Below, in pieces: positions 1 to 64,000 of a stretch of DNA of 64,000 nt (within the stretch, counting starts at the first letter, position 1; every line of letters starts with the position of its first letter). A program made the position numbers and the translations under genes. Below the pieces are notes generated by a model that worked only from the letters and a program-made list of their open reading frames with translations, did no database searches and had not been told where the DNA came from. The stretch is from Romanomermis culicivorax (Eukaryota; Nematoda; Enoplea; Mermithida; Mermithidae), in assembly GCA_963922205.1 (NCBI GenBank), contig CAWUHX010000116.1, forward strand, positions 310,001 through 374,000, in the 5' to 3' direction.

Positions 1-319
1 TAGCGAAATGAGTTATTTTGTTTTTGTAATTTTGCCTCAATCATGTATTGCGTCAATTCTTGATACACAGCACTTTTTTGGTCAGCTAGTTCTGGATTTG
101 CCACAGGGAAATCAACGATGAAATCCTCAATCTCGTTCTGGATTTGCCACAGGGAAATTAACGATGAAATCCTCAAATTAACGATGAAATCCTCATTCTA
201 AAAGAATTAAGAAAAACCCAAAAACCCAAAAACCCAAATTTTGTCAAAAAAATGCACCCAGAAAAACCCAGAAAAACCCAAAAACCCAAAAACCCAAAAA
301 CCCAGGTCTTGCCAACCCT
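1..319. mobile_element. Right end of a family F-like element with short repeats
   Basis: It ends in CTTGCCAACCCTG as family F does. Preceding it are a CCCAAAAA microsatellite (about 205-303) and a tandem unit GGATTTGCCACAGGGAAAT repeated around 90-196. The left end lies outside the window. Confidence 0.6.
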
Positions 320-1856
320 GATCGTTATTCGTTAACATGCTTCACCCGCTCCTGTAGAACACCAATATATTCTTCATGAGCTCATTTTGGCTAATATAAC
401 TAGGATTTTCTCAATTTTTTTCTCATTTTCGCAGGTTTCTGACTCCAAATACAACAAAATGCATGGGTATGCTCCTAAAATGCATAAAAAAGCATCCGTA
501 GCCACATTATAAGCGTTTTAAAAATGTGGAAAATTTTTGGAAAATGAGGAAAAAAATTTTGGGTCCGATTCTCATGTGGAAAAAATCTTCGAGCAAAAGA
601 AACGGAGATTTGCACTATATAATGTGGGAAAAAAATCTGGAATGTGGAAAAAATTCTTGAGGTCTTTCCACAAATGTGGAAGAAAAATTTGGGGTCTTCA
701 TATTGAAGAGATGCATTTTAGGAGGTCCAAATCTCAAAATTTTCCGGCGCGAACTTTTATAATCATATATTACCAAGCACTGTTTTTTTCCCCAAATCAT
801 GCTTTTTCGGGAAAAAAAATTCGGGAAGGGGAAAAAAATTTTGGGCTCTTTCCCCATTTGGGGAAGAAAATTTTGGGGATCGGATACAGAAAAGATGCAT
901 TTTGGTGCATTTTAGAATGTCATAATCTCAAAATTTTCCGGCGCTTCGCGCCGATTATACCTTTAATAATCATTATTATGCATTACTCAGCTCAGGCGCG
1001 GCTTTTAGCACGTCTACCTTCATTTATCATATAATCTATAACAGTTTTCATCATCTTGAACGTATTCTCTCATGTTTTCATTGGCAATCTTCAATATTTT
1101 ATCATGATATATTTAATGAAGATTCGCATTTTTTCCTTTTGAGAAAGATCAGTACGTCAAGTCTCTAAGCTTTTTGATGCGATTATTTCTTTTCTAACGT
1201 AAAATCAATTCAAACGCTTCATGGAAATATCTTTCGGAATTTATACACCCTGCATATACTCATATATTTTCGACCAAGTATGAGAGTTTACAAATAAATT
1301 ATACTGGTTTTAAAATTTTTCAAGTAAAATTCTAGGAATTACGACTTTTGAACACAAAATTCAAATCTAATTCTCGAAATAAATGTTCGGAAAATTGATT
1401 TTCCAGCGTCGCAGAATATTAATACCCAAAAAATTAACATCCAGTTTGGGTTCTCACTTGTCATCATAGAGAACTTGACCATCGATTTCTCATGTAATTC
1501 TCAAAGTCATTATGCTTTTGGATAGTTTGCTTGAAAATTTGTTCCAATGCTTGTAGATTAAACTTTGAACTCGAAAATTTCAATTTTTTCCTCAATTTTA
1601 ATGAATTAACGGGTCTAAAAACACCAGCAGGCTTGAAAAGGCTCAAAAACACCCAAATAAAGCGTCTGTGAGCATTTTTAAGCGAAAAAAACGACTTTGG
1701 GAAAATGGAGAAAAAAATTTTGATCCCTTTCCCCATTTGGGGTAAAGGCCCGGGGGGAAAAAACAGTGTTACCAAGCTCAGGCGCGGCTTTTAGCATGTT
1801 TACCTTCACTGACCATTAATCTTTAATAGTTTTCATTATCTTGAACGTATTATTTC
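320..1856 (+). repeat. Family G sequence (two partial copies)
   Basis: Position 340-615 matches the right part of 58891-59944. Position 605-1768 matches 57657-58885 up to AACAGTG. Position 1769-1856 begins another copy (GCTCAGGCGCGGCTTTTAGC). A GC hairpin lies at 938-953. Confidence 0.65.
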
Positions 1857-2119
1857 ATGGACAATTTTGCAATATCAAATCAGTACAAAATTGGTGAATG
1901 TGATCTTGATGCTGTCACTGAAATGAAAGATCTTGGTGTTTATGTTGATGAAAGACTCAGTTTTGTTTCGCACTGTGATTACATGATCAAAAAGGCTTCT
2001 AGAGTATCAAATCTAATTTTTAAATGTTTCAAATCAAATATAAATGAATTAAAAATCAGGGCATTTAAAACTTATGTTCGCCCAATCCTTGAGTATGGTA
2101 AGTAGTCCTGTTTGGAATC
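1857..2119 (+). pseudogene. Non-LTR retrotransposon (LINE) reverse transcriptase fragment, part 1
   Basis: The translation reads KDLGVYVDERLSFVSHCDY, then KKASRVSNLIFKCF and FKTYVRPILEYG, the C-terminal thumb region of Jockey/CR1-type LINE reverse transcriptases. A one-base shift precedes SSPVWNP, where a family A element interrupts the frame. Confidence 0.8.
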
Positions 2120-2349
2120 CATACCTGTACTTAAGGGGTTGGGAGGACCCCCCTCCCCCAATTCGGCCAACCCAGCACCCAAAATCATTTACCCCCCCCC
2201 CCCCAGTTTGGAAAAAATTAAAAAAATTTGCCAAAAAGTGTAGTTTTTTGGTCTTTTTTGGGAAAAATTTCGACTTTTCTCTACCTCCCCCCCCAAAATT
2301 TCGGATTATTCCCCCCCCCCCCCAACTGGTCGGAGGTCTTACAGGTATG
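2120..2349 (+). mobile_element. Family A hAT-like MITE in a LINE
   Basis: A 230-bp element with ends CATACCTGTA / TACAGGTATG and 8-bp duplication TTGGAATC (2112-2119, 2350-2357). The interior has long C runs and the block CCAACTGGTCGGAGGTC. It has no coding capacity. Confidence 0.88.
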
Positions 2350-2357
2350 TTGGAATC

Positions 2358-3160
2358 CTTCGGTACTTATCCAGTTTGGTTCACTTAGTACCTTGGCGTC
2401 AACCGCTGGCATCTACAATAAGACAGCTGACGATTCCTGTTGAACAGAAATGCGAACCTACTGTTCATATTTCCATTCGAGCATCTCAAATCCAATTCAA
2501 CAATCGACAATGATCAGAGACACCAAGGAAGCGGAGCCAGTGGCGTAAGCCGAGGCACCGAGGGTGCCAGCGCAGCGCTGTGCCCTTCAGGCGCATCGCA
2601 TCGCTACGCCCCTAAGCCTAAGATTGTGTAAGCAAATTAATGCTTTTACTGATGTACACAGGATAGCTGCTCAATTACTGTAGACGCCAACGGTTGATGC
2701 TGCGGCAGGTGGACCAAAGTGGATAAGTGCCAATTCTTCTCTTAATGGGTGAAATACAAAGGGTAGAGAAAGTTCAGAAGTGGTTCACAAAACGATTATA
2801 TGGTTTTAACTCTAGGAATCATCAAGAAAGATTGGAGTCCGCCAGTCTGCATTCTCTTGAATTTAGGAGAACTAAACTGATTTATGCTATGTTTATTCTA
2901 TAATCTGTATTAGCATTTTGGACTCAAATAATTTTTTTGTGTATACATTAATTTTAATTATCGTGTTAACAACCCATATAAATTATATAAGACGAAATTT
3001 CGTACACGATTACTCCAAAAAGATTTTTGTAATTGATACGTAGAATATGTTACCTAGTCATGTTACACCTGCCGTTAATGTTCATGTATTTAAAAAACGA
3101 TGCATTGCGTATATGAGCTCACATCCGCGTGATACTAATCGCCTATAAGCTCGTGATAAT
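2358..3160 (+). pseudogene. LINE reverse transcriptase fragment, part 2 (broken)
   Basis: After the family A insertion a few codons continue. A second inserted segment (about 2385-2745, with imperfect ends near TTGGCGTCAACCG and its inverse) intervenes. LINE-like sequence resumes at about 2760 with VEKVQKWFTKRLYGFN, NHQERLESASLHSLEFRR and, after further stops, MLPSHVTPAVNVHVFKKR. This order is typical of the end of LINE ORF2. Confidence 0.65.
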
Positions 3161-4945
3161 ATTTTTTTCTTTATTCTTTTCTGAATTTATTTTTTCTAAT
3201 GACGAATAAATTATCTAAATTAATGAAGATCCGCATTTTTTCCTTCAAAGATTTTTTGAGGGAGATCAACAAGACTTCAACTTTCTCAGCCTTTGGAAGC
3301 GTTTGTTCTTTTCTTAACGTAAATTAAATTCAAAAGCTTCATGGAAATATTTTTGGGAAATTTCTACACTTCTGACTCATAGCTTTGGAGCCAGTTACGA
3401 ACAAATTAATGGTTTAAAAATTTTTCGAATGATAAATTTCTAGAAATTACGATTAATGAACACAGAATTTAAATCTAATTTTTGAAATATATACATAATC
3501 AGAATGCATTAAAAAGCTCAAAAACACTTAAATAAAGCATTTGTGAGGATTTTCAAGCGAAAAAAACGAGGATTTTGAGACAAAAAATTTTTTTCCACAT
3601 GTGGAAAAAAATTTAACCCCTTTCCACATTTGTGGAAAAAAGTTTGTGGAAAAAACGGTGGTCCCATCGTTTTTCCTTAAATGGTGTCACTGTTTTTTTC
3701 TACATTTGCACTATGATATGGAAAAAATTGGAATGTGAAGAAAATTTTGATTTTCATATTGAAAAGATGCATTTTGATGCATTTTAGGAGGTTCGCTTCC
3801 AGCGTTTTTTTCGTGCACAGACATTTGTGCCAATTATTGGCACAAGACGCCAAAAAAATTTGTGCCAATGGCATAAAAAAATTTTTCAACTAGTAACAGA
3901 AACTGCGCAGAAATTTCAGGCCAACCAAAAGTTTGATAACAAGTTAGCATTTAACGTTAATTTTTTGTTAAAATCGTGTCCAACTCACTGTTTTTTTTCA
4001 ACGAACTTTTTTGCACAAATGTGAAGAGGGATCAAATTTTTTTCCACAAGTGGTAAAAAATTTTTCCGTCTTTAAATCCTTATTTTTTCGCTTGAAAATG
4101 CTCATAAACACTCTATTAAAGTGTTATTGAACTTTTTAAAGCATTCTGATAATCATTATGATCAAATATCTCAAAAATTAGATTTAAATTTTGTGCTCAT
4201 AAATCGTAATTTATAGAAATGTACCATTCGAAAAATTTTAAAACCATTAATTTGTTCGTAACCTTTCATAAATTTGGCTGAAAAGCTATTAGTCAGAAGC
4301 GTAGAAATTTTCAAAAAATACTTCCATGAAGCTTTTGAATTCAATTTATGTTAAGGAAAGAACGAAGGCTTCAAAAAGTTTTGAAAGTTGGCGTGTTGAT
4401 CTTTCTCAAAAAATCTCTTAAGGAAAAAATGTGGAAATCGTCATTAAATATAAAGATATAATATTCATGATTGCAAATTAAACATGAAATAATACGTTTA
4501 AGATTATGAAAACTATTAAAGGTTAAATGGTAAGTAAAGGTAGACATGCTGAACGCCGCGTCTGAGCTTGGTAAAAAATAATAATGATTATTAAAGTTAT
4601 AACCGGCTTGAAGCGCCGGAAAATTTTGAGATTTGGACCTCATAAAATGCACCAAAATGCATCTTTCCAATATGAAAACCCCAAATTTCTCTTCCACATT
4701 TGTGAAAAGACCTCAAAAACTTTTTCCACATTCCAGATTTTTTTCCTCGTTATAGCGCAAATGTAGAAAAAACAGTGTCCAACTGGGTTCCCACACAACC
4801 CGGGAAACCCAGAGGATTTTTTCTTGGGCCGCATGTTCATACAAAAGCCCCAGCGCTTGGTGTATGTTAGTGTTTTTTGTGCCAAAACATGGTTTTTGGC
4901 ACAAAAAAAATTGGAATGACACAAAAAAAATTTGGGCGTTTGTGC
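3161..4945. repeat. Nested, partly inverted family G sequence
   Basis: Blocks typical of family G appear in both orientations around 3650-4000: CACTGTTTTTTTCTAC at about 3698 and AAATGTAGAAAAAACAGTG at about 4762. A hairpin of TTTTGTGCCAAAACATGG with its inverse lies at 4875-4905. Confidence 0.55.
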
Positions 4946-5556
4946 CAAATGGCTAGGGATGGGCCGGGTATCCGGATCCGGGGATATCCGCCTAAATTTT
5001 AGGATCCGGATCCGATCCCGATCCGCTAAATCAGATTTTTTTGGATCCGGATCCGATCCGGATTCGCCAAACCAAATTTTTTAAGATCCGGATCCGCTGT
5101 TGTCAATGATTAAGATCCGGTCATAATCGGATCTTTATTCATTATTATTCTCATAAAATTTTGCAGTATTAGAAAACACCAGAAATTTTCCGGCGCTTCG
5201 CGCTGGATTAAATAATTCTTTGCAATATTATTTTTCAACAAATAGTGCTTCCTGGAGAAAAAATTTCCAGTAAAGGAAAAAATTTTGGCGGTCCTCCTGT
5301 ACGGAAAAGGCGAATTTTGGTCCATTTCAGAACGTCAAAATCTACTCCAACTTTTTTGCAACTTAAATTTTAAACATAAAGCCGAGTTTGAATTGAGAAG
5401 CATCATGGAACTAATTTTCAGAAATTTCAGGTTTAAATTGAAGTTTTTCAGATTTATGAAAGTTATGAGTATATTTTCTTAATTTCTAAGATGATTATGA
5501 AGGACGGGAACTCGAGTGCTATTAGGAAGAAACTATGTGCGAAAATACATAAAAGA

Positions 5557-5817
5557 TCATGGTTTTTTCAGTGTACAACAAAAAATTTCTTCGTACAAAG
5601 ACTTTTTGGCCGATCGTTTTACAGGTACAAAGAGGCTTGTACACAAAATCACTGCAATGGTAGCAAAATTATACTTGTGAAACAGTAATTTTTCAACAGT
5701 ACCACTCTTCAAACGATTTTTGGTAGGATCATAAATTTGATTAGCACCACTAAATAGCTGTTCATAGGGGACACTTTTCGCTGGTGCTAATTTAAGTTTA
5801 CTTTCTGCATGAAGCAA
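5557..5817 (-). pseudogene. hAT transposase C-terminal dimerisation remnant (copy 1)
   Basis: The frame contains YEQLFSGANQIYDPTKNRL followed by VEKLLFHKYNF, the conserved end of the hAT C-terminal dimerisation region. It lies about 170 nt downstream of the BED frame in transcription order, in another frame. The intervening catalytic RNase-H-like region of several hundred codons is absent. Confidence 0.75.
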
Positions 5818-5987
5818 TTGTCCAGAGACGTTTGAGATTTAAGTTCATGCTATAATTTGGTTTTTGAGTAGCTAGGTTCATTTTTTGGCTATCTCTAAAG
5901 AAAACACAAAAATTAATTCTTTAACATAACTTTACTTTACTAGTAGCAATTTGTTCCACAATTACTTCTATTTTCATTATCTTCTTT

Positions 5988-6176
5988 TTATTTAGCCGCA
6001 AACTGCTTATATATTGCCATATGTTTCCTCTCCAAATGTTTTCTCTGACATCCAGTAGCACAACCTTTTCTGGATAACTGTATTCTGCATTTATTGCACT
6101 TTGCCTTTTCTTCATCATCTGGGGACTCTGTGAAGTAGTCCCACACTCTGCTAGTGAAGGAAAAACTCAAATCCAT
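5988..6176 (-). pseudogene. BED zinc finger remnant of hAT transposase (copy 1)
   Basis: A 62-codon frame reads SRVWDYFTE, then the CNKC cysteine pair and the C-terminal histidines in RKHLERKH, which is the BED finger signature (Cx2C..Hx4H). BED fingers bind DNA at the N-terminus of hAT transposases and of domesticated ZBED genes. The frame stops right after the finger. Confidence 0.8.
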
Positions 6177-6559
6177 AATTTCTGAAAAAAGTTTCCATTT
6201 CTATTTATTTCTTTTCTGATGAAACCAATATTAATCTAAACATGAATACAATTTAATGAATGAAAATTATCAATTAGTACATGTGAACTATTTCAATAAA
6301 CGAACACCTCAATCATTAATAATCTATTAATCTATTGACACCAATGAATACAAATTCATTTAACTCAATTTTAGACAAATTAGACATAGTACATATACTT
6401 ATTGAAAGATCCGGATCCACGCGGATCTGTTCCTCAAGATCCGGATCCGTTGAACCAAATTTTTTTGGATCCGGATCCGCTGAACCAAATTTTCCAAGAT
6501 CCGGATCCGGATCCGCTGTCGCCAAAAAAGTCAATCCGGCCCATCCCTGCAAATGGCAC

Positions 6560-7260
6560 AAATTTTTTGACTGGTCAACGGCTATATTTCCTTGATTTTT
6601 AGTCATTTTGGGAGGTGAAAACGCAAAATTTTCTCGGCGCTCCGCGCAGGCCGAGTCAATTAATATAGTTATGGTTTTTTTTACTTTTATTTGTTTAGAT
6701 TGAACCTGAGAGGATTGTGTTCGAATATTATATGTGTATGATCGCAACAAACTATGAGATTGTCAATGATTGAAAAATGAATACAAACGGTTAACTTCCG
6801 CTGTTCATTCAGTGTGATTGGGAACCGAAATTTTTATTTTTTATGTTTGATTTGAACAGAAAAATCGACGTTGTTGGCGCAATTTTTCAACCAGAAATTT
6901 ACGGGACGCGACTTTCGGCTTAGTTTTTTCATAAGAAAGCAATCATGGACACTCTTAATTTAATTACATCGTTGTTAAGAAGAAATTCTTAGTCTAAAAT
7001 TAAAGAAAAATATGAAATGCCTGAAAATTTATAATAAAAATATGTGAATTCTTGCTGCAGCATCCGATTTCTTTTCGAATCGTATAAACTGCTTTTTTCG
7101 ATCAGTTTTTCTTATCGCCCTGACGTGCTTAGATAAAATAGAGTTGGCACGATTTTTATTCAAATTAGTGCGGCGAAATCTTTAGTTATATTTCTTAAAC
7201 TTTTAGCATATTAAAACTTTTTTAAGGTTTTCAGTATATTTTTAGAATGGAAAAAATTTT
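6560..7260. repeat. Dispersed repeat S, copy 1
   Basis: It aligns with 11640-12330 over roughly 700 bp (for example GATGAATGAATACAA, TCTGTTCATTCAGTG and AAAAATTGGCACTG-like words). Each copy begins near a GC-rich CTCCGCGCAG hairpin. Confidence 0.6.
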
Positions 7261-7275
7261 TTGTGCTGTTGGCAC

Positions 7276-7455
7276 AAAATTTGGGTAAATTAGGGATGGC
7301 AGTGGCCGCCAAATCTACCCTACCTTTAAAATTTTCCTTAGGCTTAGGCTTAGGATACTGTTGAGGCTCTTCCAAGTGTTTCCGCGTGGCCACCGCCAAA
7401 TGTTTCGGCGTGGCCACCGCCAATTTCGGCGTGGCCACTGCCATCCGTAAAAATT
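7276..7455. repeat. GGATGGCAGTGGCC inverted element with TTAGGC units
   Basis: The ends GGATGGCAGTGGCC / GGCCACTGCCATCC are perfect inverses. TTAGGC is repeated at 7337-7352. GCGTGGCCACCGCCAA is repeated in tandem at 7383-7440. Confidence 0.65.
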
Positions 7456-8376
7456 CCCAAAATTTTTCGCTGGTGTATATGACTACATAAGGTCAGAAGG
7501 CAGTTTGTTAAAAATAATTATTTTTGATTTTTTCATATAAGTTTTGTATCTTCGCTGCTTATAAATTGTTGAACAGCAGTTAAAAAAACTTGATTAAAAC
7601 GTTAATAATAATTAACGATCGGTAATAAATAAGATCGGTAATCGTCAGTTTCAGTAGAATGTGCTGAAAAATGAATTTTCCGACATTCCAGAGGCCTCGA
7701 AATCAAAATTTTTCGGCGCTAGGTACCGAACAAGTTACTCTAGCCAGACTTTTGATTTCTCACCCAAAGCTCTAGAAATTCATATTAAAAGTCAGGAACT
7801 GACACGAAGTAAATGAAATACAAGGAAAAACACTTTTGATCATTTTTCTGAGGAAATTAAGCAAATTTATCAATTTTAGAGTGAGCAACTAAAAATTAAT
7901 CTGTGCAACCAAACTCTTCCCCGAGTTACAGATCAACCTGGCTTGTGCGAAAAAATCCTGATGATTGATTCGAATAATGACTGATCTAGTTTGTGAGCCG
8001 TATTATTCTGTGTGTGATTAAGAATGTATTCAAAATAATTCATCTGCTTTGCGGGCTTTATCTGTGATTTTGGAGAGTGTTTTCGACTAAATTTTTTTCA
8101 AAAAACTTTATTTTTTACTACCACATTTATTTACGAACTTTTTAATTCTGGCTTGTTGAAATTCCTATTGGCCTGTAAAATTTCGACCTTAGGTAGGAGC
8201 CAAATGGCCTGTCGAGAAAAAACCGAAAAAACCCTGCAATACACACTCTTAAAGTATATAGTGTAAACAACGAAAATTGTGTCCCGTGTTAAAAACCTGG
8301 AAAATTATTTATAGATACCTGGGAAACCTGGGAAATTCTGGGGATTTTTTGGCCAGTAGTGTAGGAACCCTAGTCC

Positions 8377-8519
8377 AACTACCTGTAAGAGGTTCGACCA
8401 GTTGGGGGGGGGGGTCAAAAAAGTCGAAATTTTTCCCAACAAAGGCCAAAAAAGGCACTTTTTGCCAATTTTTTAAAGTCTGGGAGGGGTTGGATACAGG
8501 TTTGGCCAAGTTGGAGGGT
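8377..8519 (-). mobile_element. Family A copy, truncated
   Basis: It starts with TACCTGTAAGAGGTTCGACC and the G-run block, and stops at the tRNA-bearing repeat at 8520 without its second end. Confidence 0.6.
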
Positions 8520-8745
8520 CAGAAAAATAACGCTCGGTAAAGGGCTCGAACCCTCAACATTATGCATACAGGGCAGATGCGCTATCCAATTGCGCTAACC
8601 GAGCCACGCGGATGGTTCGGTTGGTTGTTTGGTTGGTTGGTTCGAAATTGTGCTTGTAGTAGTGGTGGTTAGTCCGGGGCATGCCGCGTAATGAATAGCC
8701 AGACGCACCACTACAACACCCCCCAAACAGGTATGGCGTCCAATC
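8520..8745 (-). repeat. tRNA-Thr-associated repeat unit, copy 1
   Basis: The unit is a decayed tRNA plus a conserved 5' flank. The flank contains arms GTAGTGGTG and CACCACTAC around a short GCGGCATGCCCCGC palindrome. It abuts the truncated end of a family A element at 8519. Copy 2 is at 20413-20600. Confidence 0.6.
8532..8604 (-). pseudogene. Decayed tRNA-Thr copy in a tRNA-containing repeat
   Basis: This is the same sequence as the tRNA at 20431 but degraded. The anticodon stem (TCTGC with GCATA) and T stem (GAGGG with CCTTT) are mispaired and one base is added in the D loop. The acceptor stem and B box survive. Position 8605-8712 repeats the 5' flank of the intact copy, with an extra TTGG-rich insertion. 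Confidence 0.75.
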
Positions 8746-8880
8746 TATTTTCCAGTCCAACTAACCATGTCAGTGAGATAAGAAAAAACTGTGCATAAAA
8801 ATAGTTCACGACGCCTCAAAAACAAATGAAATGCTGAGAAAATTTAAATTACCCTAGAATTGTTCAAGAAGTTCAAATTG

Positions 8881-10338
8881 CAGTGTTGGCAAAAACCAAA
8901 CTTTTGAAATTTCGACTTTTTGGTTTTTAGTGGTTTTTTAATGGTTTTTCTATGGTTTTTAGTGGTTTTATTCTGGTTTAATTCTTTGAAATGTCTGGTA
9001 CATCAAAATAACTATGTAAAAACTACTGAAAGCTCCCTGTATCATCTAAGACTAGTTAGGGAGCCTTAAAATGGCGGCTAGAAGTATATTAATCTTATCG
9101 GAGGTGTCATTTTATGCTATAGGAAAGGAACGATGAGTGAAGAACATAAGAAAATTAAAAATGGAATAGACCATGCGATATGTAAGGGGCAAATTCAAGG
9201 AAAAGAAGAAAAATTACAAATAAAGGGAAATATACAATATGCAATGTACGTAATCAAAACTCATAAGAAATCAACCACAGAATTATATCAATGCATTATG
9301 CACAGGAAACTTGAAATGACGCAACTGTTAGTATACCGTTTTCGATAAGAGGGTCTTAAATTACCTATTACATGTTATTACTATTAAAAACTGCAGTTGA
9401 AAGTCACACATAGACATTTCAGATGTTTCCAAATTTTTGCTTTTCAAACCTGTCTGTGAGCTATAACTACAGAAAATAATTCTTATTATGTATATTATTC
9501 TCACTTGCATGATAGAACATGTTTCACCCTACATGTTTTTGTACGATTTTTTTCTACTTAGTAGCGACGTCAAGTTACATAACAATGAGCCACTCAAAAG
9601 CTCTTCTCTTTGTTAACCTACAGTATGCTTAACTGATTTGTATAAAATTTTATTATTGTTGTCTCATTTATATTTTGAAATTAAGAGCTAAATTAAAAAG
9701 CTTACCGTTGCAATAAATTCAGGATATTAAACTCAATCATATTTCATAAAATTTTGATGGTGATATGGATCAATTAATATCACCCCGTATGGTCGGAGTA
9801 CACTCCACGAAAGGTTTAGCGGCTAATTTTTTATGAGCAAATTATAGAAAACTCGACTCGTACTAAATGTGTGCTTGCAAGATGGATACAAAAGATATCG
9901 ATTGATTTATATCACATCTTTTGTGTACAGAATGTTATCATGAAAATACGACTTTTTTCTAGTTTGCAGTGAAGTCAATTCAACTAAATTAATTGTTTTG
10001 TTGATTTAGATAGACACCAATACATGCCTAGAGGATCGACTAATGTGAAAAACAGTTTCCCAATGATTTTGGAAAAAAACCAAAGATTTTCCATTTTTGG
10101 TTTTTTTTTAAAACCAAAAAGACCAAAAAACCAAAGCCTTGCCAACCAGAGGTCCCCAAAGTCAAATTTTCCAGGTAGGAGTAAAATTCAAAATTTTCGG
10201 GGGTAGTGGAGCTAAATGTCCACTAAATGCGACATTGTGTCTCAAAATTAGGCAATCAGTGATCAATTTTAAGGACTTTGGGCAGGGATAATACCCCCCT
10301 CATACCCCTCCCCATGGGATTGTCTGTTGCCAACCCTG
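8881..10338. mobile_element. Family F hAT-like element
   Basis: Ends CAGTGTTGGCAA / TTGCCAACCCTG and perfect duplication TCAAATTG (8873-8880, 10339-10346). Arrays of TGGTTTTTAGTGG and AACCAAAAA lie near the ends. The family B insert at 10147 splits the right terminus. A 71-codon frame at 9133-9348 resembles nothing I recognise. Confidence 0.85.
10147..10326 (-). mobile_element. Family B hAT-like MITE inside family F
   Basis: A 180-bp element with ends CAGAGGTCCCC / GGGATTGTCTG and perfect duplication TTGCCAAC (10139-10146, 10327-10334). The target was the terminal TTGCCAACC of a family F element. Confidence 0.85.
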
Positions 10339-11020
10339 TCAAATTGATTCAATTTTCAACTAACGAATATTTATTATATATTCAACAACGATATGAAGAT
10401 TAGAGAAAATAAAGTCAAAAATTGTGTAAATTTTCGGTCTAAACATTGTACGATTACCAACGGCCTCAGCGCAAAGCCCCAAATTTTTTTTGATTTTCAG
10501 CCCCTAAAACATCTAAAAATCAAGGAAATTTAATGTTTGACCAGCCAAAAATTTTGTATCAATTGGCACAGACGCTCAAAATTTTTTGTGCCATTCCAAA
10601 TTTTTTGTATGCCAAAAACCATGTTTTGGCACAAAACAAACACTGTTCACTTCTAATCTCAAAACTTTCCGGCGCTTCGCGCCGGTCATAACTTCATTAA
10701 TTATTAAGTGTTATTTAATTCCCAAGCTCAGGCGCTGCTGTTAGCATGTCTACCTTCACTAGTTTTCATCATTTTAAACGTAATATTTCATGTTTAATTG
10801 GCAATCTTGAATATTTTATCTTTATATTTAAGGAAGATCCGCATTTTTTCCTTCATATATCTTTTGAGGAAGATTATCGCGTCAACTTTCTTAACTTTTT
10901 GAAGCGTTTGTTCCTTTCTTAACGTAAAGTGAATTAAAAAGCTTCATGGATGTATTTTTGGAAAATTTATACGCTTCTGACCAGTGGCTTTTACAGGGGT
11001 GACAACTGATATAGTGACAT
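10339..11020 (+). repeat. Family G-like sequence with GTGCC hairpin
   Basis: The CCGGCGCTTCGCGCCGG hairpin is at 10669-10685, followed by the GCTCAGGCGCTGCTGTTAGC block. TTTTTTGTGCCATTCC and GCCAAAAACCATG precede it. Confidence 0.55.
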
Positions 11021-11034
11021 GTCACCAACATTAC

Positions 11035-11430
11035 AACATGCACAGCATAGAAATTCTGCTGGGGGTCAGCCAGGACGGGGGGTGGAACACAATTTTTTTT
11101 CATTAATTATTTTTCATTTTGATAATGAAAAGAAAGGTCTCAGAAAGGTTTTCTAACATCCAAACAGCATATTCTTACAACTATAGTCAGATATATTAAA
11201 TAATTTGCTTAGAAAACACTTTTTACAGTTTTAATGTTACCCTTTTTTGAATCAAGTATGCTTCGTTTAGAAAAATTGTTAAACTACAGCATCATTTCCA
11301 TTTTCATTATGACTTTCTCTTCTCTCTTGATCATTTTCCTTCATCAACTTCTCAATCATTTCTAGGCGAGTCGAATCTGCTGGGGGTCAGCAAGAATCTG
11401 CTGGGAGTCAATAAAAATCTGTTGGGGTCA
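11035..11430. repeat. AATCTGCTGGGGGTCAG repeat, copy 1
   Basis: Three tandem units of about 20 bp at 11385-11432 follow a CTTCTCAATCATTTCTAGG block. Related copies are at 38945-39010 with 39490-39680, and at 53935-54120. Confidence 0.6.
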
Positions 11431-11535
11431 AACCCCCCATGTGCTTGTATGGTCACCAAGCACCCCCACCCCAAAATTTTTGGTTTACCTCCCGCCCCCC
11501 GCCAACTGGTCGGACCTTTTACTGATATGAGTTTT
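11430..11535 (+). repeat. Family A-like fragment
   Basis: C-rich blocks and CCAACTGGTCGGACC near 11505 match the family A interior and right side; the ends are decayed. A comparable decayed fragment lies at 12358-12460. Confidence 0.5.
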
Positions 11536-11639
11536 ATCAAGTTTTTTTTAATTTCATAATGGTGGATCTGAACCAAGTAGTAACAAAGCAAATGCAACAT
11601 CACTAAAGTTTTATTCTTCATGAAGCTAACATTTTTAGA

Positions 11640-12340
11640 TCATTTTTCGAGTGGTCGGAGGCAAAATTGTCTTGATTTTCAGACATTTTAGGGGCAAATT
11701 TTTCTCTGTGCTCCGCGCAGCGCTGATTCATTGAGAATAATATTGACTACTTTTATTCACCTCGATTGCAACGTGATCGAAGTCTATTCAAATATAAGTA
11801 TATTTGTATTGTCGCAACAATATCTGAAGTTGTCGATGACTGATGAATGAATACAATTTCGTAACCTCCTCTGTTCATTCAGTGGAATTGGGAACTGAAA
11901 TTCTTTTTGATGTTTGATTATAACAGAAAAATTGGCACTGTTAGTACAATTTTTACGCAACTTGTGACTTCAGTTTTCTCCACTAGAAAGCAATTATAGT
12001 CATCCTTAAATTAATCGTTACATGGCTTATAGAAAGAAATTCGCATCGCAGGAGAAAATTAAGAAAAAATATGAACTTTCTGACCGAATCTGGATTCTCG
12101 CTACATTCGATTCCCTTCTGAATCCGGTAAACCGTTTTTTTCGATCAGATTTTCTTGTCTCACTGACATGGTTAGATCAAAATAGGGTAACCACGTTTTT
12201 TATGTAAATTAATGCGATGTTAGTATATTAAATTATGTTTTTATCAAAATTTTACCCGTTTTCAGTATGTTTTTACGGCGAAAATTTTTTTGTGTCGTTG
12301 ACACATGCTTTTTTGGCCTATTGTGCCAATTAGGACAAAT
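11640..12340. repeat. Dispersed repeat S, copy 2
   Basis: The partner of 6560-7260. No coding frame is recognisable. Confidence 0.6.
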
Positions 12341-13606
12341 TTATGTGCACAAAAAAGACCGTTTTTGGGGACCCCCAAAACTTTGAGAGTTTCGGGACCC
12401 CCATCCCAAAATTTCAGGTCCATCCCGGGTTCCAACTGCTCGGACCTGTTACGAGTATGCACACGAATTTTTTGCATTTAGAAAATGATTAAAATATCAT
12501 CATCATGAGAAAATGGTAGAAGGTCTTGCTGGTTGAGAAATCCAATTTCTTGGTTGCTTACCTAAATTTTGAATTTCAGTTTGTACGACTGAAAAATCAT
12601 TGAATTCACTAAAAAATTAGACCTTTCCTTTATGTAAAAGATACCGAAAAGATATGTTTTCCAGCGTTACCAAATACCAGAATATAGAAACCTTTACCGG
12701 CGCTGTTCGACGAAATTGATTACCGATTCAAGTCAGAGGTAAAAATACCTAATCACACTTTTTATGCATCATTTGAAGACAATATCTTTTGATAAATAAA
12801 TAATCATGATTGGCAAATTACTGGCTCCGGATGTATAGGATCAAAAATGTCGAAAAAGGGTATGACCTCTTTCACCAATCAAATGGCGAAAAGATCACGA
12901 TCGATCGTCGATTGTTGCAGGAGAATGTGCTAAAAAAATAAATTCGCTGACGTTTTAGAGGCCTCGAAACCAAAATTTTTCGCCGAATAACTTATTTTCC
13001 TCTAAAACTCTGGAAATTCAGTTTCAAAAGTCTGAAACTGACCTTACTGAATAAAATACAAGACTGATGAAATAAAGTGAATTTATGAGCAACTAAAAAT
13101 CTATCTCTGTGACAGAATTTTTCCTTAATAGCTAGGACGGTAGTCTTCCTTGTACAAGTACTTTTTCATTCCTCATAACTAAGTCGAAAATAAAGTACAG
13201 CAACGTTTATGTTTTTGAATATACTGCATTGAATGCATTCCAGTGCAATTAAATTTATCATGAGTTTACTAAATCAATGCCATGCCGAAATTTCCTCGGA
13301 ATAGCTACAAAGCTATTGATTTGGTTGGAATCAGTGACCCCCGATAAATTATTTTCAAGACGTATAGTAGGGCTTAGCATGATATATACTATGTTCTCCG
13401 TTTTATTCACTAAACCCAATTTCAGATTCTGCGTAACGTTGGCCTCCGAAATAAAGACTCACATTATAATGACGGCGCCGTAACATAATTCAAGAATTTG
13501 GATATCGCTCTATCCCAGGATCTCTAAGCTGAATAATCGATTGTTATGGGTAAGCAATTGTAACACATTCATTTATTTTAGTTATGCAACTATTTCAATT
13601 TTCAAG

Positions 13607-16600
13607 AATGCCCCCCGGATGCGTTTTTTTGTAATAATGGAGAATGTTTTTCGTCATTAGACGTTATAAGATGCGATGGTATTCCTCAGTGCCCGGATGG
13701 TTCGGACGAATCGTTTTGTCTGGAGAAAAGTATTATACTTTGTCCTCCTGATTGACCATCGTAATATGCTTTGGATATTTAGGGCTGGAAAAACCGGTCC
13801 CAATTCCATCAAAATGACTTAAGCTCCAGCTGAAGAGCTATTTTCGGCAAAACTAGAAATTCGCTGGAGTAGTGGCTAGAAATTAGATAAAAATTCTGGT
13901 CATCGTTGCCTATGCTAAGCATAGTGCTTTGTAAGGTGCTTCACTTGGAACAGCTGTCAACGGCTGACCTTTGAAAGTGACGCATGCGCGCAGCTGCCCC
14001 ATTGACTACGGCGGGAAGGGTAGAAAAACGACGATTTACGCGAGGCTATAGTACGACCGAACACTTCTTAGGAAGAGAAGGTAAGTTTATATCATGTAGT
14101 ATACGTTTAATTAATCCTTTCGTAGAACGAAAATTAATTATGTTTATTTTTTGCAAATCATTTAAACTCTAGATGAAAAAGTTAACCCTGTGAAAAATGT
14201 CAACACCGCATCTACAGAAATAAAGAGGAAAAAAATTGAAATGAAAGAAAAAACGACCGGAGGAACATACAAAAGCGAAAGAGAAAAGAAACAAAAACCA
14301 TAAAAACAAACAAAAAAGGAAAAAAACAACAACAGTGAAAGAAAAAAGATGAAATAAAAAACAAAAATGGGACAAAGAAAAGTGAAAAACAAAAGTAAAA
14401 GAGAGGGAAAACAAAAAAAGAAAAGAAAGAAAAGAGACAAAAAGCAGAACAGAAAGAAACACGAAAACAGGAAAGAGGAAAAATGTTTTTGACACGCATG
14501 TAAGGAAGACAAACACGGAGCACGAAGGAAGACGAAAAAACAAAATAAACGTAAGAAAATAAAGAAAAAAGGAGAACAAAAGCAGAAAAAAAGATCATGT
14601 CGTTTTGCAAGAGGAAAAAGTGTTCATTATTGATTGACAGGACCTTACGGCATATGAAGGAAATGGACCAGTTATAGAATGGAAGTGAGTGGTGACCATT
14701 CTTTCCCATCTACACAATCTCTTTCCATAAAAAATCTCTGAACAGAACATCACAGGCATTATGGTCCTGTCAGTCAATAATGGTGCAATTTTTGCCACAG
14801 GGTCCAGAACAAACGAACCAAGAACTCTTAATTTATGGAAGATGTTCCATATGGAAGCAGAACGGTCTGCATTCGAGAGAAAACCCCAGTTTTTGATAAA
14901 TAATCCCTCGGCGCTCAAGTTGCGTAGTTTCAATAACCTTCATTATATGGATGATCGATTTTGAAAATGCTTGTAATAATTTTGGGGAAAAATTGTAACA
15001 GAAAAACCCACATCGAGTTTTGCTATAATTATACTATAAATAGAAATTTTTCCTACACAGACCATTGCAATTTTTGGGTGGGTATTATTGTTACCAGACT
15101 GCCCCATGGGGAGGGGTATGAAGAGGGTATTACCACCACCTAAGTCCTTAAAATTTATCACTGGTTGTCTGATTTTGAGACAAAATTAAGTGTTTAGTGA
15201 ACATTTAGCTTATACTACTCTCGAAAATTTTCAACTTAACCCCTACCTGTATAATCTGACCTTGGGGACTGCATTTTGATGATTCCAATTTCATTGCCCT
15301 ATTTTCAAACGTTTTTCAGACTTCGATGTACCTTGTTTTTTTAATTCTCCACTTTTTGTTCCTTTTTTTGTTATTCTTACCTTTTCTATTTTTGTTTCTT
15401 CTCTCAGTTCCTTTTCTTTTCCCATATTATTTCTCTTGTTCTGTTGTCCTTTCATTCTTTTTGTTCTCTTGCTCCTTTTATATCTCTTTCTTTTTCGTTT
15501 CTCTTTCTGTTATTTTCGTTCCTTTTTGTCCATTTTTCTTCATTTCTTGTTTTTTGTGTTCTTCTCTTTTTCCTTCTTGTTTTATTTTCTCATTTTGTTG
15601 TTCTTTCCCTACTTCATCTGTTCCCTTTTTGTTTTTAACTTTTTTCTGCTCTGTTTCTTTTTCGTCCTTCTGTTTCTTGTTTCTTGTCTCCTTTCCTTTT
15701 ATTATTTTCTTTCTCTTTTCTATTTTCCGTCCCTTTCTCGTTTATGTTTATTTGTTTTTTCTCTTTTTTCCGCTTTTGTTCTCTCTTTTTTCTGCCTTTG
15801 TTCTCTCTTTTTTATTGTTCTCTGTTTTTATTTTTCTTCGTGTTCTTACATTTATTTTGTTTTTTCGTCTAAACTTCCTGCTCTGCATTTATTCTTTTTT
15901 CTGTTTTTGTATTTCCTTTCTACTTTTACTTTTGTTTTCATCTTTCTTCTTTGTTTTTGTCCCTTTTTTGTTTTTTATTTCGTCTTTTTTCTTTCCCTTT
16001 TGTTTCTTTTTCTTTTTATGGTTTTGTTTCTTTTTGCTTTTGTTGTCTTTTTCTTTCTTTTTTCGTTTTGTATGTTTTTTTATTTTTTACCTTTCTATCT
16101 TTCTCCTGTTGTTTTTTCTTTCATTTCAATAAAAATTTTTTCCTCTTCATTTCTCCAGATGTGGTATTGACTTTTTTATCCAGAGTTTAAATGATTTGCA
16201 AAAAATATAAAGAATAAATTTTCGTTTTCCGAAAGGATTAATTAAACATACTATACTACATAATTTAAACTTACCTTCTAATTTCTAACAAGTGGTCGGT
16301 CGTACTGTAGCATCGCGTCAATCGTCGTTTTTCTACCCTTCCCGCCGTAGTCAATGGGGCAGCTGCGCGCATGCGTCACTTTCAAAGGTCAGCTGTTCTG
16401 TTCCAAGTGGCGCACCCTACAAAGCACTACGCTTAGCATAGGCAACGATGACCAGAATTTTTATCCAATTTCTAGCCACTACTCCAGCGAATTTCTAGTT
16501 TTACAGGAGTTACGTCTCGTACTGTATGTATAACTTGACTCTTTATATTATAATACTGCTGTTGAAGTTTAGATCAGCTGGAGCAGAATGCCCCATGGGG

Positions 16601-19600
16601 AGGGGTATGAGGGGGGTATTACCCCTACCTGAAGTCCTTAAAATCGATCACTGGCTGCCTAATTTTGAGACCAAATGACTTGTTTAGTGGACATTTAGCT
16701 AACACTACCCCCGAAAATTTTCAATTTTACCCCTACCTGAAAAATCTGACCTTGGGGACCTCTGAGCTGGAGCATAAATTTATCATGTTTGTGTATGATT
16801 CCGGCTACAGCTGAGCTACAGCTAAAGGTATTCAACTCGGCTGAAGCTTGACTTCATACTTGAGCAATGCCGGGAGTCACCGGGTAGCTACGTTTTGGGG
16901 TCCGGTAGCTACGTTGGCGGCTGTCAGTGGCTCCAGAAAATCAACACATCACAAAGTGCAGAGAGAGAGAAAACTGAAAGAGTAAGATTAAAAAAAGAGA
17001 GAGAGAAAGAAAGAAAAAAGGGAAGAGATAAAGAGAGACAGACCGAGTCGGTCAATAAATCAACCAACTTAAGAAACAATCAACCAACCAATCCGGTAAT
17101 CAACCGAATAACCCACTGATTTGGTGAGCAACCAATCAGTAGGTATGAGATACAACCAACCAACTGATAAAGAAAGCAACCAACCAACCGATGAAATGAA
17201 CCAACGACTTTGGGAAATATCCAACCAACAAATCCGGGGGATCAACCAACCGGCCAACTGATCTGGGAAGCGACCAAGGAATTTGGGAAATAACCAACCA
17301 GGGTTTTTTAGGCCAATTTGGAGCCATGGCCCTTAAAAATTCTAATTGGCTCGTATAAATTTGGCGGCACAAGCCAAATTACCTTGTAAAAATCAGAGCT
17401 GGTTCCCCGTGTGTAGGGTTCCCTGTGTGTAGATGCATTTTTGTGCATTTTGAAATGGAAAATACCAAAAATTTCCCTTCAAATCAATTATGATTCTTGG
17501 TATCACTTCCGTTGTTCGGTTGGAAAATGTTGGCCTAGCTTATGCTTATAGCTTTTAAAAACCAGCATGTTATGGATGAATGTTTGATCTTTTATTATTT
17601 TTTCACGTATATGAGAGAAAACTCCAAAATGCATTTTTTCATCCCCATTATAACAATAGGAATACAGCTGGATACTGATCGGAATAGATTGAAAACCAGC
17701 TCTACATCTGAGAAAGGAACTGGAAGGAACCATACATGCACATAGGGGTATGGGGCGTAAACCCTCCAACCTGAGACCCGGGACACCCCCTGACCCAAAA
17801 AATCGCCTAACCCCCATGAGAGTTTTCCAAGACAGTTTTTTTTTGAGATTTTTATGCATATTTTGTATTTTATAAAAACATGGTTGTGGAACTTTTTGTT
17901 TTTCCACTCACCCACCCCATAACCTCCCTGAATAAAAAGTCAGAGGATCCTCTCCCCTGAACGATTCTCGCAGTGCATGTCTGAAAAAATAATCAAAAAA
18001 GAAGCAAAAAGAACTTGGCGTGTGAAAAATTAAAAAGAAAGGGAAACATCAGACAATAAATATAGCATGTACGCAGTGCTTTTTTGTACTTGGTCTATTT
18101 GTACCGGTACAAACCACCTCTCAAAAACCGTTTGAACTCCAAAATTTCGAAAATTTGCTGAAATTTGCTTTAAAAAAATTTCGTTGTAATAAAATGCACC
18201 AAACATGATGTGGAATATGAATATGTTGGCCATTTTCACGAGACACATGAGAAGACTGCAAATGCACACTCATAAAACAGTTGATCATGAGGCACAGAAC
18301 ATGCACAAGTAAAATACTCCACAAAAAGCTTTTATTATTTCGCCATGGCTGCTAGTTTGCCTTTATCGATGCGGACGCATAAGAAACAAGGCCTAACAAG
18401 TCCATTGACACTGAATATGGACTGCTGATGAGTGATGAAAAATTTTTTGCGCTAAAATTTTCGTTTGTACTGGTACAAATGAAGCCAGAATTTTCGTTTA
18501 TACTCTGGACCGTTTCGTTTGTAAAGTACAAAAAAAAACTCTGGATGTACGTAATCGTGTGGATCAAACAACAAAATTCGATTAAGATATAAAACAAGTT
18601 TAAAAAATCTTTTGTTTTCGATGAAAGTCTAATTTTTTGCTTTTCAGATCTGTCTTTATACAAGTTATATTGAAAATTCATTTTTTTAGTCAGAGATGTT
18701 CAACTTGAATATTAATTGATTATGATTATATCTTTTATATACAAAATGCAGTATGAAAATTATGTTCGGTGTGCTTTTAATAATCGAATGATTGTTTGTT
18801 CGGTAGCCCATAAGATAAACATTAAGAGGCGTTTAGAAGATCAACAGCATGTGAGAATGAATTTTGGGATAAAACCGCAAACAACCGACATTTTCAGTAT
18901 TTGTTTTTTAACTCATAACCAAAATGTCAAGATCTTGTCAACCTAGCCAATATTGAATGTATGTAATCATTAATTTATGTATTGCGCGTGTCTTTTATTT
19001 CAGAACTTCAAATTGTTTTATCGCAATATCGCTCAGTGCCTGATGCTTTATTTTAGATCGCGTCACCAACGACGATCAACGTTATCGGCAACCGGAAGGA
19101 CTCGACGTTGCCGTCACCATTGTTTTTCCAACAATTTTCGCATGCATTCTCCTTGTAGCCGCTATGCTTTTCGGTATCAAGAAATGTAAACAATGGGAAC
19201 TGGATAGAATCGTGGAAATGCGTAAGAAATCGTTGTCGAGTTGACATATTTTCCTGACTAATACATTTTTCAGGTCGCACACGTCGCTTGATACAGCGTA
19301 TGACACAAACTTTGCGTGAAAAAAATTTTAGAACATTACAGGGTAAGCTTAGTATGAGTTTAATCATTACCGTTTCAATAAAAAATTGCTTTGCGGGATA
19401 GCAACAAAAGGATTCATAGTTATGGCAGGGGCAAATACACTATTTTTAAAAGTTGGTAGTTGGGCACACTCTCAAAGATGACCGCAACCTCTCTCCAGTA
19501 TCTCTATTAGGTGACGGGGATTTATCACTCAAGAGAGAAAAAATTTTTTTATAAGAGTATTATTTTCTAATGATATGGAATAGTCACTTCAGGAAAATAA

Positions 19601-21510
19601 AGGCTGCATATCATTGCGTCTTACACACCGAGTTGTGTTTGTTCTTAGCTAATCCTTTCCTCGGCAATAAAAAGCTTTTTTTCTTGAGGTGCAGTGTACT
19701 ATATATGGTAAATCAACTTGTAATATCGAATACGTAGCTCCGTACCCACGTTTGCATAGCCTTTTTTGTACTTTACAAACTCATTGGCTTGAGTACAAAC
19801 AAAAATTTGGGCCTTGTTTGTACCAGTACAAACTATTTTCCGGTATGAAAATTCAATTTGATATATCAATCACAGTGTAACCAACGAAGTACAAACAAAT
19901 TTCAGACCGTCGTTTGCACCAGTACAAACGGGTCGAGTACAGAAAAAAACAGTGGTACGGTGCTAAATCAATGAAACAACCATTTTTGAAGAAAATCTAT
20001 CTCGTGCGGCTTCATTTTTCGAGACTTAAGCGAAGTTTTCTCAGACCACCTGTCAGCAGGAAGGGGTTGGCGGCCGCCCCTCTTCGGCGTATTTTATTCA
20101 TAGGAAAAAATATGCGTGTTTGCCGGGTTCTTATTTGTAAAAAAATCAGTAGAACTCCAAAAAGATGCGTTTTAGAAGGTCAAAATCTCAAAATTCAAAA
20201 AAATTGAAATCGACAAAAAATATCCACTTTTAGGCGCTGCCTTTAACATGTCTACCTTCACTCATCAATTACTATTTAATAGTTTTTATCATATAAAGTT
20301 CCTAATCTAGTTTTTAATCGTTAACGTTAGGTATTTTGTTGGAATTTCGGCACCGCGAACATTCTCATAATACAAATCATGCATAAAATAATCAAAAATT
20401 GTCTCCGAAAAAATTCCTCAGAGAAATAACGCTCGGTGAGGGGCTCGAACCCTCGACCTTCTGCATACAAGGCAGACGCGCTACCAACTGCGCTAACCGA
20501 GCCACGTGGATGGTTCGGAAATTGTGGTTGTAGTAGTGGTGGTGAGTGCGGGGCATGCCGCGTAATGAATAGCCAGACGCACCACTACAACAACCCTCCC
20601 CCCTTCGAGGAGGAAGGGCCTCTGGTACGGTCACCATGTAACGGTTCTCGCACACTGGGTGGTAGCTTCTCTACCACCGACTGCTCAGCCCTGCATCGCC
20701 TGTTGCGATTGCTGCAGTGCCCGTCACAAAATTCCAGGTGTGGCCCGTGACTTGGATGAGCAACATCAAATCTACAGGTTCAGAGGGAAATGCACGATGG
20801 CACCTTTTGCGCATCATCACAGTAGAGATGTATCGGGTAGCATATTTTGAAAGGGTCCGGGTCCAAAATTTTAAGAATATTGGGTACAAGTCCGGGTCTA
20901 AAAAAATGGTCGGGTCTTGTTTCGGGTCCAGGTACCCGATACATCTTTAGCGTCCAGGACCTCTGGTAGGAGGGTACTAATATGTGCATGTATGCTAAGT
21001 AGAAGAAAATAACTCGCCAGATATATGCTTGTCACAAATTGTGAAATTTACGAAGGAAATCGCCGTCAAATAATTTTTAATTTGGGTCCGACGTCGTTTA
21101 GTTTTCTGAATCTGTCAGGTTCATTAAAACAGTTGACTGTTTTATTTCCTAAAAATTTCCGAGAATATTACAGGAGCCCGTTTCGTTCTAAGAGATACTT
21201 AGATTGATATCTTCTTTTTGTTTTTATTTTTTCATCTATCAATTTTAGTTTCATCTTTTAAGCCGCTTACACAATCCGCAAACGTCAAAAGTTATTGTCG
21301 TCTTGTTCAACCCAAAATTATAGCAGCTCCTGTAGCCGTAACGGATCAGATTCATCACAAGATAAATTACTACAGCAGCAGAAACAACAATGTCAAACCG
21401 GGCCGCCGCCTCAATATAGTTCTAAACCACCGTTTCTTTCGGGCACGTCGCCGCCGCCTTCCTACGATGATGCGTTATTCGACACATTTTATAGACAAAT
21501 TTTTGAATGA
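13607..21510 (+). CDS. LDL-receptor class A domain membrane protein with PPxY tail (LDLRAD3/4-like), 5' end missing
   Basis: Four exons join in frame: 13607-13729, 19057-19221, 19274-19342 and 21263-21510 (stop TGA). All three junctions are phase 1 with GT..AG borders. The joined part gives 200 residues. Residues 1-37 form one LDLa module with six cysteines at 1, 8, 13, 22, 28 and 37 and the acidic CPDGSDESFC calcium-binding end. A transmembrane segment lies at about 58-81, followed by a basic KKCK stretch and a cytoplasmic tail with two PPxY motifs, PPQY (167-170) and PPSY (183-186). In vertebrate LDLRAD3, LDLRAD4 and PMEPA1 such motifs bind WW domains of NEDD4-family ubiquitin ligases, so a trafficking or ligase-adaptor role is inferred. 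The signal peptide and any further LDLa exons lie upstream and were not found: candidate segments at 13427-13550 carry stops or the wrong phase. The first listed intron is 5.3 kb and holds the long inverted repeat. Confidence 0.8.
13849..16502. mobile_element. Long inverted-repeat (fold-back) element
   Basis: The left arm 13849-14592 and right arm about 15770-16502 are inverted copies with moderate divergence. Matches include the CTAGAAATTCGCTGG ends, the GATGACCAGAATTTTTATC region, the GCGCATGCGTCACTTTCAAA region and the outer part of the purine/pyrimidine tract. Position 15326-15770 is extra pyrimidine tract with no partner on the left. The spacer 14593-15325 holds a family B copy. The element sits inside the 5.3-kb intron of the LDLa gene. 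No terminal duplication is seen. Confidence 0.75.
15095..15271 (+). mobile_element. Family B copy in the spacer of the fold-back element
   Basis: It has the same block order as 16584-16764 (CCCCATGGGGAGGGG, then ACCTTGGGGACT). No matching duplication is visible, so it is older or has an altered end. Confidence 0.7.
16584..16764 (+). mobile_element. Family B hAT-like MITE
   Basis: A 181-bp element with ends CAGAATGCCCCATGGGG / CCTTGGGGACCTCTG and duplication AGCTGGAG (16576-16583, 16765-16772). Confidence 0.88.
16955..17045 (+). repeat. Purine microsatellite
   Basis: A GA/GAAA-rich simple tract, almost free of pyrimidines. Confidence 0.75.
17058..17310 (+). repeat. Degenerate CAACCAAC minisatellite
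   Basis: Units of the type CAACCAACCGAT and AACCAACAAATCCGGGGG recur irregularly across about 250 bp. The minus strand reads as GWL-rich frames, which are not genes. Confidence 0.7.
17731..17983. mobile_element. Family J copy without duplication
   Basis: A 253-bp element with ends CATACATGCACAT / GCAGTGCATGTCTG and the internal CTGAATAAAAAGTC shared with 23574-23821. The flanks GAAGGAAC and AAAAAATA do not match. Confidence 0.7.
18072..18543. mobile_element. Family I hAT-like element
   Basis: A 472-bp element with ends CAGTGCTTTTTTGTAC / GTACAAAAAAAAACTCTG and a 7/8 duplication CATGTACG/GATGTACG. Palindromes of the GTTTGTACCGGTACAAAC type lie just inside both ends. Confidence 0.83.
19755..19955. 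repeat. Short family I relative
   Basis: CTTTTTTGTACTTTACAAAC at the left and GTACAGAAAAAAACAGTG at the right frame two TTTGTACCAGTACAAAC-like palindromes. The centre of the long copies is missing. Confidence 0.6.
20413..20600 (-). repeat. tRNA-Thr-associated repeat unit, copy 2
   Basis: The shared sequence with 8520-8745 begins just outside the tRNA 3' end (CAGAGAAATAACG on the plus strand) and ends near ACCACTACAACA. It lies between the third and last known exons of the LDLa gene. Confidence 0.6.
20431..20502 (-). tRNA. tRNA-Thr (anticodon UGU)
   Basis: On the minus strand a 72-nt cloverleaf folds without mismatch. The acceptor is GCTCGGT/ACCGAGC, the D stem GCGC/GCGC, the anticodon stem TCTGC/GCAGA around loop CTTGTAT, the variable loop is 5 nt, and the T stem is GAGGG/CCCTC around TTCGAGC. 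The A box (TTAGCGCAGTTGG) and B box (GGTTCGAGC) are intact and there is no intron. The ~100 bp upstream on the tRNA strand (20503-20600) is shared with the decayed copy at 8532, so this may be part of a dispersed unit rather than an ordinary solitary gene. Confidence 0.88.
20826..20948. repeat. Small TAGAGATGTATCGGGTA element
   Basis: Ends TAGAGATGTATCGGGTA / TACCCGATACATCTTTA surround GGGTCCGGGTCC-like words. A clear duplication is lacking. Confidence 0.65.
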
Positions 21511-21715
21511 AGATAAGTAGTAAATTCTTAGCCAGTTTAATAGAGTAATTGCCTAGATTTTCATAATTAGAAGTTTTACCCCGAGAAAAGTTGTATACAT
21601 ACTGTAATAGGGTGTTGAACAAAACACCTCACCGATTTCTCAATTTCCTCTTTCCAAACCCTGTCTTCTCCCTCCAAACGAGTTGAATTTTGCAAAAATA
21701 TCCAATCACTCCATC

Positions 21716-21885
21716 CAGGCCTGTAGCCAGGAATTTTTTCGCGGGGGGCACACATTTTTTCACTTAATTTACTGTAAAATTGGCATTTCTGACGACTTTT
21801 CCTTGAAGAAAAAACAAACGGCCTTTTTTTACACTTTAAACATTTCGGGGGGCATGGACCCCAACTCCTCCTACCTACAAGCCTG
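21716..21885. mobile_element. Family R hAT-like MITE
   Basis: A 170-bp element with ends CAGGCCTGTAGCCAGG / CTACCTACAAGCCTG and perfect duplication ACTCCATC (21708-21715, 21886-21893). It lies just downstream of the LDLa gene. Confidence 0.85.
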
Positions 21886-22690
21886 ACTCCATCCATCCTA
21901 GCTGAGGTAATATGGACAAATCTATGATGAGTATCTAATCGTTTTAGCCCCTGTCTTGCTTTCTGTCTGTATTCAATTTTCTCAAAATTGATTTTTGATC
22001 ATACATTTAATGGCGCTCCGAGGTGTTTAAGAGTCATTTAAGAAAAAAACTGATTTTTTCGTCTTATAAAATCCGGAAATGGTTTGAAAAATAAAGATTG
22101 TTGCCATTTAGAAAACCATAAAAATATTTTTTGTGGCGTAGTGTGCGGTGAGTATTGACATTTTTGAACATTTTCTGTTGAAAAATATTACTTTCAACAA
22201 AAATGGATATTTTTTCAATTCGTTTGTCGGAAAGGATGAAATTCCCATTGCAACCCTATTTTAACCATATGATTGGAAAATTTTGGGCACCGATGACACT
22301 CACCCCAATTACATATGTTTTACGTTAACATTGATATTATTTGTTCTTAAAACGTAACGATAGTAAAATTTGACGGTGAGTTAATCCTAAGTGAAAAGAT
22401 GTAAGTCACTTATTTAATGGAGTTCTATCGCTGATTTGTGTTCGGGATTAAATTTTTGTACATTGTATTCCCCGCTCCCAAAACGAACAAGTCCGTGTGA
22501 TATTTTGTATTTTTCCATGTTTTTGAGTTTAATTCATTAGATCTCATTTTTTGCATAATAAAATGTTATTCATAACAAATGCTTCCTATACATGGTTTCA
22601 AGTTATGGATATCGTTGTAATGCTCCGAAATTGTCAGGTCTGCGCATCCCTGTACTGGTTATATTCAGCTATTTTCTGTTAAGCTGCAAC

Positions 22691-25600
22691 ATGAATCCAT
22701 GTCGTCTCAAAATTAAAGATTCCGCTTGGGTGGCACTGCTAAGTCGCCTTAAAATTCTTCGAACCACGTTTTGCACTTCCCATGACAACGAAAGAGTGCC
22801 GAAAGGCATGAATTCGTCGTCGGAAGAAAACATACAACCATCGACGAGCCGCGTGATCCCCGAACCATCATCTAGTTTGTGGTCGACGAACGTTAACTGG
22901 AATTATCTTCGCAATTACGTTTCTTCGCTATTTGCCAATAATTCGAATACCAGCGACAAAAACGTCGGGACCACAAAAATTGGCCCGGTGCTCAAATTGA
23001 TTACGCCAAAAGAGAAGTTCGAAGATAAAAAGTCAATAAAGGAAAGGAAGGGGCGACGAATCAGTAGAGACGATTTAAGGGTTAGGACGATCGGTTTGAT
23101 CAAAAAGTTGAAAGTTTCGACGAGCTCGGGGTCACAATTTATGAGAACGAGGGAATTATGTAACCACTTTTTAGGTGAGTGAATTGAATCGCAGTGTTTC
23201 ATAATTTGTTTTTTATTCACCATTGGCAAGAAATTAATATTAGAAAATAAATTAATAAAATAAATTAAATGTGGCTACATTTTCGAAGTTTGATTATATT
23301 TGCACGAAGCATGACTAATCACCAAAATATACACAATTATCAATCACTCTTTGTCATTTGGTGGGTTAGCTTTGCGATGCCTGCTTGATGAAAAACTTGG
23401 GATTTTAATGAAAATGAACATTTCGATCTAGTGATTGTTTTCAAGTTCCATATAACTATTCTGCAATGACCGGAAAAAATGATAATTTTATGTGCAATGT
23501 TTGGTGAATATTTTGGATGTTAACAGCTCCAATCCTGGATTTGCCTGGGCAATGACAGCGGTATGTGGACGACATACATGCACATATGGGAGAGTAGGGG
23601 GGTAAACCCCCATACCTGAGACCTTGGCCAAAAGAAAATCGTCAAACACCTCTACCTGAACTTTTTCTACGACAGCTTTTTTTCATGATTTTTGTACATA
23701 TTTTTCATGAAAAATAAACTTGCTGAACTTTTTTTTTTGTTTTTTGCTCACCCACCCTCTTACCCCCTGAATAAAAAGTCCAATGATCCTCCCCCTGGGA
23801 AATTCTTGCCGTGTATGTCTGGTGGACGAGTATTGTCTTAGAGCATTAGGGTCCTGCACGAGCCGCCAGAATGCGGTTCAGAGCGGACCATAATGGCCCG
23901 TTTTTTTAAAAAGTATCACGACGAGGAAAAAATTATGATAATAAAAAAATATGACCCTAAATCAAGGTAAATTGAATCGAAGTTACTACATGAAAATATA
24001 TCATCAATTTTTCCAGAACTTATTTTTTGTCACAAATCTGTAATAATAATATGTCCTGTTGTGCTGAAACGACATTCACTCGCAGCGCTGGAAGCTGCAG
24101 TCACCATAGTTTCCTATGCAATGACAGCCAATTTAGTAACATTGATTCAATTTCACAAAAAAGTTTTTGCAGTCTTTAAAAATTTTTGAATTTTGTGAAC
24201 GTAGACTTTTTGCATTAGGAAAATGGTTAAAACATCACCAGCATGAGACTAGTGATGTTCCTCGGATATGTTTTTTACATCCGGATATCCGGGTTTTTGG
24301 AGAGATCGGATATCCGCTCATATTATACATGTTACGGAGCCCCGAGGTCTGGGGGGGTTGGGCGACTTTTTTGGGGCCGGGGGTCAGAAATTACCAAAAT
24401 TTCGGGGGGAGGGATCTCTCAAGGAAAAAAATTCGCTTTTTTTCACGAAAAAAGTGTGAAAAATTGTTTAAAAAATAGTAATTTTTTCTAAAAAGACCGA
24501 AAAAATGTATTCATGGCGCGAAGCGCCAAGAAAATTCACATTTTTTATCAATTTTTCTTCAAAAATTGACATTTTCCATCAAAAAATTGACATTTCTCAG
24601 TATTTTTCCGACCAAAAGTATGGGGGTCGCTACGGCCACCATATGGCTAGCCATTGAATTGGAAATGCCATATGGTCGACGTCGACGATTTCTGGGAGGG
24701 TTCCCATAGCACTTCCCCTCCCCCCCCCCAATTACATGTATGGCTCATATATGTAACAAAATCGACTTGTGTTCACTGTTTTAAAATGTTATGAAAACTA
24801 AGCTTCGTGTTTCACATTTTTATGCGATTGTAAGGCCAATAATAGCCAGCAATGAATTCTTATTATAACCAATCGCAAACAACATTTCGAAAATTGATGA
24901 TGATAGATTTTAAAAATTTTCCGATTTAAAATTGCCTTACTTTAAGAATCATCAAGGGAGAAACAAATAGGAATAAAATCATCAGAAAAGTAAGAATCAA
25001 AAGCTAAACATTGAATATCAATGGTTAGTGAACATTATTGATTGCGATTGAATTAAAAATTGAGACACGGTACTTGACTTCCTAAGAGCCGTGCTCGAGC
25101 CAAATTCAGATTAATGATGATAACTACGTGTAAAATCAGCGCGCGCACCGTAAAATTTAGAGATTTTGACTTTCTTAAACGTCAGTCTACAGTAAAGTAA
25201 AGTCTAAAACTAAGACACATTTTTGTTTCTTAGGCCGACTTTTTTTCCACATTTGTGGCAAAAACTGAAAGCTAAAAAGACTACAAATGTAAATAAAAAA
25301 AAATTGTGCCTGTGTTTGGTACGTTCAGTAGATTGTTTCACAACTCAGCGTCTTGTATTTTACTTTGACGCTCATCGATGAAAAAAAATTTAAAAAAAGA
25401 ATAGAGTTGCAACGCTTCGAACTGAATGTGCTGGAAATTTATTACCTGCACAATAGACTGTTCTTCGAGTGCGATTAAATACACTCCGAGAAGTACGCAA
25501 AGTGACATTTTAAAAATTCAGAAGTATTAATTCTGAGTATTCATTTCATCTAAAGAATGGTACGATTAATGCAGTCAGATGAATGAAATCAAAGTAAAAA

Positions 25601-28600
25601 ACCTAAAAAACAAGCAGAAAATGTCATCCACAAGAGAGTATAAACCAAAAGTGAAGACAGAAAAAGTTCAAGTTGTCGATGAAACTAATTTTTTAGTTGA
25701 TCACTTCGCATATGTGTGGTTTTTTCGTGTAACAGGCGATAGTAAAATCGAATGAATAAGTTTGATTTGATTTCACTATCGCCTGTTACACGACTTTACT
25801 TATTGCTCTGACTTTTCTATTTTTATTCGTCATTTGTGTTGAAAGTTTTCCATAAAAAGTTCGGATGTCCAGATATCCGATTATCCGGATATCTGACGAA
25901 CATCACTACATGGGACAGTGACAAAAATTATTGAACGTTCCCAATTCGTTGCTTGCCTGGGACTCGTTTCATCAAGGAAATTTAAGCTCCAGCTGAGCTC
26001 TAGCTTGTTTTATCATTGCAGTTAAGGTTCGGCTTATTTCTAGAATAATATCGAGAAACCTTAACAGCAGTGTCACAAAATATAGAGTTAAGCTGCAGCT
26101 CAGCTGAAGATTTTGTCTTTTTGATAAAACTAGCCCTCTTGAGTCAGGGTTTTTCCACACTGGTTGTTCCGCATCTTGCAGAAATCGGCCAGAAAATTTT
26201 CCGCACCACTATTAAAAACCACTAAAACCATTAAAAAGTTTCCGTTCAGTGCGGAAAACTCTCCAAAAATTTCCCGCACGACCCCAAAAAAATCCGCACT
26301 GTGCGGAAAAATATCCCTGCCTTGGATACATGTTCTCAATATGATCTTGCATTTTGTCCAAGTGAAAAATTTTTTGAATTGACAGAAAAATTGGTCCTTT
26401 TATCCATGTAATAATTGCTGAAAAAATTCGTGTTCCAGCATTCTAGAATATAAAAATCCGCAAGTTTTTTGCTGGCAGTCTGCGCCAGAGTTGACGATGT
26501 TCATATCAAAAATAAGGTGTCTCTACAGCCGCATTGTTTCACAACCAGCGTTTCTATGCCTTAGATCATTTTTAAAAAATCATTTGATGTATCGTTAGCA
26601 CTAGAATACAAAAAAGTTGATTTTTCTTAATTTTCAGTTTGCTCTAAAAGTATTGAAATGTTCAAACAAAAAAATAATCAGGGCACATGCCGATATTTTT
26701 GGGTGGAAAAGGCGGCTTTCTAGATAACGGCTAAAACAACTTCGGCCTTTTTCCCCTAATGGCGTAGATATCTGTGCAACAAAGGCGCATTTGATAATTC
26801 ATTATTTCCATTCTCGTGCCAATGAAATCCAAAAAATTTGACCAGAAGGTAACAGGTGTTTTCAAATTCGTGAGAATGTTGAACAATATTGCAAACACTT
26901 AAAACTGCATTTGAAGCAATTTTTAATTATAGTGATGATAACATTTAAATAACTAAATAAGCACTATAATTATAATGGCAGGAAAATTCTTGCAAATTTC
27001 AAATTAAGAAACATATAGTATATGGACGTGTTTCGGAAATTCACTTGCAAATGGATATAGTTCCTTATACTTTAAGGCTTTTACGGACCTCAACACTCCC
27101 GCTCGGCAAAATTGTTTAACGGCCCGCTTTCGGGCCGGTCCCAGCAGCCCGTGCAAGCCCTGGGCAAAAGTAGTACTCCTTTGCAGTTTATCTACGTGGG
27201 TCGCTTTTGAGCTTTTGAATGAAGGTATTTTGTACACGATCAAGCTGGTCTTCTTAGACTCTAGCAATGATGGTCAAACCAGGTGGAAACAACTCGAAGC
27301 AGACGATTCCTTGGTTTGACCACCACACACATAGCATAATTTTGTGTGTGGGTATAGCTCGGGACTCCGCACTTGCGCTACATAAGAGTCTCTGCTGACC
27401 TATTGTGGCCACTGATATTAACATGCACAACCTACTTAATATTGCTAGTGATGATTCGATCTAGGAAAACCTCAAATTTGTACCGTGAAAGTAACAACAT
27501 GGAAATTATGATGCTCTGTTGCATATCATGATTACTCAACTTGTGAGGCACGTTTGTTTAGAGCTTTGCATTTCAAACATTTTCATCTGCTTCATCCGAT
27601 TTTCAATAGTAGTATCGGTATAGGCGGAGAGTTCTGCTATTTCCGCGGTAACTGCTCTTGGGTCGAGATCCAGTTGTTCTTGAATGTCTGCTTCTGATAC
27701 TTCATCTGGTCTTCCATTACGAAATTCACTTTTTATACTGCTGGTACCAGCTCTGAACTTCGTAAACCACTTTTCCATTGCACCTTCGGACACAGCAGGG
27801 TTACCACATGATTGCCATTTCTCGTTGTCTCAGCCGCAGTCAAGGTTTTTTCATTTTTTCTCCAAGTGCGGATTTAGGGGGGGGCAGCGGCCGCCCCCCC
27901 CCCCCCCACGAGACTTTTGAAATACGATTTTTTCTGTATAGGCAAATTTGAAAATTTTTTGAATTTTTTTTTGAAAAACACTCAATTTTGAGCACCGCCC
28001 CCCCCCCCCTCTGAAAAAAATTTCTGGATTCGCCAGTGGGCCCATCGGCTCCTGGGGTCAAAATTTTACAGACCAATCCGAATTTCAACAAGCCAAAACT
28101 AAAAGTTTGTGAACGAATGTGGGCGTAATAAAACAACGCTTTTTTCGACGAATTTATTCAAAAACACTCTTCAAAATCGCAGTAGAAGCCCAGATAACAG
28201 ATCAATCATTTTGAATTACATCCTCAATCAAACACAGAGTAATAAGGCTCACGTATTATCTCAGTCATTATTCAAATTAATCTTCAGGATTTGTTTGCAC
28301 AAGCCAGGTTGCAAAGTGCAAACTTGAGGAAAAAAATTGGTCGCAGATGAATTTTTAGTTGTTCTATCTAAAATTGATAAATTCGCTTAGTTTCATCAGA
28401 AAAGTGATTAAAAGTTACGTATCTTGTATTTCATTCACTTCGCGTCAGTTCCAGAGTTTTAATACTGAATTTTCTGAGTTTTGGAGAAAAAATTAAAAGA
28501 CTGGCTACAGTAGCTTGTTCGGCGTTCAGCGCCGAAAAATTTTGATTCCGGTCCGAAGCCTCTAAAACGTCGGAAAATTAATTTTTACAGCACATTCTTC

Positions 28601-31600
28601 TGCAACTACCGATGACCGATCGTGATGTTTCCACCATTTGGTTGGCGGAATCGTTCAAACATTTTCCTAGCGTTTTCGTTCGAATATATATACATCTAGA
28701 TTCTAGAGCCAGTAATTTATCAATCATAATTATTTATGATTGTTCTCAAACGTATAAAGCATAAAAAAGCGCGACAGGTATTTTAATTCGGACATGGATA
28801 TCAGTAATTAATGCCGGCACTCAGCATCGGAAGAAATTTTTGGATTTTGATATTCTATAGCATCGGAAAAGGAATATTTTTAATATTTATTTCCTGCACA
28901 AAAGATTTAATTTTTCAGTGAATTCATCGTGTTTTCAGTCGAGAAAACTATAATTCAAAAATTAGGCAAGCAACAAAGAATTTGGATGGCTTCTTCAGAC
29001 AGAAAAACCTCTGCCATTTTCCCATGCTGATAATGTCTTAATCATTTTCCAAATGCAAAAAGTTACATGTGTTCACAAAAATCGGAAATTCTAGAGGACC
29101 ACAAAACGATTTTGTGAAAATAATCTAGTAAAATCTAGGTTTTCGTCAGATATGTGAAAAAACAATACAAGGTCAAACATTCATCCATAACATGCCGATG
29201 TCTAAAAGCTGTAAGCATAAGCTAGGCCGGCATTTTCTAACGATGCGACAGAAATTACACCAAGAATCATAAATGATTTGAAACCCGGCGCGAAGCGCCA
29301 GAAAATTCTCTTTATTTTTAAACGTATAGAAATGCATTTCCGGATAGGAAACTTGCGGAACCAGAAGGGTCGTTAGGCTCTAATTTTTACAAGCCGATTT
29401 GGCTTGTCGTGCCCCTAAATTTTTAGGAGCCATGGCTCTAAATTGGCCCAAAAAACCCTGGCTGCAGTTCGTTCTAAATCATACTTACACAAAATGCAAT
29501 GACGTTTGTGGTCGGGGAGGTAACACTTTGTTTCATGTATCAATAAAACGCACAGAATAAACTAACTGAAAACTTAGCCCATTTTTCAAAACAAAATTTT
29601 TTGCTATTGCAAACAAATTATCGACAACCTAATTTATTTGAATAGATTTTAAGAGAAGTTGATTGATAACACATGACCAAAAGTTGACATTACTTTCTTT
29701 CCAACCCAATAAAATGCTCCTGTATTAAAAAATAGCAAAAATCATTGTTGACGTCAGAATCACTTGCAAAATGCGTTTACAGTATGTTTTTTTATCCAAA
29801 ATATTATTCAATGTTCGCTAAGTACGCTTACAAATTTTCAGTCCTATGTGCGTTTTGCTAAAAATCGTTAAAATATGAAATAATATTTGCTTTCCACTTA
29901 TAAAATTCCTAGGCATTTCAAGGAAGACAGGCTATAGATGTATTTCAGTGCTTTCCTTCCGCATACTTATCGTTCCTCCTGTAGCCACTTTTTCACTCGC
30001 GTTTTGTGCTGAAGATTTCGTGTGATCTTAGCAAACATGCATGTGGCAGATACCTGACGCTAGGGGAAGTCAACGGCTTCTAGAGCCAGGAGGTCAAGAG
30101 TGATTGATAATGCCATGGTATTTGATGACCTTTGGCCGGGGTAGTTGCACATAGTAAATCACACCAGGCATTAACAAGGTCCGTCATTGTTGTTGAAAGA
30201 AAATTCACGGATTTGAATTCATGAATTTAATTCAGCCTAAAGTTTTCTAGTTTTATTATAGTTTTCCCCGAATCTTCATGTATCGCTTGGAAAGAAGGAT
30301 TAGTTCCGATTTTATTGGCATTGCGTGAACAGACCCACGATGCAGCTCTTGCCGGCCAAATCGCCGAGTGCTCTTCACTTTTAGGTATAATTTGAATAAT
30401 TGTTATTGAATTGAGGGAAGTTTCTCAAAAAACTTTCTTATATTTAATTGATTCTATATTTCGCTGACCACGTTTTTCTGACGATCGAAAACTTTGTTCT
30501 GCTGACCAAGTTATTCTTTATTATTTTGTTTTTGTCCTTATTTATTCTCTGTTTTTTACTCCTCATTCTTTATTTGTAACTTTTTTTCTAATTTCCATTC
30601 ATTTAGCTATTTCAATTCAAATTATCTTGCTGTCCTAAAAAGGCTTTTTTAAAGGATTAATTGACCCAGTACCTGGTCGCGGCGTTCGGCTACTGTCCAT
30701 CGATGGAGGGGGCACTCGCGGTTTGATGGTTTTAGAAATTTTAGACGCCTTACAGCAAATTTGCGGTGGCCGAAAAATTCATGAACTTTTCGATTACGTC
30801 GTAGGCGTAAGTACGGGGGCATTGATCGCTGCATTAATCGCTGGTTTACGAATGGACGTCGGACAATGTAAACAAATTTATCGTGAAGTTTCGGTTAGTA
30901 TTTTTAGTTATCGTCCAATGACATCAAATTTTCAACTAAATGTTCGTGCGCTCATGAAATTGTAGTGCAAAGAGAAATTTTCATGACATTTTGTCCGAAA
31001 ATTCGGTGAAATGCAGCGAATCCAAATCAATTTTATACAGCGTGAAATGTATATTAGGTTTTGTTCTGAGGATCAAGAAAGTATTTGGAAGAATTGTATT
31101 ACAGTGGTGACGATTTTCCATGTATGAAACTGAATTCATACATAACGAAACAGAGTTCCGGGCAATGTGTATCCCCGGCATGAAACTAGTACCATGCACA
31201 TGTATGATCCCAATGTGTTAATTCCAGAAATCGAGTAGTTGATTTACTTGGATCAACAGCCTATTTCAAATGGAGAAGACAAGGGCTTTTTGATACGATT
31301 TTTTTAGAAACTGTAGAGACGATAAAACTATGGAAGTCGAGGATCCATTAGATTATTAGGAAATCAAGAAGAACGAATATCATTTGTTTTTAAACCTAGC
31401 TCTGCAGTTTTCCACCTGCAAGTGTATTAAACGAACGTCTGTTAAATATGAGTAATGTCACGTGTTTGGATGCTAGATGGCTGGATGCGTTTTTAATTTT
31501 AAATTCAGAAAGTTGATTAATAACTTCAATATATTACAACTATTAAACTGTGTAGAATCATGATGACAGTAAATCAGTTATTTTAACATCATTTGGTAAT

Positions 31601-34600
31601 TTTTGTATCTACGCATTATGTTAATCAAAATGCATATGATATCCGAAGTAATCTCTGGTTCCAAATCTGGTAGCACTTGCCGGTGCCAAATATCGTGGCA
31701 CCTGCGCTGGTGCCAGCGCCTAGGACATCCCTGTTTTGAACTTGAATTCTAAAGGACCGCATCTGTGCAATTCTTGTTCTAGTTGTGATTTTTTTGTTTT
31801 AGTTATGATATTTTTGGTGGACTCGCACAACCCTAGTACATAATTATTTCAGGTAAAACTTTTTGACCAAGGCCGTTTCGCCGGCTCTTTAGGTTTAATT
31901 CGCTCCCACTCTTATTACAATACCGAACAATGGGTAAATATTTTAAAGCAAACTTTCGGTGATTTGACCCTCATGGAAATGGCCTGCAACGACGATTATC
32001 TTTTCGGTAACGAAAAGCATAAAGAACGGCTAAAATTGGGCATCGTTTCTTGCGTCGCCCAGCCGCGATTCGAACCTTTCATTTTCCGCAATTATTACTA
32101 TCATCCGGACAATCAATCGAATTATCTGGGGAGCGGAGCTTATAAATTATGGGAAGCGTTGAGAGCTAGCGCAGCGGCACCCGGTTATTTCGAGGAATGT
32201 AAATTAGGTATAGAGGGAAAGATCATTATGAAAAATATTAAAAAATTGCAGTCTCAGAGTGTGATATCTAGGTTAGAATAAGATTTGACTGCCAGAGAAA
32301 TTCGAATTTGTCATTCTATGTTCTTGTGGTAAAGATGTATGTAAACTATGACATTCCACTTTTCTAATCGTGCATTGTATATGTGGTACTGTTCTACTTT
32401 TTTATTTATAAATTCAAAATAATCTTTGCGGATCTTTTTATCAGGTAAATTTTATTTACAAGTGCACTTATGCTTGTAAAAACATGTAGACTTTTCAGGA
32501 AAAACACAAAAAATGCGGAAAAATTAAGTCATCAACGTACTTTGCAAAACAAAAGCATTCTAGCCATTACCTAGCTTCGTGGTTACAATTTTCGATGTTT
32601 GGATGTGATTTTATGATTAAACGTTAGTTCTTAATCTGACCCGTCTTTTCATACCCGTACACCATTTCATCAGAGTTCAAATTTATTGCTGTCGGCCTGG
32701 TTAAATCTTTGACAGAATACATAAACTATTCCAACTGTTTGGCATCCAAAGATTGTATTGTAGATGTCGTCTGTTTTTTCTTACAGAGGAAGTATCTACG
32801 TGATTCCTCAGTTGTATATTTTGATTGTAAAGTTTCTGTGACTAAAACATTATGAAGTATTATGAATTGAAATCGCTTATATTTTTTAGCTATTTTAGCT
32901 TTTCCAATTATTTTCAAAATGTTTCAACTTTTTGGAGTTTAACACCTACTTTGTATAATTTGTGGTTTTAACTTACATGTTATTTTCAAGTCCTATATGT
33001 TCGAGTAATTTCTCGTTCTGTTTCCACTTTGTTATAATTATAATATATTCTTTTTTTGCAATGCATTAGTATACTCTAAATAACATGATCCATCCATGTT
33101 ATCTGACATTCTCCTCGTTTATTACTTGATAGGATTTAATATTCCATTCGTTGTCGAACAAATAAGTAGAAGACTGAACTTCATTGATCGGATATAATTT
33201 GAGTATCTTCATTTTTAATGTCCTACCGCTTAATATTTCATGATAAAGGTCAATGGAATAAAAAGAAATTTTTATCATGATATGATTGTTCTTTCAGGAA
33301 CATTTATGCATCAAGATGGCGGCGTTTTGGCTAATAACCCTACGGCTATCGGTCTTCACGAATGTCGGCAATTATGGCCGCGCACACCGATCCATTGCGT
33401 AGTTTCTGTAGGTAAAGAAAAACTTGATGTCCTGAGTCGCCCTTTTTGACACATTGACAGTTTGGAAATTTTGGAAATCAATACTACCCTGCTGTGCATT
33501 ACTCAAGGAGAGTTAGATTCGAATTTCTTCATATTAATGAATCGCGTTAACCCGTGTAAATTTCTAAATGGTATGCATTCTATAGATATAAAAACTTGGC
33601 ATCACAGCTTTGATTTATATTTAGTATTATGAAAAATGCAATATCATCATCATTTGCCGTGATTCTATCAGCTTGAATTCGATAATTGTTCGGGATCATG
33701 TACAAAAATCGACCAAAACATTTTTGTGAGAAAAAAAATTTTATAATTACTAAAAAATCAAGATTTTGCCTACTTTTTGCAGGAAATTTTTTGATATGAA
33801 ACTTTTCTCGCATTTAAATTTATGTTAATTCAGTATTAAAATGCAGCTTCTTATTTCATAGCAGAATGCTGGAAAAGTTCCGATTCAAATCATGTTGCAT
33901 TTAGGGTTGCTTGAACATAAGTTTTACAAAACCAGTATCATACATAGTTATGAACATTTGCAAAACAGCGAAAATTTCATTAGATAGCGAAGGTTTGGAT
34001 GAGTCAGTTCGGATAAGCATAAAATACAATACTAAAGTTTTAGTATTTTCTGGTTTTGTATGTTGATAGAGCATTTTCTGTTCGTGCACGTGCATGGTTT
34101 TCTAGCGCAAGGCTCGTTAGCACGGTTAACAAATGATACTTCGTCGGTCTGAAAGTGAGGTGTGAGCTTGTTGATTTTAATAACCTACTTTTATTGTAAG
34201 AATCTGAGCGGGAAGCGAATCGTTGGGAATAAACTTTTTATTTTGTCAAAGTTAATGAATAGATGTTAGAAAATAGCGATTTTTAATTTTTCAACACAAT
34301 TTGTTGATATCTTTTATCTAATTTTCTTCTTGAAAATCCCTAAAAATTTATCACTGTCGGTCATTAGAACGCGTGCTAACGTTCAAAATTCCTATTAGCA
34401 GGGCTCTGGTTTCATCAGCCCTGTGCTAAAGAGCCGTGTGTACGTGTACGGACCTCCTGCATCCAAATCGTAATCATTGATTTATGTTGGTTTTTATCAG
34501 AGGTCTCCAAGGTCATACTTTTCAGTTAGGGTAAAGTTGAAAATTTACGAGGGTTGTGTACAGAGCACCCCATGGGGGGGGGGGTATGGGGGGTATTACC

Positions 34601-36449
34601 CCCGTCTTAGATTTGGAAATTCATTTACTACCCCCATAAAAACAGCTCACTATACCAAAAAATTTTGGTAGACTTCATCCTCTCCCCAGTAGGTTATACT
34701 AATTCGAGAAAAATTGCAGAATGTGTGATTCTGAGGAATTACTCACTGCTGTTTTTGACACATTTACTGAGCAAATGATAATGGGAAAGTATGCAACTTC
34801 TGTGCCATATAGCGATTTTTAGGAAAGGATATTAGCACATTAATATATACTACTTGTAGGAAATCATTATAAATATAATTGGGAGATGAAATAATGACTT
34901 ATGTGTATGTGATTAATCAAAAAATCGCCCCTTAGGAAGAAAAACATTATGTTCTTAAAATTCTGCCTCTTCATGCTCTCCTTTCCTTTTCCCCGCTTCT
35001 GCGTTGGGTCTTCTGTGTGCATATGGTTACCCAAGCTGTGGCATACTTTCCTGCTATGAGTTAAGATATGTGAGGTCTGTTGACGTGGATCAGGAGTGGT
35101 ACTTGGTTTCAAACTCGTAGTTCATAGTCTAATGGGATTAATAATACTAAAGCCACATTCAGCATCAGGACTTTCAATTGGGAGCACTGTTCCAAGCCTA
35201 ACCAGTGATGGGATAAGCCCATACTGCTGAAGATGCTGGTTGAAAAATGTTTCCAAACGTATGTTGTGCCCGATTCTTGAAATGTGCAGGAATCAGTTGG
35301 CACAACAGTCTTCAAAGTGTGGCTATTCTGTACGTATAATTAGTGCATTAAAGGTGCATGATTGGGAGCTGGAAAATGGAGTTGATATAGTAAATGTTTT
35401 TGACAGTAAAAAGCACAAATTAGGGGCATTAATCATTTTTGTAAGTTCGAGAAACTACAACTCCCCCCTCCTTAGCAAAAAGTTGAGAGCAAAAAAAAAA
35501 GGTCACGGCATACTTCAAGTACTACCCTTAAAATTTACGATTTTACCCCTACCTAAATTTTCGACCTTGGGGACCTCTGGTTGTGTAGCTAAATGTGCAC
35601 TAAACACTTCATTTTGTCTCAAAATTAGGCGACCTGTGATCAATTTTAATGACTTTAGGTAGGGGTAATACCTTCCTCACACCCTTCCTAGCGGCGGGAT
35701 CCAGAAATTTTTTCCGGGGGGGTGGTTTTAAAAAATTGTTTTTTTGCCTCAAAACACATGCCTACTGTGAAAAACGTTGTTTTTCGACATTTCTGGACGT
35801 CCTACATCTTTCTGGCTCAAAATTAATTATTTTTCCAAAAAAAATTTAAAATTTTTCAAATTTGCCTATAGGTAGTAGAAAAAATAGTATTTCAAAAGTT
35901 TCGGGGGGTGCGGCCGCCCCCACCCCCCTAAATTCGCACTTGACCCTTCTCTATGAGCAATTATAAACATTTCAAGCTTGCTTCATCAATTCTTATAAAT
36001 TACAAACCCAAAAAAAAGTATACGGAAATAGCGAACTTACAGTCGAACGTGATGTTTAATATGCCAACCTTTCAATCTAAGGAACCGGTCGGATGGCGCA
36101 TCTGCCCCAACATTCGACGCCGGCCGTCGAACCACGCTATTCGTCTACGTTTGATAAACTTTATCAAGCAGTCGTTAGCGCGACTGATACGGAAAAAGTG
36201 CACACAATTTTGAACGATCTTTTGCCGCCGAACACTTATTACCGGACGAATCCTTATATGACTAAATCGTACAATTTGGATGACACAGCACCCGATACTC
36301 TCGATCAAATGACTTTGGACGGCAAGTTGTACGTTAGGAAAAACGAAGCTAAGTTGAAAGCTATAGCCCTAAGATTGATGCAACCAAAGACCTATATTCA
36401 AGCGTTGAAAGATAGAATCAATCATAAATTAGCCTGTTATGGTTATTAG
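22691..36449 (+). CDS. PNPLA8: Patatin-like phospholipase, calcium-independent PLA2-gamma (PNPLA8) homologue
   Basis: Six exons: 22691-23174, 30262-30384, 30655-30893, 31853-32207, 33298-33411 and 36082-36449 (stop TAG). Phases agree at every junction and the product is 560 aa. The patatin domain begins with the glycine-rich oxyanion motif DGGGTRG in exon 3. The nucleophile elbow GVSTG (Ser) follows in the same exon, and the catalytic Asp is in DGG of exon 5 (HQDGGVL). Exon 4 carries FRNYYYHP and ASAAAPGYF, and exon 6 carries SATDTEKVH and LLPP, as in animal iPLA2-gamma. The family hydrolyses phospholipid acyl esters in mitochondria and peroxisomes. The start chosen is the ATG preceding NPCRLK: an AG acceptor lies 22 nt upstream and the first 30 residues are basic and presequence-like. 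An in-frame ATG at 22592 would add 33 residues. ATTAAA near 36538 may be the poly(A) signal. Intron 1 is 7 kb and full of transposons. Confidence 0.93.
23574..23821. mobile_element. Family J hAT-like MITE
   Basis: A 248-bp element with ends CATACATGCACAT / CCGTGTATGTCTG and perfect duplication GTGGACGA (23566-23573, 23822-23829). It lies in phospholipase intron 1. Confidence 0.87.
24250..25908 (+). mobile_element. Family E hAT-like element
   Basis: Ends TAGTGATGTTC / GAACATCACTA are flanked by a 7/8 duplication (CATGAGAC 24242-24249, CATGGGAC 25909-25916). It has subterminal GGATATCCG units. A family D element is nested near the left end. Near the right end lies a hairpin with 19-bp arms (25725-25743 and 25775-25793). 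Confidence 0.8.
24324..24742 (-). mobile_element. Family D hAT-like element inside family E
   Basis: A 419-bp element with ends TATACATGTTACGG / CAATTACATGTATG and perfect duplication GCTCATAT (24316-24323, 24743-24750). It carries the GCGCGAAGCGCC hairpin at about 24515. Confidence 0.88.
25975..26135. repeat. AGCTCCAGCTGAGCTC palindrome repeat
   Basis: TTTAAGCTCCAGCTGAGCTC at the left and GCTGCAGCTCAGCTGAAG at the right are inverted partners. The same words flank the fold-back element at 13828 and 16573-16850, implying that the fold-back lies inside another copy. Confidence 0.5.
26150..26325. repeat. Small inverted-repeat element
   Basis: GTGCGGAAAA and TTTTCCGCAC words in both orientations fill this 170-bp stretch. 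The family is unnamed. Confidence 0.4.
27536..27810 (-). pseudogene. mariner transposase N-terminal fragment
   Basis: The minus-strand frame [17 protein letters not shown], then [11 protein letters not shown] and [20 protein letters not shown], matches the helix-turn-helix part of mariner/SETMAR transposases. The DDD catalytic domain is absent. It lies in intron 1 of the phospholipase gene. Confidence 0.75.
27863..28037. mobile_element. Family C MITE-like element
   Basis: Left CAAGTGCGGATTTAG and right CTGGATTCGCCAGTG are imperfect inverted ends around long G and C runs. No duplication was found. Confidence 0.6.
28050..29465 (-). repeat. Dispersed element ending AAAAAACCCTG (family M)
   Basis: Its segments reappear at 7600-8245, 12650-13130, 17297-17650 and 56850-57480. 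The outer end AAAAAACCCTGG at 29453-29464 and the CAGGGTTTTTTAGGCC at 17308 suggest inverted termini. The frame at 28109-28327 is not recognisable. GC hairpins occur at about 28505 and 29286. Confidence 0.5.
29470..30261 (+). other. Phospholipase intron 1, right end
   Basis: I see no gene or recognisable repeat here apart from the acceptor of exon 2. Confidence 0.5.
34498..34660. repeat. Family B-related fragment
   Basis: It starts CAGAGGTCTCCAAGGTC and later holds ACCCCATGGGG and GGTATTACCCCC. The order differs from the full copies and no duplication was found. Confidence 0.45.
35518..35694. mobile_element. Family B copy with internal inversion
   Basis: The first ~60 bp (35518-35579, ending CCTTGGGGACCTCTG) are inverted relative to the following 35580-35694, by comparison with 10147-10326. 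It directly abuts a family C element. Confidence 0.6.
35691..35942. mobile_element. Family C MITE-like element
   Basis: Left GGCGGGATCCAGAAATTTT and right CCTAAATTCGCACTTG correspond to the copy at 27863 in reverse. A third remnant begins at about 51815. Confidence 0.6.
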
Positions 36450-37013
36450 CTGTTTTAAACTCATCTGAAATAATTTAGATCATCGCTCCCACAATAATTT
36501 GTTATCTATACTGCGTGTTCTTGAAATGCTTATGAATATTAAAGTCGAAAGCAAGTACTTTTTGAGGGCGAAACTATTTTTTATCATTTTTAATTTATAA
36601 GCATTTAGAAAAAATGGGCCATATCTTGTATCCCGCGTTTTTTTACACATGTTAGTGTTAGCTATTTTAGAATTATTCTTGTCAAATTTCTGACATTGTT
36701 GGATTGTTTCCCGTCGCGTTGCATTCAGCGTCCTATTGGCTTCAGGTACTTAGGAACCAATCTTCAGATACTTAGGACCAAGGGTCTTGTGACAGGTTAA
36801 GAAGCTGCTCGTTGGTGTTCGGCGTGTTAGTTAATTTTTCATTTTGATAACTCGGTTTTTCTGGATATGTATACAAACAATTAGAAGGTATTGTCAATTA
36901 CTGTAGGAGTTCGAAGATGTTTGCCGCGGTTCTCTCAAAACATTCGGTTCTCCTCCTCGTCTGTCGCTCGTCGCGCGTTTGGAATTGACAAAAGGGATTT
37001 AGAGTCTTAAAAA

Positions 37014-40000
37014 ATGGTGAGTTTAGTTCATTCGGAGCAATAGAAGTGATCTTTTGTGCGTAGTTTCCATCATCGTTTCTTCCTCATATCGGCTTTTCTG
37101 AGGAAGAAAATTTAGAATGATTTCGGGCATGGCTCTCATTGTAGAAAAATTTAGGGGAATTCAAAACCGAAAAGATGCATTTTAGTGAACTTTAGAAGGT
37201 CAGAATCTTCAACTTTTCGGCGCTTTGCGCCTACCCGTATCCTGGATTTTCAAAGAAGAGGAATTCTGCAAAAAAATTCTAGAATTCACTGAATAAAAAG
37301 AAATCATTTTTGCAATAAAAGTGACCTATTTTCATTCAGTTTATGTGTGCTTGGATTAGTGGTTAAATTCTATGTTGAACGAAAAGTATGTAAATATAAT
37401 AATTTAATTTGGAAATTGTGATGTATAAGTATAATGATATTGCTGAAATTTGTATTCTAAAAAATTGAGAGGAAGTCCCCTACCTTCCCCCCTCTCTAAA
37501 TACGGGCCGGCTTTGCGCTGGGTCGGATACCCGTATGCAGGATTTTTAAAAAAAGGTAATTTTCAAAATTTTATTCATAATTTACTGAATAAAAAGAAAA
37601 TCAGTTTTGCAGTAAGGGCGACTTATTTTCAGTTAGTTTGTGTGTGCTCGGATTAGTGGCTAAATTCTATGTTTGACGAAAAGTATGTTAATATAATTTA
37701 ATTTGGGGATTGTGATGTATGAGCAATTGCTGAATGTTATTCTTAAATTTATGATTTAAGTTTAATCTAACATTTATCATCATTTATATTATTTAATCTA
37801 ACATTTATCAGTTTAGTCGTATACGGCGTGGATTTCGGAAAAAAACGAAAAAAATTTAGGGGGAAATTCCCCTCCTCGAAATTCGGGCCTGTTCGGAGAT
37901 AATATTCATTATTTTCTATGAGGCACAGCCATTCAAACCTGCAATTGGGGGGCCCAACTTGGCCAACCTTTTACCCAACCACACATGCACAGCCATGGTC
38001 GTGCGCAAGGGGGGAGTTTAGGGCGGCCGCCCCTCCCCCCTCATTGAGGCAGTAACTCTAAACCGAAAACATGCGTTTTGGTGGACTTTAAAAGGTCAAA
38101 ATCTCAAAATTTTCCGGCGCTTCGCGCCGGTCATGGGTATAATTATAACTATATTCTATCAGGCGCGGCCGTTAGCATATCTACTTCGACATACTAATTA
38201 ATGATCAACAGTTTATCAATCAAGTTAGCTTGTTTCATTTTCTGATCGTTTACAGTCAATTATGTCGCCGTAAATAGAGATTTTTCATCAAGTCTCTCAA
38301 TTTTTTCTCTCGATGATTCGAATTTTTTAACGTTTGCAATCTGAACTTTTGCGTTTATTGAAGGTGGAAATTGAAGACATTACTCTAGAACGCGGTTTCA
38401 AAACATTTGTTCACGAATTATCTGATGGAGAGATTTATTTTTCAGCGTTTTAGAATACAAAAACCCGAAAATTTTTCCGGCGCTACGCGCCGGAATGGGA
38501 GGCAAATTACGCTTCATCAGTCTGATTTTAATTTATTTCCCAACGTTATGAAAGTTCATTTTCCAGCGTTTTAGAAAGTGAAAATCAAAAAATTTTTCCG
38601 GCGCTCGACGCCAGACCATTCTATAGAACACCAATATATTCTTCATGAGCTCATTTTGACTAACATAACCAGAATTTTCTCAATTTTTTTCCTCATTTTT
38701 GCAGGTTTCTGACTACATTACAACAAAATGCTTGGGTATGCTCCTAAAATGCATAAAAAAGGATCCGTAGCCACATTATAAGCGTTTTTAAAAATGTGGA
38801 AAATTTTTGGAAAATGAGGAAAAATCTTAGAAGAAAAAAACGGTGATGCACACAGTATATCCACGTAAGATCAACATTTTCTGGGGCTATTCAGTGAAAA
38901 AATCTTATCCGCCCCCCCCCCCCCATGAAAAAATCCTGCGCACGGCCCTGTGCACAGCATAGAAATTCTGCTGGGGGTCAGCCAAGACAGGGGTGGAATA
39001 CAATTTTTCTCGTACTTTGATAACGAAAAGAAAGGTCTCAGAAAGTCTTCTAACATCCAAGCAGCATATTATTCAACCTATATTAGCCAGGTGGGAATTT
39101 TTTACGGATGGCGGTGGCCACGCCGAAATTTCTCTGACGCCGGTTTTTGGGGGTTTTCATGATGAAGGGAAGAAAGAACAAGTGAAATTATGCATGGGAA
39201 AAGCGCCAAAATTTGGAAGAGCTTCAACAGCGCTGCGCCCGAAGGGCGCAGCTGCTGTACCCTAAGCCTAAGCCTAAGGAAAATTTTAAAGGAAAAATAA
39301 ACTCAGATTAGATTTCCAAATTCGTTGACTTTCGACAATAAAGCGCGTCCCTAATCAGTGTTTTTTGTGCCAAAACATGGTTTTTGGCACAAAAAAAAAT
39401 TTGCGGCGGCCACTGCCATCCGTAATTTACCCGCCAGATATGTGAAATTATTTGCTTAGACAGCATTTTTAAAGTTTTGATGTTACTTTTTTGAAATCAA
39501 GTATGATTTGTTTAGAAAAATTGTTAAACTACAGCATCATTTCCATTTTTATGACGACTTTCTCTTCTCTCTTGCTCATTTTCCTTTGTCATCTTCTCAA
39601 TCATTGCTGGGAAAGTCAAATCTGCTGGGGTCAGCAAGAATCTGCTGGGGGTCAATAAAAATCTGCTGGAGGTCAAGAGCCCTACAAACCCCCCCCCCCC
39701 AAACTTGGAAAAATTAGAAAAAATTGGCGAAAAAGTGATTTTTTAACCTTTGTTGGGGTAATATTCTGGTCGGATCTCTTACAGGTGTGCTAGCATTACC
39801 TACTCTACTTCCCTTTCCAATAACCCACTATGCTCAAGAATAACCCTACAAGATGAGTGTGAACGAGGCGCAGTAAATTTTTTCCAGTGCAATTCGATAA
39901 ATCCAATCGGAACCACAGTAAATAAATTTGTGAGAACTCTATCGTGTTAATATGCTTTCAGCTCCTGTAAAGCACCAATTATCATTCATTGGTTTAATAT

Positions 40001-43000
40001 GACCAGAATTTTCTCAATTTTTTCTTATTTAAGCAGGTTACTGACTAACAACAGAATGTTTGGCATATTCCTGAAAATCAAGAAAAAAGCATCCATGTCG
40101 TTGTTCACATGAAACTTTTAAAAAATGTTTTTGATGAAGAAAAAAATTTTGGGTTGGATCCTCATCCCATCCACAGCACATACCTGTAAGGGGCTGACCA
40201 GTTGGGTGCATGATAAAAGCCACTTTTGAAGGGGAAGGGTCATTTTTTGTTAGAAGCTCGAAGCTGAAAAAGGGTCAAAAAAGCTATAATTGTGTAAGTC
40301 AGAAAATTTTGTGCCCACGTCCAATCGATTGTATGACAACTTGGCGTCCGTCCGTCGTAACTCAGCGCATTGTATTTTACTTCGGCGCCTATGCGATAGT
40401 AAAAAATTAGTTTATAAATTTCAAATTACATCCATACCTGTACCTGGGGGGGTTGGGGGACCCCCCCCCCCCCAACTTGGCCAACCCAGTACTCAAAATC
40501 ATTCCCCCCCCCAGTTGGGAAAAAATAAAAAAATTTGCCAAAAAGTGTATGTTTTTGGGAAAAATTTCGACTTTTGCCTACCCCCCCCCCCTCAAAAAAT
40601 TCCGGATTTACCCCCCGCCCCCCCCCCACCCCCAACTGGTCGGAGGTCTTACAGGTATGATTACATCCCGTGGTTAGATTGATGAAAAAATATTGATTAG
40701 AAAAGGAAAAAATATAGTTACTCAAAGTTACAAAAATCTACTGAAGCATACATGTAATGGGGGGGAGTGCTATGGGACACCCCCCCCCCCCCAGAAATCG
40801 TCGACCATATGGCTAGCCATTGGGCGACCCCCCCCCCCAGGATTTTCGAATCCTATGGCTAGCCATATGGTAGCCCTAGGGACCCCTATAGTTTTAGTCG
40901 GAAAAATACTGAAAAATGTCATTTTTTCCATGAAAAATGTCAATTTTTGAACAAAAATTGGTCAAAAACGTCAATTTTCTCGGCGCTTCGCGCCATAAGT
41001 ACATATTTTATCATTTTTTAGACAAAAATTACTACTTTTTAAAACCGTTTTTTCGGACATTTTTCATGGAAAAAATCGAATTTTTTTTCCTTCAGGGACC
41101 CCCCCCCCAAAATTTTGGGAATTACTGACCCCCGGCCCCAAAAAAGTGCTCCAACCCCCCCCCCCCCAGACCTCGGAGCTCCGTTACATGTATGTACTAA
41201 AGTTAACATAGTAGATATAGATTGAATTTGTAAATGTGATCGTCATACTTGAAATCAGTGATCCTTTTGTTCATTTCAGATTTTTTGACAAATTTCAAGT
41301 ACAACGGGTTTTAATCACTCGCATTCTGTAGCACCGTAAATTTTTCATTTTTTTCAACGTCTAAAATTAATTTTCTCGGAGGAAGTGACTCGAACGTTGC
41401 TTGTGCCGACTGTGTCGCGTCGGAAAATCATGCCTAGTTTTGGATTCTGATCTCCAGCCGAAACGAATGTCGCCATAATTCTTAGCGTAGGATACAATGT
41501 CTTACAGAGCCTGAATCGGGCCTGGAATTCCCGGCCCTTACCGACAATTTTTTTTAGAAGACCAAACCCAGCCCGGTCCGAAATCGGGCTTTAACTTTGA
41601 AGCCCAACCCGATTAAAAAAACAAGGCCCCAAGCCCAACCCGAAAGTACGATTTTAAGACACGCTTCCTGAGACAATTCGGCTTCTCATGCAGAGAGTTG
41701 TGATAGGTAAAGATTAAGCTCCACCTGAAAATCACATATTTGGTATAACTTGATGCGCTAGGAACGAAAATGATATTCGTTTCGTCTGAACTTTTGCAAG
41801 TTTGGCCTGTTGTTCTGAAAACATACCCAATACTAGGTAAATCGATGGATCAAAATTTACTGTAGGATTCACTAGTGTAAAGAATGTAAACAATTCAGTG
41901 GTGCTCGAAACATCAAGTTTTGAGTGCGAAAATTGTCATTTTTTTACAAAAATCATATCTACCGCTAAAGCTCAGAAGCACCACAAATTCTCTATTCAAT
42001 AGATAGTTTACGATGTCTTCTACCTGCTGACAAATAATCACGAAAATTCATGTACTGCCAGAGGGTCGCAAGAGTTGGAATATGAATACCACATTACATT
42101 TCTGATACTTGCGACCTCTGTTGTGAGAGAATCAAGAGACATCGTTCCTAGCGCATCAAGTTACACCAAATATGTTATTTTCAGGTAAGGTTAAATTTTT
42201 ACTTATCACAACTCAATTGAATCCGGGCTTAAAATGTTGTGTTATTTCATTTGGTAGAGCAAAAACGGAAGCAGAGAAGAAAGAGCGTGAGTGGTCGGGC
42301 CGAGCTTTGTCTAATTTGTCCATGATTTTTGGTTTTAAAAAATTGAAAAATCGAGAATCTGTCGACTTTCTTCAGGTAGGTACACTGAAAAGAATTAGGT
42401 GTCACGAACAAAATTTATTTGATGCAGTAATCACAACGAACATAATCAAAAACTATAACTTGCACATCAAAATTTTTCGGGTTTTTGAAAAATGACAGCC
42501 CGAAGCCCTTATTTCGGGCTTAAATTCAGGCCCTAATATCTTATTTTCGGGCGGGGTGAGTAATCCGCTCGATGATCGGTGCTATTTGAAAGTGTTGACC
42601 TGAAAACAGGTTTTTTAAATGCTGAGTCTTTCAGTTTTATCATCCATTGTCACTATATGCAGACACATTTTGCTCCTTTAGTCAACTTTGGTATGAACAG
42701 GGTATTTTTGATTACAAGGACCTATCTGGGTTAATAAATAATTTGACATTCGCATTTGATCATACATGTAATTGGGGGAAGGGAAGTGCTTTAGAAACGC
42801 CCTTCCCCTGAAATCGTCGACCATATGGCTAGCCATAGGAACAACCATACTTGTGGTTTGAAAAATATCATTTGCCAATGGAAAAATGTCGTTTTGTAAT
42901 GAAAAATGCCAATTTTTGGATGAAACATTGTCATAAATGCCTATTGTCGCGGTTTTTAAACAAAAATTAATTTTTTTCTGAACCGTTTTTCGGACATTTT

Positions 43001-44541
43001 GTCGTAAAAAAAATCGAATTTATTCCTTAATGGATCCCACACCTATAATATTTTGACTCCAGACTCCCCAGACTTCAGGGCTCTGTTACATGTATGCATT
43101 TGATGAGTATGTGCAATGAAAATCGGAATGTTCATCGGCAAATTTGAACTTTTTCCCTTTGTCGTACTAATTTTTCACCAATTTCACTTCTCACCAATGC
43201 TTTTGGGTTTCTTGCACTGTTTCATTTAGAACGTAGGTACTGATAATTTTCTAATTTTAAGACGATCTCGAAGAACAACAAAATGACGCAGCATTTGAAT
43301 TATCGAATGCGAATAATGCTTCAAGATTCTAGGACGTTTGTCGGTTATTTTAAAGGTAGTTATTAATTATTAATCATGTCTCCTTTCCGTAGTACGTACT
43401 TCATTACCTATATTCTGTTTTCTAGCGTTTGACAAACACATGAACGTTATTTTATCGGATTGTGAAGAATTTCGGCGAATCAAATCGAAGCCTGGTAAAG
43501 TACCCGACCGCGAAGAAAAAAGGACGCTCGGTTTTATTATTATCAGGGGCGAACATATCGTTAGCATGACGGTTGAAGGGCCTCCAGCCAAAGATGTAAG
43601 TATCTATCATGCTTAAATACGGTATTCTTCGATTTCGAATGCATTTTTCAAAGTCATTTACGTTACGATTATTTTTATGTACGAAAATTTTATTTATTGT
43701 AATCGACGTTAAAGTTATCATGTGGGCTAAAAGCACAAACATATTGTATTTTTCTGTATTTTTTATTGCATTTTTATAGTCTATTTTGTAATAGCAGACG
43801 CAGCGGGAGTATATCTCAGAAACGCGGACTTATTCTATACTAGGTGGTCATTCATTACAGTATTAGAACCAATGGAAGAATCATTGTCAAGGCATCTTAA
43901 TAATGAACGAATATTTTTTTCTATACTGCTGATAAGCATCCTGTTTTTTAGACAAAATGTCGCGCCTTGTCCGTATGTACCGTTTTGAACGGAATGAAGT
44001 GTAATTAATCGACCAAGTAATTTTTCAGGACGACATTGCCAAAGTTCCCAAAGCCGGTGGCATGGCTGGTCCCGGCATGGCCAAAGCAGCTGGCCGTGGG
44101 ATGCCTATGGTACCGCCAGTGGGCGGAGCAGCGCCGGGTATAGTACTTCCGTCATTTTGCAGCATTCCTCATTTTCATAACTAATTTTCTCTTTTCCAGG
44201 TTTGCAAGGTCCCGTCAGAGGCGTCGGCGGTCCAGCGCCGGGTATGATGCAACCAGGTTTCGGTGGCGGACCGGCAGGTATGATGCCACCTGGAATGATT
44301 CCTCCTCGACCGAATATGCCGCCGGGAATGATGAGAGGAGGTCAGTGTTTGTGTATAAAGTTGGAAGTTCGGAAAACATGTCTGCGTGGTTCTGACGCTC
44401 GCAGAGCTGAATTTTTTTATTGAACAGAATTGAAATACTAGACAGTGTTTTAAAATAATCACCATCAGATTTTCTGAGAACAATTTACAACTACGAAATC
44501 GATGAGTTTATTTGATCTTTTTAGGTCCTCCGCGTTATTAA
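37014..44541 (+). CDS. SNRPB: Small nuclear ribonucleoprotein-associated protein B (SmB)
   Basis: The exons are 43262-43355, 43426-43595, 44029-44137, 44200-44340 and 44525-44541 (stop TAA). Exon 43262 starts in phase 0 at Thr2 (TISKNNKM), so the initiator codon must be in an upstream exon. The best candidate is the ATG at 37014-37016, directly followed by the strong donor GTGAGT, leaving a 6.2-kb intron; this link is inferred. The product is 177 aa. Sm1 covers [19 protein letters not shown] and the linked FDKHMNVIL, and Sm2 covers [16 protein letters not shown]. The tail is rich in Gly, Pro and Met with AAGRGMP and ends in [12 protein letters not shown]. SmB sits in the heptameric Sm ring on U1, U2, U4 and U5 snRNAs, and its proline-rich tail binds WW and GYF domains. 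The tail is shorter than in vertebrate SmB and similar in length to other invertebrate forms. AATAAA follows at 44642. Confidence 0.9.
37130..38900 (+). repeat. Family G2-like sequence in SmB intron 1
   Basis: GC hairpins are at 37222, 38114-38130, 38477-38493 and about 38600. Position 38060-38850 follows the order of 58975-59944. Position 37440-37700 is a direct repeat of 37255-37430. Confidence 0.6.
39100..39425. repeat. GGATGGCGGTGGCC inverted element with CCTAAG units
   Basis: It is larger than the copy at 7276: the left end is at about 39102 and the right end GGCCACTGCCATCC at about 39407-39420. CCTAAGCCTAAGCCTAAGG sits at 39262. A TTTTGTGCCAAAACATGG hairpin is inside. Confidence 0.6.
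39490..39680. repeat. AATCTGCTGGGGTCAG repeat, copy 2
   Basis: The same order as 11250-11430, with three units at 39615-39675. Confidence 0.6.
39675..39790 (+). repeat. Family A-like fragment
   Basis: A C11 run, an AACTTGGAAAAATTAG stretch and CTGGTCGGATCTCTTACAGG match family A. The left end is absent. Confidence 0.5.
40433..40659 (+). mobile_element. Family A hAT-like MITE
   Basis: A 227-bp element with ends CATACCTGTA / TACAGGTATG and perfect duplication ATTACATC (40425-40432, 40660-40667). It is located in the long SmB intron. C-runs of 8-14 bases occur four times. Confidence 0.88.
40747..41194 (+). mobile_element. Family D hAT-like element
   Basis: A 448-bp element with ends CATACATGTAATGG / CCGTTACATGTATG and duplication TACTGAAG/TACTAAAG (7/8). 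It contains CCATATGGCTAGCCATTGG and a GGCGCTTCGCGCC hairpin at about 40982. Confidence 0.85.
41507..42560. repeat. Element with CGGGCCTGGAATTC ends
   Basis: Left words CGGGCCTGGAATTCCCGGCC and AGCCCGGTCCG, and right words TTCGGGCTTAAATTCAGGCCC, are inverted partners, so a 1-kb hAT-style element is likely. No duplication could be placed. Confidence 0.45.
42761..43096 (+). mobile_element. Family D hAT-like element
   Basis: A 336-bp element with ends CATACATGTAATTG / CTGTTACATGTATG and perfect duplication CATTTGAT (42753-42760, 43097-43104). Confidence 0.88.
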
Positions 44542-44641
44542 TCGAAAGATTGGAAGTCGATCGCCTTTTCATTGCGTAAAAAGATGTCACGTTGCGAAAC
44601 GTCTGGTTGTTGTAAATTTTTAAATTACGCGAATCTTTCCG

Positions 44642-44647
44642 AATAAA
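44642..44647 (+). promoter_or_regulatory. Poly(A) signal AATAAA of SmB
   Basis: It lies 101 nt after the stop codon, in an AT-rich context. Confidence 0.7.
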
Positions 44648-45038
44648 ATTTTGTAATTTCCCACTTTTATAGAAAAATCATTTGATCCGGTAGGGTTCTG
44701 GCGCTGATGATCTGTTATAAGAATGCTCAATCGGTCATGCACTCGAAAATTTTTGGGTATGTTTTCGACCGTTTTTTGAGCTGCAGTTGTCGATCGTCTC
44801 TAACTAGCGTCAATTGACTTGACACGAAACCAACCTAATTTTTTCATGTGGTAACCGTATCTATGAATTTTTTCTCTGAAACCTTGTTTAGCATTCCTGA
44901 ACAATTTCCAGACCTTTGTGGTCAGCAGTTCTAAAGATATTCACAGTAAAGTGGGACGAGTGTGTCCCATCACGTTTTGCTGAACTGTAACTGTTGAAGC
45001 AACCTGTTCCCGCTACTCGGGGCTTCAATAAAAATTAG

Positions 45039-45087
45039 GCTCGGTCCGGGACCTTGCGGTTACCATCCGCACACTAACCAACCGAGC
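45039..45087 (-). other. tRNA-like minihelix in a short palindromic repeat
   Basis: On the minus strand GCTCGGT and ACCGAGC pair as a 7-bp acceptor-like stem around GGTTAGTGTGCGG (A-box-like) and GGTCCCGG. There is no anticodon arm. Outer words CCCGCTACTCGG and CCGAGCAACGGG enclose it. Confidence 0.35.
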
Positions 45088-45765
45088 AACGGGAAAGGTG
45101 CTCTTTTTGCCAACAATTCGTAGTTGAGGTGGCTGCTTTGGCCACTCTCAACAGCTGGCGTGTTGCATGGATAGTGTTGTGCTTCCACCACATCATTCAT
45201 TCGTATAGTATCCATCGAATGGCAACGTTTCTCACTGCTACCACATTAACAGGTCCTGAGATCGTGTCTACAATATGCGTATTCAATATTTTGGCACAGT
45301 CATGTCTCCTTTGTAAATTATTAGAACACAAGATACATATTTTTAATCTTGAAAAACATTTCTGGAAATGATATAGATCCTTTTAATATAATTGTAACAA
45401 AACCCGCATTCGAAAAATTTTTGAGTGCATCGCTCAAACGTTGAATAAAAATGCAGGACTTTTTGACAGTTGAAGTTTGTACTGCAATTGAAATCGTTTG
45501 CACAAAACTTTTACCGGAACATTCAATACTCCTTTTTTTCAAATTCCTCAAGAAGAAAAAAGATGCTTATGTATGCAAATAATGAACCACTTGCGTTGTT
45601 GGATCAGTTATGTTGATTGCAGACTTTATCTACTGCAATATTATTATGTACATACTGCCACATACCGCCAGAGGGTACGTTGAACAATGTGCTCTTCACC
45701 TGACAATTTTTCATGGGCTACTTCTGTTTTTAAGCGTTGTTTTTACATTCTTAAAGCAAGGCTAA

Positions 45766-45992
45766 AGGGCCATTTATACTTGCCTTTTTCGGGGGAACGG
45801 AACGGAATGCAATCGACACAACGTTACAGAACGAAATAGAAATTTTCGTTCGGTTCGGTTTACTGTAGGTCATTTTCTAGAAAATTGCAGTTATCCTTTG
45901 CGATCGAAAGTTGATTTTCAGGCTGAACATTTCAAGCTGTTGGCGAACGGTTCCATTCCGTTCCGTCGAAAAAGGCAAGTGTAAATGACCCT
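45766..45992. mobile_element. PIF/Harbinger-like MITE
   Basis: A 227-bp element whose ends are inverted over about 40 bp (AGGGCCATTTATACTTGCC / GGCAAGTGTAAATGACCCT). It is flanked by TAA on both sides (45763-45765, 45993-45995), the TWA target duplication of PIF/Harbinger. It has no frame. Confidence 0.75.
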
Positions 45993-45995
45993 TAA

Positions 45996-48187
45996 GACGT
46001 CTCTCCCCACACCGACTTTTCCAGCCAAAGTTCAGGGTAAGCTGCCACCCTCTCGTTGTATAGTAACGTGCAACATTCCACCCGTAGGATTGATGTTTCT
46101 GCCAATCCACCGGTTCTGAACCCGGCCATTTTAGTTGAGCCCTGGTCGGAATGGTCACACTCACCCCCACATTAGCCAGTGGTGGGACAGCTCCGAAGCC
46201 CTTCAACACGCTAATTTAACACAGGAACGTACATTAGCACTCCTAGTGTTCGGTACGGTTTACTTCCAATCTTTCCCACTCCAAGGCTCTTCCGAATCGA
46301 AAATAGGATTTCTCCTCATTTCCGTCCAGGTCAAGTCATGTGCCACTACCCACACAACACAACTCGAAAGTTGTTATCTCTAGCTAGCTCATTCTTCCAT
46401 GTGAAACTGGACGCTCTCGTCAACTTAACATCGAGGCGTGGCTAGCACCTTCCTTTGCTTCCCAGCGAAGTAAAGAAATATCCTATCGGCTCTTACGCCG
46501 ATGTATTTACTCCTCACGCTTCCAAGCTATTCTTCGTCGTCCAATTGTTATGAGATTTAAATAATATTTCCATCAAACGGTTTTCGACTGTAAGTAAAAC
46601 AGCTTAGTTTCATTTTCATCTTGTTCAGTTCTCTGCCCTTCTCCCTTGGCTTTCTTCGCTAGGAATTGCCCATAATGCTCAAGGCATTCTCATTCACGGA
46701 CATCCTGCATCAGTCACTGGAATCACCAGCCCTGTGATCCCTCCTGGATTCACACCGTCCACGGGCAATTAATCAATGTGATAGGCGCTTGTGTGTGAGC
46801 GGGTCGATCGCAGCATCGCGTCCTCTTCATACCTACATTCACCCATTCCTACCCATCCCGTAGCACTTTACACTTTTGTGCACACGCAGTTTCTAAGCAC
46901 ACCCCCAAAACCGTCACATTACTATTCAATCTTACAATGGCTTCAAATTTTTATTTTTAACCGATTTTGTTTAAATTAAACGTGGGCCTGATTAATCAGT
47001 TCCCCTTTCTGTTATGGAGTTTGGCAAAGGTGTCACTGAATATTCCAGATTTGCAAGTCCAGATAGTCCAATAAAACATCGCCAACAAATGCAGTCAGCT
47101 CTAAATAATGGAAAACGTGATTTTTAAATTGATACACGTAGCGGCTTAAAAAGTTGAACAGAGGTTCGGGCCAAAAGCTTGAGGGGACGGCGAAATGGTA
47201 ATTTTTTCCAAAAATTGGCGAATTTTCATCCAAAAATCTGAAAAAATGCAATTTTCACCCAAAAAAGTTAGTTTTGGAACAAAAACTGCTACCAAAATGT
47301 AAAAAATCCAGACAAAAAAATCGAAAAATAAGAAGTTTAAAAAAAATCTAAAAAAATTGGGACCAGGGTAAAATTTGGGTGCGGATCCCGAAATCGGGAG
47401 AACATAGCCCGGTAGCCCACCCATCCAACCTCTTTAAAATGGTTGACGCAGCGAAAACCAAAAAAATCAATTTACATGTACGCAACTTTCGTTCGGTGGA
47501 GAAGTATACTGTAAAAAAATGCCAGAATTCTTCATGAGAATGGGAAAAGCCAGAATCATTGAAAAACGATCTGCTTATCCGCTGTCATAAGTGCTCCGAT
47601 ACCCGAATACTCGAGAAATTTTGACCACTCAACCTCCGTTTCAAAATTATTGGATTACAGTGCTCTGAATGAAAAAAGCGTAGTGTTTCGTTTTCAAGTA
47701 AAGTCAGATGAAAAACACACTTTTCAGTTTCATACTCAGCCATATACGGACAGGTAGATATTACGGTTTTATGATAAATAAGGAATGCAAAAAAATAATT
47801 TCACAACACGGCACGCGCACAATATGTAGTGTACAAAAGAATGTGAATCTTTGTTCAAAAGCAAAATTTTCACTTTTCCGGTTCCACGGATTTTATATTT
47901 ATATAGTCCGTCTTTCTCAAATGCTTCAGATGATGAGAGTAGAAAGTGAGTACTATTCCATATTTTAAAGATTTTTGGCTGAGACGTCACATTGGATCGA
48001 GAATTTGTGAGCACACTAAATTTCGGAAGTGATTCTGACGATAATACTGATTTTTGGAAGCATTTTATAAAAAACAGACTATGGAGCTACAGTATGAGTT
48101 TTGCGATATAAAGAAATTTCAACTCGAAAATTGACGCTAACAATACCTTCAGTGCTGTTGCTATAAAACTTGACTTATATGTACATA
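45996..48187. other. Convergent intergenic region between SmB and subunit d
   Basis: Position 46000-46970 is less AT-rich than its surroundings and C-rich on the plus strand, with no frame or RNA I recognise; it may be an unnamed repeat. Position 47160-47420 has AAAAATTTT-rich words like family D interiors. Confidence 0.4.
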
Positions 48188-50860
48188 TCACACGTTGATC
48201 GGAATATAATTGTCGATTTTGGCTCGATGCCGCTGGGCTATGCATTCGGCGATCCACACAATATTACGAATTTCTTGCTCCTTCAATCTAACGTAAGCGT
48301 AAAAAATTCCGAAGTGAAATTGTTGCAAGAACGCCAATACGTTCAACTTGACCTGAGAGAAACGATAATATGCCTTAAATTTTACAGCAGTCGCTCATTT
48401 CATAGACTACTGGTAAAATTGGGGTTATTTTCGACTGAATTTTCAGCCTTTCTAATTTCATCATCATCAATCAAAGTTCGCTGTATGAGTTTCGCTGATT
48501 TCATCATCATCAATCAAAGTTCGCTGTGTGTTCGCTGTATTTATTGCTCTTTCTAGTTTTGCGGATTTTCCCAATTCTTTTGAAAAACAAAAACGAAAGC
48601 GAAAAAACGTGCAAGTCAATCAATTTGACACCAAACACAAAAGATGGGATTAGTTGTTTCTTTCAACTAATGTTATAATACGTTAATTCTGGGAGACAAC
48701 CGCAACAAATTCCAATTTTTACCTCATGTTCAAAGAACTTGTCCTCCAAAGTTTTATCTCCGGGATTGATTCCGGCTCCATCGAATAAAGTTCGATATTC
48801 CTAGAAACACGGTATTTCTGAAACCATCAAATATATTAGCGAAATCAAAATTTCCCACCGGATATGGATCGCAAGCCATTTTAACGTCGTCGTAATTGTC
48901 ACAAGCCGCCAGGCGCAGCAATCCGTATGGATTCGTACGCCCACAACGCGGGTAGAGATTTTTACGGTCGTCTTTCGATAATTCCGTATCGAAAGAATTT
49001 ATTGTGATGATTATAGCTCGGCGATCGGCTTCGAACTATAAAACCTTTTTTGATAAAATATTAGATGATTTCGGTAAAAATCAGATACTCACCTCTAATA
49101 ACCCACACATTACGTCAGCTGTCGTGCCGCCTAAGTTTTTACAGAACGCATAAAAATCGTCCAAGTATGCCTGAAAAATGATAAAATGTTCATCATGAAA
49201 ATACAAGGCATCATCAAGTGATCAAGCTTCAGAAGTCAAGTCATCACGATACGTAGCATTTTGAAACTTCATCGGACGATTTTTAAAGGATGTGGATTTA
49301 GTAATTTTTAAGAATACGCAACGCCTTACTATATTTGCTTTGCAATACTAGTATTCCAACTAATGATCAGTTTATGGCCCAATGAGACTAATTTTTGAAG
49401 TTGCATAAAAATAATAGAGACGTATCGGGTAACCGGACCCGAAACAAGAAACGAAATTACCCAATTTTGTTGGACCCGGACCCGATATTCTTGAAATTTT
49501 GGGCCCGGACCTGGACCCGATATTAGAGATGTATCAGGTACCCGGACCCGAAACAAAACCCGAAACTACGCGACCAATTTGTTGGACCCGGACCCGAACC
49601 CAGTATTCTTAAAATTTTGGACCCGGATTCGATATTTTTAAAATATGCTACTCCATACATCCGTAAAATATAACATGGAAAAATATTTTGGTAGCTTTGA
49701 AATAGTGCTTTGCAAATGCAATTAATATCCTGTAAAAACTGAAAGATATTTGCGTAACTGCATTTATAACATAGTAACAATAATTCTTTACCGGATTTCA
49801 TTGTATCTAGTGTAGATCTGAGGTAGTTATTGAAGAAAAAAATGTGCCAATGATCACAAGGACTGACCATTGCTAGTTACGAATTGTTTATTTATTGCAC
49901 TAATTCCCCCACTAAACTGAAAGGGTCGGTAAAACATACACGTCACTGACTAGCTTCGAACTTTTTACGTCTACCGATTTTTGCATTCTCCAATTTTGGA
50001 TAAAACCTTATATTTCAACGCGAAAGTTTTTGGACCAACGTAAAATCACCTTATATTATCTAACCTTATATAACGTATTCCTAATAATTTCGACGTTCAT
50101 TTCGTCAAGATCCTGTTCCGAAATACAATCGACGAAATAGGGGGCCAGAGGCGTATCGACCAGGACGGCGTTGTATAATTCGGCCGGCGTCGAAGCTATG
50201 TGAATTGTTTCCATTTGTTCGAACGATCCCAACGGATGACATTTGGAAATTAATTCGCTTATAGGACGTTGATGTAATGTTCCAGTGATCAATAAAACGA
50301 TGTTGTCTATCATGTAAGAATATCTGGAGGAAGTTTCAAAAATGAAAAATATCGGCATACATCAACATAATTTTGAAATAACACTTTTTTGTAGAAGATG
50401 ATTATTTTTCCCTGTCAATTCATTAAATTGATAGCATAATACGATCCTTGTTGAAAAATTCGAAATATGGTACTTGCATAATTTCAGTTCACATACGTTA
50501 TGTAATCTAGGAAAGTAGACAATGGCTCCAAACTGTGGTTACGAAAGTGGTTAAACTCGATAATTAATTTTTCTTTCAATTTCTCTTCGATTACGTTAAC
50601 TGTAATCGGCCCGGGTTCGTTGGCCAAAAAATTACCGTAATCCGTAGACTGCAAATGCAACTTCAGATCTGAAAGAAACTAACTTCGATTTTTACGTAAG
50701 TACTTTGACCAGATAGAAGATTTGAACCTTCTAAAGTTTCGCATTGGACTAAATTAGCATAGTCAGCCTGCGACAAAATACCGCCTCTGAAGCCGCGTAC
50801 GACGCCCTCCAAATAACCGTGATCAATGTTGAAAAATAAGTCGTCGAGATTAAAAGACAT
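48188..50860 (-). CDS. ATP6V0D1: V-type proton ATPase subunit d (V0 sector)
   Basis: Seven exons, transcribed right to left: 50728-50860, 50497-50668, 50065-50323, 49093-49170, 48859-49035, 48723-48800 and 48188-48352 (stop TGA). Phases match at each junction and the product is 353 aa, against roughly 350 for the family. Diagnostic blocks are GYLEGVVRG and [16 protein letters not shown] near the N-terminus, [49 protein letters not shown], the [19 protein letters not shown] block, and [20 protein letters not shown] close to the C-terminus. Subunit d caps the c-ring and couples it to the V1 central stalk in acidifying organelles. The intron at 48801-48858 is only 58 nt. An AG after a T-rich tract (50870-50871) lies 9 nt before the ATG and could be a trans-splice acceptor. 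The gene is convergent with SmB. Confidence 0.97.
48455..48527 (+). repeat. Two-copy direct repeat in subunit d intron 6
   Basis: The 30-bp unit starting ATTTCATCATCATCAATC occurs at 48455-48484 and 48498-48527. Confidence 0.85.
49409..49655. repeat. Two tandem relatives of the TAGAGATGTATCGGGTA element
   Basis: GAGACGTATCGGGTA at 49410 and TTAGAGATGTATCAGGTACC at about 49523 each start a block of GGACCCGGACCCG words. It lies in subunit d intron 3. Confidence 0.6.
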
Positions 50861-50871
50861 TTTTGAAAGCT

Positions 50872-51450
50872 AAAAAAGAGAACGATTCCTATACTTTACA
50901 TGCGTTGTCCATATCAAAATGCTGTTAACGAACTTAAACACTGAAAAACAGAAAAATTTTAAAAATTCCGACAAATTTTAAAAAACGCTTTATGCCCTTT
51001 AGAGACAACAATTTTTCTGTTTTCTAACGAATGAGGTAAGGCAACGTATGCACGGTATAAGATTCATGTATTTCAAAAACTAGTGAATTGAAAAAAATCG
51101 GTATCCTTATCACTGTTCTATCTTCGAACTTATTTAATAATTATGATGTCCTTAGAGTTGTTAATTCACTGAAAATTATCAAATGAAAATTTTCGAGTTT
51201 ATAGTTTAATTCTATCGGACATTAGCAAAGTGATTGTAAGACCAAAGACCTAGATCAATAATAGTGTTGAACTACAGCAGAATATGTTGAAAATTTGCTC
51301 GAGTAAAATACAGTTTAAATGTTGTGTTCAAAAGTATTTACCATTATACAAATTCAAAAATACACTCATACTTGCATTTCATTCAATAGTTTGACAGTCT
51401 GCAAGTCAACAGCTTAGATGCATACATTTAACGCAGCCCCAGGGTCTGAG
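50872..51450. other. Upstream region of subunit d
   Basis: AT-rich; no promoter element is identifiable and no gene is seen. Confidence 0.4.
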
Positions 51451-51452
51451 CA

Positions 51453-51805
51453 TGCACGTAATTAAGAAAAGTACCGTAGGAACCCCCAAAAATCATCGTC
51501 TATATTGCTAGCCATTGGGAGATGTCCTACAGGATTTACTAATCGGACCACCCTAATTTTTGGTCGAAAATATACTCAAAAATGTCAATTTTGACGAAAA
51601 ATGGTCAAAATCGCGCCATGATGAATACATATTTTATGGTTTCTTAGACACAAAATTACTATTTTTCTAACTATTTTCTGGACTTTTTGGTAAAAAAGTC
51701 GAATTTTTTCTACATGGAGCTGCTCCACTATAATTTTGAGCAATCGATGATCCTCCGCACCAAAAGGGTCGCTTAATTCCCCCAAATCACGAGGCTCCAT
51801 TACAC
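51453..51805 (+). repeat. Decayed family D copy
   Basis: ATGCACGTAATT at the left, GCTAGCCATTGGGAG inside and CCATTACACGCA at the right match family D with many changes. No duplication is left. Confidence 0.55.
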
Positions 51806-52391
51806 GCAAAGTCGTATTTAGGGGGGGGGGGCGGGGGCTGTCGTCTCTCCACGGGACTTTGTCATATGTCGATTTCGTGTCTATTACTGAGAAAAATCTA
51901 AAAATTTTCCGTCATGAGTATATGTCACAGTCATTGTTTTCTATCAGGTGTGGCCGTCAGGACATCTACTTCCACTTACTAATTAACCTTCAACATTTTC
52001 GATCAACTTAATTAGCTCATCTCTTTTCTATTAGTTAAAAGTCAATATTGTACTGCCGATTAGGGATGGGCCGGATCGACTTTTTTGGCGGATCCGGATC
52101 CAAAAAAATTTGGTTCAGCGGATCCGGATCTTGAGGAACAGATCCGAGCGGATCCGGATCTTTCAATAAGTATATGTACTATGTATAATTAGTCTAAAAT
52201 TGAGTTGTATGAATTTGTATTCATTGGTGTCAATAGTTTAATAGATTATCAATCATTGAAATGTTTGTTTATCGAAATAGTTAACATGTACTAATTGATG
52301 ATTTTCATTCATTAAATTGTATTCATGTTTAGATTAATATTGGTTTCATCAGAAAAGAAATAAATAGAAATAGAAACTTTTTTCAGAAATT

Positions 52392-52580
52392 ATGGATTTG
52401 AGTTTTTCCTTCACTAGCAGAGTGTGGGACTACTTCACAGAGTCCCGAGATGATGAAGAAAAGGCAAAGTGCAATAAATGCAGAATACAGTTATCCAGAA
52501 AAGGTTGTGCTACTGGATGTCAGAGAAAACATTTGGAGAGGAAACATATGGCAATATATAAGCAGTTTGTGGCTAGATAA
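52392..52580 (+). pseudogene. BED zinc finger remnant of hAT transposase (copy 2)
   Basis: The 62-codon frame differs from copy 1 at a few residues only (for example SRDDEE for SPDDEE near residue 18). The BED cysteines and histidines are kept. Confidence 0.8.
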
Positions 52581-52746
52581 AAAGAAGATAATGAAAATAG
52601 AAGTAATTGTGGAACAAATTGCTACAAGTATAGTTATGTTAAAGAATTAATTTTTGTGTTTTCTTTAAAGATAGCCAGAAAACTGAACCTAGCAACTCAA
52701 AAACCAAATTAGAGCATGAACTTAAATCTCAAACGTCCCTGGACAA

Positions 52747-53046
52747 TTGCTTCATCTAGAAAGTAAACTTAAATTAGCACCAGCGAAAAGTGTTACCTAT
52801 GAACAGCTATTTAGTGGTGCTAATCAAATTTATGATCCTACCAAAAATCGTTTGAAGAGTGGTACTGTTGAAAAATTACTGTTTCACAAGTATAATTTTG
52901 CTACCATTGCAGTGTTTTTTTGTACAAGCCTTTTTGTACCTGTACAAAGATCGGCCAAAAAGTTTTTGTATGAAGAAATTTTTTTGTACACTGAGAAAAC
53001 CATGATCTTTTATGTATTTTTGCACAAAGTTTCTCGTCCTTCATAA
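52747..53046 (+). pseudogene. hAT transposase C-terminal dimerisation remnant (copy 2)
   Basis: It carries the same YEQLFSGANQIYDPTKNRL block as copy 1, with a slightly different downstream tail. Confidence 0.72.
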
Positions 53047-53571
53047 TCATCTTACAAATTAAGAAAATATACTCATAACTTTCATAAATCTGAAATACTT
53101 CAAGTTAAACCTGAAATTTCTGAAAATTAGTTCCATGATGCTTCTCAATTCAAACTCGGCTTCATGTTTAAAATTTAAGTTGCAAAATAGTTGGAGTAGA
53201 TTTTGACATTCTCAAATGGACCGAAATTCGCTTTTTCCGTACAAGAAGACCGCCAACATTTTTTCCTTTACTGGAAATTTTTCTCCAGGAAGCACTATTT
53301 GTTGAAAAATAGTATTGCAAAGAATTATTTATCCGGCGCGAAGCGTCGGAAAATTTTTGGTGTTTTCTAATACTGCAAAATTTTATGTGAATAATAATGA
53401 ATAAAGATCCGATTATGACCGGATCTTAATCATTGACAACAGCGGATCCGGATCTTAAAATATTTGGTTCAGCGGATCCGGAGCCAAAAAAATCTGGTTT
53501 AGCGGATCCGGATCCTAAAATTTAGGCGGATATCCGCGGATCCGGATACCCGGCCCATCTCTACTGCCGAT

Positions 53572-54850
53572 TAATAAGATTTTTCATCGTTCCTTACAAT
53601 TTTTTCTCACTTCTGGCTTGGAATTTTCCAATTCCTTTGAAACGTGAATTATCGCATCTAAAACGAACAAAACACTATTCTAGGACTGCAAATTAAGATC
53701 ATCTATTGAAGAAATTATTGCGAACATTCAATTTCCAGCAATTTGGAACACAGAAATCCGAAAATTTTTCCAGCACTATGCGCTGGGCGCTGGGATAAGA
53801 AAAATATAACAATCCATTACTTTGATTCCACGTTATTTACATTTTTATAAACATTTATTTTCCAGTCTTTCAGAATAACCTAATAATTTTCCGGCGCTCC
53901 GCGTTTTAACGTTTTTAAACGTTCAACTTCTTTGGAATCAAGTACGCCTTGTTTACAAAATTGTTTAACTACAGCATCATTTTGATTTTTTGTGACGACT
54001 TTCTCTTCTCTCTTGCTCATTTTCCTTCGTCAACTTATCAATCATTGCTGGAGGGGTCAAATCTGCTGGAGGTCAGCAAAAATCTGTTAGAAATCAATCG
54101 AAATCTGTTGGGTCTCAATACCCGCCAAGCCTTCCTCACGTGTATGTACGGTTGGCAGGCAACACTGGTCAGGCCCACTCTTTTTTTCACATTTGCACTA
54201 TAATGTGGAAAAAAATCCGGAATGTGGAAAAAATTTTTGAGGTCTTTCCACAAATGTGGAAAAAAATTTTGGGGTTTTGATATAGAAAAGATGCATTTTG
54301 GTGCATTTGAGAAGGTCCAAACAATTTTACGGCGCTTCGCGCCGGTTAGAACTTCAATAATCATTATTATTTATTACCAAGCTCAGGCACGGTTTTAACA
54401 TGTCAACCTTCACTTATCATTTAATATTTTAATGTTTTCATCATATTGAACGTATTGTCTCACGTTTTTATTGGTGATCTTTAATATTTTATCTTGATAT
54501 TTAATGAATATCCGCATTTTTCCTTGATACATTTTTTGAGAACGATCAAGACATCAACTTCATAAACTTTTTGAAGCGATTGTTTCTTTCTTGACGTAAA
54601 GTGAAGCCAAAAGCTTTATGGAAGTAATTTTCAAAGATTTCTACTCTTCTTACTCGCATCTTTTCGGCCAAAATCACGAAAGTCTATGAATAAATAACTG
54701 GTTTAAAAATTTTAAAAATGATAAAATTCTACAACTTATGATTTTCGAACACGAACTTCAAATCTAATTTATGAGATATCTGTTCGAAAAATTGGTATTA
54801 CTGCGTGTGGTTCACACCTATCTTATAACGTTATACACCTTGGGCATAGA
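53572..54850 (+). repeat. Family G sequence flanking BED-hAT copy 2
   Basis: Position 53572-53930 continues the G-type element split by the BED-hAT insertion. Position 54170-54850 is a further partial G1-like copy, with a GC hairpin at about 54330-54345. Between them lies the AATCTGCTGGAGGTCAGC repeat. Confidence 0.55.
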
Positions 54851-54876
54851 GGGTTATTGGAAGGGGATTAACGGGG

Positions 54877-55029
54877 CGAGGCTTAGGCTTTGACTTACTC
54901 TTAGGCTCAGGCTTAGGCTTAGCCTTGGGCATGATCTTAGGCTCAGGCTTAGCCTTGAGCCTGAGCTTAGACTTAGGGCGCAAGTCTAAATAATGTAAAA
55001 GCCTAAGCCTAAGAAAAGCCTAAGCCTCG
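54877..55029. repeat. Inverted TTAGGC-like arrays
   Basis: Degenerate TTAGGC units run rightwards from 54877, then the reverse GCCTAA units end at 55029. The outermost 15 bp, CGAGGCTTAGGCTTT and AAAGCCTAAGCCTCG, are perfect inverses. Confidence 0.7.
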
Positions 55030-55091
55030 AACAGTTAATCTTCCAAAACCCACCATTTAATGGTCAAGCGTGTACGTTATGAGATGGGTGT

Positions 55092-56213
55092 CATACCTGC
55101 AATTGGGGAGGGGACCCCACCCCAACTTAGCCGAACCCTCTTATACCCAGATATTAGAACCCCCACCCCAACTTGGTCAACCCTTTACCGAACCCCCTCA
55201 AAACTTGGAAAAAATTACGAAAAAAATAACTCTTTTGGGAAAATTTTCGAAGTTTTTTCGACCTCCCCTAAAATTTCGGGAATGACCCTCGCCCAGCGAT
55301 CGACCGGGTACCCGGCCCCGGCCGGTCAGACCATGCCCGGGCCCAGGCTTAATGTTTAAAATGAATTATTTTCCATTTAGTTCATTTAAACATCATATAC
55401 ACAGACTGAATAATTAAAAAGTAAAAAGTGCAGACAGTGCAATGCATGAGTCATCTAACAATAACGAACAATTGGCCAAAGTAATAACACATCTTTTGTA
55501 ATTTATATTGCTTAATTTAAGCTTGTATGTACAAAAAGTGTGACTATGTTTATTTTCAATTTCATACCTGTATATATGTACCTAATGATTTTAGTTGGCT
55601 AAATAATACTTATGCCATCCCAGTGGAAACGCTAGTGAGCAAGAGTTTAGCGCAGCCGCCGACATAGCCGATCATGACCGGAACAGGTTGCTGCCCGAAA
55701 ATGTTAACGAATTACCTTTTCTCAAGTACAATATTCGCAAAAGTTCCTTTTAGTTGCTTAATATTAACTTGATAAAGATTAAAGAATAAACAATTTTTTA
55801 CAAATTATGGTCTTGTTGCTTATATTCTGTTTCATGCTTCACATTCTTATATGACTGTTTTGACTAGCCTGTATAGGCGCAACAAACCCGGGCCCGGTGC
55901 AAGGCCCCGTGAAAAATTCAGGTCCAGGCCGTGTGAAATTTTGAGCCTGGTCGATCGCTGCCCCACCCAGGTATGCTGTAAGAGGTGCGACCAGTTGGGT
56001 TGGGGAGAGCATAAACCCAAAACTGTGGGTTGGGGGTCAAAACATTTCCAAAATTTTGGCGGGTTTGAAAAAAGTCTAAAAAATTCCCAAAAAAGCCACG
56101 TTTTTCCTAATTTATTCCAATTTTTCCAAGTTTGGGGAGGGGTTGAGTATAGATAGGGTTCAACCAATTCAACTAACCTCCCCCTCCAATTACGGGTAAG
56201 TCTTACAAGTATG
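55092..56213. mobile_element. Composite family A element with inner hAT-like insert
   Basis: Outer ends CATACCTGCA / TTACAAGTATG are flanked by duplication ATGGGTGT (55084-55091, 56214-56221). Inside, 55294-55960 has its own ends CAGCGATCGACC / GGTCGATCGCTG. The inner duplication is unclear (CCCTCGCC against CCCCACCC). Confidence 0.7.
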
Positions 56214-57656
56214 ATGGGTGTCAACCAGAAATACCGAAAAATTTATTACCAGAATGCTTTAAAAAGCTTAAAAACAGTTAAATAAAGCATCTGTGAGCAT
56301 TTTTAAGCGAAAAAGCGAGTTGGGAAAAATGAGCCAAATCTTTTGGACCTCTTCTTTTCGGTGTTTTTTTGATGAAAATTTTTTGCCCCATTTGAGGAAA
56401 ACCCCCAAAAAAATTTTCCTCATAGGGAAAAATTAATTTTTTTAGTTTCCTTGCTTTAAAATCGTTCAAAATGATTTCTGATGTGTTTTTTGTACGTTTC
56501 TCATTAACTTGCATTTTATTCCACGAAAAAACTGTCATTTTTCTCGCAAAAAAGTTCGAGCTAATGACCTGCTAGTAAATAAATATTTAAGTGAGTTTAC
56601 ATGATCTAAGCAAGAATATAATTCAACGGCAGAACCTCTTTGACGATATAAACAACTTAATTTCGATCTAACAAGTAAAACAAACAGTAAACTTCGATAA
56701 AACGATAACAAGGAGAAATAAAATTTTAGAACTGATTCTGAACAGCTGACAATCTGACATAAAGGTGTGAAATGGACTACAAAGGCTTTCTTGTGCGAAG
56801 GCCAGGTTCCAATCCAATGTGCAACTTGGAGGAAAATTTTTATTGCACAGTTGTTCACTCTGAAATCAAAAAATTAGCTTAATTTTATCGGAAAACTCAC
56901 CAGAAGCTAGTTTTCTTCTATTTCATTCGATTCGCGTCGGTTTTAGCCTTTTAAAACCAAATTTTTTGTGTTTTGTTGACGAGAAAATGAAGATTAGAAT
57001 GAGTAACTCGTTCGGCGCCTAGCGCCAAAAATTTTTCTGCGATTTTAATATTCTAGAACGCTCGAAAATGAACCTTTTCAACTTTTATTTCCTAGACAGA
57101 AGGTTTAATTTTTCAGTGAATTCAATGAATTTTCAGTCGGGCAGACTACAATTCAAAACAAAAACTAGAAAAGCAACCAAGAATTTTGATTCTTCAGCCA
57201 GCAAGAATTCCCACTTGGACTCAAAATGTTTTAATCACACAAATGTCAAAATCTTTTTGAAGAGCGCAAAAAGACTGGCAAAATAGTCGAGAAAAATCTT
57301 GCTTTTCGTCAAATTCTCAAAAAAACGTCACAGGATCAAACATTTATCCATAATATATTGATAATTAAAGGCTATAGTTAATCATTAGCTAGAATGACAT
57401 TTTCTAACCGCGCATTAGAATAATATAGAAAAATTAATCCGGCGGAAATTTCAACAATTTTCAATTTTATAACGCGTAAAATGCACCTCCGAACAGGAAA
57501 CCATCAAAAAGTTTTTCCGTAAAATTTGTGCCTAAGTACAAAAAAATTTGGCTCAATATAAAAAAAAATCATCAAAAATGGTCGATTGAGGAAAAAACTG
57601 TGCTCCTTTCCTTATTTGGGGAAAAGGCCGGCGGAAAAAAACAGTGGGATGATAAG

Positions 57657-58885
57657 CACTGTTTTTTTTCCACATTTGCACTATAATGTGGAAAAAAATC
57701 TGGAATGTGGAAAAAATTTTTGAGGTCTTTCCACAAATGTGGAAAAAAATTTGGGGTTTTCAAATTGAAAAGTTGCATTTTGGTGCATTTTAGGAGGTCC
57801 AAATCTCAAAATTTTCCGGCGCTCCGCGCCGGCTATAACTTTAATAATCATCATTATCATACCTGTAAGACCTCCGACCAGTTGGGGGGGGGGGGGTAGG
57901 AAAAAGTCGAAATTTTTCCCAAAAAACATACACTTTTTTGAAAAATTTTTTTTTTCCAAACTGGGAGGAGTTGGGGGGAAATGATTTTGGGTACAGGGTT
58001 GGCCAAGTTGGGGGGGGGGTCCCCCCCCCAACCCCCGCCCCAAGTACAGGTATGATCATTATTCATTAAGTAGCTCAGGCGCGGCTTTTATCATGTCTAC
58101 CTTCATTTATCACTCAATCTATAATAGTTTTCATCATCTTAAACGTAGTATCTCATGTTTTAATTGGTAATCTTCAATGTTTTATCATAACAGATTCGTA
58201 TTTTTTTTCCTTTTGTGAAAGATCAATACGTCAAGTCTCTATGCTTTATGATGCGATTATTTCTTTGCTAACGTAAAATCAATTCAAAAGCTTCATGGAA
58301 ATATCTTTCGGAAATTTATACTCTTCTTACTCATATATTTTCGATCAAGTTCATGAGAGTTTACAAATAAATTACAGATTTTAAAATTTTTCAAGTAAAA
58401 TTCTAGAAATTACGACTGTTGAACACAAAATTGGAATCTAATTCTAGAAATAAATGTCCGGAAAATTGATTTTCCAGCATCCCAGAATGTCAATATACCC
58501 AAAAAATTTCCGGCGCGCGCCGGAAAGGTTACCATCCTTTTTGGGCTCTCGCTTGTCATCATAGAGGACTTGACCATTGATTTCTTGTGTAATTCAAGTC
58601 AACTTTGCCCTTGGATAGTTTGCTAGAAAATTTGTTCAACAATGCTTGTAGATTAGGCTTTTAAATCGAACATTTCAATTTTTTCTTCAATTTTAATGAA
58701 TTAACTTTTCTGAAAACACCGGAAGGCTTGAAAAAGCTCAAAAACAGTGCGATAAAGCGTCTGTGAGCATTTTTAAGTCAAAAAACGAGGATTTTTAGAC
58801 GAAAAAAAATTTTTTCCACATGTGGAAAAAAAATTTGACTCCTTTCCACATTTGTGGAAAAAAGTTCGTGGAAAAAAAAACAGTG
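57657..58885 (+). mobile_element. Family G element 1
   Basis: Ends CACTGTTTTTTTTCC / GGAAAAAAAAACAGTG. Its 8-bp duplication ATGATAAG is restored only when element 58891-59944 is removed (left 57649-57656). It carries the hairpins CCGGCGCTCCGCGCCGG (57816-57832) and CCGGCGCGCGCCGG (about 58509). Confidence 0.8.
57858..58054 (-). mobile_element. Family A hAT-like MITE inside family G
   Basis: A 197-bp element with duplication ATCATTAT (57850-57857, 58055-58062). Orientation is opposite to the copies at 2120 and 40433, so G runs replace C runs. Confidence 0.88.
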
Positions 58886-58890
58886 ATGAT

Positions 58891-59944
58891 CACCTTTTTT
58901 TTTCCTCAAATGGGGTCTTTTGAGGAAAAAAATTTCGAAATGAGAAAAAAAATTTTGGGTATGGTTCTCATTGAGGAAAAAATTTTGGGGAATTTCAAAC
59001 CGAAAAGATGCGTTTTGGTGGACTTAAAAGGTCGAAATCTCAAAATTTTCCGGCGCTTCGCGCCGGTCACGTGTACAATCTTGACTATTTTCCATCAGGC
59101 GCGGCAAGGCAATTAGCATATCTACTTCGACTTACTAATTAATGCTCAACAGTTTCTATCAATCAAGTTAGCTCGTTTCATTTTCTAATCGTTAACAGTC
59201 AATTATGTCGCCCAATATTGAGATTTTTCATCAATTTTCTCAATTTTTTCTCTCGATGTTTGGAATTTCTTAAACGTCTGCAACCTGAACTTTTGCGTTT
59301 ATTGAAGATAGAAATTGAAGACATCATTCTAAACTGCGATTTTCGAACTTCTGTTTATGAATATCTGTTGGAGAGATTTATTTTCGAGCGTTTTAGAATA
59401 TAAAAACTGAAAAATTTTCCCGGCGCTTCGCGCCGGAATGGGAAACAAATTATACTTCATGAGTATTTTTTTTCTACATGTGGAAAACGGATTTTAATTT
59501 ATTTACCAACGTTGTGAAGGTTCAATTTCCAGCGTTGTAGAAAGTGAAAATCCAAAAATTTTTCCGGCGCTCCGCGCCGGACGAAGGACTAATTAAAATT
59601 AGATGATTCTAATGAGAGCCATAGAAATGTTAATAGCGGATAAATTCCTGAAAACTCCGTTATTCGTTAACATGCTTCACCCGCTCCTGTAGAACACCAA
59701 TGTATTCTTCATGAGCTCATTTCTAACAAACATATCAGAATTTTCTCAATTTTTTTCTCATTTTTGCAGGTTTCTGACTCCAAATACAACAAAATGCATG
59801 GGTATGCTCTTAAAATGCATAAAAAAGCATCCGTAGCCACATTATAAGCGTTTTTAAAAATGTGGAAAATTTTTGGAAAATGAGGAAAAGAATTTTGGGT
59901 CCGGTTCTCATGTGGAAAAAATCTTCGAGGAAAAAAAAACGGTG
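58891..59944 (+). mobile_element. Family G element 2
   Basis: Ends CACCTTTTTTTTTCC / GGAAAAAAAAACGGTG with perfect duplication GTGATGAT (58883-58890, 59945-59952). It carries three GC hairpins at 59050-59066, 59420-59436 and 59564-59580. Confidence 0.83.
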
Positions 59945-59952
59945 GTGATGAT

Positions 59953-60442
59953 AAGGCGTTTCGTTGTAATTTCTAGTCATATATTGACGTGTTCCTTTAC
60001 TAACTCATAGGATTATGAGAAAAAAAATTTCGCCAATAAATTTTCCACATGTAGAAAAAAAATTTGATTTGTCACATTTGTGAAAAGAAGTTCGGTGGAA
60101 AAAGCTTTTTGCCCCAAGCCCGCAAGGTCAGTACAGTAAGTTTTAGTCGAATACGTGGAGCACACATCAAAATTGAGACTTTTTCAAATTGCCAATGAAT
60201 GATTTTTGGTTGATCTGAACCTGAACATGATCTGAACATGACAAATTCAACTTCAGTATGCTGCAATGGGGAAGACTGATCACTTACTCATTATGTTCGG
60301 AATCTATTTCAAACAAAAGGCCATTACTGAAATCACCAAAGCGAATAAATATCATCGAACTGATGTTTACTGTAATTCAGTGCAAAAATCCGCAATTTCG
60401 TTGCCGTTATATTGATTCTCTTCCTGTAGAATTTATAGAAAA
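59953..60442 (+). other. Upstream region of eL31
   Basis: It begins with a short family G remnant (to about 60110). The rest appears unique, with CTCTTCCTGT (60418) and an AG at 60437-60438 just before the start codon. Confidence 0.45.
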
Positions 60443-61783
60443 ATGGCGAAGACGAAGAAGGATAAAAAAGAAAAGTCGGCCGCCAACGAGGTGGTAACGC
60501 GTGAATACACGATCAACCTCCACAAGCGGATTCACGGCATGTAAGTGTCTTTTTTAATATTTGGGTCCATGTCATGTAATTTCCTGTGTTTTTTTGCTCA
60601 CAGCACCTGTACTTGGGGGGGTTTGGGGAACCCCCCCCCCCGCAACTTGGCCAACCATATACTCAACCCCCCCCCCCCAGTTTGGAAAAATTTGCAGAAA
60701 TGTGGAAAATTTCGACTTTTTTCGAACCCCCTCCTCTATACCTGTAAGACCTCCGACCATTTGGGGGGGGGGTAGAAAAAAGTCGAAATTTTTCCCAAAA
60801 AACATACACTTTTTGGCAAATTTTTTTAATTTTTTCCTAACTGGGGGGTAAATGATTTTGGGTACTGGGTTGGCCAAGTTGGGGGGGGGGTCCCCCCTCA
60901 AGGACAGGTATGCCCTCCTCCCACCCAAATTTCTGATTTACCCCCCCCCCTCCCCCAACTGGTCGGAGGAACTATTTTTTTCCACATTTGAACTGGAATG
61001 TGCAAAAAAATTTTGAGGTCTTCCCACAAATGTGGAAGAAAAATTTTGGGTTTTCATATTGAAAAGATGCATTTTGGGAGATCAAAATCTCGTAATTTTC
61101 CGGCGCTTCGCGCCGGTTATAACTTTAATAATTATCATTATTCATTAAGTAGCTCAGACGCGGCTTTTATCATGTCTACCTTCATTTAGCACTTAATCCA
61201 GCGTTTTTTTTTGTGCACGAACATTTGTGCCAATTAGCGCAAGGGGCCAATTTTTTTTCTAATTTTTGAGCGGGCGCGTTCATTTTTCAGCGGCTTTAAA
61301 TATCGCGCGCCACGTGCGATCAAGGAAATTCGGAAATTCGCGTTCAAACAAATGGGAACGCAAGATGTTCGTGTCGACACCCGTGTTAACAAGCACGTCT
61401 GGTCTCACGGTGTGAGGTAAATATATTTTAAATCATGAATAACCGCCATTTCCAGTTTTCTTGTATCCTTTATCCGCATGACCAGTTGCCGCTATCTCAG
61501 CTGTCCCATATACTTTTCAGGAACGTTCCGTACAGAGTACGCGTCCGCTTAAGCCGTCGTCGCAACGAGGACGAAGACTCTCCTCACAAATTGTACACTC
61601 TCGTTACATTCGTTTCCGTCGACAAATTTAAAGGTACCAAAGAAAATTTCTTCGAGCCTGATTGAATATTTTGAAAATTGAACTTGTGTCAATTTTATTC
61701 AATACTGATAACTTTTCTTCTTAGACCTTGTGTCATTGTGAAATTTTTCAGGCTTGACAACCGTCAACGTCGATAACGAATGA
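60443..61783 (+). CDS. RPL31: Large-subunit ribosomal protein eL31
   Basis: Four exons: 60443-60540, 61291-61416, 61521-61633 and 61752-61783 (stop TGA), giving 122 aa with all phases consistent. A basic N-terminus precedes [18 protein letters not shown]. Further blocks are [49 protein letters not shown] and a C-terminal [10 protein letters not shown], all standard for eL31 near the peptide exit tunnel of the 60S subunit. The start codon follows a TTTATAG acceptor by 4 nt. A pyrimidine tract CTCTTCCTGT at 60418 could instead be a 5'TOP transcription start. Intron 1 (750 nt) contains nested family A elements and a family G fragment. AATAAA at 61838 follows the stop, and uS19 begins only 225 bp downstream on the same strand. 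Confidence 0.97.
60601..60968 (+). mobile_element. Family A host copy in eL31 intron 1, split by a second copy
   Basis: The two halves 60601-60736 and 60913-60968 read as one family A element, with ACCTGTAC at the left and CCAACTGGTCGGAGG at the right. The final TACAGGTATG end is missing, so the right terminus is truncated. Confidence 0.75.
60737..60912 (-). mobile_element. Family A copy nested in family A
   Basis: A 176-bp element with ends TATACCTGTA / GACAGGTATG and duplication CCCTCCTC (60729-60736, 60913-60920), inserted in inverse orientation into the copy around it. Confidence 0.85.
60969..61205 (+). repeat. Family G fragment in eL31 intron 1
   Basis: It starts TTTTTTTCCACATTTG, carries the perfect hairpin at 61100-61116 and stops inside the CATGTCTACCTTCA block. 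Confidence 0.6.
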
Positions 61784-61837
61784 ATTAACGTTTTCTGTTT
61801 AAATATTGTCATGTTGCTCGAAAGTACTTTCGTACAG

Positions 61838-61843
61838 AATAAA
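61838..61843 (+). promoter_or_regulatory. Poly(A) signal AATAAA of eL31
   Basis: It lies 55 nt after the eL31 stop and 166 nt before the uS19 ATG. Confidence 0.7.
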
Positions 61844-61935
61844 ATTTATGGATTGATTTTACGCTCACAGGACGAAATTCATTGTTGCTATTACAATTAT
61901 TTCGACGGTTTCCAACATTTATCACCGATATCAAC

Positions 61936-61991
61936 TAATTTTCTTCTATGTTCAGGATTTAGGCGTATCTTCATTCGTTTCCTCTATTTAG
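61936..61991 (+). promoter_or_regulatory. Candidate splice acceptors (outron) before uS19
   Basis: TTTTCTTCTATGTTCAG ends at 61955 and TTTCCTCTATTTAG ends at 61991, leaving 53 or 17 nt before the ATG. No donor for a normal 5' UTR intron was identified in the short gap after eL31. Confidence 0.45.
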
Positions 61992-62008
61992 TATTATTTG
62001 CTGCAATT

Positions 62009-62155
62009 ATGGTGAATAACCTACCCGGATAATTATGTTCGCTCTACACGTGGCGTATTTCGTTTTTAGGCCGACGAAGAACATAAAAAGAAGCGTACTT
62101 TCCGCAAATTTACCTATCGTGGCGTCGATTTAGATCAACTGCTCGACTTGAATAA
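62009..62155 (+). CDS. RPS15: Small-subunit ribosomal protein uS19 (RPS15), 5' exons only
   Basis: Exon 1 codes only for the initiator Met (62009-62011), followed by the donor GTGAAT. Exon 2 runs from 62070 to about 62155 and encodes [18 protein letters not shown] followed by [10 protein letters not shown], the conserved N-terminus of eukaryotic uS19, which contacts 18S rRNA in the 40S head. The exon 2 donor is read as GTACGT at 62156, with GTAATA at 62160 as an alternative. The remainder of the protein (about 115 residues in the family) is not found before the window ends, so intron 2 exceeds 1.8 kb and carries family I and J elements. A splice acceptor ending at 61991 leaves a 17-nt leader before the ATG. 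A solitary-ATG first exon is also known in vertebrate RPS15. Confidence 0.9.
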
Positions 62156-62641
62156 GTACGTAATACTTCCCCTTTTCATTCATTATTTATGTTTCTGGTC
62201 CAAAATTTTAATACTGGGTCCAGGTCCGCAAAATAGTTGGGTAATTTAGGGTCGGGATTCATTGTATTTTTCAAAACGTTGTGACGTACTTTTACTTTTG
62301 TATCATCTTCCAACTAAATAGTCGGGTAATTCTGAGTTCGTTATGTTTTTCCACTCGCTATTCTGTGTGACATCATTAAGACACGATTTCTGAGAGATTT
62401 GACTGCTCCGTTGACCAATTTATAATATCTGGAAATTAATTATTTTGAGTGGTTTTACATGCCGAGTATTGTGACAGCATTCATCGGCGCCAAAGTCAAA
62501 TTTTTTTCTTTGTACAGATGTTTTGACCGATCTTTCTACATGTGTACGAAGAAGCTCGCTGAACACTGCTTAACATTTGTTCAACTTCTTTTAAGAGTAA
62601 TAGAGATCCCAACTTTTGTGCTTATTATTCTTCCTCACTAT

Positions 62642-63101
62642 CACTGTTTTTTGTACTTTACAAACAAAACGGTCCAGATTACAAACGAAAATTTGGGCTT
62701 CGTTTGTACCAGTACAAACGAAAATTGTTGGACAAAAAAAATTTTTGTTACTCAGCAGCTGTCAGTATTCACTATCAATGGACTTTGTAGGACTTGTTTG
62801 TTATGCGTCCACATCGAAAACGACAAACTAGCAGCTGTGGCATAATAATAAAAGCTTTTTGTATAGTACTCCACTAGTGCATGTTATGTGCCTCATGATC
62901 AAGTGTTTTATGTGTCTGAATTTGTAGCCTTCTTATGTGTCTCGTGGAAATAGCCAACGTATTCATATTTCACTGCATGTTTGTTGCATTTTATAACAAT
63001 GAATCCTTTTTTCAGCAATTTTTCGCAAATTTTAGAGTACAAAAGGTTTTTGAGAGGTCGTTTGTACCAGTAAAATTGGACCGAGTGCAAAAAAAACATT
63101 G
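62642..63101. mobile_element. Family I hAT-like element in uS19 intron 2
   Basis: A 460-bp element with ends CACTGTTTTTTGTAC / TGCAAAAAAAACATTG and perfect duplication CTCACTAT (62634-62641, 63102-63109). It is the reverse-orientation relative of 18072-18543. Confidence 0.87.
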
Positions 63102-63380
63102 CTCACTATTATGAATTAAGATGTCATAGGTAATTTGAAATAGAAAATTTTGTCAACCTCATCATGTAACTAACATCTATACGTATTTTACAAGTTTCCT
63201 TTTCAATTTTTCCGATGTCCGGGCTCCAACAACCTGATTTTGAAACATATCGGTTATTCATTGCGTTCATTCAACTGAAATTTTGAATTTCATTCCAACG
63301 TTCACCTCATTTTTTCTTATAGAAGGCTGAGGCTTTGCGTTTTTCGGCACATGTTATGCAATAAGATTCATGGTTCTAAC

Positions 63381-63579
63381 CAGACATGCACGACAAGAAT
63401 TTTCAAAGGGGGAGGGTAAGCAAAAAAACAAAAATATTCTACAAGCCTGTTTTTCATACAAAATATGCACAAAAATCTTGAAAAAAGTTCAGGGGGTGTT
63501 TTGCCGATTTTTTGGCCACGTATGGTGGCTAGGGTCTCAGGTAAGGGGGTTTACCCCCCTCCCCCTATGTGCATGTATG
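63381..63579. mobile_element. Family J hAT-like MITE
   Basis: A 199-bp element with ends CAGACATGCACGA / GTGCATGTATG and perfect duplication GTTCTAAC (63373-63380, 63580-63587). Confidence 0.85.
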
Positions 63580-64000
63580 GTTCTAACCGAAGAAAAGCTT
63601 TGTAGCATAAAAATCTTATGAGGTACTTTGTATGTGCCCTTGTTTCATTTTACTACCGATGAGAAGATGAAAATTTTTTAAACACAATCAGAAAAGTACA
63701 CGCATATCAACTAAAACATTTCTGAACAGAAAACGCGTTTCAAAAAAAATTTCTACTTTACACTATTGTGGAAAAGGGTGCGTAGGAAAACGGTGATTCT
63801 CTTTCCCAGAAAAAAAAATATTTCGAATACAGATCGCAGAATTAGAAGAATGAAAATATTTTCAAACTAATTTGGTAAAATTCATTCACTTATGCTTTGA
63901 ATAGTTTGAACAACTTTACAGAAGCATGAAGTATAATTCTTTACTATGCAAAATGAGAAAATCTATTAAATCATTCTCTGTTGATAAATTTATTCCAAAA

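Follow-up and report, generated by a model that had tools for sequence, protein, structure and literature searches.

A module of ~61 nt is shared by several families of transposons of unrelated appearance in Romanomermis culicivorax, as a preliminary description of the region had proposed, and with about even confidence the hairpin within it can be read, from sequence comparison, as a selected cis-acting DNA structure of one hAT assemblage that is not tied to any family's end word. The module comprises an AT-rich stretch and, as its 3′ part, a hairpin with a 7-bp stem and a 3-nt loop.

The 359-Mb genome contains 10,896 exact copies of the 13-mer GGCGC-TTC-GCGCC (5,407 forward and 5,489 reverse), against two occurrences of the reversed control, and the 10 exact copies in the window (the whole 64,000-nt stretch that was analysed) represent ~5 times the mean genome density. 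A search of both window strands for GGCGCTTCGCGCC at up to three mismatches returned 40 matches, where 100 shuffles averaged 3.29 and never exceeded 8; because the palindromic arms match both strands, these 40 reduce to 24 distinct places. A profile of the wider module gave 32 hits in the window, against the “about 25” hairpins counted earlier. All 14 sites named in the preliminary description exist, including five verified perfect 17-nt copies at 10669, 38114, 59050, 59420 and 61100, and variants starting at 939, 24515 (minus), 37219, 38477, 40982, 53333 (minus), 54330, 57816 and 59564, two of these starts being corrected from 938 and 37222. The AAAATTTT- and CCAGCGTTTTAGAA-like words said to precede the hairpin are real, although the common unit is the larger one of ~61 nt, and the supposed tetraloop is instead a 3-nt loop (TTC, TCC or TAC) closed by C-G. 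The modules and carrier elements of the window are as follows.

697..750, plus strand: family A module, its hairpin ending abruptly after CCGGCGC-GAA
778..1768, plus strand: family A hAT element, end word TCCCCA, TIR CACTGTTTTTTT, exact 8-bp duplication TTACCAAG; first module 894-954 (hairpin 939-953), second module 1394-1435 with no remaining hairpin
4602..4665, minus strand: family A module, one arm damaged (GGCGCTTCAAGCC)
4954..6541, limits approximate: BED-hAT relic C, module 5158-5206 (plus strand), GGATCCGGATCC repeats near both ends
5557..5838, minus strand: open stretch with a piece of Dimer_Tnp_hAT (hAT dimerisation domain), E 7.7e-5
5991..6200, minus strand: BED zinc finger, zf-BED, E 3.2e-12
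6590..6650, plus strand: F6-type module, loop TCC
10655..10685, plus strand: family A module fragment, perfect hairpin 10669-10685
24325..24742, minus strand: D4 element, hairpin 24515-24527
28519..28583, minus strand: F11-type module, 7-bp stem, 5-nt loop
29285..29338, minus strand: F5-type module, hairpin GGCGCTTCGCGCC
37172..37231, plus strand: module with hairpin GGCGCTTTGCGCC at 37219
37994..38950, plus strand: G′ element, hairpins 38114, 38477 and a damaged one at 38600, TIR CATGGTCGTGCGCA / CAGGGCCGTGCGCA, exact 8-bp duplication TGCACAGC
40747..41194, plus strand: D4 element, hairpin 40982-40994
52069..53565, minus strand: second copy of relic C, hairpin 53333-53349 (minus)
53724..53787, plus strand: degenerate module CCAGCACTATGCGCTGG, paired A-T change at pair 3
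54176..54806, plus strand: partial family A element, hairpin 54330-54344
57013..57073, minus strand: F10-type module, loop TAG
57654..58785, plus strand: family A element with insert, first hairpin 57816-57832 (TCC); second module 58465-58523, loop deleted (CCGGCGCGCGCCGG)
58891..59944, plus strand: G element, three modules, hairpins 59050, 59420 and 59564, exact 8-bp duplication GTGATGAT, TIR CACC(G/T)TTTTTTTT
60985..61198, plus strand: family A fragment, perfect hairpin 61100-61116

The carriers display the features of hAT elements, namely short CA...TG inverted ends (CACTG, CACCG, CAGTG/CAGCG, CAGGG and CATAC), subterminal repeats at both ends in word maps, and exact 8-bp target duplications in copies of A, G, G′, F6 and D4 and in one F5 copy (L014, CCCCCAAC). 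Among 40 candidates that combine CA..TG inverted ends with an exact 8-bp duplication, 29 contain the module, seven of them spanning more than 1.2 kb and read as enclosing other elements or pairing unrelated ends; the other 11 lack it, including one with an open 844-aa transposase frame. The module is absent, too, from a T-run hAT family whose end repeats read GTACAAA (62642-63101, with a related copy near 18080-18535), and the hairpin is therefore not required by every such element. Family consensus lengths range from 438 to 1037 bp, and the family A end yielded 792 first-look candidates. The terminal hairpin of a Helitron lies just inside a CTRR 3′ end, in elements without target duplication or TIR; this class was rejected, the present hairpins lying far inside elements with TIRs and 8-bp duplications.

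Module placement is regular: in A, G, F5 and F6 the first module begins 118-125 nt from one end, and in D4 this distance is 184 nt. Moreover, A, G and F5 carry one or two further modules deeper inside, in the same orientation as the first. Upstream of the hairpin, the second modules of these three families are 0.67-0.73 alike across elements, as against 0.51-0.63 between second and first modules of the same element, and an ancestor of A, G and F5 that already carried a module pair is indicated by this comparison.

A zf-BED domain and a hAT domain piece occur in the same element as a module in relic C alone. Inspection of 12 loci, out of 150 hAT-domain places listed (1,837 first-look candidates), revealed neither a coding parent for A, G, F5, F6 or D4 nor a whole autonomous carrier of the module. 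Two candidate parents were set aside: one locus (L041) has an open 844-aa hAT frame but no module, and at another (L030) family-A-type modules near a hAT domain are read as a neighbouring insertion.

Alignment of family segments speaks to common descent. The 5′ segments of A-G, A-F6 and G-F6 each scored better than all 500 shuffles. Past the 5′ segments the shared backbone is weak. For the segments between modules, shuffles did as well in 184 (A-F6), 58 (G-F6), 59 (A-F5) and 1 (G-F5) of 500, and for the 3′ part in 20, 166, 11 and 198, respectively. A-G was the sole pair to beat all shuffles in every part, with the proviso that A and T runs may inflate such segment scores. D4 has no significant 5′ sequence in common with A, G, F5 or F6 and aligns with none of them; by eye, its shared part is the hairpin together with the sequence immediately preceding, ~37 nt in all. 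Descent of all carriers from one hairpin-bearing element, which the preliminary description had set against its own reading of a shared module, is largely what emerged, given that A and G are joined in three of three segments and F6 by its 5′ segment only; it is weaker for F5, and for D4 and relic C the module is the one link.

The carriers' ends had been called unrelated, and their end words do differ. In family A, the word CCACA lies at 16 (+), 33 (−), 53 (−), 78 (+) and 85 (−), and, counted from the other end, at 69, 64, 39 and 32 nt; in F6, GTGCCA lies at 15 (+), 33 (−), 53 (−), 77 (+) and 85 (−), and at 72, 65, 41 and 33 nt. CCACA is absent from the F6 consensus, and GTGCCA from that of A. 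Three single elements, A1 (L024), A2 (L022) and A3 (L011), are 84-89% alike in their interiors, and their commonest end words include TCCACA, TCCCCA and ACAAGC, respectively. One family is a nested composite, G′ being a 5′-truncated G inside another hAT element, with the internal G end ...AAAAAACGGTG. These alignments show two causes for the differing ends: palindromic words were swapped at matching sites, and some elements are nested composites. Each short palindromic end word is probably the binding site of its family's own transposase. Twenty short stretches fetched for rare loops, some lacking a module by eye (L042, L043 and L057 among them), contributed nothing to the analysis but the end of L055.

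The claim that the arms are kept while their neighbourhood decays holds at family level. In ten family-level modules, mean identity is 0.91 in the hairpin and 0.56 in the 64 nt upstream, and the 10 core stem bases are identical in all ten. Sampling was led by the hairpin, the families having been found through it and 20 C1 stretches chosen for exact copies, and conservation is therefore overstated to some degree, with hairpin-less or other-hairpin families under-represented. Within-family decay (0.058 in the hairpin, 0.098 and 0.110 in the flanks) comes from those exact-hairpin C1 stretches and is for that reason set aside as evidence. Among young copies, represented by 20 family A ends that are 99-100% alike, the exact 17-mer stands in 15 and an intact stem of 6 bp or longer in a further three. 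When only the upstream part was used for a profile, trained on hairpin-bearing copies, a stem was present at 13 of its 20 hits in the window and at 87 of its 98 in C1.

Covariation in the arms, scored by direct pair counts, was found in part: there is compensation at outer pairs, but none beyond age effects at core pair 2-12 in the genome-wide test. At that pair, typed by eye in the first 100 matches listed of each, A-T doubles reach ~2.3 times the independent expectation, and the unpaired T-T and A-A reach 1.9 and 6.6 times. Per stem or first-loop site, 4.6-6.1% of copies are changed. Loop spacer variants number 668 at base 1, 2,643 at base 3 and 4,602 at the centre genome-wide; conservation of the first loop base is close to that of the stem, and the centre varies seven times more. 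A strict GNA-loop rule is weakened by the common non-GNA loops TTG and TTT, which by eye make up 42 and 46 of the first 100 third-base variants listed.

The loop also inverts. In one sequence context, the inverted loop GAA occurs in 39 copies and the normal TTC in 3,757, reversed controls giving none; inversions thus mark ~1% of copies in the context tested. The 27 triple-change loops pooled amount to 106 copies, of which GAA supplies 39. Of the 39 places, 20 were read and 19 of these have an inverted loop between unchanged arms and normal flanks; by eye, they span at least six element groups. The hairpin at 697..750 is read by us as an inverted loop followed by a deletion. Such flips are the trace that template switching from one arm to the other leaves in the germ line, and they suggest that the hairpin folds, or acts as an inverted repeat, as DNA. 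In the accessible parts of PMC8794818 and PMC8604942, loops of perfect inverted repeats flip by template switching with arms unchanged, arm repair by the same route is documented, and a yeast table contains a row ttc to gaa. The yeast inversions reported in those parts were seen only with arms above 9 bp, whereas the stem here has 7 bp; a further difference from the documented cases is that a single motif shows the same change in 39 of its copies.

Taken as a selected DNA structure, the hairpin would belong to one hAT-type assemblage that multiplied in the genome, mostly as short copies with no transposase gene found. End words were swapped at both ends with the interior retained, and some elements are nested composites. 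Since the core stayed unchanged through these exchanges, the source elements' hairpin was probably selected independently of the end word. It may act as DNA, as the template-switch footprint suggests, beside an easily melted A4T4 tract, and a host factor, or a step that these transposases have in common, could make use of it. It is possible, though tentative, that the structure is portable and works with many transposases or through a host factor, so that elements could retain it as a fixed interior component and, by swapping whole end cassettes, change the transposase that mobilises them.

Other explanations deserve consideration. It is conceivable, if unlikely, that in autonomous parents the hairpin serves to terminate, stabilise or process transcripts of the transposase, and that the non-autonomous families inherited it from different parents. 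Following transcription, the relic C module (5158-5206, plus strand) comes ~350 nt after the reverse-strand open stretch that holds the hAT domain piece and stands near the element end, with AAAATTT following the hairpin on the transcription strand, and the hairpin is stable as RNA (-12.8 kcal/mol). Yet both strands fold with equal energy, and folding picks neither; two or three same-orientation copies per element would be odd for a terminator; the loop flips are a DNA process; and at gathering score Rfam returned two tRNAs only in the window, with no known structured RNA family fitting the hairpin. A snRNA- or SmY-like RNA has a 5′ helix, a U-rich linker and a 3′ hairpin; this class was rejected, single-sequence folds of 13 subfamily modules showing by eye no common upstream helix, and there being no Rfam match. 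It is similarly doubtful that the hairpin is a functionless ancestral passenger whose apparent conservation reflects kinship and hairpin-led finding, its arms repaired by template switching. Such repair and spacer inversion are documented in the two papers above, inversions occur in this genome, core pair 2-12 lacks compensation and sampling favoured the hairpin; but inversions at ~1% look too rare to hold arms in which 4.6-6.1% of copies are changed per site, and neither the well-kept first loop base beside its variable centre nor upstream identity as low as 56% fits a passenger.

A dyad site for a dimeric DNA-binding protein (duplex GGCGC-N3-GCGCC), a variant of the selected-structure reading and not exclusive of it, is also improbable. 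Palindromic arms around a spacer with so variable a centre would suit such a site, but symmetry predicts equal variation at spacer bases 1 and 3, which is not what the counts give, and the A4T4 tract lies on one side only. Far less probable is a tiny independently moving unit, as the preliminary description had entertained, or separate capture by each family. D4, with its hairpin and adjoining stretch but no significant 5′ kinship, is suggestive of capture, and module-edge direct repeats of at least 6 nt occur in 11 of 167 modules against a mean of 4.9 and a maximum of 10 in 200 re-dealings, a slight excess among related copies. The mean edge repeat of 3.59 nt, by contrast, was reached in 22 of the 200 re-dealings, and no clean empty site was found for the 167 two-flanked modules in 264 kb, joined-flank alignments (19 of 167) falling, by their coordinates, on module copies, A/T-rich repeats or a hairpin-less D4 relative. 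Of two hairpin-less D4 relatives, one retains the 3′ arm and the other just CGG beside a larger gap. Finally, the module's position is fixed and a 5′ backbone is common to A, G and F6, so that independent movement is not supported.

Among known systems, the carriers resemble BED-type hAT elements such as Hermes and Tol2 in their 8-bp target duplications, terminal inverted repeats and subterminal repeats, and relic C does so in its zf-BED and hAT domain piece. In the accessible part of PMC10368747, the quasi-palindrome recognised by the Hermes BED domain spans nt 11-27 of the left end; several BED domains attach to that end and none to the right one. What differs here is a conserved 7-bp GC hairpin that occurs as many as three times amid the subterminal repeats and is kept despite end-word change. 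No comparable hairpin or structure-based cis element in hAT transposons was found described in the accessible parts of the open-access literature searched. The hAT-derived MITE mar of Drosophila is likewise short and non-autonomous with inverted ends, and in the accessible main text of PMC3517528 “hairpin”, “stem-loop” and “secondary structure” are absent. As to structure, the GNA-loop DNA mini-hairpin d(GCGAAGC), according to the accessible part of PMC4686876, offers a parallel: the module's complementary strand contains exactly GCGAAGC, and TNC loops are GNA on that strand, although non-GNA TTG and TTT loops are common here and both strands have equal energy.

Should the hairpin prove to be a selected DNA structure, hAT transposition would have a second, structural cis signal beside the end words. 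The exchanged end words would offer a natural series for studying the joint change of transposases and their sites, and the loop flips, at 39 against 3,757 copies in one context, may serve as a natural counter of germ-line template switching at a perfect short hairpin.

The hairpin has a 7-bp stem and a 3-nt loop (TTC, TCC or TAC). Forty matches to GGCGCTTCGCGCC, with up to three mismatches, fall at 24 places on both strands of the window (100 shuffles: mean 3.29, maximum 8), and all 14 sites named in the preliminary description are present, with 37222 corrected to 37219. The exact 13-mer, a TTC loop between intact core arms, occurs 10,896 times throughout the genome (359 Mb, 595 contigs), as against 2 for the reversed control. 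Alignment of the flanks reveals a larger common unit or module of ~61 nt, in which an AT-rich stretch of ~44 nt with AAAATTTT at its end precedes the hairpin. The window and twenty 10-kb stretches of contig C1 (264 kb in total) hold 169 copies; the C1 stretches were picked for exact hairpins and are a non-random sample, on which the family consensus sequences mainly rest. A profile of the 44 upstream nucleotides alone, trained on 103 copies that all bear the hairpin, found the stem present in 13 of its 20 hits in the window and 87 of its 98 in C1. The hit at 54290, one of seven window misses, has an intact hairpin that was overlooked through an offset artefact; the rest look damaged or truncated by eye. 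Two modules with one hairpin in common also occur as head-to-head junctions (L023:8994-9102 and L101, both labelled genome stretches), as if elements had been joined at the palindrome.

The carriers of the module are hAT-like transposons, of which it forms a fixed inner part, as the consensus sequences of our families illustrate.

Length of family consensus sequences and start of the first module
Family A: 1037 bp, first module starts 119 nt from the end
Family G: 1027 bp, first module starts 118 nt from the end
Family F5: 863 bp, first module starts 125 nt from the end
Family F6: 811 bp, first module starts 120 nt from the end
Family D4: 438 bp, first module starts 184 nt from the end

Extra modules lie deeper inside in unchanged orientation, one each in A and F5 and two in G. 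A hairpin-blind scan of the window, the C1 stretches and stretch L041 for inverted CA..TG ends bordered by exact 8-bp duplications returned 40 candidates, 29 with the module and 11 without; among the 29, seven exceed 1.2 kb and are read as enclosing other elements or pairing unrelated ends. Those 11 speak against necessity of the hairpin, as does a T-run hAT family (62642-63101, with an 8-bp duplication, and 18080-18535), which has GTACAAA end repeats and no hairpin module. Family A is young, since 40 scored of 792 first-look candidates from a genome search with its 119-nt end are 98-100% identical. Inspection of 12 of 150 listed hAT-domain places revealed no coding parent for A, G, F5, F6 or D4. 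In the window, relic C, a BED-hAT relic, carries a BED finger and part of the hAT domain, both on the other strand from its module. An open transposase frame of 844 aa and DUF4371 type belongs to a hAT element at L041:1854-5749, which lies between frames of retroelement-like look (by eye) and has a short derivative at L025:8683-9391.

The window also contains a patatin-like phospholipase exon (31844-32281; Pfam E 2.2e-7) and two tRNA-Thr (TGT) genes (8531-8604 and 20430-20502) in ~80% similar stretches (8519-8722 and 20418-20596). Interstitial TTAGGC repeats, which we take to be of the nematode telomere type, occur at 54879-54977; two tandem units of TTAGGC match 24 times in the 264 kb, while TTAGG and TTAGGG match nowhere, a pattern that hints at a nematode host.

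One means by which so many elements could come to share a hairpin is its movement as a tiny independent unit, as had been suggested, but no clean empty site was seen in the 264 kb for 167 modules. Both flanks of 167 of the 169 modules were joined and searched against this sequence; alignments crossed the joint in 19 cases, and by their coordinates these fall on module copies, A/T-rich repeats or a hairpin-less D4 relative (42761-43096). In this relative a larger stretch is missing and only CGG is left of the hairpin, while a second hairpin-less D4 relative, at ~51,600, retains the 3' arm. Direct repeats of at least 6 nt at the module edges number 11 in 167 (mean 4.9, maximum 10 in 200 re-dealings), and the mean longest edge repeat, 3.59 nt, was reached in 22 of 200 re-dealings; because related copies are non-independent, this excess is no more than a hint.

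Another means is common descent of the carriers, whose ends had been described as unrelated. Their end words, short palindromic words repeated near the ends, do differ, but they have been swapped at corresponding sites, the ends being exchanged around the module. For example, A carries CCACA at 16+, 33-, 53-, 78+ and 85- and, counted from the other end, at 69, 64, 39 and 32 nt, where F6 carries GTGCCA at 15+, 33-, 53-, 77+ and 85- and, from its other end, at 72, 65, 41 and 33 nt; neither word occurs in the other's consensus. G combines a word of its own, CCTCA, with five occurrences of the A word, and TGCACA, the F5 word, is present twice in F6. Moreover, G' (37994-38950) is composite: a G element truncated at its 5' end but recognisable at its 3' end sits within a hAT element of another kind, and the two have multiplied as a unit. 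With the first 10 nt and the module omitted (500 shuffles per pair), the 5' segments of A-G, A-F6 and G-F6 each scored better than all 500 shuffles, while shuffles did as well in 3 cases for G-F5, 25 for F5-F6 and 76 for A-F5; that of D4 matched no other family significantly. Between modules only A-G (0/500) and G-F5 (1/500) stand out, and the 3' part gave 0 for A-G, 10 for F5-F6, 11 for A-F5, 20 for A-F6, 166 for G-F6 and 198 for G-F5. By these comparisons, the case for common descent is firm where A and G are concerned, good for the end of F6 and weak for F5, and for D4 and relic C it rests on the module. The second modules of A, G and F5 are 0.67-0.73 alike, against 0.51-0.63 when each is compared with the first module of the same element; this suggests a pair older than these families.

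The observation that the arms outlast the surrounding sequence was borne out, with a mean identity of 0.91 for the 17-nt hairpin against 0.56 for the 64 nt upstream in ten family-level modules. All ten agree at the ten bases of the core stem and at the first and third loop bases, and variation falls at the loop centre and the outer positions. An ungapped hairpin with at most 5 mismatches is present in 156 of the 169 copies. Among these, paired double changes occur 26 times at pair 1 (T-A, chiefly in groups F6 and F10/F11), seven times at pair 2 and twice at pair 3; pairs 4-6 show no such change, and the two at pair 7 come from two related damaged copies. Genome-wide, position 2 is changed 496 times (reversed control 4), position 12 574 times (control 82) and both together 141 times (control 48). 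In eye counts of the first 100 entries in each listing, A-T doubles reach ~2.3x the independent expectation, but unpaired doubles are in excess too (T-T 1.9x, A-A 6.6x), so differences in copy age explain the excess at this core pair; C-G doubles, which make up 49 of 100 listed, are difficult to interpret given the high reversed control.

With the core arms intact, the loop varies 668 times at its first base, 4,602 at its centre and 2,643 at its third. Relative to the exact count, the first base changes at 6.1%, much like stem bases (4.6% and 5.3%), and the far greater variability of the other two implies that some source elements had other loops. A GNA loop closes a DNA mini-hairpin of great stability (PMC4686876), and the module's TNC loop reads GNA on the complementary strand; a strict GNA rule is not claimed, as TTG and TTT loops are common.

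The loop has also been inverted. In the context AATTTTCCGGCGC-NNN-GCGCC, TTC occurs 3,757 times and its inverse, GAA, 39 times (reversed controls 0); GAA thereby supplies 39 of the 106 occurrences of all 27 possible triple-change loops. The first 100 listed include 36 GAA, 11 GCA (inverse of TGC), 10 CCA, 7 CAA (inverse of TTG), 6 AAA (inverse of TTT) and 5 GAT, and the CCA count indicates that other triple changes recur as well. Twenty of the 39 GAA copies were inspected. Normal sequence borders 19 of them on either side, and by eye these belong to no fewer than six element groups; the remaining copy is a head-to-head junction. Part of the 39 may descend from one flipped source. Flipped TTC loops are located at L082-L101. 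Two more copies (window 712-750 and L080) have an inverted loop followed by a deletion, and are read as template-switching footprints at a 7-bp hairpin; spacer inversion through template switching is already described (PMC8794818, PMC8604942). We infer that the arms fold or pair as DNA in germ-line replication or repair. Flips look too rare to maintain the arms, at ~1% of copies against 4.6-6.1% changed copies per site.

A hairpin core identical in ten family modules, with a loop that has flipped, leads us to suppose that selection in source elements would act on the hairpin at the DNA level, independently of the end word. In Hermes, BED domains bind a quasi-palindrome near the element end (PMC10368747); by analogy, the exchanged words would fit transposase sites, leaving the hairpin as something else. 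It could conceivably serve a host factor, a common transposition step or a terminator.

Finally, the exchange can be followed among close relatives. Single A-group elements in L024, L022 and L011 have interiors 84-89% alike, and their commonest end words include TCCACA, TCCCCA and ACAAGC, respectively, with TCCCCA also among the commonest in the window element at 778-1768. Concerted exchange of a short word at 7-10 sites is seen at 778-1768, L024:4744-5781, L022:5896-6903 and L011:5838-6906, and these word-exchanged elements would constitute a natural series of transposase-site switches.
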